DNA from: Theobroma cacao
Lineage: Eukaryota > Streptophyta > Magnoliopsida > Malvales > Malvaceae
Assembly: GCF_000208745.1 (NCBI RefSeq)
Contig: NC_030857.1
Location: forward strand, 19,529,399-19,593,398
Reading direction: 5' to 3'
Length of the DNA stretch: 64,000 nucleotides
Position 1 is the first letter of the stretch. Every line of letters starts with the position of its first letter. Positions 1 through 64,000 of the stretch are shown piece by piece. Made by a program: the position numbers and the translations under genes. The notes beneath the pieces are model-generated. The model had not been told where the DNA came from and made no database searches. It saw nothing but the letters and a program-made list of their open reading frames with translations.

Positions 1-1
1 T

Positions 2-148
2 TTGGTGTCCAGAAGGAGGAAATCAAATAGTGAGGTGCCCTATATTCCTATTGAAGATGCTTCCTCAAAAGAAGGTGAGATCTCAAAGACAGATGGAGTC
101 GATGGAGATTCTACCTCTCGGTATTTCCCTACAGACACATACCCATGA
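2..148 (+). pseudogene. E1 ORF1, C-terminal end only
   Basis: This is the last 48 codons of ORF1 in frame 2, open to a TGA at 146-148. It begins LVSRRRKSNSEVPYIP, which aligns with VSRRRKSDSEILYIP near the end of E9 ORF1, and continues with an acidic, serine-rich tail. The TGA overlaps the ORF2 ATG (145-147) as ATGA, the arrangement found in the other copies. The rest of ORF1 lies left of the window. It is classed as a pseudogene because the element is dead, although this fragment itself is uninterrupted. Confidence 0.8.
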
Positions 149-3100
149 TAAGTTCTTTAATATGGAATGTACGGGGTGTTGGTGGAAAACACATCCAAAT
201 ATGAATAAAAAAATTAAAGATGCTGCATAACATTAAAATCCTGGCTATTCTAGAACCAATGGTACATGGTTCTCAAATTGAATGTTATAGATTGAGGCTT
301 GGCTTTGATGGTGTGATAGCCAATTCTTCATAGAAAATTTGGCTTTTCTAGGCTCATGATGTCCACTGTTCAATACAGTTTGATCATCCTCAATGCCTTC
401 ATGCAAAAATTTCTTTGTTGTGGCTTTCATTCTTATTTCAAACCTCTTTTATATATGCTAAATGCACTAGACTAAAAAGGCAAAATTTATTAATTTTTTT
501 TAGAGATGTAGCTGTTGGAATTAATGAACTGTGGCTTGCATGAGGTGATTTCAATGTAATTTTTAATAGGGAGGAAGGCCCTTAGGTGCAGAACCACATG
601 TCGGCTCCATGGAGGATTTTACATCGACTATTTTTTATTGTGGCTTGTTGGATGCAGGTTTTGAAAGGGATAAGTTCACATGGACAAATTCCCATATGTT
701 TCAAAGATTAGACAGAGTAGTTTATAATGTGCAGTGGGGTGAAAATTTGCAAATACACGGGTCTAACATTTAAATAATGATGGTTCTAACCATTGCCCAT
801 TATTAATTTCCAGCTTAGAGACTTCAGTTAAACATCCTTCTTCCTTTCGATTTTTACATGCTTAGTTGAAACATCATGACCTTATGAGTTTTGCTGATAG
901 GATTTGGAAGGAACCAATACACGGCACCGGGTTGATGGGTTTTTGGCTCAAGCAAAAACGGTTGAAAAAGGCTTTGAAAGACTGGAATAAAAATGTTTTT
1001 AGTGATATATTTAGTAATATCAGAGCTGCTAAATAGCATGCAGTAGAGAGTGAAAAATTATTTGAATAGGAGCAGTCTCTTGCCAACAAAGTGCAGCTTA
1101 ATCAGTCGTGTGCAAAACTCAATCATTTGCTCAATATTGAGGAAGCATTTTGGCAACAAAAATCTGGTGTTAGTTGGTTAGTTGAGAGAGAGCGTAACAC
1201 AAAATTTTTCCATATGCGGTTGTAGAAAAAAAGAGTGAAAAACTGCATTTTTAAAATAAAAACCGAGGATGGTATTATGCTGGAAAACCAAAAATAGATT
1301 GGAGTGTCTGCTATTGAATATTTTGCTAAATTGTTAAAGCTGAAGCAACGGATTTGACCAGGTTCAATGCTGATTTAATTCCTCATTTGATTTTTAACAT
1401 GGATAACCAAGCTTTATGTGCAAAACCGACAATGCAAGAAGTGAAAGAAGTTGTTTATGTTATTGACAAGGACAGTGCGGCAGGTCCTGACAGGTTTTCC
1501 TCATTATTTTATCAACAGTGCTGGTATATAATTGTGGAAGATCTCTTGATTGCTGTAAGAGATTTCTTCTCCGAATCTTCTCTGCCGAAAGGGGTAACTT
1601 CTACAACTTTCGTCCTCTTAGCTAAAAAATCAGATGTAGAGTCTTGGAGTGATTTTTGCCTTATCAGTCTATGTACTGTTTTTAATAAAATAATTACTAA
1701 ATTATTGGCGAACCGGTTAGCTAAAATATTATCATCTTTAATCTCGGATAACCAAAGTGGGTTTATAAGTGGTAGGTTAATTAGTGACAATATTCTCTTC
1801 GCACAAGAATTAGTCGGTAAAATTAACTACAAAGCTAGAGGGGGTAATGTGATTTTGAAAGTAGATATGATGAAAGCCTATGACAGATTAAATTGGGATT
1901 TTTTGTATTTAATCTTGGAGAAATTTGGTTTTAGTTGTCAGTGGATTGACATGAATAAAAGGTGCATTTCCAATTGCTGGTTCTCACTATTAGTCAATGG
2001 GCACTTGGTTGGCTACTTGAAATCCGAGAGAAGACTAAGACAAGGCGATTCTATTTCGCCGTTATTATTTATATTGGCAACAGAATATTTATCGAGAGGT
2101 ATTAATTCTATCTTTCCCAAATATAAATCATTACATTTTTATTCGGGATGCTCTCTAAATATTAGCCACCTTGCTTTCGCGAATGATATAATGATTTTTA
2201 CTAATGGAAGCAAATCAGCTTTGGAGAAAGTGCTTGGATTTTTACAGGAATATGAGCAAGCTTCGGGTCAAAAAATAAGTCAGTAGAAAAGTTGCTTTAT
2301 TACAGCTCCCTCTGTAACTAATTCCAGAAGGCAGATTATTGCTCAAACCACAAGCTTTCATCATAAGACTCTCCCTGTTACATACCTCGGAGTCCCTCCT
2401 TATAAAGGTCCAAAGAAAACGCTGCTTTTTGATTCACTTCTCTCCAAGATACGAGATAGGATCTCGGGCTGAGAAAACAAAGTTTTATCACCTAGTGGCC
2501 GCATCACACTAATACGGAGTGTTCTTTCTTTGCTGCCCATTTACTTACTTCAAGTTCTCAAGCCTCCGATATGTGTTATTGAAAAAATTGACAGACTTTT
2601 TAATAGTTTCGTTTGGGGAGATTCCTTGGACAGCAAACGGATACATTGGACATCTTGGAATAAAGTCACATTCCCAAGTTCCGAAGGTGGCCTAGATATA
2701 TGCAATTTGCAAGATACTTTTGAAGCTTTTTCTGCAAAACTTTGGTGGCATTTTCAAACATGTAATAATTTATGGACACAATATATGAAAGGCAAATACT
2801 GCAATAGGTGAATCCCTCACACACTAGCTCCTAAATTGCATGATTCGGCCACGTGGAAAAGGATGATTTGTGGTAGAGACATATTCGGGTAGCATATACA
2901 ATGGAAGATTGGTAAGAGTGATCTCCTTTTTTGGCATGATATATGGCTAAGTGACAAACCTCTGGTACACTCTTTTCCCTCATATTTGCACTCTATGACA
3001 AAAGTTAATTATTTTTTCATTAATAATATATGGGATGTGAACAAGTTGAAATATGTTTTACCTTATATGATTATTGATGAGATTTTGAGGATCCTAATTA

Positions 3101-4237
3101 GCAGAAATACAGCAGACACGGCATATTGGGCTTTAACTTAAAATGCAGAATTTAGCACAAAAGTGCTTGGGAGATTTCTTGCCAACTGCAGCCTAATTTT
3201 TCTTGGGGTAAATTGATATGGCACAAGAGCATTCCTGTAACGGTTTCATTCTTTTTATGGCGCCTAATGTAGAATTGGATCCCGATGGAATTAAGGATGA
3301 AATCGAAAGGCTTCCATTTAGCACCTAAGTGCCTATGTTGTTGTTCGAAGGAGTCTCTTCTACATGTCATTTGGGAAGGTACAATTGCACACTAGGTTTG
3401 GAATTTTTTACAAAATTCTTTCAAATCTATGTGCATAACCCTCAGAATGTTTTACATATTCTTCATGCATGGTACTATTCTGGTGACTATGCAAAACCTG
3501 GTCATATTCTCATTTTATTGCCATTACTTATAATGTGGTTCCTATAGGTTGAACGTAATGATGCTAAGCATAGGAAGCTAAAAATATATCCTGACAGAGT
3601 GATATGGAGGATTATGCAGATGTTGAGACAGCTCTATCAGGGTAACTTATTAAGTAAATGGCAATGGAAAGGAGATATTGATATTACGGCACATTGGGGA
3701 TTTCGGTATGAACAAGAGAGTCACGGTCATCCAAAAATTGTCTATTGGTCTAGACCATTGATGGGTGAGTTTAAGCTAAATGTAGATGGTAGCTCCAAAG
3801 AAGCTTTTCAGAATGCTGCAAGCGGAGGAGTTCTATGGGATCATACAATGATTTTTGGTTTTTTCAAAAATTTTGGACCTTACAGTTCTATATAGGTAGA
3901 GTTAATGGCATTACATCGAGGATTGCTTTTATGCAATGAATACAACATATCAAGAGTTTGGATAAAAATTGATGCGAAGACAATTGTACAAATGTTACAT
4001 GAGGGACATAAAGGATCTTCCCGGAACCGATACTTGCTGTCTTCTATCCGCCAATGCTTGAGTGGCATCTCCTATAGGATTTCATATATCCATCGTGAAG
4101 GTAATCAAGCTACTGACTATCTCTCCAACAAATGGCATACACATCAAAACCTGCAGGTATTTTCAGAAGTCGAAGGTGAACTCAGAGGTATGATTAGATT
4201 AGATAAAAGTAATTTACCCTATGTTCGTTTTAAATAA
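145..4237 (+). pseudogene. E1 ORF2: endonuclease-RT-zf-RVT-RNase H polyprotein, decayed
   Basis: The start codon is at 145 (MISSLIWNVRGV, the APE-type endonuclease N-terminus) and the stop at 4235-4237, after PYVRFK. The span is 4093 nt against 4104 nt for the intact design. An early TAG sits near 331 in the QKIW motif, and a one-base loss near 570 follows the DFN motif. The longest open piece, 1354-2286, covers most of the RT (NQSGF, DMMKAYDRL, RQGDSISPL). The RT active site reads FAND instead of FADD (AAT at 2182-2184), which would abolish catalysis. A one-base loss near 3163 shifts the zf-RVT region to frame 2. The RNase H region at 3770-4170 keeps NVDGSS, IDAK and ATDYLS, but a stop interrupts it near 3893. 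Confidence 0.88.
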
Positions 4238-4490
4238 AGGTAAAAGAGTAGTACTTCTAATTTATTTTTGTTCTTATTATTTTTCTTTTCTTGATAATTC
4301 AAACTCTTGTAAAATGGAAGTGTTGAAATTTTATGATTTCATTCAAAAATATGCACATAAAATGATACCTTCCTACCTAGGTACCCTTCCAAATTCTCTT
4401 CAATCTCATGTAACTCTGGAGGTTCGGTTTATGTCTCCCTCTATATTGTACTTAATTTTTTCGTTTATTAATAAAATAATTATAGGGTAG
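4221..4490 (+). CDS. E1 candidate ORF3 (89 codons) in the 3' UTR
   Basis: This frame opens with an ATG inside the last codons of ORF2 (17-nt overlap) and stays open to the TAG within the conserved 3'-terminal hairpin. It begins MFVLNKGKRVVLLIYF and has a hydrophobic N-terminal third. Similar frames occupy the same place in E7, E8 and, up to a late frameshift, E9. I recognise no protein family. It may be a chance open frame in a conserved non-coding 3' UTR, because substitution bias between copies is weak. Confidence 0.3.
   Translation: MFVLNKGKRVVLLIYFCSYYFSFLDNSNSCKMEVLKFYDFIQKYAHKMIPSYLGTLPNSLQSHVTLEVRFMSPSILYLIFSFINKIIIG
4316..4373 (+). other. E1 3'-UTR hairpin HP2
   Basis: The outer arms GGAAG/CTTCC and inner arms ATTTTATG/CATAAAAT enclose a short apical region. 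The outer arm differs from the other copies but stays complementary. Confidence 0.6.
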
Positions 4491-4500
4491 CTAGGCCTTG
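4483..4500 (+). other. E1 3'-terminal hairpin HP1
   Basis: TAGGG, an 8-nt loop (TAGCTAGG), then CCTTG. As RNA this is a 5-bp stem with two G-U wobbles, 17 nt before the A-run. An AATAAAA polyadenylation-like motif lies just upstream (4470-4476). Confidence 0.6.
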
Positions 4501-4661
4501 CGAAAATTTTCAGCATTAAAAAAAAACTTTAAAAATCTAAAAAGTTCCTTGAAAACACTTTAAAAATCCTTTAAAATCCATAAAAAAAACTTTAAAATGC
4601 TTAAAATGACCTTAAACATCTTTAAAAAAGCCTAAAAATCATTAAAAAAAAACCTTAAGAA

Positions 4662-5736
4662 TGTTGGTCCCTGTAATATTTGCTAAGAGGGGGTGAATAG
4701 CACAATTTGGCTCTTGACAAGATTGGAAACTAATTTCCAGAATCTTAAGAAAACAAAAACCGAGTATAAAATGCACAGCAATTGAGAATGGTTTGATCCA
4801 AGACCTACATCCACTACCTTGATTATCCAACCAAGGATTTTCTCACAAACTCACTAACAACTGGTGAAATTCATAAGCTTCCACCAAGCTTTTACAATAG
4901 CTTTTACCAAGCTCAGCCACAACCTTTTACACTAGTTTTTCACGGGCTCAACTAAAACCCAAAGAGGTTTTCCAAGGCTCAACCACAACCTTTGACAATC
5001 AAGCTATCCCAAGCTTGAACAACCCCTTAGAGTGACTCCCTCACTCTAAGAATACAAGAGAAGTAGTAAAAGAAAGTACCTATGATCACTGGATGATCTG
5101 ATTAGTACAAGATTGAGTGCTAAATACAAATGCAAACAGTAGGCGTTTAAGTGCAGACAAGTTCAATGAAGCTTTTCTGGTTTTTCTACTTTCTATAGCT
5201 CAAATCTAATTCAAGGCTTCTCTAAACTTGTTTCTAATTGTTGGAAGACCCTTTTATACTTGGAGATTCAACTCTGATGGCAGTTTGGCAGTTTATATCC
5301 GTTGGAAACAGTTGAGAATGAGTTCTAGCCGTTAATCTATCTTGTAGTGCTCTGGTTCAAATTGCAGACAAAGAGCTCTTAGTCGACTAACTTGGTTGAC
5401 TAAGTTGGTTTTGTTTCTGGTTTGTAGATTCTGGCTGAGAGTACTTAGTCGACTGACTTGGTTGACTAAATTGATTCTGTTTCTCAAACTCTTCAGCCTG
5501 TCGTTTCTCCAATTTGAAATTTGGTCAACCAATGTTCTTCCTTGTTTTACCAATAAGCTTCCTCCTTGTAATTAAGTTACATCTTATTAATTTTATCTCT
5601 CTTTTTCTATCAAAAATACTTTTTGAAAAGTTAATAAATTAATTTCATATATTAATTTCCTGCACACTCAAGTAAAGGTATTTGGCACAAATAAATGAGA
5701 ATGTTTTATTATCATAAAAAACTAATGGAGCCAACA
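4662..5736. mobile_element. Solo-LTR-like or small LTR-type element inserted in the satellite
   Basis: This 1075-bp sequence differs from the surrounding satellite. It starts TGTTGG and ends CCAACA, the TG...CA ends of LTRs, and is flanked by a 5-bp direct duplication AAGAA (4657-4661 and 5737-5741). Near the left end it carries CTAAGAGGGGGTGAATAGC. An imperfect tandem duplication (5380-5500) contains TTAGTCGACT and GGTTGACTAA. I see no gag-pol coding sequence, so a solo LTR is the simplest reading; a non-autonomous LTR-type element is the alternative. The strand is undetermined. Confidence 0.75.
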
Positions 5737-5944
5737 AAGAAATCCTTAAAATTCGTAATAAATAATTAAAAAAATTAAAAATCCTTTACAAACATAAAAA
5801 ATCTTTCAAATTCTTTGAAAAATCTCTTAAAAACTTTAAGTATGCTTAAAAGGATATGAAAAATGCTTAAAAATCCACGAAAAAACTTTAAAAATTCATC
5901 AAAAGACTTCAAAAAATTTTTAAAAATGCTTTAAAAAAACCTTA

Positions 5945-6015
5945 AAAAATCTATCTAATCTAATCTAATCTAAAAATTTATGACCCCCACCCTCCATGGA
6001 TGGGTAGCCAATAAA
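5945..6015. other. Small non-satellite island with TAATC tandem repeats
   Basis: Four or so TCTAA/TAATC units are followed by GACCCCCACCCTCCATGG and GGTAGCCAAT, a GC-rich stretch unlike the satellite around it. It could be a remnant of an inserted element or an old repair filler. I cannot identify it. Confidence 0.4.
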
Positions 6016-9000
6016 AAAAAAACCTCAAAAAATCTATAAAATTTCATGAAAATACCTTTAACATCCTTTGAAATCCATTAAAAAAAACTTTAAAAATGCT
6101 TAAAATGACCTTAAACATCCTTGAAAAGAGTCTAAAAATCCTTGAAAAAATTTTAAAAAATTCATAAAATTTCATAAAAACGCCTTTAAAATCCTTTGAA
6201 ATATATAAAAGAACCTTAAAAATGCTTAAAATGACCTTAAACATCCTTAAAAAAAACTTTAAAATCTTTGAAAAAACCTTAAAAAATCTGTAAATTCTTA
6301 ATAAATAATTTAAAAAATTTAAAAATCTCTTAAAAACATCAAAAGCTTTCAAATTTCTTGAAAAATCTCTTAAAAACCTTAAATATGCTTAAAAGGATCT
6401 TCAAAATGCTTAAAAATTCATGAAAAAAAACCTTAAAAGTGTTTCAAAAGACTTTAAAAATACAAAAAAAAATGCTTTAAAAAAGCCCAAAAAATGCATA
6501 AAATTTCATGAAAACACCTTAAAAATCCTTTGAAATCAATAAAAACAATGTTAAAAATTCTTAAAATGACCTTAAACATCTTTAAAAAGAGCCTAAAAAT
6601 CCTTGAAACAACCTTAAAAAATCTTTAAAATTCATAATTAATAATTAAAAAAGTTCAAAATCCCTTCAAAATATAAAAAATCTTTCAAATTCCTTGAAAA
6701 ATCTCTTAAAAACCTTAAATATGCTTAAAAGGATCTTAAAAATACTTAAAAATTCATGAAAAAAAACCTTAAAAATGCTAACAAAAACTTCAAAAATCTT
6801 TAAAAAATAACTTAAAAAACCTTAAAAATCTATAAAATTCCTTGCAAACACCTTAATAATCCTTTGAAATTCATGAAATAAATCTTAAAAATGCTTAAAA
6901 TGATATGAAACATTCTTAAAAAGAACCTAAAAATACTTGAAAAAGCATTTAAAAATCTTTAAAATTAGTAATGAATAATTAAAAAAAATTAAAAATCCTT
7001 TAAAAACAACAAAAAACTTTCAAAACCATGAAAAATCCCTTAAAATGATTAAAATGACCTTAAACATCCTGAGAAAGAGCCTAAAAATCATCAAAAAAAT
7101 CTTTAAAAAGCTTTAAAATTCGTAATAAATAATTAAAAAAATTAAAATCTCTTAAAAACATAAAAAATCTTTCAAATTCCTTGCAAAATCTATTAAAAAC
7201 CTTAAATATGCTAAAAAAGATCTTAAAAATGCTTAAAAATCTATGAAAAAACCTTCAAGATGCCTTACACTATCTCAAAAATCTTTAAAAAAATGCTTCA
7301 AAAAACCCTAAAAAATACTTAAAATTCTTGGAAAACACCTTAAAAATCCTTGAAAAAAACCTTAAAGTATCCTTAAAATTCGTAATAAATAATTAAAAAA
7401 ATTAAAAATCCCGTACAAACATTAAAAGTCTTTCAAATTCTTTCAAAAATCTCTTAAAAACCTTAAATATGCTTAAAAGGATCTTAAAAATGCTTAAAAA
7501 TCTGTAAAAAAAACCTTAAAAATGCTTCAAAAGATTTCAAAAATCTTTAAAAAAAGCTTTACGAAACTTTAAAAATTTTTAAAATTCTTTAGAAACATTT
7601 TAAAAATCTTTTAAAATCCATGAAAAAAACCTTAAAAATGCATCAAAAGACTTCAAAAAGATTTAAAAAATGACTTTAAAAACCTTAAAAATCTATAAAT
7701 TTCCATGAGAACACCTTAAAAATCCTTTGAAATCCACGAAAAAACCTTAAAAATGGTTAAAATGCCTTAAACATTCTCAAAAAGGGCCTAAAAATCCATG
7801 AAAAAATATTGAAAAATCTTTAAAATTCGTAATAAATACTTCAAAAAATTAAAAATTTCTTAAAAACTACAAAAATCTTTCAAATTCATTGCAAAATCTC
7901 GTAAAAACTTTAAATATGCTTAAAAGTGTCTTAAAAATGCTTAAAAATACATGAGAAAAACCTTAAAGATGCTTCAAAATACTTCAAAAAAATTTTAAAA
8001 ATGCTTTAAAAAACCCTAAAAAATACTTAAAATTCCTTGAAACCACCTTAAAAATCCTTTGAAATCCATAAAAAAATCCTTAAAAATGCTTCAAATAACC
8101 TTAAACATCCTCAAAAAGAGCCTAAAAATCCTTAAAGTATCCTTAAAACTCGTAATAATAATTAAAAAAAATTAAAAATCCCTAACAAACATAAATAATC
8201 TTTCAAAGTCCTTGAAAAAATCTCTAAAAAACCTTAGAAAAGCATAAAAATCAATGAACAAAACCTTAAGAATGCTTCAAAAGACTTCAAAAATCTTTAA
8301 AAAGTAATTTACAAAACCTTAAAAATTTTTAAAATTTCTTGAAAACATCTTAAAAATCCTTTAAAATCCACGAAAAAAACCTTAAAAATGCTTCAAAAGA
8401 CTTCAAAATATTTTTTTAAAATGACTTAAAAAACCTTAAAAATCCATAAATTTCTATGAAAACACCTTAAAAATCTTTTGAAATCCATAAAAAAAACCTT
8501 AAAAATGCTTAAAATGCCTTAAACATCTTCAAAAAGAGCTTAAAAATCTTTAAAAAAACCTTAAGAAATCTTTAAAATTCGTAATAAATAATTAAAAAAA
8601 TTCAAAATCCCTTAAAAACATAAATAATTCTTTCAAATTCCTTGAAAAATCTCTTACAAACCTTAAATATGCTTAAAAGGATCTTAAAAATGCATAAAAA
8701 TCTATAAAAAAAAACACTTAAAAATATTACAAAAGACTTCAAAAACCTATAAAAAATAACTTTAAAAACCTTAAAAATCCATAAAATTCCTTGCAAACAC
8801 CTTAAAAATCCTTCAAAATCCATGAAAAAAACCTTAAAGATGCTAATGATGATATGAAGCATCCTTAAAAAAAGCCTAAAAATCCTTGAAAAAGCATTAA
8901 AAATTCTCAAAATTCGTAATAAATAATTAAAATATTAAAAATCCTTTAAAAAAATAAAAAAAATTTCAAATTCCTTGAAAAATCTCTTAAAAATTTTAAA

Positions 9001-10015
9001 TATGCTTAAAAGGATCTTAAAAATGCTTTAAAATCTATGAAAGAAACCTTAAAAATGCTTCAAAAGACTTCAAAAATCTTTAAAAAATTCTTTAAAAAAT
9101 CATATAAAATCTTTAAAATTCCTTGAAAACACCTTAAAAATCCTTTGAACTCCATGAAAAAAACCTTAAAAATGATTATACCTTAAACATTCTTCAAAAG
9201 AGCCTAAAAAAATCATTGAAAAAATCTTAAAAAATCCTTAAAATTCATAATAAATAATTAAAAAAATTAAAAATATCTTAAATACATCGAAAATCTTTCA
9301 AATTCCTTGTAAAATCTCCTGAAAACCTTAAATATGTTAAAAAGGATCTTAAAAATGCTTAAAAATCTATAAAAAAACCTTTAAGATGCTTCAAAATATT
9401 TCAAAAATCTTTAAATAACCCGAATAAATACTTAAAATTCTTTAAAAATCCTTTGAAATCCATAAAAAAAAACTGAAAAATACTTCAAATGACCTTAAAC
9501 ATACCTAAAAAGAACCTAAAAATCCTTGAAAAGACCTTAAATATGCTTAAAAGGATCTTAAAAATGCTTACAAATCCATTAAAAGAAACTTAAAAGTGCT
9601 TCAAAAGACTTCAAAAATCTTTAAAAACCTTAAAAATATTTAGAATTCCTTGAAAACAACTCAAAAATACTTTAAAATTGATAAAACAAAAAACCTTTAA
9701 AATGCTTCAAAAGACTTCAAAAATCTTTTACAAATGACTTAAAAAACTTTAAAAATCGATAAAATTTCACGAAAACACTTGAAAAATCCGTTAAAATTAA
9801 AAAAGCCTTAAAAATACTTAAAATGACCTTAAACATCTTTAAAAAGAGCCTAAAAATCCTTGAAAAAACCTTAAAAAATTCTTAAAATATGCAATAAATA
9901 ATTAAAAAAATTAAAAATCCCTTAAAAACATCAAAAATCTTAAAAAATGTGCTTAAAAGGATCTTAAAAAATGCTTAAAAATCTATGAAAAAAACCTTAA
10001 AAATGCTTCCAAAGA

Positions 10016-11584
10016 TTTCAAAGGATTTTTAAGGAGTTTTTACAATATTTTATGAAATTTTAAGGTTTTTTAAAGCATTTTTTAAAGATTTTTGAACTCT
10101 TTTGAATTATTTTTAAGGTTTTTTTCATGGATTTCAAAGGATTTTTAAGGAGTTTTGAAAGAATTTTAAGGATTTTTAATTTTTTAAGCATTTTTTAAAG
10201 ATTTTTGAAGTATTTTGAAGCATTTTTAAAGTTTTTTTCATGGATTTTTAAGCATTTTTAAGATCCTTTTAAGCATATTTAAGGTTTTTAAGAGATTTTT
10301 CATGAAATTTGAATGGTTTTTGATGTTTTTAAAGGATTTAAAATTTCTTTAATTATTTAATACGAATTTTAAGCTTTTTTATGGATTTTTTCAAGTTTTT
10401 TTTTTTACTCTTTTTAAGGTTGTTTAAGGTCATTTTAAGCATTTTAAGGTTTTTTTATGGATTTCAAAGGATTTTTAAGGAGTATTTAAGAAATTTTAAG
10501 GAATTTTAAAGTTTTTTAAGATTTTTGAAGTCTTTTCAAACATTTTAAGGTTTTTTTTTCAAGGATTTCAAAGGATTTTTAAGGAGTTTTCAAGGAATTT
10601 TAAAGATTTTTAAAGTTTTCTAAGGCATTTTAAAAAGATTTTTGAAGTATTTTGAACCATTTTTAACTCTTTTTTCATATATTTCTAAGTATTTTTAAGA
10701 TCTTTTAAAGAATATTTAAAGTTTTTAAGAGATTTTTCATGAAATTTGAAAGATTTTTGTTGTTTTTAAAGGATTTTAAATTTCTTTAATTCTTTATTAT
10801 GAATTTTAAGCATTTTTTAAGTTTTTTACAAGTTTTTTTGGCGTCTTTTTAAGGATGTTTAAGGTCATTTTAAGCACTTTTAAGATTTTTTTATGAATTT
10901 CAAAGGATTTTTAAGGAGTTTTAAAGGAATTTTATGAAATTTTAAAGTTTTTTAAAGTAGTTTTTAAAGATTTTTGAAGTCTTTTGAATTATTTTTAAGG
11001 TTTTTTTCATGGATTTCAAAGGATTTTTAAGGAGTTTTGAAAGATTTTAAGGATTTTTAAAGTTTTTTAAAGCATTTTTAAAATAATTTTGAAGTATTTT
11101 ACAACATTTTTAAAGCTTTTTTCATGGCTTTTTATGCATTTTTAGATCCTTTTAAGCATATTTAAGAGTTTTAGAGATTTTTCATGAAATTTGAAAGATT
11201 TTTGATGTTTTTAAAGGATTTTAAATTTCTTTAATTATTTATTATGAATTTTAAGCAATTTTTATGTTTTTTTCAAGTTTTTTTTACTCTTTTTAAGGAT
11301 GTTTAAGGTCATTTTAAGCATTTTTAAGGTTTTTTTAATGGATTTCGAAGGATTTTTAAGGAGTTTTTAAGGAATTTTAAGGGATTTTCAGGTTTTTTTA
11401 AAGCTTTTTTTAAAAGATTTTTGAAGTCTTTTGAAGCATTTTTAAGGTTTTTTTAATGGATTTCAAAGCATTTTTTAAAGATTTTTGAAGTATTTTTAAG
11501 GTTTTTTCAAGGATTTTTAGGCTTTTTTTAAAGATTTTAAAGGTCATTTTAAGTAATTTTTAGGTTTTTTTTCATGATTTAAAA
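10016..11584 (-). repeat. AT-rich satellite array, inverted orientation
   Basis: From about 10016 the same satellite is read from the other strand (for example GGATTTTTAAGG and TTTCATGGATTTCAAAGG). The landmark now appears as AATTATTTATTATGAATTTT near 10345, 10780 and 11230, spaced about 440 bp. The switch occurs within GATTTCAAAGG, which fits both orientations. The array ends where TTTAGGG-like repeats begin near 11585. I see no gene. Confidence 0.85.
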
Positions 11585-11662
11585 GGGTTTAGGGTTTAGG
11601 GTTTAGGATTTAGGATTTAGGTTCATGGTTAGGGTTAAGGGTTCAGGGTTCAAGGTTGAGGG
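11585..11662 (+). repeat. Telomere-repeat block T0 (degenerate)
   Basis: GGGTTTAGGG units pass into variants (TTAAGGG, TTCAGGG, TTCAAGG, TTGAGGG). The block lies between the inverted satellite and the T-run of E2 and is the most proximal of nine such blocks. It contains the shared variant string GGTTCAGGGTTCAAGGTT. Confidence 0.85.
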
Positions 11663-11687
11663 TTTTTTTTTATGTTGGAAATTCACA

Positions 11688-11705
11688 CAGGGCCCAACTA
11701 CCTTG
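11688..11705 (-). other. E2 3'-terminal hairpin HP1
   Basis: On - the arms are CAAGG and CCCTG around the loop TAGTTGGG, giving one A-C mismatch. E2 is one of two copies in which the stem is imperfect by a mismatch. Confidence 0.5.
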
Positions 11706-11940
11706 TTAAATTTTATTAATAACGAAATAAGAAGTAAAAATGAGGGGGACATAAACCGTACCTCCAAGTTACATGATCATAAGAGAGTTTTAGAGAACCA
11801 CCTAGTGTAAGAAAATCTATTTTATGTGCATAACTTTTGATGCTACAATAAAATAGATATTCCCTAGTATTACATTGAGACCATATACTAAGATAACATT
11901 TAAAACAGAAAATGTAAGTAAGCAAAGCACCTAGAAATGG

Positions 11941-11991
11941 GTGTTTCATTTTATAACCATCTTTTTTACTATCGTCATAAAATTGAAACAC
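11941..11991 (-). other. E2 3'-UTR hairpin HP2
   Basis: The outer arms GTGTTTCA/TGAAACAC continue into TTTTAT/ATAAAA with one bulge, giving a stem of roughly 15 bp. Confidence 0.6.
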
Positions 11992-12061
11992 ATCCATATT
12001 ACAAAAGTCTATGTGAAAAACTAAATAAGGAAAATAAACTAGGAGTACTACTCCTTTACAT

Positions 12062-15000
12062 TCATTTAAACCGAACATAAGGTAAACAAATTTTATCTTA
12101 CCTAATTATGCCTTTGAGCTAACCCTCTGCTTGTGAAAATACTTGCAGGATCCGATGCATATGCCCCTGATTTGCGAGATGGTCTGCTGCTTGGTTCCCT
12201 TCTCTATGAATGTGCGAAATCCGAAACGAGATACCACTCAAGGATCTGCGGATGGAACCAAGCAAATACCGAGTCCTAGAGGATCCCTGATGGCCCTCAT
12301 CTATCATGTGCACGACTACTTTTGCATCCATTTCAATCCAAAGTCTAGAAATATTATGCTCAATGCACAAAAGTAAACCTCTATGAAGTGCCATTAATTC
12401 TGCCTGTAATGAATCACAAGGTCTAAATTTTTCAAAAAATCCAAAAATCATGGTACCTGTATGGTCTCGAAGAAGTCCTCATTCTGCAGCATTCTGACGA
12501 TTGTGCTTGGAACTACTATCAACATTCAACTTAAACTCATTTGCTGATGGTTTATGCCAAGAGAATATTTTTGGAGGTTGTGAGACTGCCTGCTGAAATA
12601 TTATACCCTATGCCTGAGCAATCTGTAGATCTCCCTTCCATTGCCATCACTAGAACTGGCTCCCATGAAAAAGTTGGTGGATGAGTTTGAGTACTTTCCA
12701 CACCACTCTATTAGAATACATACCAAGGTTCCTATGTTTCACATCATTCCTTTCAAACCATAAGAACCAAAAAATGAATAAAGGCATTAACGTGCGTATG
12801 TGTCCTTTTTTCGTATAATCTCCGGAGTACAACCATACCCATATAATCTGATTAACATTTTGGGGATGAATAATGTTGATTTGGAAAAATTTCGCAAAAT
12901 AATTCCAAACCTGTATAGCTATTGGGCATTCCCACATGACATGCAAGAGAGATTCCTCTGAATTGCAATGTTGACATTTAGAAGCAAACTGGAAACCCTT
13001 GGTTTTCAACCGTAAATCAATTGGGATCCAATCCTGTAATAACCTCCAAAGGAAGAAAGAGATAGTTAAAGGAATGCTTTTATGCCAAATTAAATCAAAC
13101 ACTGGATTTACAGACTGACGTTATCGAACTATCTCCCAAGTGGACTTAGCAATGAATTGCCCATCCGAGGTAGGCACCCAATACGCCCTATCATCACTAG
13201 AAGGATTAAATGGAGTTTTTAAAATTTTTGCCACAACGTCCTCCGACACCACATTGTTCAGCTTATCCACGTTCCATTTACCATCATCATAGAAATAGGA
13301 GACTCTCGTCATCGATGATGCAAATAATGGAAAATGATTAACCAATGAGGTATCACCCATCCAACAATCATGCCAAAAAAATAACTCACCCTTACCAATC
13401 CACCACCTAATGTAATGCTCTGTGGTTGGACAGTTGGCAAACATCCGTTTCCATGTTTGTGAATCATGAAGTTTCAACTGAACGTACCTCAAAATTTGGG
13501 CAGTACAATATTTAGTCCGCATAAATTACGTCCAAATGCTGTTACAAGATACAAACCTCCACCAAAGCTTCATGCTAAAAGCCTCAAACACATCACCAAG
13601 GCCTCGGATGTCTAATCCTCCCTCACTGGATGGCAGAGTGGTTTTATGCCACGCACTCCAATGAATGTGTCTAGTGCCTACTGAGCCTCCCCACAAGCAA
13701 TTATTGAACATTCTGTCAATTTTCTCAATCACACAAATAGGGGGCTTAAGGTCCTAGAGCAAATAGATAGGTAAAGAAGACAGAACACTCCGTAATAATG
13801 TAATTCACCCACCCAGAGATAGAATTTTATTGTCCCATCCTTCTATACGCTCCCGAATCTTTTCCACCAGTTCATCAGATAACATTACCCTTTTCGGACC
13901 TTTATAAAGTGGCACCCCTAAATATGTGATAGGCAAGCATTTATGGATGAAGCCAGTAGCTTGAGAGATTATCTATTTAGGCGAATTTGCCACATTTCGA
14001 TGAGTGATAAAACAGCTTTTAGAGTGGTTTATTCACTGTCCAGAAATCTCCTCATATCCCTGCAAGAACGTTAGGATTTTCTGCAAAGAGAATTTGGCAC
14101 CATTAGTGAAAATAATAATATCATCCATAAAAGCCAAGTGACTGACTGACATGGAGCAATCGAAAACATAGTGCAGAGATGGATACTGAGCAAATAAAGC
14201 ATTTAACCCTCAGAATAAATATTCGACAGCCAGAATGAACAAAAGAGGAGAAATGGAATCGCCCTGTTTGAGTCCCCTTTTTAACTTGAAATATCCCACA
14301 GCACCTCCATTAATCAGCAAAGAAAACCAGCAATTAGATATGCAACGGCGGACCATGCTAATCCACTGAGAATTAAAGCAGAACTGCTCTAGCATTCTAT
14401 AAAGGAAATTCCATTCAAGCCAGTCATATGCCTTCATCATGTCCAACTTGAGAGCTATATTTCCACCCCTTCACTTTCGGTCAATCTTCCCAATTAATTC
14501 TTGTGCAAGTAGGATGTTGTTGCTAATCAGTCTACCCCCTACGAAACCACTCTGATTATCTGTAATAATGGACGAAAGCACCTTTGCTAGACGATTAGCT
14601 AAAATCTTAGTAATGATTTTATTCAACACATTACAAAGACTTATCGATCTAAAGTCGCTCCATGTCGAGGCATTAAGATTCTTGGGCAGCAGTACAATTG
14701 TTGTGGACGTGATTCCCCTTGGGAGGTCAGCCCCATGAAAAAAATCCACTACTGTGTCCAAGGGGTCATTTGCAACAATATCCTAACATTGTTGATAAAA
14801 ATAAGAGGAGAATCCATCAGGGCTAGCAACACTATCCTTGTCGATATTAAAAACTACCCCTTTCAGCCCCTCCCTGAATGGCTCTACACATAAACTAAGA
14901 TTATCGTTATCAGAAATAATAGCAAGAATCAATGAAGCATCAAACCTGGCCATATTACACGGTTCCTTCTTCATAAGGAAGAAAAAGAATTCAACTGCAG

Positions 15001-16165
15001 AAGACTTTACAGCATCCGGTTCTTCAATCCAACTACCATCCAGATTTTGAATCTTAAATATGTGGCTTTTGATTCGTTTCTTCTTGACCTGCATATCGAA
15101 AAACTTGGTATTACGCTCACCCTTCACAAGCCATTTAATACTAGATTTCTACTTCTAGAATGATTCTTCAACACTAAGATAATGATTAAGCTGAGCATAT
15201 GCTTTGTTTATTGCTGCCCGATTCTCAAATGATTGCTCTTGTTGGAAAATTAATTCACAATCTGTAGCTCTTTGTTCTGCCACCTTCAAGTTGTGAAATA
15301 TGTCTCCAAAGACCTCCTTATTCCACCTTTTCAGTGACTATTTTAACCGACATTTTTTCGTCGAAAAAGCTTGTGAACTTGAGCTAATAATGGGAAGATT
15401 CTAATTCTGTTCCATAAATTTTTTGAACCCATGATGTAGTACCCAAGCGTGTAAAAACCGAAAGAACGATGGTACTTTGTCTTGGTTTTTTGAGCAGAAA
15501 ATCAGTAATGGGCAGTGGTCCTATCCATCCCTATTTAGGTGTTGTATACGTGTAGATGCAAAAAATTCTGCCCAATGATGATTATACACCATTCTGTCTA
15601 ACCTTTGAAACGTACGATTATTGGTCCAAGTGAATGGATTTCCTTCATAACCGCCATCCATTAATCCACAATCGAGTAAGGCTATAGCAAAGTCTTCCAT
15701 AACACCTCAATGCGGCACAACATCATTTAACCGTTCCCCACTGTTTAAGATGGCATTAAAATCACCCCCTACTATCCACGGTGTATAAATATTAGCTAAC
15801 AAGCTTCTCATGCAGTCCCACAGCACTAACCTCTCTGACCTGGTACATTTGGCATAAATAAAAGAAGCCAACAAAGGAATCTCCAACCATGGTATGGTGA
15901 GCTTAACATGAAGACATTGTACATGGTCCAGTAACACTTCACAGCTCAAATCAGAAGCATGAAACAACCATATTTTCTGAGAGCGATTCATAAAAAAATT
16001 TTCAAAACCCTATTTTCTTTTGATAAAGTCAGCTTTAGTTGCATCAACCATAGGTTCCAAAATGACTAAAATTTTTATTTTGTGCAATAACTGTAATTTC
16101 TTGATCCTTCTGTGGATTACTGCACTTGAAATACCTCTTACACTCCAAACTAGTGCACTATTCAT
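12062..16165 (-). pseudogene. E2 ORF2, decayed endonuclease-RT-zf-RVT-RNase H
   Basis: The start is at 16165 (MNSALVWSVRGIS) and the stop TGA at 12062-12064 after PYVRFK. The span of 4104 nt equals the intact design, so indels cancel overall, but at least eight stops or shifts break it. Recognisable pieces are endonuclease (15707-16165), the linker helix region (14783-15127), RT finger and palm (14210-14761), RT thumb (13526-13732), pre-zf-RVT region (13121-13522), zf-RVT (12650-13102) and RNase H (12119-12451). The RT active site reads FMDD near 14130, an Ala-to-Met change beside the catalytic pair. It cannot encode a functional protein. Confidence 0.88.
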
Positions 16166-17066
16166 GATCGGGTTCTAGCTGCATAACTCATAGAGATAGA
16201 ATCTTCATCCGAGACCCCATCATTTTCCCTCATATCCACGACTTTTTTTGAGTCCAAATTGATTAATTTCCTAATTGAAGCTGTAGTGTCTGAATATCTC
16301 TTATGTCTTACTCGTGGATACACTTCCAGTTTTGCAGTGTTAGTTTTTGTAACAGTTGGAATATCACTTAATTCCTTATTATACATGCACTTACTAGAGG
16401 CTGACTGCAAAATGGGAGGATTGCCATCATTTTCTTCCATCCGTTCACATGAACCGGCTATTGAATATAAGACCCAAATCTGTCTTGCTAGGTCCAGCGT
16501 CTGGCTTGCACCGTGCCCAGCTCTTGGACTATGTTCTCCACTTCCTTCTAACATATCAGCTGATAATTGCAAACCCCTTGACCCATTACTAGCAGTATGC
16601 TATTCTCGCACCTGTCGTATAGCTGCTGCTTGCAGTGAATGGACAGACAGGCAGTTTTTTAATTTTTGACCCACAGTTACATTTCCAATCCCATGCAACG
16701 ACGTCGCGGCTTCTTCTGCTAGAACTGCTGAATCCATTTCCCTCGTACACATTGCTTCATTCTGCCCCCCGAGCCCACTTTCATCCCTTAACTGTTTGTG
16801 CCCAAGCGATAAGGTTGCTGTCTGTGTTGGAGCCTTAATAAAATAATTTTTTTAATTTGCTCCCGCACCCGCTTGTCCTACTTCATATTGCAACGTCACA
16901 TCACCTGTAGGTGGGCTATGTTCCCCACTCCCTTCTAGCATGTCTACTGGCTTGTTATGGTCCGTCGGCCCACTCTCTATCATTTGTTGGTTTCCCCATG
17001 ATCTAAAGCTGTGAGCCGTGCTGCATGCTTCACAATATAATTTGTTGCTTTCTCATTTATACTTGT
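16162..17066 (-). pseudogene. E2 ORF1, 5'-truncated C-terminal part
   Basis: The last 136 codons (16162-16572) are open and end YAARTRS followed by TGA, which overlaps the ORF2 ATG as ATGA (16162-16165). The conserved tail features are present: YNKELSDIP, RYSDT, and SDEDSIS before the terminus. Upstream to about 17066 the frame is broken by stops. The DUF4283-like domain and zinc knuckle are missing because the copy ends there and telomere repeats take over. Confidence 0.82.
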
Positions 17067-17146
17067 TGAGGGTTGAGGGTTCAGGGTTCAAGGTTAGGAT
17101 TTAGGGTTTAGGGTTTACGGTTTAAGGGTAGGGGTTAGGGTTTAGA
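17067..17146 (+). repeat. Telomere-repeat block T1
   Basis: About 80 bp of degenerate units (TTGAGGG, TTCAGGG, TTCAAGG, TTTAGGG, TTTACGG, TTTAAGGG) separate the truncated E2 from the T-run of E3. It contains the shared string GGGTTCAGGGTTCAAGGTT (17077-17095). Confidence 0.85.
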
Positions 17147-17173
17147 TTTTTTTTTTAAACTGAGAAAGGCACT

Positions 17174-17191
17174 CAAGGCCTAGTTACCCTG
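17174..17191 (-). other. E3 3'-terminal hairpin HP1
   Basis: On - the arms CAGGG and CCTTG surround TAACTAGG; the stem has five pairs as RNA with one G-U wobble. It is kept even though the rest of the 3' UTR is deleted. Confidence 0.6.
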
Positions 17192-17352
17192 TTAAAATTT
17201 ATTAATTACGAAATATAAAGTGCAAAGGAGGGGAACATGAACTGAACCTCCAAGTTACATGACCATAAGAAAATTTAGGAGATGCACCTAGAGTAAAAAG
17301 TTTGAAACCGAAAGTGTACTTTGCGATGTCAATTCTTCTCTGGATTAGTGCA

Positions 17353-18276
17353 CTAGGAATACCTCTCGCGTTCCCAACTAGTTGCAAAGTTCACCGAGAT
17401 GGCATCTTCATCAGAGTCCTCATCATTTTCCCCCATGTTCGTGGCTTTGTTTGAGGCTAAACTTAATATTTTATCAATTGAAATTTCAGTGTCTGAATGT
17501 CTCCTACGCCGTATCATAGGATAAACCTCGATTTCTGTTAAATTTGTTCCGGAGAAAGAGGGAAACGAAGGAACATCACTTAGTTCTTTATTGTACATGC
17601 ACTTACCCGAAGTGGACTATTGGGTGGGAGGATTGTTAACATAGTCTTCCATCCTTTCCCGTGGGCATGTAACTGTTGGATTCCATCCACTATTAGTCTG
17701 ATTTGCCTCTGATGGATCAACCCGGTATTGGTCATCTATTCTTTCGTTCTGACATTCATTTATCCAATTACAAGACTATGTTCTCCACTTCTTTCAGCTA
17801 AACCAACTGACAGTATCTGGCTAGACGACCTATTTTATGACATTTGTGGACCATCCCCTTGCAAAGGGGCCGTTGACCCTTCCAATGGTGCCTTGGAGTA
17901 ATTTTTAATTTTTTCATTGACATTAGTTTGTAAAAAAATCTGCCTTAAGGTCCCATCACCCTGAACCGGCCTTGCTGTGGCCATTTCCTTTCGACCCATG
18001 ACTTTATCCACTATTGGTGTTATTGAGCTGTCCACCTCGACATGTGCTTGCACAATGGTCGAAGACTTTTGGACCAAAAAGTCACTTTTTGGGCCTTGTT
18101 TGTTCGCTTCATGAAGGCTGGCATCAATCATCTGTACATCTTGCTTACGTTGACTTTTTTTGTTTTCATTATTTTTATTGATTTTTGCATGGCTCTCCCT
18201 TTCTGCAGATTTCTCGTCTTCTCCTGCATGGACAGCGTCACAAATGACTTTCTCTTTTGTTGATTTTGTTACTCGA
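17353..18276 (-). pseudogene. E3 ORF1, C-terminal half
   Basis: The open pieces 17353-17598 and 17835-18131 carry ORF1 linker and tail sequence. Tail motifs include YNKELSDVPSFPSF, RRRRHSDTEISIDKI and SDEDAISVNFATS. A deletion of about 25 bp removes the ORF1 stop and the ORF2 start, so the ATGA junction is absent and ORF1 reads on into ORF2-derived sequence as WERERYS. The N-terminal half with DUF4283 and the zinc knuckle is missing. Confidence 0.8.
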
Positions 18277-18563
18277 GTTAGGGTGTAGGGGTTAGGGGTT
18301 AGGGTTTAGGGGTCAGGGGTCAGGGTTCAGGGTTCAAGGTTCAGGGTTTTAGGGTTTGAGGTTTGAATTTTGGGGTTTAGGGTTTGGGGGCTTGGGGTTT
18401 GGGGTTTGGGGGTTTAGGGTTTGGGGTTCGATGTTGGGGGTTTGGGGTGCAGGGTTCAGGGTTCAGGTTCAGGGGTTTGGGGTTGGGGGTTAGGTTTAGG
18501 GTTTAGGGGTTAAGGGTTAGGGTTCAGGGTTTAGGGTTTAGGGTTTAGGGTTTAGGGTTTTAA
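18277..18563 (+). repeat. Telomere-repeat block T2 (variant-rich)
   Basis: About 290 bp with TTAGGGG, TTCAGGG, TTTGGGG and TTGGGGG variants on the left, ending in several canonical TTTAGGG units beside E4. The segment 18320-18346 is repeated almost exactly in the distant block T7. Confidence 0.88.
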
Positions 18564-18587
18564 TTTTTTTTATGCTGAAAATTCACG

Positions 18588-18605
18588 CAGGGCCCAACTA
18601 CCCTG
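18588..18605 (-). other. E4 3'-terminal hairpin HP1
   Basis: CAGGG, loop TAGTTGGG, CCCTG on -. This is a perfect 5-bp stem of the consensus type. Confidence 0.6.
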
Positions 18606-18839
18606 TTAAGTTTTATTAATAACGAAATAAGAAGTACAAAGGAGAGGGGCATAAATCGTACCTCCAAGTTACATGATCGTAAGAAAGTTTCAAAGAACCA
18701 CTTAGAGTAAGGAAATCTATTTTATGTGCATAACTTTTGATGCTACAATAAAATAGATATTCCCTAGTATTACATTGGGACCATATACTAAGATAACATT
18801 TGAAACAGAAAATGTAAATAGAGAAGCACCTAGAATTGA

Positions 18840-18890
18840 GTGTTTCATTTTATGACCATCTTTTTTACTATCATCATAAAATTGAAACAC
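18840..18890 (-). other. E4 3'-UTR hairpin HP2
   Basis: The outer arms GTGTTTCA/TGAAACAC continue into TTTTATGA/TCATAAAA with one bulged base, giving a stem of about 16 bp. Confidence 0.65.
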
Positions 18891-18960
18891 CTCCATATTA
18901 CAAGAATCTATGTGAAAAACAAAATAAGGAAAATAAACTAAGAGTACTACTCCTTTACAT

Positions 18961-21900
18961 TCATTTTAACCTAACATAAGGTAAACAAATTTTATCTAAC
19001 CTAAGAATGCCGTTGAGCTAACCTTCTGCTTGTGAAAATACCTGCAAAATTCGGTGTTTATGCCCCTGATTTGCAAGATGTTCTGCTACCTGGTTCCCCT
19101 CTCTATGTATGTGAGAAATCCGAAACGAGAAACTACTCAAGGATCTGCCGATGGAAGTAAGCAAATACCGAGTCCTAGAGGATCCCTGATGGCCCTTATT
19201 TATCATGTGAACCACAACTTTTGCATCCATTTCAATCCAAAGTCTAGAAACATTATGCTTAATGCACAGAAGTAAACCCCTATGGAGTGCCATTAATTCT
19301 TCCTGTAATGAATCACAAGGTCCAAAATTTTCAGAAAATCCAAAAATCATGGTACCTGTATGGTCTCGAAGATGTCCTCCTCCCACAGCACTCTGACGAT
19401 TATGCTTGGAACTACCATCAACATTCAACTTAAACTCACCTGCTGATGGTTTATGCCAAGAGAATATTTTTGGAAGATGTGGGACTGCCTGCTGAAAAAT
19501 TATACCCCATGCTTGAGCAATCTATAGATCTCCCCTCCATTGCCACTAGTGGAATTGCCTCCCATGAAATAATTGGTGGATAAGTTTGAGTACTCTCCAC
19601 ACCACTCTGTTAGGATACATACCAAGGTCCCTATGCTTCGCATCATTCCTTTCAACCCATAAGAACCAAAAAATAAATAGAGGCATAAACGTGCGTATGT
19701 GTCCTTTCTTCGTATAATCACCAAAGTACAGCCATGTCCATATGATCTGATAAATAGTCTGGGGACGAACAATGTTGATTTGGAAAAATTTCGTAAAATA
19801 ATTCCAAACCTGTGTAGCTATTGGGCATTCCCACATGACATGCAAGAGAGACTCCTTGGAGTTACAATGTTGGCATTTGGAAGCTAACTAGAATCCCTTG
19901 GTTTTCAACTGTGAATCAACTGGGATCCAATCCTGTAATAACCTCCATAGAAAAAAAGAAGTTGAAAGAGGAATGCATTTATGCCAAATTAAGTTGAAAA
20001 CATGATTTACAGGCTATCGTTGTCGAACTATCTCCCAAGCGGACTTAGTAGTGAATTGGCCATCCGAGGAAGGTACCTAATATGCCCTATCATCACTGGG
20101 TGGATCGATCGAAATTTTTAAGATTTCTGCCACAACATCCTCCGGCAACACATCGTTCAACTTGCCCACATCCCATTTGCCATTATCATAGAAATAGTGT
20201 ACTCTTGTCGTAGACGATGCAAAGGATGTAAATCGACTAACCAATGGTGCTTCACCCATCCAACAATCATGCCAGAAAAATAACTCACCCTTACCAATCT
20301 GCCACCTAGTGTAATGCTCTGTAACTGGGCAGCTAGCTAACATCCGTTTCCATGTCTGTGAATCATGAAGCTTCGGTTGTACATTCCTTGGAATTTGACC
20401 AACACAATATTTGCTCCGCATGAATTGTGTCTAAATGCTGTTACAAGTTAAAAACCTCCACCAAAGTTTCATGCTAAAGGCCTTTAACACATCACCTAGG
20501 CCTCTGATGTCTAATCCTCCCTCATTAGATGGAAGAGTGATCTTATGCCACGAAGCCCAATGGATTTTTCTAGTACCTGCTGAACCTCCCCACAAAAAGT
20601 TGTTGAACAATCTGTCAATTCTTTCAATCACACAAATAGGAGGTTTGAGGACCTGGAGCAAATAAATAGGCAGAGAAGATAATACACTATGTAATAGTGT
20701 TATTCGCCCTCCCGGAGATAATACTTTGTTGTCCCATCCTACTATACGGTCCTAGATCTTTGCAACTAAGTCATCAAAAAACATTACCTTTTTTGGCCCT
20801 TTATAAAGAGGCACCCCCAAATAAGTGATAGACAAGCATTTATGAATGAAGCCAGTAACTTGAGAAATGATCTGGGTGCGACTGTTTGCCATATTTCGAT
20901 GAGTGATGAAGCAATTCTTTGAATGGTTAATTCGCTGTCCTGAAATCACCTCATATTCCTGCAAGAACAATAGAATTTTCTGCAATGAGGATTTCGCACC
21001 ATTAGTGAAAATAATGATATCATCTGCGAAAGCTAAGTGACTGACTGGCATAGAGCAGTCAAAAAGATAATGCAGAGAAGGATAAGTGGCAAACAAAGCA
21101 TTCAACCCCCGAGACAAATATTCCGCAGCCAGTATAAATAATAACGGAGAGATGGAATCGCCTTGTCGTAGCCCTCTTTCAGACTTGAAAAAACCCACAG
21201 TACCACCATTTATCAGTAAAGAAAACCAACAATTAGCAATGCACCGACGAACGATGCCAATCCACTGAGAATTAAATCCAAACTGTTGAAGCATTCTGAA
21301 AAGGAAATCCCATTCAAGCTGATCATAAGCCTTCATCATATCCAACTTGAGAGCTACATTTCCACCCCTTGACTTTCGGTCAATCTTCCCAATTAGCTCT
21401 TGGGCAATAAGGATATTGTCGCTGATAAGTCTCCCCCCTACGAAGCCACTCTGATTATCTGTAATCATGGAAGGGAGCACCTTTGCAAGATGGTTAGCTA
21501 GAATCTTAGTAATGATTTTATTTAAAACATTACAAAGACTTATCGGTCTGAAGTCACTCCATTTCGAGGCATTATTATTTTTGGGTAGCAACACAATAGT
21601 TATAGACGTTACTCCCTTTGGGAGGTCAGCTCCATGAAAGAAATCAACTACTGCATCCAAGAGGTCATTAGCAATGATATCTCAACATTGTTGATAGAAA
21701 TAAGAGGTGAATCCATCAGGGCCAGCAACACTGTCCTTATCAATATTGAAAACTGCCTCTTTCAGCTCCTCCATTGAAGGCACTGCACATAAACTAAGAT
21801 TGTCATTCTCATAAATAATAGCAGGAATCAACGAAGTATCAAACCTGGACATGTCACATGTTTCCTTTTTCATGAGAGAGGAAACAAATTCCATTGCAGA

Positions 21901-23063
21901 AGACTTAACAGCATCCGGTTCTTCAATCCAACTCCCATCCGGATTTTGTATTTTGAAGATATGACTTTTGATTCTCTTCTTCTTAACCAGCATGTGAAAA
22001 AATTTGGTGTTACGCTCACCCTCCACTAACCATTTAATTCCAGATTTTTGCTGCCAAAATAATTCTTCAACACTGAGCTGATGATTAAGCCGGGCATAGG
22101 CTTTATTCATGGTAACTCGGTTCTCCATTGACTACGCCTGTTGAAAATTATTTCACAATCTGCAGCTCTTTGTTCTGCCACCTTCAAATTGTGGAATATG
22201 TCTCCGAAAACCTCCTTATTCCATCGTTTCAGAGCTTGTTTTAGACATCGTTGCTTCACCCAGAAAGCTTGTAATCTAAAGCCAACAATGGAGGAAGTCC
22301 AATTTTGTTCCAAGAACTTTTTAAAACCATGGTGGAGGACCCAAGCATGCAGGAATCGAAAAGATGAAGGCACTCTATCCTGGTTCTTAGAGCAGGAAAT
22401 CAACAATGGACAATGATCTGATCCATCCCTATTCAGGTGCTGTATACGTGTAGAAGCAAAAAAGTTTGCCCAATGATGATTATAAGCCATTCTGTCCAAC
22501 CGTTGAAACATACGGTTATTAGTCCAAGTGAATGAGTTTCCTTTATAGCCACCATCCATTAACCCACAATCAAGCAAAGCGGTAGCAAAATCTTTCATAG
22601 AACCTGTATGTGGCACAACTCCGTTCAACCGTTCTCCACTATGTAAAATTGCATTGAAATCACCCCCAACTATCTACAGTGAATGAATATTAATTGCTAA
22701 GCTCTTCAAGCAATCCTAAAGAACTAATCTCTTTGACCTGGTACATTTTGCATAGATGAAGGATGCCAACAGAGGGACTTCCAGCCATGGCATGTTGAGC
22801 TTAACAAGTAGACATTGAACATGATCCAACAGCACTTCACAATTCAAATCAAAAGAATGAAACAGCCATATCTTCTGGGAGCAGTTCTTGAAGACTTTTT
22901 CAAAACCCAATTTTCTTCGAATAAATTCTGCTTTTGAAGCATCCACCATTGGCTCCAATATTACTAAAATTTTAATTTTATGCAATAACTGTAATTTCTT
23001 GATCCTTCTGTGGATTACCGCACTAGAAATACCCCTTACATTCCACACCAGTGCACTAATCAT
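18961..23063 (-). pseudogene. E4 ORF2, decayed endonuclease-RT-zf-RVT-RNase H
   Basis: The start ATG is at 23063 (MISALVWNVRGIS) and the stop at 18961-18963. The span of 4103 nt is one less than the intact design. The longest open piece, 20752-21660 (302 codons), holds most of the RT with intact motifs (FRPISLCNVLNKI, DNQSGFVGGRL, KLDMMKAYDQL, RQGDSISPL, LAFADDIIIF). Other pieces are endonuclease (22107-22628 and 22716-23063, with FNAI and DGSDHCPLL), linker (21682-22128), thumb (20431-20661), pre-zf-RVT (20077-20421), zf-RVT (19546-19845) and RNase H (19018-19428, NVDGSS, EMDAK). The lesions are mainly single stops between these pieces. Confidence 0.88.
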
Positions 23064-26000
23064 GATCAGGTTCTAGCTGCATAACTTACAGAGATGGAAT
23101 CCTCATCAGAGATTCCATCATTTTCTCCCATTTCCACTGCTTTTTCTGAGGCCAGACTGATTATTTTCCCAATTGATGCTGCAGTATCTGAATGCCTCCT
23201 ACATCTCGCCAATGGATGAACTTCCATCTCCAAAGAGTGAGTACCCGAGAAGGAAGGGATAACACTTATTTCTTTATTATACACGACACTTACCCGAGGC
23301 GAACTCTGAAGTGGGAGGATTAGTTTCATTTCCTTCCATCCTTTCACTTGAAAAGGCTAGATTGGAAGCAACTCGAATATGTCTAGCTTGGTGTTGTGTT
23401 TGACTTTCACCTTCTCCTACTATTGGACTGAACTCTCCACTCCCTTCTATCGTATCCACTGATATATTTTGGTCCCCCGTCCCACTTTTTGTCATTTGCT
23501 ATTTCTTCTCTTGCCTCATATCCTTTGCCTGAGCTAAAGGTTCTGTTTTCTCATTTTTCTGCTACGACATCTCTTCATGCACAGTTAAGCTCAGCTCCCT
23601 CATAGCCGTTGCCCGCTCTAATGGCTCTAAAAAATCATTTTTATAATGCTGATTTGCTCCTACACGTCCAGCTTTCTACTGCGGTGTCCCGTCATGCATA
23701 GATAAAATATTTTTTAAGCGTTGACCTGCACCGGCATGCCCATTTTTCTGCTACTTCATCACGTCATGCACAGATAAATTTTGCTCCATTGTATCCTTAT
23801 CTCTTTCTCTAAACACGTGATGGGGGGAACGTGGGGCAGGCCCACCTATCGCTAGTTCCTCTCCCCGTATAGTTGCTGTCTCAACTCTCTCCCTAGATCT
23901 TGAAGACTTCTCCAACGGTCTTATTTCTTTTTCATGCGACGTGGCGTCAGTTATCGACTCTATGTTCCTTTCTCCCGTGATTCGTTTTTGTTGATGGTCC
24001 CACTGACCAGGTAATGAGAAGGACTGATGTATGATTGGCCCTCTTGCTGCTGTTGCTAGTGAGCTTTCCACTTCATTTGGCATTGGCACAGGACCCCGAG
24101 GGTCTCGGTTAAAAAAAACATCAACGGGTGCTGGTAAAGTGGCTGGAAAAATGGCGGTAAGGTAATTTTTTAAATTTTGACCTGCAGCCTCATGCTCTGT
24201 TTCATACAGTGATGTCCCATCATGCTTTGCTGGAATTGCTATGTCCTTTTCCGTCACGCCCACTGTACCATTCTGTCCATCGGGATCTTTCTCATCCTTT
24301 CGCTGTCCGTTCCCATGTAAGATGGATACTGCATGCGTTGGATGCTTAGGAAAGTAATTGCTTGAAATTTCTTCAACACCCATTTGTCCTATTTTGTGTT
24401 GCCATGTCACATCTCTTGCAGGTGGGTTATGTTCCCCACTCCCTTTAAGTCTGTCCGCTAACCCGTTAAGCCCACTTGCTGCCATTGTCTGTCTGACCCC
24501 ACTCAATTGGGTTGTTGCTTGCGTTGGTGACCTACAAGGGTGATTTTTTGAATTGTTTCCAGCACACTTGGGACCCATTTCATGCTGCCGAGTCTCATCA
24601 GCTGTAGTTACTCTTACACCTAAATTCTTAGTACTCGAGCTGCGTTCTTTCTACCCCCCTTGTCTTACATGTTGGGGGAAACAAGTGCTTCGGATTTGTC
24701 TGCAGCTGGAGCCATTTGTGGCTTTTCTCTTGTGGGTGCTGTCGTTTTCCTTTTTGCCACGTCGTTGCCATTTTTAGCATGCATTCCTTCTACGTGAAAA
24801 TGTTCTTGCGCATTGCCTTTCCCGTACTTCTGCTTTACAAAAAAGACTACAACCATTTCTACCTTATTCGAAAAATCGTGACCGTGCATGCTCTCCACCC
24901 CCGTCGTCTGTCTCTATTGTTCACCTGCATTTGGTAGCCCGTCCGATATGAATCCTTTTCCAACACCGACTTCTTCCTCTTCCGATATAACTTGAAATCA
25001 ATTCGAAATTGGGACCCTAACCTCCTTAGGATTATTTTGCGAATCCCTAACCTCCTTAGGATTATTTTTTGAATCAGTTTCCTTATCCTGTGAGTTCTTC
25101 ACCCCATTAAGGCCTACTCTATTCACAACTTGCCATCTTTGTTGCTGTTTCGTTGGTTCCTCCACCCACGAGATTTTGTTGCTTTTAATATTTTTTCTTT
25201 TTTATGAGATTTTCTTCGTTCTTTCCTTCTTCGCAACCGACTGCATTCCATTCCCAGCATTGCTCTTGACCTGGATTTTACCTGATTCGAGTGGTTTGGG
25301 CTTATTACCCAAGACAATACAATCAACTTCATGGTGTCCTACGTGACAGTAGTGATGGCAGTAGTTCGGTAATGTCGAGAACTCCACTCTCTGCGAATAA
25401 CCATTGCTAATCTCACCAGTTTTTCGATTTTGTACCACAATCCATACCTGGTCCACTGGAGTCTTTCTACAATCATATTCTACACAGACTCTTGCAACAC
25501 TTGGGCGAGAACCTTTGGCCGTTGCCTCATCAACTAGCAAGGGTCTTCCCACAGTTTTAGCTATTAATAATAATGCAGACTTGTCATATAAATGTGCCTT
25601 TAGATTCAGGAACGATATTTATACCGAAACTATCGGGGATTCCTTTTCTGCTTCAAACTCCGGAGTCCACCTGAATACCTGCATTTTCTGGTTTGCTATA
25701 AACCAGTTTTGCTTAGTCCAAATTCGGTTGAAGCTCTATTCATTAGAGAGGTGGATAAGGACGTGCTTGTAATCCAACCACCTGATCTCGTATGCTCCGA
25801 CCAACCCTATTCCTCTGAACGCAGCTCTGATATCTGCTAGTTTCGGCATGCGTGAAAATTTACCAATGAGCGAGAGTATGAACGATCGAGCTAAGGTTTG
25901 GATTTTGTCTTCAAAAAGCACTGCTGTCGGTCGATCCTTGTACAGAACTGGGTCTCGGGTGATGGGGATTATAGGGGGCTTCTCTCCAGTCACAATAGAT

Positions 26001-26276
26001 AGAAATAATTTTCTTTGAAACCTTGGGGACGATGGCTCAAGTTTTTGACTAGACATTGCTTGCAGAACACCTAGGGGAACTTGCAGTAGTGAAGGATTTT
26101 CCACTGCCATGCTTGGGCTTGATGTCGGTGGCCTTGGTGGGGGTGCTGCCTCCGACGGCCTTGGTGAGGGTGCTACCTCTGGTGGTCGAGGGTTTGGGGG
26201 GTCCGGCGGCCGACCAGCCACCATTGCTTGGGTTTTGGGAAAGGGGGAAGTGTAAAAGGTTAAGAACATTTTCCAC
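23060..26276 (-). pseudogene. E4 ORF1, decayed DUF4283 and zinc-knuckle protein
   Basis: The 5' end reads GTGGAAAATG; the likely start is the ATG at 26224 (MVAGRPPDP), which is shifted in frame from the GTG. The DUF4283-like segment 25736-26269 contains GEKPPIIP, RMPKLADIRAAF and YEIRWLDYKHVLIHLS. The zinc knuckle (25202-25552) reads CHHYCHVGHHEVDC, so the second cysteine ligand is replaced by Tyr. The hydrophilic linker is in pieces (23751-24578 is the longest, 275 codons). The tail 23066-23347 ends AART at a premature TGA two codons before the normal stop. The ATGA overlap with ORF2 is retained at 23060-23063. Confidence 0.83.
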
Positions 26277-26288
26277 TGTTTTTTTTTT

Positions 26289-26606
26289 GTTTTTGGTTCG
26301 GGGTTTGGGGTTCAGGTTTCGAGTTTCAGGTTCGGGGTCCAGGATTTAGAGTTTTAAGGATTTTAAGGGTTCAAGGTTCGAGGTTCGGGGTTCGAGGCTC
26401 GGGGCTTTAAGGTTTGGGGTTCGAGGGTTCGGGGTTTGAGGTTCAGGGTTTGAGTTTCGAGTTTTGGGTTTGGGGTTTTGGGTTTTAAGGATTTTAAGGG
26501 TTTGAAGTTCGGGGTTCGGGGTTTAGGGTTTTAGGTTCGGGGTTCGAGGGTCGAGGCTTTAGGGTTCGGGGTTTAGGGGTTCGTGGTTTGGGGTTAGGGT
26601 TTAGGG
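26289..26606 (+). repeat. Telomere-repeat block T3 (TTCGGGG/TTCGAGG-rich)
   Basis: About 320 bp in which the third and fourth bases are often changed: TTCGGGG, TTCGAGG, TTTGGGG and TTTAAGG dominate, with canonical TTTAGGG only near the right edge. It separates the 5' T-run of E4 from the 3' T-run of E5. Confidence 0.85.
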
Positions 26607-26630
26607 TTTTTTTTATGTTGAAAATTCACG

Positions 26631-26648
26631 CAAGGCCCAGCTACCTTG
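26631..26648 (-). other. E5 3'-terminal hairpin HP1 with compensatory pair
   Basis: CAAGG, loop TAGCTGGG, CCTTG on -. Compared with the consensus CAGGG/CCCTG, the middle pair is A-T instead of G-C, with both sides changed. Confidence 0.65.
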
Positions 26649-26882
26649 TTAAATTTTATTAATACGAAATAAAAGGTACAAAGGAGGGGGACATAAACCG
26701 TACCTCCAAGTTACATGATTATAAGTAAAATTCATAGGAACACCTAGAGTAAGGAAAACCATTTTATGTGCATAACTTTTGATGGTACAGTAAAACAGAT
26801 ATTCCTCACTATTACATGGAGCCAATAAACTAGGATCTAATTTAAACTAGAAAATGTAAAGAAGAAAAACACCTAGGATGGA

Positions 26883-26933
26883 GTGTTTCATTTTATGACC
26901 ATATTTTTTTCTATCGCCATAAGACTGAAACAC
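26883..26933 (-). other. E5 3'-UTR hairpin HP2
   Basis: The outer arms GTGTTTCA/TGAAACAC are intact; the inner TTATG arm pairs with CATAA with minor mismatches. Confidence 0.6.
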
Positions 26934-27006
26934 ATCCATGTTACAAAGTTCAATTAGAATAACTAAACAGGAAAAATAAACTAGGAGTATTACTCCTTTA
27001 CATTCC

Positions 27007-30000
27007 TTAAAAATGAACATAAGGTAAACTAATTCTATCAAATCTGAGAATACCTCTAAGCTAATTTTCTGCTTGTGAGAATACCTTTAGGTTTTGGTGC
27101 GTATGCCCCTGAATCGAGAGATGATCTGCTGCCTGGTTTCCTTCTTTATGGATGTACGAAATCTGAAAAGAGATTCTGCTTAAGGATCTATGGATGGAAG
27201 CAAGCAAGTATCGAGTCCTAACTAATCCCTGATGATCCTCATTTATCATGTGTACCACAACTTTCGCATCCATTTCTATCCAAAGTCTAGAAACACTGTG
27301 TTCAATACACAATAATAGACCCATGTGCAGTGCCATTAACTCTACCTGTAATGAATCACACGATCCAAATTTTTCAGAGAATCCAAAAATCATGGTACTT
27401 GTATGATCACGAAGAAGTCCTCATCCCGCAGCATTCTGAGAATTGTGCTTAGAACTACCATCAACATTCAACTTAAACTCACTTGCTGATGGTTTATGCC
27501 AAGAGAATATTCTTGGTGGATGTGGGGCTACCTGCTGAAATATTAGACCCCATGTCTGAGCAATTTGAAGATCTCCCCTCTATTACCACCGTTGGAGTTG
27601 CCTCCCATGAAAAAGTTGGTAGATGAGCTTGAGTACTCTCCACACCACTTTGTTAGGATACATACCAAGGTTTCTATGTTTTGCATCGTTCCTTTCAACC
27701 CATAAGAACCAAAAAATGAATAGAGGCATTAACGTGCGTTTGTGTCCCTTTTTCGTATAATCTTCGGAGTACAGCCATGCCCACATAATCTGATTGACAT
27801 TCTAGGGATGAATAATGTTGATTTGGAAAATTTTCTCAAAATAAATCCAAACCTGTATAGTAATTGGGCATTCCCACATGACATGCAAGAGAGACTCCTC
27901 TGAGTTGCAATGTTGACATTTAGAAGCTAACTGGAAACCCTTGGTTTTCAACCGCAACTCAACTGGGATCCAGTCCTGTAATAACCTCAAAAGGAAGAAA
28001 GAGATAGTTAGAGGAATGCTTTTATGCCAAATTAAATCAAACATGGGGTTTACCAACTAGCGTTGTCGAACTATCTCCCGAGCGGACTTAGTAGTGAATT
28101 GCCCATCTGAGGTAGGCACCCAATACGCCATATCATCATTAAGAGGATCAATCAGAATGTTTAGAATTTCCACCACCACGTCCTCCGACAGCACATTGTT
28201 CAGCTTATCCACGTTCCATGTACCATCATCATAAAAATGGGAAACTCTCGTCATCGATGATGCAAATAATGGAAAACGATTGACCAAGGGGGTATCACCC
28301 ATCCAACAATCATGCCAAAAGAATAGCTCTCCCTGACCAATCCGCCACCTAATGTAATTCTCTACGGTTGGACAGCTGGCGAGCATTTGTTTCCATGTTT
28401 GTGAATCATGAAGTTTCGACTGGACGTACCTCGAAATTTGGGCCGTATAATATTTAGTCTGCATAGATCGCGTCCAAATGCTGTTACAGGACACAAACCT
28501 CCACCAAAGCTTCATGCTAAAAGCCTCAAACACATCACCTAGGCCTCAGATGTCTAATCCTCCCTCATTGGATGGAAGTGTGATCTTATGCCACGTACTC
28601 CAATGAATGTGTCTAGTGCCTACTAAGCCTCCCCATAAGAAATTGTTGAACATTTTGTCTATTTTCTCAATCACACAGATAGGGGGCTTGAGAACCTGGA
28701 GCAAATAGATAGGTAAAGAAGACAGAACACTCCGTAATAACGTAATTCGCCCACCCGGAGATAGAATTTTATTGTCCCATCCTTCAATGTGCTCCTGAAT
28801 CTTTTCCACCAGATCATCAAATAACATTACCTTTTTCGGACCTTTATAAAGTGGCACCCCCAAATATGTGATAGGCAAGCATTTCTGGATGAAGCTAGTG
28901 GCTTGAGAGATGATTTGCTTGCATGAATTTGCCACATTTCGATGAGTGATGAAGCAACTTTTAGAGTGGTTTATTCGCTGTCCAGAAGTCTCCTCATATT
29001 CCTGCAAGAACTTAAGAATTTTTTGCAAGGAGGATTTGGCACCATTAGTGAATATAAGAATATCATCTGTAGACGCCAAGTGGCTGACTGACATGGAGCA
29101 ATCTGAAGCATAGTGCAGAGATGGATATTAAGCAAATAAGGCATTTAATCCTCAGGATAGATATTCGGCAACCAGAATGAACAAAAGAGGAGAAATGGAG
29201 TCGCCTTGTCTGAGTCCTCTTTCTGACTTGAAATACCCCACAGCACCACCATTTATCAGCAAAGAGAACCAGCAATTAGATATGCAACGACGGATCATGC
29301 TAATCCACTGAGAATTAAATCCTAGCTGCTCTAGCATTCTGAAAAGAAAATCCCATTCAAGTCGATCATAAGCCTTCATCATGTCCAACTTGAGAGCTAT
29401 ATTTCCACCCCTTGACTTTCGATCAATCTTCCTAATTAATTCCTTTGCAAGTAGGATGTTGTCGCTACTCAATCTCCCCCCTACAAAGCTGCTCTGATTA
29501 TCCGTAATGACGGAAGAAAGCACCTTTGTAAGACAATTAGCTAAGATCTTAGTAATGATTTTATTCAAGACATTGCAAAGACTTATCGGTCTGAAATCAC
29601 TCCATGTCGAGGCATTATGATTCTTGGGCAGCAGCACAATTGTTGTGGACATGATTCCCCTTGGAAGGTCAGCCCCATGAAAAAAATCAACTACTGCGTC
29701 CAAGAGGTCATTTGCAACTGTATCCCAACATTGTTGATAAAAATATGAGGAGAATCCATCAGGACCAGCAACGCTATCCTTGTCGATATTAAAAACTGCC
29801 TCTTTCAGCTCCTCCCTGGATGGTTCTGCACATAAACTCAGATTATCGTTATCAGAAATAATAGCATGGATCAATGAAGCATAAAACCTAGACATGTTAC
29901 ACGATTTCTTTTTCATAAGGGAGGAAAAGAAATCCACTATAGAAGATTTAACTGCATCCGGTTCTTTAATCCACCTGCCATCCGAATTTTGAATCTTGAA

Positions 30001-31107
30001 TATGTGGCTTTTGATTCATTTCTTCTTGACCCGCATGTGGAAAAACTTGGTATTACGCTCACCCTCCACAAGCCATTTAATACAAGATTTCTGCTTCCAG
30101 AATAATTCTTCAACACTAAGATAATGATTAAGATGAGCATATGCTTTGTTCATTGCTGCCCGATTCTCAATTGACTGCTCCTGTTGGAAAATTAATTCAC
30201 AATCTGCAGCTCTTTGTTCTGCCACCTTCAAGTTGTGGAATATGTCTCCAAATACCTCCTTATTCAACCTTTTCAGTGACTGTTTTAATCGGCATTGCTT
30301 TGCCCAAAAAGCTTGTATGCCTGAGCCAATAATGGGAAGATTCCGGTTCTGTTCCATAAATTTTTTGAACCCATGATGCTGAACCCAAGCGTGTAAGAAC
30401 CGAAAGGAAGAAGGTACTTTGTCTTGGTTTTTTGAGCAGAAAATCAGTAATGGGCAGTGATCTGATCCATCCCTATTTAGGTGCTATATTCGTATGGATG
30501 AAAAAAATTCTGCCCAATGATGATTGTACACCATTCTGTCTAACCTTTGAAACATGTGATTGTTGGTCCAAGTGAATGGATTTCCTTCATAACCGCCATC
30601 CATTAATCCACAATCGAGTAAGGCTGTAGCAAAATCTTCCATAGAACCACCATGCGGCACAACACCATTAAACCGTTCCCCACTATTAACGATGGCATTA
30701 AAATCACCCCCTGCTATCCACGGTGTATGAATATTAGCTGACAAGCTTATCATGCAGTCCCACAGCACTAAAATTTCTGACCTGGTACATTTGGCATAAA
30801 TAAAGGAAGCCAACAAGGGAATCTTCAGCCATGGTATGATGAGCTTTACATGAAGACATTGGACATGGTCAAGCAACACTTCACAGCTCAAATCAGAAGC
30901 ATGAAACAACCATATTTTCTAGGAGCAATTCATAAAGACTTTTTCAAAACCCAACTTTCTTCTGATAAAGTCAGCTTTAGTTGCATCAACCATGGGTTCC
31001 AAAATCACTAAAATTTTTATTTTATGTGCTAGCTGTAATTTCTTGATCCTTATTTGCACTGCTGCACTTGAAATGCCTCTTACATTCCATACAAGTGCAC
31101 TGATCAT
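27007..31107 (-). pseudogene. E5 ORF2, decayed endonuclease-RT-zf-RVT-RNase H
   Basis: The start ATG is at 31107 (MISALVWNVRGIS). The TAA at 27007-27009 comes one codon earlier than in E8, so the 4101-nt span means no net indel. The RT piece 29152-29937 (261 codons) is largely open, but the adjacent piece 28546-29094 begins with an active site reading STDD rather than FADD. Other pieces: endonuclease 30484-30909 and 30919-31107, pre-zf-RVT 28057-28533, zf-RVT 27802-28056, and RNase H 27061-27393. Stops separate all of these. E2 is the most similar copy in this window. Confidence 0.87.
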
Positions 31108-34100
31108 GATTGGGTTCTAGCTACATAACTTACAGAGATGGAATCGTCATCAGAGATTCCATCATTTTCTCCCATTTCCATGGCTTCCTCCGATGCCAGA
31201 TTGGTTATTTTTCCACTTGAGATTACAGTGTCCGAATTTCATCTGCGTCGCACTAGTGGGTGGACTTCCATCTCAGCAGAATGAGTTCCTGAAAGTGTAG
31301 GAACGGAACTTATTTCTTTATTGTACGAACACTTACCCGAGGTAGACTTTGAAGTAGGGGGATTAACATCATTCTCTCCCTTCCTTGTACTTGATCTGGT
31401 TAACTTAGAAGCAATCCGAGTGTGTCCATCTTGGCTCCACGTTTGACTCGCACCTTTATCTTCGGTTGGATTGTGCTCGCCACTTCCTTCCAGTGTGTCT
31501 ACTGACATATTTGGACCCCTTGGTCCACTTTCTGTAATGAGGTGACCTTCTTCCTGCCACAAAGTCACTTTTTGCACTGATGGGTTAGTAAAAACATTTT
31601 TTAAACTATAATTTGTACCGTATGCCTTGTTCCTTGATGCGGCGTCACATCATGTTCTGTAGTCATTTTTAATTCTTGATCCCTATCACCTGTTTGATCC
31701 CCATGCATGTGAAGGAAAGGATGTGGGGCAGCATCTCCTACCGTTGATCCTACCGCGGGTCCATCACACGTGTCACATGTTTTGTTAACTGCCTCCCTTG
31801 AATCTAGTGACTTTTTAAATGGCTGCACTTTGTTTCCACTTTTTGTTATTTGTTGGACTTCCACTTGGTCAAAATCTGCTGCCCTTACTACTCATTTCTT
31901 ACAATAATATTTTATTGTTTTCCAACCTACACCTGGTTGTCTAAAATTATGCGCCAACTTCCCATCACCTGCAGCATGCGTTAAGTCCTCTTTTTTTTCT
32001 CCCATGTCTTCAATTGATGGGGCCTGCCGGTCAGCACATGTAGCACACCTTTCAACTGGAGATGCCATAAATCCTTCGGACCCCTCATGCGTTGTCACGT
32101 CCAAAGGCTCACGGTGAGGGGGCCCCTTTGACACTAGCCCGTTCTCTCCATGCGGATTGCAATCCACTTCCTAGGCATTCTCGCCCCGCTCCACCAAGTC
32201 GACCAACGCGCCCGAAATGATTTTATCACATTCGGGATTAATACCCTCATTTTCTGCATGCCTATTAAGAAATTTTTTTTCGTGATTCTGCTCACTATTT
32301 CCTTCCTTCCCTGCAGTACTCTCCATTCCACCTATTAGTCAATCCTCCTGTGCTAGGGTTGATTTTTGACCGTTCCCTACTAAAGCTGTTTTCTTCCCTG
32401 TTTGCTTGGCTTTATTTTTCTTGTTTTTCTTGACTATCGTCTACTGCTGTAGGTTTTCAACTTCACTCCTTCCTTGATTGTCCGTCCCTTGTTTTATCAC
32501 CACTTTTTGGTGCAAAGTTGCAGCTGCCCCACTCTGACCCCTTGCTTCATTTTTTGCCATTTTTTAGCCGTTGGCATGCATTGCAGATACTTCCCGCATT
32601 GGGTTCTTCAATTGGCAAAATTTTAAATTCCAGCCTGAAAACTCATGGCCTGTATTATTGGCTTTCTGTCATGCTGTACCCACTTTCTCTTCCTTTTCAT
32701 TCCTATTCCACTGTTTTTGGTTGGCTGAAAGCTCCTCAAGTGGCCCCACTATCCCTTCCATCAGTTGTCCCATCTCCTGTTATAAAGCTGTTATTTGCCC
32801 TATTGGGGCTGTAAAAAAATTTCTAGCATTTTTACTTGCTGTCGCGTCAACCAGACCATGCATTGACGTTCCTTCACCCTCTGCTGCTATTGTTGATTTT
32901 TTTTCCTTTTCACTCGTTCTTTTTTCCATGCAAACCTGATTACCATGCACGTAAAAGGAAAGATGTGTAGAAGGCCCTCCTACTACTGATGTTTCCGTTC
33001 CCTCAATAGGCATTGTTACTTTGGTATCCCTCATGTTTGCATGCTTTTCATTACTTATCCATACACTGTGCAAGTGAGTATCACGTGTGTCAACTTTCGG
33101 GGACTGAGGCTGTGCTGCAATCTCCATCTCCTCTCCGCCTGCAGCCTGAGCGCTGCTAATTTTTTATGCCTCTATCACCCCCCGATGAGCATCCTTTATC
33201 CCTACTTCTGCTTCCTTTTGCTGTTCACCTTCTTCATCTTCCGATATCACTTGAAACCGATTCGTTACTGGAACCTTAACACCCTTTAGAGTATTTTGTG
33301 TATCTTTTTCCTTGCCCTGCGCGTCCTTCACCCCACTAGGGCATGCTCTGTTCATAGCTTGCCACCTATGTTGATGTTTCACCGATTCTTTCCTAGCTCC
33401 TGTCACAATGCATGCATCCTTCTCCGTAGTCAGTGAGGCAACATCTCCAGCATTGCTCCTAATTTGTACCTTACCAGACCCAATTGGTTTGGGTCTATTG
33501 CCTAGAATGATACAGTCAACTTCACGGTGCCCTACATGACAGCAATGATGACAATAGTCCGGCAGCGTCGAAAATTCTACCCTCTATGAATAACCACTAC
33601 TGACCACACCAGTCTCTCGATTTTGCACCACAATCCATACCTGGTCAACTGGTTACTTACGACAATCAAACTCTACACAAACTCATGCCACACTTGGACG
33701 AGAACCTTTGGTTGTTGCCTCGTCTACCATTAGGGGTCTCCCAACAGTTTTAGCAATTAATAACAACGCAGATTTGTCATACAAATGGGCCTTCAGATTC
33801 GGGAACGAGATCCAGATTGGAACAATCGGGGATTCTTTCTTTGCTTCAAACTCCGGAGACCATTTGAAGACTCACATTTTTTGGCTTGCGATAAACTAGT
33901 TTTGCTTAGTCCAAAGCCGTTTAAAGTCCTGTTCATTAGAGAGGTGGATAAGAATATGCTTATAATCCAACCACCTAATCTCGTATGCCCCTGCCAGCCC
34001 TATTCCTCTGAACGCCGATCTAACCTCTTCCAGCTTCGGCATGTGGGTGAACTTCCCTATGAGTGAGAGCTTGAAAGGCTGAGCTAAAGTTTGGATCTTG

Positions 34101-34443
34101 TCTTCAAAAAAAACTGTTGTTGGTCGATCCTTATACACAACTGGGTCTCGGGTTGTGGGGATTATCGGGGGCTTTTCACTCGTTGCAATAGTTAGAAACG
34201 ATTTTTTCTGGAATCTTAGGGACGGCGGTGCTTGTTTTTGGGTAGGTACAACTTGCAGAACACCTTGGGGAGCTTGTGACAGTGAAGGATTCTCCACTGC
34301 AGTGCTTGGGCTTGTTGTCGGCAGCCATAGGGAGGGTGTTGCTGCCGATGGCCGTGGGTTTAGGGGGTCCAGGGCCTACCAGCCACCATGGCTTGGGTTT
34401 AGGGAAAGAGGGGGAAGTAAACTAGGTTAAGAGCGTTTTCCAC
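31104..34443 (-). pseudogene. E5 ORF1, decayed DUF4283 and zinc-knuckle protein
   Basis: GTGGAAAACG at 34443 marks the 5' end. The conserved Met codon of MVAGRP is at 34389 but runs into a stop within a few codons. DUF4283-like sequence is open at 33896-34297 (FEDKIQTLAQPF, YEIRWLDYKHILIHLS). The knuckle near 33505-33560 keeps all four ligands (CHHC, then HVGHREVDC). The long linker is split across 31601-33406. The tail 31239-31577 keeps YNKEISSVP and is followed by a stop and the remainder to ATGA at 31104-31107. Confidence 0.82.
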
Positions 34444-34456
34444 TCTTTTTTTTTTT

Positions 34457-34537
34457 GGTTTTTGGTTTAGGGTTTAGGGTTTAGGGTTTAGGGGTTTAAG
34501 GGTTAAGGGTTTGGGGTTTAGGGTTTAGGGTTTAGGA
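34457..34537 (+). repeat. Telomere-repeat block T4
   Basis: About 80 bp, mostly canonical TTTAGGG with a few TTAAGGG, TTTGGGG and TTTAAGGG units, between E5 and E6. Confidence 0.9.
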
Positions 34538-34564
34538 TTTTTTTTTTTATGTTGGAAGTTCACG

Positions 34565-34582
34565 TAGGGCCTAGCTACCCTG
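34565..34582 (-). other. E6 3'-terminal hairpin HP1
   Basis: CAGGG, loop TAGCTAGG, CCCTA on -. Four pairs hold and the basal pair is lost. Confidence 0.5.
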
Positions 34583-34814
34583 TTAATTTTATTAATAACA
34601 AAATGAAAAGTACAAAAGAGGGGGACCTGAACCGTACCTCCAAGTTACATGATCATAAGAAAGTTTTAAAGAAGTACCTAGAGTAAGGAAATCTGTTTTA
34701 CGTGCATAACTTTTGATGCTACAATAAAACCGATATTCCCTACTTTTACATTGAGGACATACTAGAATAAAGTTTAGAACAGGAAATGTAAATAAGACTA
34801 GCACCTAGAAAGAA

Positions 34815-34865
34815 GTGTTTCATTTTATGACAATATATTTTGCTATCGTCATAAAATTGAAACAC
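34815..34865 (-). other. E6 3'-UTR hairpin HP2
   Basis: The outer arms GTGTTTCA/TGAAACAC continue into TTTTATGAC/GTCATAAAA with a single bulge; this is one of the longest stems, at about 17 bp. Confidence 0.65.
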
Positions 34866-34935
34866 GTCCATATTACAAAATTCTATATGACTAATAAAAC
34901 ATGAAAAATAAACTAGGAGTACTACTCATTTACAT

Positions 34936-37900
34936 TCATTTAAAACGAACATAAGGTAAATTAATTTTATCTAATCTGAGAATGCCTCTAAGCTGACCTT
35001 CTGCTTGAGAGAATACTTGTAAGTTTTGATGAGTATGCCCCTGATTTGAGAGATGGTCTGCTGTCTGGTTCCCTTCTTTGAGGATGTGTGAAATTCGAAA
35101 AGAGATACCGCTCAAACATCTGTGGATGGAAGCAAGCAATCATTGAATCCTAGAGGATCCTTGGTGGCCCTTATTAATCATTTGTACCGCTACTTTTGCA
35201 TCCATTTCTATCTAGAGTCTCGTAACATTGTGTTCGATACACAAAAGTAAACCCCTGTGTAGTGCCATTAACTCTGCTTGTAATGAGTCCTGTGGTCTAA
35301 AATTTTCAGAGAATCCAAAAATCAAGGAACCTGTATGGTCTCGAAGAAGTCCTCCTCCGACGGTACTCTGAAGGTTGTGCTTGGAACTACCATCAACATT
35401 CAACTTAAACTCACCTGTTGATGCTTTATGCCAATATAAAAGTTTTGGAGGAGAAGGCGCATCCGCTTGAAGTATTATCCCCCACTCTTGAGCAATCTGT
35501 TTATCCCCTTGCCATTACCATTTTTGTAATTGCTTCCCTTGGAAAAGCTGGTGTATAAGCTTTAAAATTTTCCACACAACTTCCGTTCCACCCAAAGGAA
35601 CCATAAAGTAAACAGTGGCATTAACGTACGGATATGACCAGGCTTAGAGTAATCTCCAGAATAAAACCATGCACCTATAATCTGATTAATAGTACACGGA
35701 TTTATAATATGAATTTGGAAGACTTTTGCAAAATAATTCCAAACCTGATTAGCAATTGGATTATCCCACATTACGTGTATGAGTGACTCCTCCGACTTAC
35801 AACATCTACATCGAGAAGCTAATTGGAACCCTTTTGTTTTCATTTTCAGCTCAACAGGTACCCAACATGCAATAACCTCCATAAGAAAATGAAGTGGTTA
35901 AGGGGACAGATTTGTGCCATATAAAATTAAAGACCGGGTTCACCACCTTCCTTTTCAGGATTAATTGCCATGCACTTTTTGTTGAAAATCACCATCAGGA
36001 GTTGGGGTCCAATACGCCTTGTCATTGCTCGATTTATTAATCGAGATTTTTACTATTTCCTCCACTTCCTCCTGCTGCAACACAGTTTTTAATTTCTCAA
36101 GATCCCAGGAATTATTCAAGAAGAAATCACTTACCTGTGCCATTGAAGAAGCAAACACTTGATTCCTATTTGCCAGTGGCTCATCTCCCATCCAGCAGTC
36201 ATAACAAAAGAACAATTTCCCGTGTCCAACCCGTCACTTCATGTTTTGTTCTGTGATGGGACTAGTGGTTACCATGCGTTTCCAAGTTTGAGAGTCATGG
36301 AGTTTTGGTTGGACATTCGTTGAAAGTTGTCCTCCACAATACTTCGCTCTCATGAATCGAGTCCATAAGCTGTTGGTTGTCCGAAAACGCCACTAAAGTT
36401 TCATACTGAAAGCTTCAAACACGTCTTCTAAGTTTCGGATATCTAGGCCTCTTTTAGCTACTGGCAGAGTAATTTTCCCCTACGAAGCCCAGTGGATTCT
36501 TTTAGAAGCTGTCGAACCTCCCCATAGAAAGCTATTAAGTAGCCTGTTGATTCTTTCGAGAACACTTACCGGAGGTTTTAAAACTTGAAGCAAGTAGATA
36601 CGTAGTGAGGATAAAATGCTCCTGAGAAGCGTAATCCGACCACTTGGGGAAAGGATTTTGTTCTCCCATCCTGTGATACGTTCTTCGATCTTTGCCACCA
36701 GGTCATTAAAGAGCATTACCTTTTTGTGCTCTTTGTATAATGAGGCTCCTAAGTATGTGATGGGAAGGAGTCGGTGACTAAATCCAGTTGCTTGCGAAAT
36801 TATCTGCCTTCGAGAGCTTGCCATATTTGTGTGCCTGACAACACAACTTTTTTAAGCATTGATTCGTTGCCCAGATAGCTCATCATATTCCTATAGGAAT
36901 GCCAATATTCTTTGCATAGCTGATTTGGAACCATTGGAAAAGATTATCACATCATCGGCAAAAGCCAAGTGGCTAACTGACAATGAACAACCGGATATAT
37001 AATGGAGAGAAGGATACTGTTCGTAGAGGGCATTCAGACCTCTAGATAAATATTCTGCTGCTAATATGAACAATTGGGGAGAGATGGAGTCTCCTTGTCT
37101 AAGCCCTTTTTCGGATTTGAAGTACCTCACTGAGCGACCATTAAGCAGTAATGAGAACCAACAATTCGATATGCATTTTTGGATCATACTGATCCATTGC
37201 GCATTGAACCCAAAGTGCTATAAGGCTTTAACAAGGAAAGACCAGTCGAGCCTGTCATAAGCTTTCATCATGTCCAGCTTCAGTGCAACGTTGCCTCCCC
37301 TATTTTTCTAACCTAGTTTTCCTATCAATTCCTGGGCTAATAATATGTTATCACTTATCAGCCGTCCCCCAACAAAGCCACTTTGGTTCTCGGTGATGAT
37401 AAAGGGTAGGATTTTTGCCAACCGGTTAGCTAGAAGCTTTGTAATTATTTTATTCATGACCGTGCATAAACTTATTGGCCTGAACTCACTCCATTTGGAA
37501 GCACTGGTTTTCTTTGGTATGAGAACCAACGTTGTGGAAGTCACTCCCCATGGAATATTCGCTCCATGGAAAAAGTCTTTTACTGCATCAAGAAGATGAT
37601 GAGCAATAATATTCCAACACTGTTGGTAAAAATAAGAAGAAAAACCGTCTGGCCCAATTACACCTTCTAGATCAATTCCAAATACTACTTCTTTAACTTC
37701 TTGTAGGTTCAGCTTTGCACATAGGAATCCATTATCAGAGTTAGAAATAATGGAAGGAATAAGAGAACTTTGAAACCTGGAATCGTCACATGGCTCGATT
37801 TTCAGGAAGGAAGAAAAAAATTCAATTGTGGACTGTTGAAGTTGCTCTGGGTCTTCTATCCAACTGCCATCCTGTGCTTGAACTTTAAAGATATGGCTCC

Positions 37901-38996
37901 TGATTCTCTTTTTCTACATTCTCATGTGAAAGAACTTGGTATTCCTTTCTCCCTCACCAACCCATTTAACCCCAGATTTTTGTTTCCAAAATATTTCTTC
38001 CATGCTGAGATGTTTGTTGAGTTAAGCGTAGGATTTATTCAACTTAATTCTGCTTCCTACGGTTTGCTCCTGCTGGTGCTGTATTTCACATTCTTCCACT
38101 CTTTTCTCAGCTTCCTTAAGGTTGGAAAAAATATCTCCAAACACTATTTTGTTCCACCACTTAAGGTGATGCTTTAGTCGTTTTTGCTTGCTCCAAAAGG
38201 CCTTTAATCCCGAGCCATTGATTGGTAAGTTTCAGTTTCCCTCCACAGAAGTTTTGAAGTCATCATGGAGAACCCATGCATGAAGGAATCTGAAAGAGGA
38301 GGGGGCTTTGTCATTGGAGTTAGAGCAAGAAAGTAGGAGTGGGCAATGGTCAGACCCATCACGATTGAGGTGTTGTATTCTAGTGATGGGAAACTTGTTT
38401 ATCCATTGATGGTTATAAACCATTATATCCAGTCTCTGAAACATTCGATTGTTTGTCCAAGTAAATAGGTTCCCTTCAAAACCTCCGTCCAGCAAGCCAC
38501 AATCGAGCAGAATTGAGGCAAAGTCTTCCATTGATCCTTCGTGCGGGTCGGCTCTGTAAAGTCTCTCTTCCTGTTTGAGGATAACATTAAAATCTCCCCC
38601 CACAAGCCAAGGTCCTTCCATATCAACGGCAAAGCCTCGCAGACAATCCCAGAGTGGTGTCCTCTCCGACCTAGTGCATTTCGCGTACACAAAGGTTGTA
38701 AAAATTGGTGTTTCTAGCCACGGTATAGTTAACTGAACGTGTAAGCATTATGGGTGGTCAAGCAAAACTTCACAATTAAATTCAAATGAGTGGAAGAGCC
38801 AGATTTTCTTAGAGTTGTTGACTATTACTTTCTCAAATCCCATCTTCCTTTTGAAATATTCTACTTTGCTTATATCGACCATTGGTTCTAGTATAGCCAC
38901 GATTTTCAGTCTATGCATTAACTGCAGCTTCTTGATTCGTCTTTGGATTACCTTACCTGAGATTCCTCTGACGTTGCAAATGAGACCACTAATCAT
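34936..38996 (-). pseudogene. E6 ORF2, decayed endonuclease-RT-zf-RVT-RNase H
   Basis: The start ATG is at 38996 (MISGLICNVRGIS) and the stop TGA at 34936-34938 after PYVRFK. The span is 4061 nt, 43 short of the intact design. Pieces: endonuclease 38748-38996 and 38232-38690 (YAKCTRSER, GGDFN, DGSDHCPLL), RT 37308-37544 and 36891-37187 (NQSGFVGGRL, RQGDSISPQ, LAFADDVIIF intact), thumb 36480-36824, zf-RVT 35562-35882 and RNase H 34936-35403. Part of the zf-RVT-to-RNase H stretch is shortened around 35575. It is non-functional. Confidence 0.87.
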
Positions 38997-41983
38997 TGAT
39001 GGTTTTTGGCAGTAAAACATCTAGAGATAGAGTCCCCATCAGAGTCCTCTTCATTTCCACCCAAGACTATTGCCTTTTCTGTGATTGAACTCAGAGTTTT
39101 CCCAAATGGAACTGCACTGTCTGAGTGTCATCTTTGCCTCTCCCTCGGATGGACTTCAAACTCTGCTTAGCTGTTGCCTGAAATAGTTGGAATGTCGCTC
39201 AGCTCTTTATTAAATAGACACTTGCTCGAGGCTGACTCCAAGTTAGGAGGAATAAGGTCATTGTCTTTCATCCTCTCGCTTGCACAGATTAATTTAAAAA
39301 CAGCTCGAGTTTATTCGGCTTGAAGTTGCATCTAACTAGTACTCTCTTCCTCTATTGGAACGTGTTCGCCACTCCCTTCAAGTGTATCCACGGAGCTGTT
39401 ATGGACCCCTGACCCATACTCTGTCATGTGATGTCCTATGTCCTGCCTTGAAGTCGATGTCTGCGTTGAAATCTCAGCTAAATTATTTTTTAAGCTTTGA
39501 CTTTGTTTTGTCTCCCCAGCTTTCTGCAGTAAGGTCCCATCCGGTTTTGCATGTATTGTTAGTTTTTATCCTCCTACATCCGTGTTTTTTCCCGCATGCA
39601 CGTGAGGGGTGAGACTCGAGGTGGGCGCTACTGTTGTTGGACCCTCACCGTCGATGTCTGTCCCGACTAACTCCCTTGCTCTTTCATGGTTCTCGAGTTG
39701 TTGGATTTTCGCTTGGCCATGCACTCCAGTTTCAAGGGATCTCTCATACGCGTCATTTCGTTTTGAATTTAGCTCGGTTTTAATTGTTGTAGCCCACTTT
39801 CCCCCATCTGTTTTTTCCTTATCGTTCAGTTTTGCCATATTTTTCTGCTGTCCTGTCATCGCTTGCCTTAAGTCTTCTACTGTTGACTCTTTTTCAATTT
39901 GTGTGGTCCCATGTGGTGCAGGTGTAGCTTGCTTTGGGTGCTACAAGAAATCATAATTAAAATTCTGCTCACATGTACTTACTTGTATAGTGTCATGAGT
40001 CAATATCCCATCACCAATAGTAGATTTTTTTGAATATTTTTCTTTGCCGACTGAGTTGGCCTTTGTTAGGTCCCACTTGCACTGATGTGTGACAGTCCTA
40101 TTTCCTGCAAATGCTAAGGATCCCTTCTTCCCAGCTTGAGCTGTCCCGTCTAAGAGCTCTCGGCCCGAAGCCTTGGCTGGCCGTTGCATGTCTGCAGCTT
40201 GCAGATTGGGTTATGCTATTCGGGCAGTCGATTTTTGCTACCTTTTTTCCTTTTGAAATCGTACTGTAATATGCTGCTCTTTGGACTCTTTTTGTTGACT
40301 CATTATTATATTATTATTATTTTGAATATTCATTGGGTTCCCACTTTCCTTTTTTGCATGTCTATCATGTTCTTCCACGTGATTTTGAAGCTGCCCATGC
40401 ACCCCATGTTAGTGAAATGTTCCCTGCGCGCTCTCTCCCATAATCTGCAAATTTACAGAAAATACTACTGCCATCTCAGCTCCCTCGGGGTTACCGTTAC
40501 CGGTCTAGTCCTTCACTCCAATCCTTCGTTCCTCCGTTGTTTCACGGTGTAAAACCTCCATCTTTCTGCTTTCATCCTCTGCTTTCCAGCTCGTGGTTGT
40601 TATTTATTCGTTGTTCTTCTCGTTTACTTCTTTCCCATGCTTTGCAGTTTGAATATGCTCTTCTTCTTTTTCTTCCGAGATGATGTGAAAGCGATTATAA
40701 CTTAAAATGTTTTCGTCCTTGGAAGCTCTATCTACCCTCACCTCCTTGCCCTACCGTCCCTTAACACCACTTGTGCTGCATTTATTCACCGGTTACCACT
40801 TTTGGTGATGCTTAGATGGTTCCTCGGGGTACAGATTTTTTCCATTCTCTGGATTTTTTCTTTTTTCAATATTTTTTCTTTTTTCCATATTCAAATCTCC
40901 ATCCTCTTCGAACCCTACTCTTCTTCCCCCATCCTCAAGTTTAGAAGGAGGTGTCTTAGTGGTCCCAAGTGGTTTAGCTTTATTACCCAAAACAATACAA
41001 TCAATTTCCTTATGACCAACGTGACAACAGTGGTCACAATAAGCTGGGATTTGAGCAAACTCCACTATTTGGGGATAACCATTCATAACTGCACTCGTTT
41101 CCCTATTTTGAACCACTATCCAAACTTGGTCCACCGGTGGTTTTTTGCAGTCGTACTCCACGCATACTTGAGCTACGTTTGGTCGGGACCCTTTGGCAGT
41201 TGCTTCATCAACATATAATGGTTGTCCTACCATTTTTGCAATTAACAATAAAGCTGATTTCTCAAACAGATGAGCTTTCAGGTTAGGAAAGGAAATCCAA
41301 ACTAAAACTACAGCTGACTACTTCTCTGGTTTAAACTCTAGAGTCCACTTGAACACCCTCATTTTTTGATTTGCTATGAACCAGTTCTGCTTGATCCAAA
41401 TGCGGTTAGAGTCTTGTTCGTTGGACAAGTGGATGAGAACGTGTTTGTAGTCTAGCCATCTTACTTCATAAGCCCCCACTAGACCTATCCCTTTGAACGC
41501 AACTCTTACATCTTGTAACTTTGGCATCTTGGAGAACTTACCTACAAGGGACATCTTGAATGGTTGTGCTAAGGTTTGTATCTCGTCCTAAAAAAAGGCA
41601 GCGGCAGGTCTGTCCTTGTACATAAATGGATCTCTAGTAAGTGGCACCATTGGAGGTTTTTCTCCTGAAACAATAGAAAGGAATGACTTTTTCTAGAACC
41701 GAGGGGAGGATGGTGGCTGAATCTGGGTTTTTGTGACTTGTTGGTAGCCATGGGGCTGTGGTGGCTGTGAGTGTTTGGACCAGATGGTGACTGGGATTGT
41801 TGTTGACAAACTAGGGGGTGTTGTCGGTGACGGCAGGTGGGTTACCGATGGCGGCAGGTGGGCTACCGGTGGCGGCAGGTGGGCTACCTAATGCAATTTG
41901 TGGGGGTCCGACGGTCGGCCAGAGGGCAAGCCGTGCAAGGTGGGAAGGGTTGAAAACTCATGTTGGTTGAGAGCATTTTGCAT
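38993..41983 (-). pseudogene. E6 ORF1, decayed DUF4283 and zinc-knuckle protein
   Basis: The 5' codon is ATG (41983), reading MQNALNQ, in place of the GTG seen in E4, E5 and E8. DUF4283-like sequence lies at 41318-41751 (KFSKMPKLQDVRVAFKGIG, YEVRWLDYKHVLIHLS). The knuckle at 40793-41248 keeps all four ligands (CDHCCHVGHKEIDC). The linker is broken (39566-39859 and 39941-40189 are open pieces). The tail keeps SDGDSIS and stops at a TGA that overlaps the ORF2 ATG (38993-38996). The terminal residues differ from the AARTRS type. Confidence 0.82.
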
Positions 41984-41997
41984 CTTTTTTTTTTTTT

Positions 41998-42347
41998 GGT
42001 TTAGGTTTAGTTTTTGGTTTAGGTTAGGTTTGGGGTTGGGGGTTGGGGTTTTGGGTTTTTGGGTTTTGGGGTTGGGGTTGGGGTTTCGAGTTTTGGGGTT
42101 GGGGGTTGGGGTTTTGGGGTTTGGGTTTGGGTTTGGGGGTTTCGAGTTTCGGGTTCGGGGTTTAGGGTCTAGGATGTAGGGTTTAGGGTGTAGGGTGTAG
42201 GGTGTAGGGTGTAGGGTTTGGGGGTTGGGGGTTGGGGGTTGGGGGTTGGGGGTTGGGGTTGAGGGTTGGGGGTTGGGGTTAGGGTTTGGGGTTTGGGGTT
42301 TAGGGTTTAGGGTTTAGGGTTTAGGGTTTAGGGTTTAGGGTTTAGGG
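41998..42347 (+). repeat. Telomere-repeat block T5 (TTGGGG-rich, then canonical)
   Basis: The left part is TTTAGG, TTTTGGG and TTGGGG-type units. A run of GTAGGGT and then GTTGGGG units follows at 42185-42270, and the right 60 bp is canonical TTTAGGG adjoining the E7 T-run. It encodes only a low-complexity open frame. Confidence 0.88.
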
Positions 42348-42375
42348 TTTTTTTTTTTTAATCTGGAAGTTTTCG

Positions 42376-42393
42376 CAGGGCCCAGCTACCCTG
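42376..42393 (-). other. E7 3'-terminal hairpin HP1
   Basis: CAGGG, loop TAGCTGGG, CCCTG on -; a perfect 5-bp stem. Confidence 0.6.
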
Positions 42394-42640
42394 TAATTAT
42401 TTTGTTAATAATCGAAATTAAGTACAAAGGGGAGGGGGACCTATACCTTACCTCCAGAATTACATGAGCATAAGTTAAGATTGGGAAATTACTAAAAATA
42501 GGAAACTCCATTTTATGTGCATAACTATTGATGCTACTATAAAGTGGAGGTCTCCCACTATTACAAAGAGTTAAAGGAGTACAATACCAAGAAAAATAAA
42601 TAAGGAGTACTACTCCTTTACAATTAGTGAAATCTGACAT
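42386..42640 (-). CDS. E7 candidate ORF3 (84 codons)
   Basis: It opens 17 nt before the end of ORF2 (MSDFTNCKGVVLLIYF) and closes at the TAG inside HP1, ending KIITG. The frame is fully open although much of its middle differs from E8. It shares the CKGVVLLIYF start and the VILEVR, SPS and INKI positions with E1 and E8. The function is unknown and the coding status unproven. Confidence 0.3.
   Translation of the reverse strand: MSDFTNCKGVVLLIYFSWYCTPLTLCNSGRPPLYSSINSYAHKMEFPIFSNFPILTYAHVILEVRYRSPSPLYLISIINKIITG
42501..42555 (-). other. E7 3'-UTR hairpin HP2 with divergent, still-paired arms
   Basis: On - the arms GGAGACC TCCA / TGGA GTTTCC, then TTTAT/ATAAA, then GCAT/ATGC, pair with one bulge and few mismatches. 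The outer-arm sequence is unlike GTGTTTCA (E2, E4-E6) or GGAAAATG (E8), yet complementarity is kept. Confidence 0.65.
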
Positions 42641-45600
42641 ATGGTAAATTTAACCTATCTAATTTAAGCATACCATGCAACTCACCTTGTGCTTCGAAAA
42701 TGACATGAAGATTTTGATGTGTGTGCCCTTTGTTTGACAGGGAATCTGCGGCTTGGTTTCCTTCACGAAAGATGTGAGAGATTCGAAAAGAGAAAAAGCT
42801 CAAGCACTTTCTGATGGATGCCAACAGATATCGTATGTCGTGAGACCCTTTCTGAGATTGCTGGATCATCTGAATCACCACCAGCGCATCCATTTCTATC
42901 CACAGCTTTTCAATATTTCGTTCTTTACATAAAAGTAAACCCCGAAGTAATGCACGTAATTCAGCCTGCAAAGAGTTAGAATGACCAATATTTTCAGAAA
43001 AACCAAAGACAAGCGTACCTGTATGATCACGAAGCAAACCCCCAGTAGCTGCACTTTGATTATGCCGAGAACTGCCATCCACATTTAATTTATATTCTCC
43101 TGTAACTGGTTTTACCTAGTGAAAGATTTGGGGAGACTCGCGAATTTTGAGAGGGAAAGTGAATCCCCACATAGCTGCAATATCTGTATCTCCTTTCCAC
43201 TGCCATTTTTTCAATAGAGAGCCGTCTTGCAACTGCCTTAATACTTTCATTATTTTCCATACCACTCTATCTGGATACATACCCAGATGCCTGTGTTTAG
43301 CATCATTTCTTTCCAACCATAAGAACCAGCAAATGAATAATGGAATTAAAGTACGGATGTGGTCTTTTCTTACAAAATCACCCAAGTAATACCAAGCCCA
43401 TATAATCTGAGAGACATGTTGAGGAATTGAAACATAGATTTGAAAGAAATTTGCAAAGAAGTTCCAAACCTGTTTTGCTACCGGGTTATCCCAAAGAACA
43501 TGAATCAGTGACTCCTCAGAGTTACAACAAACACATTTAGAAGCCAAGTGAAATCCTTTCTCCTTTAAACGAAGCTCAACCGGAATCCAGTTATTTAAAA
43601 CTCTCCACAAGAAAAAGGAAATGGTTAGCGGAATACTTTTATGCCAAATTAATGAACACAAAGTATTAGGTGATTGCCGTTGTCTGACTGCCTCCCAAGC
43701 ACTCCATGTAGAGAATTCCCCATTGGAGGTTAAGGCCCAATAAGCTATGTCATCCTGTGATCTATCAAAAGGGATCTGTAAAATCTCATCAATCAAGTTC
43801 ATAGGCAGATATAATTTTAATGAATCCACATCCCAACTGTTACCATTATAAAATTTATGAACAAAGGACATATCATTACAGAATGACGGGAAAGAGGTTA
43901 CCAAAGGTTGGTTGCCCATCCAACAGTCGTGCCAGAAGAAAAGATTGCCTTTGCCTATCCTCCACTGAGTATTTTGAATAGCCACTTCCCGACCTCTTAC
44001 CATTCGTTTCCATACTTGGGAATCATGTAACTTTGATTGAACATAATGAGGGATTTGGCCCATGCAGTATTTGGTTCTCATGAAATTTGTCCATAAGCCA
44101 TCACATGTTTGGAATCTCCACCATAATTTCATCGTGAATGCATCCGACACATCATTCAACCTCCGGATGTCAAGTCCCCCTTCTGAACATGGGAACGTGA
44201 GTTTATGCCAAGCCAGTACATAAACTAATGGGACAAAAATCACTCCATTGGCAGGAATTAGGTTTTTTGGGCAGCAAAACCAATGTTGTGGAAGTAACAC
44301 CTCGGGGCATTGGGGTCCCCTTGAAAAAATCCAACACTGCTTCTAATAAATATTGCTTGATTATATCCCAACAATGTTGATAAAAGAGAGAAGAAAAACC
44401 ATCAGGGCCAACAACACTATCCTTATCAATATTAAAAACCACATCTTTGATTTCCTTAAGTGATGGAGCTGCACAAAGAAATTCATTGTCAGTGATAGAG
44501 ATAGTTCGAGGGATAAGAGAGGAATCAAACCTGGAAATATCACACTGTTCTGCTTTCAACAATTTTTGAAAATAATCAACTGCAGAATTTTGAATATAAA
44601 GGGGATCTTCATAAGCATTTCCTTCCGAGTCTTGAATTCGAAATATATTATTTCTCACTGTCTTTTTACGCATCCTCAAGTGACGATTGAGTTTGGCATA
44701 AGCTTTATGCATGAGGTTTCTATTGATTGAGGAAGGGTCTTGTTGAAAATCCATCTCTCTTTTTTCTGGCTCTTTTTCAGCTAGCTTCAGCTTCTCAAAA
44801 ATATCCCCAAAGATTTGCTTGTTCCACCATTTTAGATCCCGTTTCAGTCGCTGCTGTTTAATCCAAAAAGCCGTTAAACCCGAACTGTTTAAAGGAACTT
44901 GCCAACTTCTTTCAACAAAGGGGAGAAAATCATGATGTTTTGTCCAAGCGTGCAGGAAACGAAAAGTAGAAGGACCTTTTTGACTGGCAGTAGAACAGGA
45001 GATTAGTAAGGGGCAATGATCTAATCCATCTCGGTTTAAGTGCTGTATTCGTGTAGAGGAAAAACAATGAACCCATTCGGGGTTATAGACCACCCTGTCA
45101 AGCCTTTGAAACATGTGATTATTAGTCCAGGTGTATGAATTTCCCTCAAAACCTGCATCAATTAAACCACAATCTAGCAAGGTTGCAGCAAAATCTTCCA
45201 TTGAGCCACCATGGGGAGGGGCACCATTTAATCGTTCTGCACAACTCACAATAGTATTGAAATCACCACCTACCATCCATGGTCCCTGCATATCCAAAGA
45301 CAAAGATCGCAAATAATTCCACAGTTCCAAACGTTCTTGTCTGGTACACTTAGCATAGACAAAAGTAACAGCAAAAGGATGAGGCAGCCAAGGCAAAGAT
45401 ATTTTCACATGAAGGCACTGTATATGATCCATCAATACTTCACAGCCAACTTCCATAGAAGAAAACATCCATATTTTTTGTGAGCAGTTACTAATCACCC
45501 TATCAAAACCAAGCCTCCTTCTAAAATATTCAGCTCTGCTTATATTAACCATAGGCTCCAAGATTACCAATAATTTTATATTATGCATTAGTTTTAATTT

Positions 45601-45666
45601 TTTTAATCTTCTTTGGATCCCAACACCCAACACTCCTCTCACATTCCATATTAAACAACTAATCAT
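42624..45666 (-). pseudogene. E7 ORF2, RT domain mostly deleted
   Basis: The start ATG is at 45666 (MISCLIWNVRGVL) and the stop at 42624-42626. The endonuclease (residues 1-225) is complete, with GGDFN and DGLDHCPLL. About 29 codons are missing after NRHL near 44690. The RT then stops after FCPISLCT (near 44220), where about 974 nt covering the palm, the active site and the thumb are absent. Sequence resumes out of frame at LAWHKLTFPCSEGG. The remainder (43116-44300) through zf-RVT is open and intact; a stop near 43117 precedes RNase H (42624-43082). It cannot reverse-transcribe. Confidence 0.9.
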
Positions 45667-48163
45667 GGAAAGGTTTGAAATGAAAGATTCAAGGAGATAG
45701 AATCATACTCTTCTGATCCATCTTTTACCTCCAATGGATCTGTGGCATGGGCGGAATTCCAAAAAATGGAGGTGGGAAGTGAGCTGTCCGATTTTCTTCT
45801 TTTATGGACACGTGGATGGCCAATTGAAATTTGATCCTCGAGATTTGTTTGATATTGTACAGGATTTGGTAGCTTGCTGACCTGCTCAGAACTGCTGCAT
45901 GCATCTGCAAAAGAGGGAACAGAGTCAGTTTGTTTATTTAAAAAACACTTACCTGTCTCCAATGGCAAGTTTTTCAAATATTTTGCACTGTTGTCTTCAT
46001 CTATAGCTTTTGTAGCTTGCCTTAGTTGACTTTCATCATTATCACTTGTCTTGTCAAATAAAAGAGCTACAGAACCCACATCAAAATCCACGTTGAGCGA
46101 TGGGATCAGCTTAGTTAAAATTGGCTTAGCTTTATTCTGTAGCTTATGATGCCGCACTATTATGGAATGCTCATTTCCATCAAAGAATTGTTCCACGTCC
46201 TGGCCTTTCCCTTCATTTGTTTTGTCGCCATATGCATGGATGGAGGCTTGTCCCGAGGCTTTACGTTCCCCCTGCATGAGCTGCAAAGGTGTGCAGCTCC
46301 CCGAGGCGAACTGGGCAGCTTCATTTTCGCCTTTTTCCTATTCTATTGCAACCGTTTTGTTTTGGCTTTCTTTAGTAGCAATATTATCTATTTTTTGCTC
46401 TTGTTCCGTCTCGTCGTGCATAAACTTATCATTTTTTTGGTTCACATCTTTACCGAGCAGCACACCCGGGGCAGTATTCTTCCTTGCAAATGCACTAACG
46501 TACTCTGACCTCATCCTTTCGTTTGCTGAAAATCGAGGACTGATAGTAACTGGATTTTTCTGGGCACGTTCAGCATGAGATTTTGACTTGACAGTGACCA
46601 GTTCAACCGTCGGGGGGGCTCGTCCGCCTTCCGCCTGCAGTGCAGTAGATGATTCTCTGGTTCGCCGCTCGCTCCGCCTGCAGATTATTTTTTCTACTTC
46701 ACCTCCTTCTTTATTTGTTTGTTGTTGTTGATGGTCTGTTTGAGCTGTAGAAATGCCCATCTGTCGGTCATCGCCTCCCTCCTTTTTGCTCCGTTCAGCC
46801 GAAGTTGGCAATAATGTCGAACAAATATTTTTGCCCGCATGAACACTGTTCATCAACTCTGCTTGTCCCTGTTTTTCGTGATTTTTCTGATTTTCATTTT
46901 TTGCTTCCCGGATTACCTCGAAACGGTTTGAGGTCATCACCAAAACATTTTCAGGCTTCTTTGTGACATTTTCCTCACCTTTTGCCGCCGTAGTTCCAGG
47001 CTGTGCTTGCCGTTCGATTATCTGCCATTTTTTGTTCTGTTTAAATTTCGCCACGTGAGCAGCCGGCTCTATTATTCCGCCCTTAGACAGCAGATTGCTG
47101 CTTCTTTTATCCACATTGGCTTCGACTGTATTTTGTTGTAAATTCTGCTCGTTTAGCCGTTCGTCCGATTGTTTCACCGCTCGCGATGGAGGCATATTTT
47201 TTACACCCGATTTATCTGGCCGATTCCCCAGAACTATACACTCGGAAATAGCATGCCCAACATGACCACAATGAGAGCAATAATCCGGAAGCTTAGAGAA
47301 ATCCACCCGCTGTGTAAAACCACCCACCACTGCTCTTGTTTTTCGATCCCGACTCACAATCCATATATGATCCAAAGGTTGCTTTTGGCAATCGTATTCC
47401 ACACATACCCTCACAACACTGGGGCGGCTACCGTTTGCTGTTGCTTCATCAACAAAAAGGGGTTTACCCATTGCCTTAGCAATAATCATTAACGCTGATT
47501 TCTCTTGGAGATGAGTTTGCAAGTTTGGGAAGGATATCCAGACCGGGACCAGAGAGGATTCTTTTTCGGGTTAAAAGTCAGGGGACCACTTAAAGACTCT
47601 CATCTTCTGATTTGCTATGAACCAAACTTGGCGGATCCAGATCCGGTTAAAATCATGTTGATTAGTGAGGTGAATAAGAATGTGCTTGTAATCCAACCAA
47701 CGTAATTCATACGCACCAGTCAAACCGATTCCTTTGAATGCCAAGCGGATTTCATTCATGCGCGGCATTCTGGAAAATTTTCCGATGATGGAGTGCTTGA
47801 AGGGTTCAGCCAGGATTTCTAACTCATCCTCAAAAAAAGAAACGGCCGGCCGATCTTTGTAAAAGAAACTTTCACGATCGGGAGGAATGATTGGTGGCTT
47901 TTCCCCAGCTACAACCGACAGAAAAGATTTTTTAAGTGTACGTGGGGAAACAGGGATCTCTTTTGCATCCTTGTCTGCTTTTTGGAGATCGACACAAGAA
48001 GGCCGCTGTAAGTTTTCTGTGGGTTGTGGGTGGTGACCGTAGGGTATGGGGGGGTGGTTTTGGGTGACGGAGGAAAGTGGGGGGGGTCCAGAGGTCGCCC
48101 AGCCGTCAAACCATGAGTGCTAGGGAGAGGGGGAAAGGCATGGGAGTTGAGAGCGTTTTCCAT
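45663..48163 (-). pseudogene. E7 ORF1, few lesions
   Basis: ATG at 48163 (MENALNSHAF) opens the frame. A frameshift near 47935 separates the N-terminus from the DUF4283-like domain (47571-47768 and on). An in-frame TAA (47571-47573) replaces a Gln codon in DFQPEKES. The frame is then open 46338-47522 and includes the knuckle (CSHCGHVGHAISEC). An in-frame TAG at 46338-46340 precedes the last open part, 45663-46286, which ends SLNLSFQTFP at a TGA overlapping the ORF2 ATG. Lesions total one shift and two stops. Confidence 0.85.
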
Positions 48164-48173
48164 TTTTTTTTTT

Positions 48174-49563
48174 AGGTTTAGGTTTAGGTTTAGGGTTTCG
48201 CGTTTCGGGTTTTGAGTTTCGGGTTTCAAGTTTTGAGGTTTTGAGTTTTAAGGTTTTGGGGTTTGGGGTTCGAGGTTTTGAGGTTTTGAGGTTAGGGTTT
48301 AGGGGTTGAGGGTTGAGGGTTTGGGTTTGGGTTTAGGGTTTGGGTTTAGGTTTGGGTTTAGGGTTTAGGGGTTTGGGGTTTGGGGTTAAGGTTTAAGGGT
48401 TAGTGGTTAGGGTTAGGGGTTAGGGGTTAGGGTTAAGGGTTAAGGTTTAGGGGTTAGGGGTTAGGGGTTAGGGGTTAGGGGNAGGGTTTAGGGTTTAGGG
48501 TTTAGGGTTTAGGGTTTAGGGTTTAGGGTTTAGGGTTTAGGGTTTAGGGTTTAGGGTTTAGGGTTTAGGGTTTAGGGTTTAGGGTTTAGGGTTTAGGGTT
48601 TAGGGTTTAGGGTTTAGGGTTTAGGGTTTAGGGTTTAGGGTTTAGGGTTTAGGGTTTAGGGTTTAGGGTTTAGGGTTTAGGGTTTAGGGTTTAGGGTTTA
48701 GGGTTTAGGGTTTAGGGTTTAGGGTTTAGGGTTTAGGGTTTAGGGTTTAGGGTTTAGGGTTTAGGGTTTAGGGTTTAGGGTTTAGGGTTTAGGGTTTAGG
48801 GTTTAGGGTTTAGGGTTTAGGGTTTAGGGTTTAGGGTTTAGGGTTTAGGGTTTAGGGTTTAGGGTTTAGGGTTTAGGGTTTAGGGTTTAGGGTTTAGGGT
48901 TTAGGGTTTAGGGTTTAGGGTTTAGGGTTTAGGGTTTAGGGTTTAGGGTTTAGGGTTTAGGGTTTAGGGTTTAGGGTTTAGGGTTTAGGGTTTAGGGTTT
49001 AGGGTTTAGGGTTTAGGGTTTAGGGTTTAGGGTTTAGGGTTTAGGGTTTAGGGTTTAGGGTTTAGGGTTTAGGGTTTAGGGTTTAGGGTTTAGGGTTTAG
49101 GGTTTAGGGTTTAGGGTTTAGGGTTTAGGGTTTAGGGTTTAGGGTTTAGGGTTTAGGGTTTAGGGTTTAGGGTTTAGGGTTTAGGGTTTAGGGTTTAGGG
49201 TTTAGGGTTTAGGGTTTAGGGTTTAGGGTTTAGGGTTTAGGGTTTAGGGTTTAGGGTTTAGGGTTTAGGGTTTAGGGTTTAGGGTTTAGGGTTTAGGGTT
49301 TAGGGTTTGGGTTTTGGGGTTTGGGGTTTTTGGGTTTGGGGTTTTTGGGTTTGGGGTTTTTGGTTTTGGGTTTTGGGTTTTGGGGTTTGGGGTTTTGGGT
49401 TTGGGGTTTGGGGTTTAGGGTTTGGGTTTGAGGTTTGGGGTTTGAGGTTTAGGGTTTGGGTTTGGGGTTTGGGGTTTAGGGGTTAGGGTTTAGGGTTAGG
49501 GGTTAGGGGTTAGGGTTAGGGGTTAGGGGTTAGGGGTTTAGGGGTTAGGGGTTAGGGTTAGGG
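48174..49563 (+). repeat. Telomere-repeat block T6, long perfect TTTAGGG array
   Basis: This 1.39-kb block is variant-rich on the left (48174-48481), then has about 826 bp of perfect TTTAGGG (48483-49308, about 118 units), then TTTGGGG/TTAGGGG variants up to the E8 T-run. An undetermined base N at 48482 sits exactly where the perfect run begins. It is by far the longest block in the window. Confidence 0.95.
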
Positions 49564-49600
49564 TTTTTTTTTTTTTTTTTTTTTATGCTGGAAGTTTCCT

Positions 49601-49618
49601 CAGGGCCCAGCTACCCTG
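49601..49618 (-). other. E8 3'-terminal hairpin HP1
   Basis: CAGGG, loop TAGCTGGG, CCCTG on -; a perfect stem. AATAAAA lies a few bases upstream, a plausible polyadenylation signal. Confidence 0.6.
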
Positions 49619-49874
49619 TGAAGATTTTATTAATTATCGAAAAATTGAAGAACAGTAGGGAGGGGGACGTAAACCGAACCTCCAGAATTACATGAGATTG
49701 AAAAGAGTTAATGAAAGCACCTAGTGAGGAAAATGTAATTTTATGTGCATAGTTATGATTGCAAACATAAAATTGAATCATTTTCCTATTACAAGAATTT
49801 ATATAATCCCTAAAAGATAACAGATAAAAATAAATTAAGAGTACCACTCCTTTACATTTATTTAAATCGTACAT
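49611..49874 (-). CDS. E8 candidate ORF3 (87 codons)
   Basis: It overlaps the ORF2 stop by 17 nt (MYDLNKCKGVVLLIYF) and ends KIFTG at the TAG in the HP1 loop. It shares about half its residues with E1 and E9 at the same place. My hand count against E9 over 64 codons gives about 11, 11 and 15 differences at codon positions 1, 2 and 3, only a weak third-position excess. It could be coding or simply conserved 3' UTR. Confidence 0.32.
   Translation of the reverse strand: MYDLNKCKGVVLLIYFYLLSFRDYINSCNRKMIQFYVCNHNYAHKITFSSLGAFINSFQSHVILEVRFTSPSLLFFNFSIINKIFTG
49728..49786 (-). other. E8 3'-UTR hairpin HP2
   Basis: The outer arms GGAAAATG/CATTTTCC (8 bp) and inner arms AATTTTATG/CATAAAATT (9 bp) are separated by a small internal loop, with a TGCA/TGCA apical stem. 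Confidence 0.7.
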
Positions 49875-52800
49875 AAGGTAAATTTAATTTGTCTAACCTA
49901 AGAATTCCTCTAAACTTACCCTCGACTTCTGTAAATACCTGCAGGTTGTGATGCTTATGTCCCTGATTAGAGAGATAGTCAGCAGCATGATTCCCTTCTC
50001 TGTATATGTGTGATAACCGAAAAGTGAGCCCATTCAAACATTTGCGGATGGAGGCCAATAAATAACGAGTTTGATATGAACCTTGATGTCCCTCATGTAT
50101 CATTTGGACAACTATTTTCGCATCCATTTCTATCCAAATACGAGATACATTATACTCAACACTTAATACCAGACCTCGATGTAAAGCCATTAACTCTGCC
50201 TGCAACGAGTTAGCCGGTCCAAAATTTTCAGAGAAACCGAAAATTAAGTTACCTGTATGGTCTCGAAGAAGTCCCCCGCCAGCAGCATTCTGGAAAGCAT
50301 CCTTAGAACTACCATCGACATTCAACTTAAATTCACCTATCGACGGTTTTTGCCAAGATATTAATCTTGGAGTAATCTGTAATCCTTGTTGGAAATGTAA
50401 TCCCCACATCTGTGCTATCTGAAAGTCTCATTTCCATTGCCAACGTTGGAATTGCCGCCCACAAAATAATTGATGGATAAGTTTTAGAATACGCCAAATC
50501 ACTCGGTCCGAATACATGCCCATGTTCCTATGCTTAGCATCATTCCTTTCAACCCATAGGAACCAAAAAATAAATATAGGCAGTAATGTGCGTATATGGC
50601 CCGGCTTTGCATAATCGCCAGAATATGTCCATGCCCAGATTATTTGAGCAACATTTTGCGGATGAATAACAGAGATGAAGTAGAGTTTCCTCTGAAGTAC
50701 AGCATTGGCATTTAGATGCAAGTTGGAACCCTTTATTTTTCAACCTCATCTCCACTGGAATCCAGTTGTTAATTAGCCTCCAAAGAAAAAAGGATGTTGT
50801 TAATGGGATGCTCTTATGCCAAATAATATTATAAACAGGGTTCACAGATTTTCGTTGGCGAATCAACTCCCATGCACTTTTAGTTGAAAATTGCCCATCT
50901 GAGGTAGGAACCCAATATGCAACATCTGCCTTAGATGTATCAATCGGTATTTTCAGAATCTCCCCAATATGTTCATCTGGCAACACCATTTTAAGTTTGT
51001 CTACATCCCATTTACCCCTGTCAAAAAAATAGCAAACTTTGGTCATGGATGCATTAAATGAAGGAAATCGAGTTACCAGAGGTTCGTTCCCCATCCAGCA
51101 GTCATGCCAAAAAAATATCTGTCCTTTGCCAATCCGCCATCTCATGTTCTGATCAGTAATCTCACGACTAGCTATCATACGTTTCCAAGTCATCGAATCA
51201 TGAAGTTTCGGTTGGACATGTCCTGGAATCTGACCACCACAATATTTTTGTCTCATAAATTCTGTCCACAAACTATTACAAGTCTGAAAACGCCACCACA
51301 GTTTCAAACCGAAAGCCGCAAAAACATCAGTTATATTTCTAATATTTAAACCACCCTCAGATGATGGGAAAATGACTTGCTGCCAAGAGGTCCAATGCAT
51401 CCTCTTATTACCTGCCGAATCTCCCCACAAAAAATTATTAAACAATCTCTCAATTTTCTCAACAACACAAGCAGGAGGTTTAAGAACTTGGAGCAAATAA
51501 ATGGGTAAAGAAGATAACACACTTCGCAATAAAGTGATACGCCCACCTGGGGACAAAATTTTGTTCTCCCATCCTGAGACACGCTCCCTAATTTTATCAA
51601 TCAAATCATCAAATAAAACTACCTTCTTAGGCCCTTTATAGAGCGGGGCTCCCAAATAAGTGATAGGAAGACAACGATGCATGAAGCCTGTAGTTTGGGC
51701 TATGATTTGGCGCCTAGAGAGAGCCAAATTCCTATGAGTGATGAAGCAGCTCTTTTGGTGATTAACACGTTGTCCAGAAACTGCCTCATATTCCTGTAAA
51801 AATGACAGTACTTTCTGCAAGGATGACTTAGCTCCATTAGAAAAAATAATTACATCATCCGCAAATGCAAGGTGGCTCACCAGCATCGAGCAGTTTGACA
51901 AATAGTGAATTGAAGGATATCTGACATAAATATCATTTAATCCTCTGGATAAGTATTCAGCAGCCAAGACAAATAACTGAGGAGAGATAGAATCACCTTG
52001 ACGCAAACCTCTTTCGGATTTAAAGTATCCTGCTGTCTTACCATTGATCAACACCGAAAACCAACAATTGGCAATACACCTTTTGATCATTCCAATCCAC
52101 TGTGAGCAAAAACCGAATTGCTGCAGCATTTTGTACAAAAAATTCCATTCCATACGGTCATATGCTTTCATCATGTCCAATTTAATTGCAATATTGCCCC
52201 CTCTTGCCTTTTGATCAATTCGTCCAATCAATTCTTGAGCAAGCAGAATATTATCACTAATCAAACGCCCTCCCACAAATCCACTTTGATTTTCTGAAAT
52301 TATATAAGGCAGAATCTTACCCAACCGAGACGCCATAACTTTTGTCACAATTTTATTCAAGACTGTGCAAAGACTAATTGGCCTAAAATCACTCCATTTT
52401 GATGCATTGGCAGTTTTGGGCAGTAACACAAGGGTGGTTGAAGTCACTCCCCTAGGCATGTCCGCTCCATGAAAAAAATCTACAACCGCTGTATGAAGAT
52501 CTGTTGCTATAATACTCCAACACTGTTGATAAAAACAAGAGGAAAAACCATCCGGGCCCGCCACACTATCCTTATCAATGTCAAAGACAGCTTCTTTAAT
52601 TTCTTGCAATGTTGGCACTGCACATAAAATTCCATTATCGGATTCAGAGACAATAGAAGGAATAATAGAAGCATTAAACTTGGTCATGTCACATTGTTCT
52701 GCCTGCATGAGAGAGGAGAAAAACGGGACAGCTGAATCTTGTATTTCCTGCGGTTCCTCCAACCACTCGCCCGCTGGATTTTCTATTTTGAAAATGTGGC

Positions 52801-53899
52801 TTTTAACTCTCTTTTTTTGGACTCTCATGTGAAAAAATCTGGTATTTCTTTCCCCTTCCACAATCCACTTTATACCTGATTTTTGCTGCCAAAAAGTTTC
52901 TTCTATACTGAGCAGTTGATTAAGTTTTGCATATGACTTATTCAAGGCCATTTGATTAGCCATAGATGGCTCCTGCTGAAACATAATCTCACTGTCTTCT
53001 GCTTGTTTTTCTGCTTCCTTAAGATTGCTGAAGATGTCACCAAATACTACCTTATTCCACCATTTTAAATGTTGCTTCAGCCTTAGTTGTTTCCTCCAAA
53101 AAGCGATTAATCCTTTCCCCGGAATCGGTTGCTGCCAGTTTGCTTCCACACTTTGCTTGAACCCATGGTGATGAATCCAGGCATGTAAGAAACGGAAGGA
53201 TGATGGAGATTTCTCAATTGATCTCGAACACGAGAGTAATAATGGGCAGTGGTCAGAGCCATCCCTGTTCAAGTGTTGAACCCGAGTGATTGGCAGGCAA
53301 TGTAACCATTGATGGTTGTACACCACTCTATCTAACCTCTGGAACATGTGGTTGTTTGTCCATGTATATGGATTACCTTCAAAACCACCATCTACTAAGC
53401 CACAGTCCAACAAAGCTGTTGCAAAATCTTCCATAGATCCCCCATGTGGGATGGCACCGTATAATCTCTCCTCTTTTTTCAGTATGGCATTAAAGTCTCC
53501 CCCTACTAGCCATGGTCCTTGGATATCTGCAGACAAAGTTCTTAAACAATCCCAGAGTGACATTCTTTCGGACCTTGTGCATTTAGCATAAACAAAAGTA
53601 GCCAAGATGGGAAATTCTAGCCACGGAAATGATAAACTGACATGTAGACATTGATTATGATTCAATAACACTTCACAAACAATATCATACGAATGAAAGA
53701 GCCATATTTTTTGAGAGCAGTTAGATATCACCTTTTCATAACCCATTTTTCTCCTAAAAAACTCTGCTTTGCTAACATCCACCATAGGTTCCAGAATAGC
53801 AAGCAATTTTATTTTGTGCATGAGCTGTAATTTTTTTAGTCTTCTTTGTACTTCCTTTCCCTTGATGCCTCTCACATTCCACACAAGTGTACTGATCAT
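49858..53899 (-). pseudogene. E8 ORF2: endonuclease-RT-zf-RVT-RNase H, two lesions
   Basis: The product nicks target DNA and reverse-transcribes the element RNA. The ATG at 53899 gives MISTLVWNVRG. Endonuclease residues visible are N8, E37, Y104, D135 and N137 (GGDFN), D190, D216 and H217. The RT (about 470-760) has FRPISLC, NQSGFVGGRL, DMMKAYDRM, RQGDSISPQ and LAFADDVIIF near residue 680. zf-RVT starts near 50930. RNase H (49858-50409) keeps NVDGSS, QAELMAL, EMDAK and AADYLS. Lesion 1: about 62 nt missing after SEETLLH near 50695, shifting the frame. Lesion 2: TGA for Gly after WQWK near 50427. The 4042-nt span plus 62 equals 4104, exactly the E9 length. Confidence 0.92.
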
Positions 53900-56790
53900 G
53901 ATCTGGTTCTAGCGGCAAAACTTACTGAGATAGAATCATCATCAGAGATCCCATCATTCTCCCCCACATCCACTGCTTCCTTCGAGGCAAGATTGATTAT
54001 TTTTCCAAGTGAAACTGCCGTATCCGAGTGTCTCCTTAATCGCACCAGCGGATGAACTTCAAACTCTGCAGAAGGAAGTCCTGATACAGAAGGAACATTG
54101 CTCATTTCTTTATTGAGAGAACACTTACCCGATGCTGACTCGAAATTGGGCGGGTTATCTTCATTTTCTTCTATCTTTTCATGTGAACAGGCTGGTTCTC
54201 GAATATTCCCAACTAATTGCCGCGATTGACTTTCACCTTGGGCTTCCATTGGACTGTACTCACCATTTCCTTCTAACAAAGTCACTGACATATTTTGACC
54301 CCTGTACCCACTCTCCGACATTTGTAGTCCCTCCCCATGTCTAAGAGTTGCGTCCTCCATAAAATAATTCTTTTCACCTGTACTTGCTTGCAAAAATTCC
54401 TGCACCGCTATCCCATCACCCTCTGCGGACACTGTTTGGTTCAGAATCCTCGCACCCGTGATACATGTTTGGTCCTGCTGAGCGTGCATGTCGCGTTCTA
54501 CTTCTGATGCTTTCACCATATGCAAAGGCACCCGGTCACAAGCCCTTTCTGGACAAAACGCATCCTCACCATGCGGACCAGGTTCTGCCGCACCACCTGT
54601 CTGCTTTTGTTTATTTTTTTCCGTTTTCTTTATTTTCCTCGACCCACTCTCTGGCATCTGCCGTCCTTCACTCTGCCATGAAGCTTTTTCCTGCATTGAA
54701 AGTACATTAAAGGAATTTTTTAATTGCTGAGCTCTGCCTACAGTTTCAGCTTCCTGCCGCAACATCCCATCATCATCTGCAATCACAGTTAATTCTTTAT
54801 CCCTCAGCCCCGTGGCTTTTTCTATTTGCTCACCATGCACATAGGATGAAGGACGTGAAACTGAGTATTCTACTGCTGGTGCGAACTGTCCTTCACTCCC
54901 GATCAACATTGTATCGTTCACTGCCCGATCAAATGAGCTTTTCTGGATTTTTCCTTTCTTATTATTTTGATTTATTCTCTTGCCTAGACATTCCTCTTCC
55001 TTTTGCTCTAGATTGCCAGTAGCTGATGCACATTCAACAGGTTCCTCCGCATTGCCTACCTGCCCAGAACCATTCATTAACCTCCCAGCGACTGGCTGCA
55101 GCGATTTAGTAGGCTCTGCATCGCTCGTCACCGACACCAATGTTCTCTCCCCATGCTTTCTTCCCAAGTTATGTTTACCTACAGCCGATGTCCCCTCAAA
55201 CCTCTTACTATCAACTGCCCGTGGACTTAAAGAATCTGGTGCAACATGCTCTACAAACCTCATCTCGTTTTCTCTTGCGACTATTCCCGATGCACTCTTC
55301 TCCCCATGCACATAGCCAGATTGTTGTTCTGCATTTCTAGTCCTCTGATCGCCTTCCGTTTCATTCATCTTCATGTCCTCATCTTCTTGCTGTTTTCCAT
55401 TCCCACTCATTTCATTTGCAATTTTATTTCCACCCAGAGTAATATTGTTGACTAACACTGCATGTCCCTGTTTTTCAGTTCGAGTCTGAGCCACTTCTCC
55501 ATCTCCCGCGATAGTTTGAAACCTGTTGAACACTGGAACACCAGAGTTCTCAAGGTCTTGATCTGACCTTAGTTCCCTACCATGCCGATCCTTTGCACCA
55601 CTGATGCCAACTTTGCCCACGGCTTGCCAACGTCGGGGCTGTTTATCTGGTTCTTCCGTGCACAAGTTTTTTTCTTTTTCCAAATGATCTCCTGCATCCC
55701 CTTCCACCTTCTTTCCTCCATCAGTCCGTGTTGATGGCACTACCGGCAGCTTTTCTATACCTTTGTTTTGTGGTTTACCAGATTTTGGTTTATTCCCCAA
55801 CACAATGCATTCAACTTCTTTGTGCCCTACGTGACAACAGTGATCACAATAATCTGGCATCCTTGCGAACTCCACTTTCTGAGAATAACCCCCCGTGACT
55901 GCTCCCGTTTCTCTATTTCGAATCACTATCCAGACTTCCTCTACAGGCGGCTGTCGACAATCAAACTCCACACAGATCCTTGCTACACTTGGGCGAGATC
56001 CGTTCGCTGTTGCCTCGTCCACATAAAGCGGTTTGCCTACCGTTTTAGCTATCAACATCAAAGCCGATTTTTCATACAGGTGAGCCTTGAGATTAGGAAA
56101 AGAGATCCAAACCGGGACCAAAGCTGATTCCTTTTCCGCTTCAAAATCTGGGTTCCATTTAAACACTCTCATTTTTTGATTCAAAATAAACCACTGCTGC
56201 TTGACCCAAAGGCGATTAAAATCTTGTTCATTGGACAAGTGTATCAAAACATGCTTATAGTCCATCCACCGGATCTCATATGCACCCGATAAGCCTATTC
56301 CTTTAAACGCTTGTCTTATGTCCTGCAATTTGGGCATGCGAGTGAATTTTCCAACTAGAGAGTGGACGAAAGGACGAGCCAAAATCTGGATCTCATCTTC
56401 ATAAAACATGGCGGCTGGTCTATCTTTGTATGTGCTTGGGTTCCTTGTGGGTGGGATTACAGGAGGCTTTTCTCCTGTTGCTATTGACAGGAACGATTTT
56501 TTTATTGCCCTAGGGGATAAAGGTTGGTGGTTTTCTTCTGGGAGGGCTTGTGGGAAGCCATGGTTAACTGGCGGCTGTAGATTTCCTTCTCGTATGGCGT
56601 GGGGGAAGCCATTGTTTTGTGACGGTTGAAGGTTGTTTGGTGGCAGACGGTTGTGGGTTACCCCGATCTGCATGGAAAGTGGTGTGGTGGCCGGCAGGGA
56701 GGTACTGGCAGGGTCCGGCGGCCTACCGGCGGCCATTCCTTGAGAGTGTGGGAGGGGCGGAAAGTGAGAAAAGTTGAGAGCGTTTTCCAC
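53896..56790 (-). CDS. E8 ORF1, intact DUF4283 and CCHC zinc-knuckle protein
   Basis: Plant LINE ORF1 proteins bind element RNA. The frame is open for 964 codons from GTG 56790; the first ATG is codon 19 (56736, MAAGRPPDP), giving 946 aa, and I favour that start. A 17-residue N-terminal duplication (NLQPSQNNGF, NLQPPVNHGF) covers about 53-86. The DUF4283-like fold lies at about 130-285 (YEIRWMDYKHVLIHLS, PVWISFPNL). The CCHC knuckle has C315, C318, H323 and C328. A hydrophilic, probably disordered linker of about 500 residues follows. The C-terminal conserved block contains RRHSDTAVSLGKI, SDDDSIS and AARTRS. Its TGA overlaps the ORF2 ATG (53896-53899), favouring reinitiation. No lesion is seen. 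Confidence 0.9.
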   Translation of the reverse strand: MENALNFSHFPPLPHSQGMAAGRPPDPASTSLPATTPLSMQIGVTHNRLPPNNLQPSQNNGFPHAIREGNLQPPVNHGFPQALPEENHQPLSPRAIKKSFLSIATGEKPPVIPPTRNPSTYKDRPAAMFYEDEIQILARPFVHSLVGKFTRMPKLQDIRQAFKGIGLSGAYEIRWMDYKHVLIHLSNEQDFNRLWVKQQWFILNQKMRVFKWNPDFEAEKESALVPVWISFPNLKAHLYEKSALMLIAKTVGKPLYVDEATANGSRPSVARICVEFDCRQPPVEEVWIVIRNRETGAVTGGYSQKVEFARMPDYCDHCCHVGHKEVECIVLGNKPKSGKPQNKGIEKLPVVPSTRTDGGKKVEGDAGDHLEKEKNLCTEEPDKQPRRWQAVGKVGISGAKDRHGRELRSDQDLENSGVPVFNRFQTIAGDGEVAQTRTEKQGHAVLVNNITLGGNKIANEMSGNGKQQEDEDMKMNETEGDQRTRNAEQQSGYVHGEKSASGIVARENEMRFVEHVAPDSLSPRAVDSKRFEGTSAVGKHNLGRKHGERTLVSVTSDAEPTKSLQPVAGRLMNGSGQVGNAEEPVECASATGNLEQKEEECLGKRINQNNKKGKIQKSSFDRAVNDTMLIGSEGQFAPAVEYSVSRPSSYVHGEQIEKATGLRDKELTVIADDDGMLRQEAETVGRAQQLKNSFNVLSMQEKASWQSEGRQMPESGSRKIKKTEKNKQKQTGGAAEPGPHGEDAFCPERACDRVPLHMVKASEVERDMHAQQDQTCITGARILNQTVSAEGDGIAVQEFLQASTGEKNYFMEDATLRHGEGLQMSESGYRGQNMSVTLLEGNGEYSPMEAQGESQSRQLVGNIREPACSHEKIEENEDNPPNFESASGKCSLNKEMSNVPSVSGLPSAEFEVHPLVRLRRHSDTAVSLGKIINLASKEAVDVGENDGISDDDSISVSFAARTRS

Positions 56791-56806
56791 TTTTTTTTTT
56801 TTTTTT

Positions 56807-57149
56807 CGTGTTTAGGGTTTAGGGTTTGGTTTAGGGGTTTAGGGTTTAGGGTTTTAGGGTTTTAGGGTTTAAGGGTTTAGGGTTAAGGGTTTAGGGTTTA
56901 GGGTTTAGGTTTAGGGTTTAGGGTTTTAGGGGTCAGGGGTCAGGGGTCAAGGGTCAGGGGTCAGGGTTCAGGGTTCAAGGTTCAGGGTTTTAGGGNAGGG
57001 TTTAGGGTTTAGGGTTTAGGGTTTAGGGTTTAGGGTTTAGGGTTTAGGGTTTAGGGTTTAGGGTTTAGGGTTTAGGGTTTAGGGTTGTGGGTCTAGGGTT
57101 TAGGGTTTAGGGTTTAGGGTTTAGGGTTTAGGGTTTAGGGTTTTTGGGG
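56807..57149 (+). repeat. Telomere-repeat block T7
   Basis: About 340 bp of mostly canonical TTTAGGG with a TCAGGGG/TTCAGGG patch at 56935-56990, an N at 56996, and a canonical run up to the E9 T-run. The patch matches 18310-18350 in block T2. Confidence 0.92.
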
Positions 57150-57192
57150 TTTTTTTTTTTTTTTTTTTTTTTTTTTAAGCTGGAAGTTCTCG

Positions 57193-57210
57193 CAGGACCT
57201 AGCTATCCTG
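57193..57210 (-). other. E9 3'-terminal hairpin HP1 with compensatory pair
   Basis: CAGGA, loop TAGCTAGG, TCCTG on -. The innermost pair is A-T where the consensus has G-C, with both arms changed together. Confidence 0.65.
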
Positions 57211-57316
57211 TTGAATTTTATTAATTATTCAAAAATTAAGGACAATAGGGAGGGGGGCATAACCTAACCTCCAGAGTTACACGGGATTGAAAAAAGTTAC
57301 GAAAAGTACCTAATAA

Positions 57317-57374
57317 GGAAAATGTAATTTTTTGTGCATATTTGTGAATGCAATCAAAAAATTGAAACACTTCC
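57317..57374 (-). other. E9 3'-UTR hairpin HP2 with compensatory pair
   Basis: The inner arms AATTTTTTG/CAAAAAATT (9 bp) differ from E8 (AATTTTATG/CATAAAATT) by a paired change. The outer arms retain GGAA/TTCC and TGT/ACA, and the apical stem is TGCAT/ATGCA. Confidence 0.7.
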
Positions 57375-57426
57375 TTGTTACAGGAGTTTAAATAATTACT
57401 AAAGAGAAATACGTAAAAGTAAATTA

Positions 57427-57439
57427 GGAGTACTACTCC
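57427..57439 (-). other. Conserved palindrome just after the ORF2 stop (E9 shown)
   Basis: GGAGTAGTACTCC on - can fold as GGAGT/ACTCC around AGT. Identical or near-identical copies occur after the ORF2 stop in E2, E4, E5, E6, E7 and E8; E1 has a degraded version. It also encodes the GVVL part of candidate ORF3. Confidence 0.5.
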
Positions 57440-57446
57440 TTTACAT

Positions 57447-60400
57447 TTATTTGAATCGTACATAAGGTAAATTTAATTTGTCTAACCTAAGAAATCCTCT
57501 AGTCTTACCTTCTACTTGCGTAATTACCTGCAGGTTTAGGTGCATATGCCCCTGGTTGGACAGATAATCTGCAACCTGGTTCCCTTCTCTGTGAATATGT
57601 GAGATCCGGAAAGATAAAATGTTCAAACATTTTCGGATGGAGGCTAACAAATATCTAGTCTGAGATGAACCATGATGTCCCTCCTGTATCATTTGTACAA
57701 CTTCCTGTGCATCCATTTCTATCCAGATTCTAGATATGTTGTACGCAATACATAACAGCAGTCCCCGATGTAATGCCATTAACTCTGCCTGTAATGAGTT
57801 ATGAGGTCCAAAATTTTCAGAGAAAGCAAAAATCATATTACCTGTATGGTCTCTGAGAAGTCCACCCCCAGCAGCATTCTGAAATGCATCTTTAGAACTG
57901 CCATCGACATTCAGCTTAAATTCATCAATCAATGGACGATGCCAGTAAATAATTTTTGGCGGATTCTGGTTCATTCGATCAAAACGAAAACCCCAATGTG
58001 CAGCAATATCAAGATCACCTCGCCATTGCCATTGACGTAACAAAGAACCCTGAAACAGTTGCCGTAACAATTTCATAATACGCCAAATAATTCTATCCGG
58101 ATACATTCCAAGGCCTCTATGCTTAGCATCATTTCTTTCCACCCAAAGATACCAAAGGATCAGCAAAGGCAATAATATTCGAATATGTCCAGGTTTAGTG
58201 TAATCCCCAGAATAATACCAAGCATGAATAATTTGCATAACATTGTTGGGGTTATGAACAGATATTTGAAAGAATTTCCCAAAATAAGTCCAAACCTGTT
58301 GTGCAACCAAACCATCCCAAAATACATGCATAATCGTCTCCTCCGATCGGCAACAAAGGCATTTTGATGCTAAATGGAAGCCTTTTAATTTCATCCGGAA
58401 CTCCACAGGAATCCAATTATTCACTAAACGCCATAAGAAAAATGAGACGGTAAGTGGGATACTTATGTGCCAAATAAACTTACCTAATGGATGGTTAGGT
58501 TGTTGTTGGCGAAGCAGTTCCCATGCACTCTTGGTGGAAAAATCTCCATTTGGCGTTAAAGCCCAATACGCCACATCTTCTTGTGTACAACTTATTGGGA
58601 TCTTTAATATCTCATTCACGACATTAGTTGGCAGTACAGTTCTCAATTTGTTTACATCCCACTCATTATCATGAAAAAAATAATGAACTTTAATCATGGA
58701 ATTAGAAAATGAAGGGAACGATTTTACCAGTGGGTCATCTCCAAACCAAATATCATGCCAGAAAGACAATTATCCTTTCCCGAGCCGCCACTTTATCTGC
58801 TGCCCTGTTGTGTCTCTCCCAATGATTATTCTCTTCCATGTAGGTGAATCGTGTGGTTTGGAAGTCACAGTGGGAAGAAGTTGTCCAGCACAGTATCTAG
58901 CTCTCATATATCGAGTCCACAAATTATTACAAGTTCGGAATCTCCACCATAATTTCGCAGTGAAGGCCTCAAAAACATCCTTCAAATTACGAATGCCCAA
59001 TCCACCTTCAGAACAAGGTAATGCTATTTTTCCCCATGCTGTCCAGTGCATCTTTTTACTATCCAGTGAACCTCCCCAAATAAAGGAATTAAAGAGTCTC
59101 TCAATTCGTTCAATAACAATCACAGGTGGCTTAAGCACTTGAAGCAAATAAATCGGCAGTGATGATAAAACACTTCGTAATAAAGTAATACGCCCTCATG
59201 GAGACAAAACTTTATTCTCCCATCCTGTAATGCGATCTCGAATCTTATTAATAAGGGAATCAAACAACATTACCTTTTTATGTCCCTTGTACAGAGGGGC
59301 TCCCAAATATGTGATGGGTAAATTTGTTTGCTGAAATCCTGTGGCTTGTGCTCTAATCTGGCATCTCGAGCTAGATACACTTTTGGCTGTGATGAAGTTA
59401 CTTTTGTTGGGATTAAGCTTCTGCCCTGAAATCTGTTCATACTCCTGCAAAAATAATAACACTTTCTGCAAGGCAGCTTTGCTTCCATTAGTAAAAATCA
59501 TAACATCATCCGCAAAGGCAAGGTGACTGATATTGATGGAGCATCCAGATTGATATTGCAATGAGCAGAAATGAGAGAATAAATTATTTAATCCACGAGA
59601 TAAATATTCAGCAGCAATGATAAATAAAAGTGGTGAAATTGCATCTCCCTGTCGTAAACCCCTCTCAGATTTAAAGTACCCAACTGACTGCCCATTGATC
59701 AATAATGAAAACCAGCAGTTCGAAATGCAGTGTTTAAGCATATCTATCCACTGAGCATTAAATCCAAATTTCTCCATCATCAAATATAAAAAACCCCAAT
59801 TTAGCTTATCATAAGCTTTCATCATATCTAGTTTTAAGACGACATTACCTCCTCTCGATTTATGATCCAGTTTACCAATCAAATCCTGGGCCAACAGTAT
59901 GTTGTCACTGATTAGTCTCCCTTTCACAAAGCCACTCTGGTTTTCAGATATCAATGAAGGCAATACTGTAGATAACCGGTTTGCCAGTAGCTTGGTGACA
60001 ATTTTGTTGAGGACAGTGCATAAGCTAATTGGTCGAAAATCCCTCCAGTGCGTTGCATCCAGTTTTTTTGGTAACAAAATCAGAGTTGTAGAAGTAACTC
60101 CTTGTGGCAACCTTGCACCTCTAAAAAAAACCTGAATAGCATCGAGAAGGTCATCTGCAATTATATTCCAACAATGTTGATAAAAGAAAGCGGAAAACCC
60201 ATCTGGACCCGCCACACTATTTTTATCGATCGCAAACACTGCCTCCTTAAGTTCAGATATTGTAGGCACTGCACATAAAAAATCGTTATCATGATCAGTT
60301 AATAACCGAGGAATTAATGAAGCATTGAACCTGGTGTTATCACTGCTGTCCGCCTTTAAAAGTTTAGCAAAATAGTCTACTGCTGAATTTTTAATCTGCT

Positions 60401-61550
60401 CTTGATCCTCCACAACCGAATCATCACAAGTCTGAATTCGGAATATCGAATTTTTCACTCTTATCTTCTGCATTCGCATGTGGAAAAACCGTGTATTGGT
60501 TTCCCCCTCTATCACCCACTTGACCCCTGATTTCTGTTGCCAGTATGCCTCTTCAACACTGAGCAGGTGGTTAAGTTTAGCATAGGATAAATTCATGTTT
60601 TCCCGGTTTATCGCGGACTGGTCTTCTTGAAACCGCTGTTCACTTTTCTCGGCCTGTTTCTCAGCTGCTCTAAGATTGCTGAAAATATCACCAAATACAT
60701 ATTTGTTCCAGCTTTTCAAAGCCTTCTTGAGCCTTAGCTGCTTCAACCAAAATGCCTGCATGCCTTGCTCTTGCATCGGTAAGTTCCAGTTATTCGCAAC
60801 AAAATCGAAGAAGCCATGATGCTTTGTCCAGCAATGAAGGAAACGAAATGATGAAGGCCGCGGTACAATGGAGTTAGAACAAGAAATTAAAAGTGGGCAG
60901 TGATCTGAACCATCACGGTTTAAATGTTGAACCCGAGTAGAAGTAAACTGAGCTATCCACTGTGGATTATAAAGAATCCGATCTAATCTTTGGAACATTC
61001 GGGAGTTAGTCCACGTAAACTTGTTGCCTTCAAACCCTGCATCTACTAGTCCACAATCAAGTAAGGCATTTGCAAAATCTTCCATGGCTCCCGTATGTGG
61101 GTCTGCACCCAGAAATCTTTCTTCCCGCCTTAAAATAACATTAAAGTCGCCTCCAGCCAGCCAAGGACCCTGTACATCCTCTGCAATACGTCTCATAAAA
61201 TCCCATAAAGCAAGTCGTTCCAGTCTCGTACATTTAGCATAAACAAATGAAGCTTGAATAGAGACAGGAAGCCACGGGAAAGATAATTGAACATGCAAGC
61301 ATTGTGGATGATCAAACCTGGTTGTGCAAGTGATTCCGTGCATCCAAAAAATCCAAATTTTTTGAAAACAATTAAAGGTCGCCCCCTCAAAGCCTAATTT
61401 TCTCCTAAAAAATTCAATTCTATCAACACTTACCATTGGTTCCAGAATCACCAATATCTTTATTTGGTGCATCATCTGCAGTTTTTTAATTCTCCGTTGG
61501 ATTGCTTTTCCAGCCACTCCCCTTACATTCCAAAGCAGGGCACTGATCAT
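57447..61550 (-). pseudogene. E9 ORF2: full-length endonuclease-RT-zf-RVT-RNase H frame with two stops
   Basis: One frame runs 1368 codons from ATG 61550 (MISALLWNVRGVA) to the TAA after PYVRFK. Only two internal stops occur: TGA at 59196-59198 (SPGGR motif, Gly) and TAA at 58770-58772 (probably Gln, GKGQ). Endonuclease 1-225 has GGDFN and DGSDHCPLL. The RT lies at about 470-760 with FRPISLC, NQSGFVKGRL, DMMKAYDKL, RQGDAISPL and LAFADDVMIF (about 681). zf-RVT is at about 995-1080 (AYWALTPNGDFSTKSAW, WIPVEF, CLCCRSEE). RNase H is at about 1208-1330, with acidic residues in NVDGS, QAELMAL, EMDAQ and VADYLS. It is formally a pseudogene. Both stops differ from sense by one base, so sequencing error, polymorphism or a very young copy are possible. 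Confidence 0.93.
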
Positions 61551-63871
61551 GGGAAAGTTCTGGTGGTATATTGCTTGGAGATGGATTCTTCATCAGACCC
61601 ATCCATCAACATCTGAGCATCATTTTCTGAAAGAATATCCTCTGTAGGGATATATAAAATTTCACTATCAGATTTTCTTCGTCTGGAAACCATGGGGTGG
61701 TATTCAATATGCTGGCTGTCCGAAACCTCTCTCGATTCCACATGGAGGACTGATATGCTGCTATTAACAGTTTCAGTTTGTTTAACTTGCTCTCGGCTGT
61801 TGTTCTCCTGTTGTTTGCTTACTTCCAAATGTGCGTGAAGGTCAGCAGAATTAGTTCCTGCACATGAAGGAACCAAGCTTATTTCTTTATTATAACCACA
61901 TATACCCAGGTTGGATCCCAAGTTTGGATCGTAGTCTGCATTTTCTTCCATCACTTCACGTGAACTAGCTGCAGGATCCCCCATTAAAACATTTTCTTCC
62001 AACCGTTGTATACTTCCTGTTACTACATGTACCGCACGGGAGAGGGCTGTATGAGAGTGAATAGTACCGAGTTTAGGAAAGCCACGAGAACTCACTACAC
62101 TATTACTTCCGAGTTGACTCAACTGCACCTTTGCACCATCATCCAACACCTTTTCACCGTCCATGTTAAGACGCTGCACCCCCTGTTTTGGACTCCCCAA
62201 GCATTGTTCGACGTCCGGTACTGTTTGTCCTTCGCTCTGCATGTCCGTCCCTGACAATCGGTCCTCAAGTTTTCTGATGTTCTTCTTTTTTGCTTTCCGA
62301 GACGTCACCCGACCTGCTTCCATCGCCCATTGAACTCGATCAAAATCTGCAATATTTTCTACACTTTCGTGAGTATCTGCTACTGTCTGCCAACTCTCAG
62401 CCATCAACGCCTGCACAGAACTTTGCTTAACCTCACTCTCCTTCTGCTTTGGGCCCTCGGTCACACCCACTGTAGAAGATTTTAGCTTGTCCCGATTCAC
62501 TCCATCTGCAGTCCGTATTATTGGTAGAGCCTCTAATATCGCTCCATCTCTAATCATCTTTTCCGAGCATCTTTCCATCACCTTCAACTGCCTTTCTTTC
62601 TCCCTAAAATTATTTTTTGAAAACTGCATGGTACTATTCACCTTCTCTGTTCTCCCCTGTTTTGCGGATCCAACATCCTCGCCATCCTCCATTGCTTCTA
62701 ACACCCTAAAACCATTAGAGATCTGCACGGGATATGCTCCACTACTCTCCAGATTGACTTCTACGCCGTGGGCATCCTTATCCCCGCTCGTGCCACCCTT
62801 TTCGACCTCCACCCATTTCATGCTCTGCTTTTTCGATTCCGGTTGGATCCAATTTTTTTTTTCCTCTCCATTAACCATTAGATCATCAGTTTCCTTACTT
62901 TTCATTCTTTTCCAATCATCATCTTCCTGCTTTTTATCCACAAGTGGCTTAGGCTGTGCCTTTCCTGGCTTATCCTTACTGTGACCCATCACCAGACATG
63001 TTGCAATATTATGTCCCACATGGCAACAGTGATTGCAATAGTCGGGAAGCCTGGCAAACTCCACTTTCTGTTGAAATCCTCTAGTGATGTTTCCTGTGCT
63101 TCTATCCCTAGTCACGATCCAGATCTGTTCAAGAGGGGGCTGCTGGCAGTCATACTCAACACACACTCGAGCCACACTTGGTCGTGTGCCATTTGCCGTA
63201 GCTTCATCAATATACAGTGGTCTCCCCACCGACTTAGCAATCATTAGGAGTGCCGATTTTTCATAGAGATGAGCCCGCAGGTTCGGGAAAGATACCCAAA
63301 CGGGAACCAAAGAGGATTCCCTTTCCGGTTGGAAATCCGGAGTCCACTTAAAGACTCTCATCTTCTGGTTTGCAATGAACCATGCTTGACGCATCCATAA
63401 CCGATTCAGATCTTGCTCATTAGATAAATGAATCAGGATGTGCTTATAATCCAACCAACGGATTTCATATGCACCCACTAGCCCGATTCCTTTGAAAGCA
63501 ACCCTAATATCATTCAACCGGGGCATACGTGAGAACTTTCCTACCAATGAATGTTTAAATGGTTGTGCAAGAGCAATGAACTCATCATCATAAAACGTCA
63601 CTGCCGGCCGATCTTTATACCAAAAGGGCTCTCGGGTTGTAGGGATTATGGGGGGTTTCTCTCCAGCCGCCACACTCAAAAAGGATTTCTTTTGGGCGCG
63701 GGGTGAGAGAGGAGATTTTTGAGAGTCTTTAACTTGCAAGCCTCCATTGTTGACTGGCGGCTGCAAGCTTTTTGCTTCCAAAGGCATGTGGGTGGCCCCC
63801 CACGGCATGTGGATGGACGAATCAGGAGGTGGGGGAGGTATAGAGGGGTCCGGCGGCCTGCCTGCCGCCAT
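61547..63871 (-). CDS. E9 ORF1, intact DUF4283 and CCHC zinc-knuckle protein
   Basis: 774 codons from ATG 63871 (MAAGRPPDPSIPPPP) to the TGA at 61547-61549, which overlaps the ORF2 start as ATGA. The N-terminus is Pro-rich; the DUF4283-like domain lies at about 92-250 (YDDEFIALAQPF, RMPRLNDIRVAFKGIG, YEIRWLDYKHILIHLS, PVWVSFPNL). The CCHC knuckle has C279, C282, H287 and C292. About 380 residues of charged, low-complexity linker follow. The C-terminal block has YNKEISLVPS, RRRKSDSE, SDEESIS and TRTFP. At 172 residues shorter than the E8 protein, most of the difference is in the linker. Upstream in-frame sequence continues to the 5' end without ATG, supporting this start. Confidence 0.92.
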   Translation of the reverse strand: MAAGRPPDPSIPPPPPDSSIHMPWGATHMPLEAKSLQPPVNNGGLQVKDSQKSPLSPRAQKKSFLSVAAGEKPPIIPTTREPFWYKDRPAVTFYDDEFIALAQPFKHSLVGKFSRMPRLNDIRVAFKGIGLVGAYEIRWLDYKHILIHLSNEQDLNRLWMRQAWFIANQKMRVFKWTPDFQPERESSLVPVWVSFPNLRAHLYEKSALLMIAKSVGRPLYIDEATANGTRPSVARVCVEYDCQQPPLEQIWIVTRDRSTGNITRGFQQKVEFARLPDYCNHCCHVGHNIATCLVMGHSKDKPGKAQPKPLVDKKQEDDDWKRMKSKETDDLMVNGEEKKNWIQPESKKQSMKWVEVEKGGTSGDKDAHGVEVNLESSGAYPVQISNGFRVLEAMEDGEDVGSAKQGRTEKVNSTMQFSKNNFREKERQLKVMERCSEKMIRDGAILEALPIIRTADGVNRDKLKSSTVGVTEGPKQKESEVKQSSVQALMAESWQTVADTHESVENIADFDRVQWAMEAGRVTSRKAKKKNIRKLEDRLSGTDMQSEGQTVPDVEQCLGSPKQGVQRLNMDGEKVLDDGAKVQLSQLGSNSVVSSRGFPKLGTIHSHTALSRAVHVVTGSIQRLEENVLMGDPAASSREVMEENADYDPNLGSNLGICGYNKEISLVPSCAGTNSADLHAHLEVSKQQENNSREQVKQTETVNSSISVLHVESREVSDSQHIEYHPMVSRRRKSDSEILYIPTEDILSENDAQMLMDGSDEESISKQYTTRTFP

Positions 63872-63948
63872 CCCGTGAGGTTGAGGAAGGGGGGGAAAGT
63901 GGGAAAATTCTAGAGCGTTTTTTGCACTTTTTTTTTTTTTTTTTTTTT

Positions 63949-64000
63949 GGTTTGGTTTGGTTTAGGGTTTTAGGGTTTAGGGTTTAGGGTTTAGGGTTTT
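63949..64000 (+). repeat. Telomere-repeat block T8, running off the window
   Basis: TTTGG units followed by canonical TTTAGGG begin right after the 21-nt T-run at the 5' end of E9 and continue to the right edge. Strand polarity is the same as in every other block, with the chromosome end predicted to the right. Confidence 0.9.

Follow-up and report, generated by a model that had tools for sequence, protein, structure and literature searches.

The layout of LINE copies and telomere repeats at many chromosome ends of Theobroma cacao points to telomere-homing LINEs in a flowering plant. Homing of this family is well supported by a common polarity and by telomeric 3' flanks across many contig ends, and is accompanied by stop-free ORF2 frames found at ends only and by a telomere-like leader lying inside target duplications. 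A clade of plant L1-type LINEs probably lives in cacao telomeres through TTT-3'-primed copying, a seed borne by the leader and repeated rounds of both.

An alternating array at the end of contig C8

The window analysed here covers the final 64,000 bp of contig C8 (19529399-19593398; C8 ends at 19,593,398), and its LINE/telomere array extends to the contig end, where the original prediction had placed a chromosome terminus (Table 1). As described there from the letters, eight LINE copies (E2, E2b and E3-E8 here, E2-E9 in the earlier naming) follow one another head to tail on the - strand, with TTTAGGG-type repeat, its G strand on +, in all gaps between them, and the poly(A) end of each copy is joined to a G-strand block. 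At the 3' junctions of all eight copies, a T-run of 8-27 nt comes after the G-strand repeat, and each of the eight 5' ends also borders G-strand repeat. Exact TTTAGGG occurs 200 times between 11584 and 64000, against four occurrences of CCCTAAA. The poly(A) end of E1 sits in AT-rich satellite, without telomere repeat.

Table 1. Features along the window (window positions)
Feature	Position	Strand	Remarks
E1	1..4526 (end ~4526)	+	same LINE family, opposite orientation to E2-E8; cut by window start
AT-rich satellite, AAAATCCTTA-type	4517..11580	none	inverts near 10010; interrupted by solo LTR
Solo LTR	4662-5736		inside AT-rich satellite
First G-strand telomere block	11584..11662	+	abuts satellite directly
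E2	11663..17060	-	5'-truncated within ORF1; ORF2 with 22 stops
G-strand block E2/E2b	17061..17146	+	
E2b	17147..18277	-	5'-truncated; only 3' UTR and C-terminal ORF1 left; ORF2 lost
G-strand block E2b/E3	18278..18563	+	
E3	18564..26288	-	full length; ORF2 matches cacao LOC108663047 exactly over exon stretches
G-strand block E3/E4	26289..26606	+	degenerate
E4	26607..34456	-	full length
G-strand block E4/E5	34457..34537	+	
E5	34538..41997	-	full length
G-strand block E5/E6	41998..42347	+	
E6	42348..48173	-	internal part of RT missing
G-strand block E6/E7	48174..49563	+	117 perfect units; N at 48482
E7	49564..56806	-	open ORF1 (964 aa) and ORF2 (1116 aa); one frame change near ORF2 end
G-strand block E7/E8	56807..57149	+	N at 56996
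E8	57150..63948	-	distal-most copy; ORF2 with 2 stops; T-runs of 27 (3') and 21 (5')
Last G-strand block	63949..64000	+	reaches the end of contig C8

Judged by their Pfam domains, with DUF4283 in ORF1 and an APE endonuclease, RT, zf-RVT and RNase H in ORF2, and by their poly(A) tails, the cacao elements are L1-type LINEs of the RNase H-bearing plant kind. Human L1 ORF2p is their best solved relative. No Myb-type telomere-binding domain occurs among the Pfam matches of four proteins up to E 3, and telomeric peptides sought in cacao gene models gave nothing convincing. The window copies differ by 17-42% at the DNA level and synonymous sites are near saturation between lineages of the array (pS 0.73-0.83, with low dN/dS); the copies are therefore not duplicates of one insertion, which rules out the segmental duplication of a single old insertion that the original prediction had named as its possible undoing.

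Some smaller features of the repeat blocks were also recorded. The two flanks of E2 have a 20-bp variant motif in common, and 45 bp of non-canonical repeat is common to two window telomere blocks. Two single Ns, at 48482 and 56996, fall in telomere blocks, so gap closure may have produced the joins between E6 and E7 and between E7 and E8. The idea that repeat purity climbs inside each block gave a mixed result and was not used.

The family at chromosome ends and in the interior

LINE sequence of the window's family is present at 13 of the 19 chromosome-contig ends read, in answer to the question raised earlier of whether other ends carry it; six of the 19 have no LINE within their outer 2 kb. 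In a first census the best 41 of 2,682 candidates were scored and 40 rows were placed (26 terminal, 14 interior), and in a second, with another query, the best 52 of 2,734 were scored and 51 rows placed (30 terminal, 21 interior). Dead interior copies are undercounted, because both censuses scored best candidates only. The 5' end points toward the terminus in 25/26 terminal rows (11 ends) versus 4/14 interior rows in the first census, and in 29/30 (12 ends) versus 7/21 in the second. ORF2 is stop-free in 10/26 terminal and 0/14 interior rows of the first census, and the corresponding counts of stop-free rows in the second are 9/30 and 0/21. The comparison of tail-side flanks proposed with the original prediction came out in its favour, with telomeric sequence beside the poly(A) at 27/31 end-region junctions and 0/9 interior ones (P 2.6e-6); two additional interior tails are likewise non-telomeric. 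CCC comes directly after the A-run at 24/28 of the telomeric junctions, where 4/7 would be expected (P 0.002). In a tree of 3' ends, two clades without any interior copy hold 22 of the 29 end-region copies, and all eight interior copies are placed outside both. Stop counts within ends increase from distal to proximal (P 0.0075), an age order that is not significant within the N-free part of the window taken alone (P 0.23).

The family is not exclusive to telomeres, since E1 lies in satellite and interior copies make up 14/40 and 21/51 of the placed rows. A majority of copies outside telomere repeats, with ordinary target duplications, had been named as evidence against a telomeric lineage; this applies in part, since such copies exist, but none is stop-free and the eight in the tree fall outside the end-only clades. 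Of 11 interior copies examined for target duplications, five have one (a single copy of these five is 5'-truncated), at ordinary AT-rich sites; in five others none was found (one gave only an 8-bp match), and one copy has no recognised tail.

Three interior copies flanked by target duplications (17, 12 and 19 bp) have telomere-like C-strand sequence followed by A13-A14 at their start, and terminal copies also begin with telomere-like C-strand sequence and oligo(A). Of the 11 interior 5' ends accepted as genuine, only five have a strong C-strand tag, and only three of these five have a checked duplication. Because interior copies inside target duplications start as terminal ones do, a telomere-like leader appears to form the 5' part of the LINE RNA, and a G-strand telomere seed would then lie at the end of the cDNA. 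At 5' junctions the first G-runs are short (6/6 versus 2/8, a post hoc comparison); these had been read as start errors of telomerase and, given the tagged interior copies, were reread as part of the element's own leader.

Copying into telomeres and the competing explanations

In the proposed mechanism, the poly(A) tail of LINE RNA would pair with a TTT-3' end on the telomeric G strand, which would then prime reverse transcription. That end would be provided either by nicking GGGTTT/AGGG or by the natural 3' end of the chromosome, and the new copy would come to lie with its 3' end centromere-ward and its 5' end terminus-ward. The RNA would begin with an oligo(A) leader, in many cases with telomere-like C-strand units (CCAAACC, CCCTAAACC) ahead of it, so that the cDNA would finish as oligo(T) and then GGTTTGG- or GGTTTAGGG-like units, a putative telomere seed. 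Telomerase or recombination may then rebuild repeats on this seed, and repeated rounds would yield the alternating array. The priming strand, the function of the seed and the role of telomerase are inferences.

The original prediction that plant LINEs are added to telomeres stands as regards residence in telomere repeats at many ends, near-constant polarity and coexistence with ordinary repeat. Its further step, HeT-A-style extension of a free end, is a candidate reading. In the TTTAGGG repeat, TTT/A is confined to the G strand, and the use of polarity as proof of free-end addition was dropped on that account; array polarity cannot separate free-end addition from an internal nick, because both predict it. 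On this question the age order leans toward a free end and the E2 flanks lean against it, and addition of LINEs to the free chromosome end falls a little short of an even chance.

The strongest rival holds that the LINEs are passengers whose APE endonuclease cuts TTT/A anywhere in the tract, much as TRAS and SART do, splitting existing repeats without aiding end function. With TTT/A on the G strand only, the polarity needs no free end; E7 and E8 carry the endonuclease motifs, the interior copies show target duplications of the ordinary kind, and the motif common to the E2 flanks is expected for insertion inside repeats. Against it, copies tend to be younger terminus-ward, and for the six full-length window copies, true flank pairs resemble each other no more than mispaired flanks do (P 0.52, 0.64, at low power). 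We regard this reading as a serious contender that comes close to an even chance without reaching it. More tentatively, two reverse transcriptases may alternate in extending plant ends, LINE RNA being copied onto the G-strand 3' end, its cDNA providing a seed and telomerase lengthening this until another LINE arrives, with telomere-resident sources tagging some of their interior offspring.

It is unlikely that an ordinary plant L1 inserts at T-rich sites everywhere and that gene-poor ends merely keep or shield its copies longer. The interior duplications at AT-rich sites agree with such passive survival, but the contrast in poly(A) flanks between end regions and interior, the two clades without interior copies and the restriction of stop-free, hence young, rows to ends all oppose it. 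Ectopic telomere or subtelomere exchange spreading a few old insertions among ends is less probable still: E7 is close in the 3'-end tree to a copy at the C2 end and E8 to one at the C7 start, on other chromosomes, and two window blocks have non-canonical repeat in common, but lineages of one array are near saturation at synonymous sites with low dN/dS, and the telomere sequence after the C2-end relative differs from that after E7. An assembly artefact, unrelated contigs ending in telomere repeat having been joined via the repeat, is very improbable, despite the single Ns in two window blocks, an N-rich C6-start region and the gap-closed 454/Illumina/PacBio draft described in part of the Criollo v2 paper, since six LINE copies alternate with repeat in the N-free stretch 11584-48481 and gene models at chromosome boundaries of another cacao assembly join LINEs head to tail.

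Telomeric retrotransposons in other organisms

HeT-A, TART and TAHRE carry variable 5' tags from neighbouring end sequence, and Zepp, an L1-type element, is piled up at chromosome ends beside the telomere repeat in nested Zepp-in-Zepp clusters. Part of one source lists insects, fungi, Giardia, a green alga and a lizard as hosts of retrotransposons that share telomeres with telomerase repeats (PMC10088271). Among these elements is Zepp, a LINE of the telomeric region of Chlorella vulgaris (PMC10088271), which by description resembles the cacao family as an L1-type LINE of the green lineage at chromosome ends beside the telomere repeat; it differs in its algal host and nested clusters, whereas the cacao family belongs to a flowering plant, has an RNase H-bearing ORF2 and is separated by telomere repeat in every window gap. 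TRAS and SART of silkworm and flour beetle, R1-clade elements (PMC10088271), are, like the cacao family, APE-type LINEs in telomere repeats beside telomerase repeats, but insert in opposite orientations to each other; the cacao elements are of L1 type, nearly all in one orientation, and have interior copies too. MoTeR1 of the blast fungus and FoTeR of Fusarium also have the 5' end terminus-ward, with canonical telomere repeats 3' and a short, often degenerate motif 5'; they use a restriction-enzyme-like endonuclease, and in the part of the source concerned no FoTeR was found elsewhere (PMC12857005). That endonuclease is absent from the Pfam matches of the cacao LINEs, which have APE instead, together with two ORFs, a poly(A) tail and interior copies. 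HeT-A, TART and TAHRE form comparable head-to-tail end arrays with 5' ends outward and poly(A) ends (partly from PMC6410037), but Drosophila telomeres lack the telomerase repeat; in cacao, where TTTAGGG in every window gap shows that LINEs have not replaced it, terminal addition of their kind is only a candidate.

A limited literature search returned no land-plant case of telomeric LINEs by title or abstract, a weak test of absence from print; none is mentioned in a portion of the cupuassu T2T paper, and the main text of the cacao Criollo v2 paper has 0 occurrences of 'telomer'. If LINEs home to many chromosome ends in a flowering crop plant, the sharing of an end by telomerase and LINEs would become open to experiment in a new system, which may also represent a stage on the way to telomeres of the Drosophila type; the telomere-like RNA leader offers a concrete, testable mechanism. 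Cacao chromosome ends may be misjudged by TTTAGGG-based telomere calls and by LINE masking. Ordinary plant L1 LINEs with RNase H, such as those of Paulownia, Zingiber, Primulina and Solanum, have the same domains and belong to the same family on sequence comparison, with 33-50% identity to the cacao LINE among the full-length matches listed.

Layout of the array and placement of the family

Eight LINE copies (E2, E2b and E3–E8, numbered towards the terminus) lie on the minus strand of the window, and every gap between them is filled by TTTAGGG repeat, in places perfect and in places degenerate, whose G strand is the plus strand. The alternating layout of constant polarity in the original prediction is borne out on both sides of the copies: the 3' junction passes from G-strand repeat to a T-run in 8/8 copies (9, 10, 8, 8, 11, 12, 21 and 27 nt, left to right), and G-strand repeat adjoins the 5' end in 8/8. 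The six full-length copies have a second T-run at the 5' end (10, 11, 13, 11, 16 and 21 nt), which is absent from both truncated copies (E2 and E2b). ORF1 encodes a DUF4283 domain and ORF2 encodes APE endonuclease, RT, zf-RVT and RNase H domains; E3 is identical to the cacao gene model LOC108663047 except at intron edges. The terminus had been placed on the right, where the window does indeed run out at the end of contig C8 (length 19,593,398 bp).

The genome (324.85 Mb, 431 contigs) was searched with two ORF2 queries. A match counted as terminal if no more than 100 kb separated it from a contig end; these outer 100-kb stretches amount to 0.6% of chromosome length. The best 41 of 2,682 candidates for the E7 query gave 42 matches, 26 terminal, 14 interior (two of them probably one copy) and 2 unplaced, with the 5' end towards the terminus in 25/26 terminal matches, the orientation expected for the nearest end in 4/14 interior ones, and stop-free sequence in 10/26 terminal versus 0/14 interior matches. 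For the second query, P0018, the best 52 of 2,734 candidates gave 55 matches (30 terminal, 21 interior and 4 unplaced), the corresponding figures being 29/30, 7/21, and 9/30 versus 0/21. That the family occupies other chromosome ends too is confirmed by direct reading, with LINE sequence at 13 of 19 contig ends (the C4 end is not among the 19); none was found in the outer 2 kb of the C2, C3, C4, C5 and C9 starts and the C7 end. Among the matches listed for another cacao gene set, 26 carry locus tags; for 15 of these the distance to a change of chromosome is at most 14 tag numbers, and together they span eight chromosome ends (005953/005954; 016753-016760/016767-016772; 021518/021519-021521; 042327-042328/042331), while four are clearly interior (018528, 043662, 043834 and 044158) and seven are unplaceable; this placement assumes that tag numbers follow chromosome order, an assumption supported by ranges that do not overlap. 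In 5/37 cacao proteins, the end of one LINE continues into the next or is repeated, and such models can reveal same-strand neighbours only.

Features of the window and of related loci
Feature	Location	Remarks
LINE array, minus strand	window 11,663-63,948	
Solo LTR, 1,075 bp, TGTTGG...CCAACA	window 4662-5736	in AT-rich satellite; 5-bp target duplication AAGAA
Inversion of the AT-rich satellite	window, near 10010	
Reversed innermost LINE copies	window 1-11580	
Reversed innermost LINE copies	C1 end (fetched stretch L020, 4673-8900)	with C-strand-on-plus repeat
Reversed innermost LINE copies	C5:39337082	
Inverted, abutting ORF2 pair	C7 start (fetched stretches L013-L014, 18599-24829)	abut near 21.65 kb
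Single N bases	window 48482, 56996	each just ahead of perfect TTTAGGG repeat
45 bp of non-canonical repeat	window 18310, 56951	two telomere blocks 38 kb apart
20-bp variant	window 11638, 17076, 18322, 56963	four telomere blocks
Interior copy L053	C10:17449876-17451876	17-bp target duplication

The reversed innermost copies at three ends give the appearance of two arrays diverging from a shared point, and the pair at the C7 start is either a genuine palindrome or a fold-back created in assembly. The N bases are probably gap-closure marks, and the variants common to separate blocks hint at copying between telomere tracts.

Independent lineages and age order

Window copies differ pairwise at 17-42% of DNA positions, synonymous sites between lineages are near saturation (pS 0.73-0.83), and the copies are intermixed in the ORF2 tree with cacao proteins from other chromosomes; a single duplicated insertion is thereby ruled out. 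By near-saturation and interleaving, at least five LINE lineages therefore landed in the window independently. dN/dS was 0.09 in both between-lineage pairs for which it was computable and 0.13-0.24 inside the E2-E3-E4 group.

With stops and frame changes counted together, ORF2 decay per kb falls towards the terminus (5.5, 3.3, 3.0, 4.8, 0.66, 0.51 and 0.50; rho -0.89, exact P 0.012); restricted to the N-free part, the trend has rho -0.7 and P 0.23. T-runs lengthen in the same direction (3', P 0.02; 5', P 0.03). Stops increase from distal to proximal over the six ends with at least two matches (P 0.0075; 0.027 without the window's end), one inverted C7 copy being excluded. A 3'-end tree places 22/29 end-region matches in two clades free of interior ones, and all eight interior matches in the tree near E2, E3, E4 and one C5-end copy. 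ORF2 of E2-E5 has 12-22 stops but at most one frame change per copy. Many of the stops replace a Q, R or W codon of the reference, the pattern that C-to-T decay of methylated DNA should leave.

Junctions, leader and mode of addition

The proposed comparison on the tail side, telomere repeat versus elsewhere, was made at 40 3' ends: the flank is telomeric at 27/31 end-region and 0/9 interior ones (P 2.6e-6). Of the four end-region exceptions, only E1 (in satellite) and C8 start 9833 are truly non-telomeric; a third passes from CCCTAAA into an N gap, and the fourth is an A-run of ambiguous nature. CCC directly follows the A-run in 24 of 28 junctions (27 telomeric plus the N-gap one) versus 4/7 expected at random phase (P 0.002), which fits priming by a G-strand TTT-3' end, nicked or terminal.

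In the sense direction, terminal copies usually start with CCCTAAA repeats, irregular units such as CCAAACCAAACC (missing in E7 and some other terminal copies), 8-27 A and a conserved TGGAAAACGCTCTCAAC-like stretch. Interior copies with target duplications of 17, 12 and 19 bp (2-3 bases of each may be tail A) have leaders like the terminal ones (AAACCAAACCCTAAACCACAAAACC-A13, CAAACCAAACCAAACCAAACC-A14 and ACCAAACCC-A13); L053 has ~37 nt of unrelated sequence ahead of its A-rich leader, perhaps another transcription start. A leader-pattern search allowing two mismatches gave 110 matches versus 68 for a reversed control, so many are due to chance. Among 100 matches listed, 20 interior ones were fetched (8/10 exact, the other two being known copies, plus the first 12 of the single-mismatch matches); seven were judged genuine from at least 9 A directly ahead of the motif, with a telomere-like tag strong in two and weak in one. 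Overall, 5/11 interior 5' ends carry a strong tag, three of them with a checked duplication. Since the same leader occurs inside target duplications, it appears to be carried by the RNA, as part of the LINE transcript with a variable C-rich portion resembling a tag acquired from a telomeric source copy. Reverse transcription would then give a cDNA ending in oligo(T) plus G-strand telomere-like units.

The HeT-A-like mechanism originally suggested is upheld in part: homing of the LINEs to telomeres is well supported, but polarity is no proof of free-end addition, being compatible with a nick too. Addition to a free chromosome end is a real possibility, if just short of probable; it is favoured by the younger age of distal copies and by the lack of excess likeness between the paired flanks of each of the six full-length copies (P 0.52 and 0.64; low power). 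Nicking inside the repeats has nearly an even chance, given the 20-bp variant motif common to both E2 flanks and the ordinary target duplications made elsewhere by the LINE machinery, both contrary to free-end addition.

In the Criollo v2 paper, the word stem 'telomer' is absent from the main text. Telomeric retrotransposons are known from insects, Giardia, Chlorella, a fungus, a lizard and rotifers (PMC10088271), and no land plant is named among these hosts in the part of that source consulted. FoTeR, as described in PMC12857005, has canonical repeats at its 3' end and a short strain-variable motif at its 5' end, an asymmetry similar to that of the cacao LINEs.
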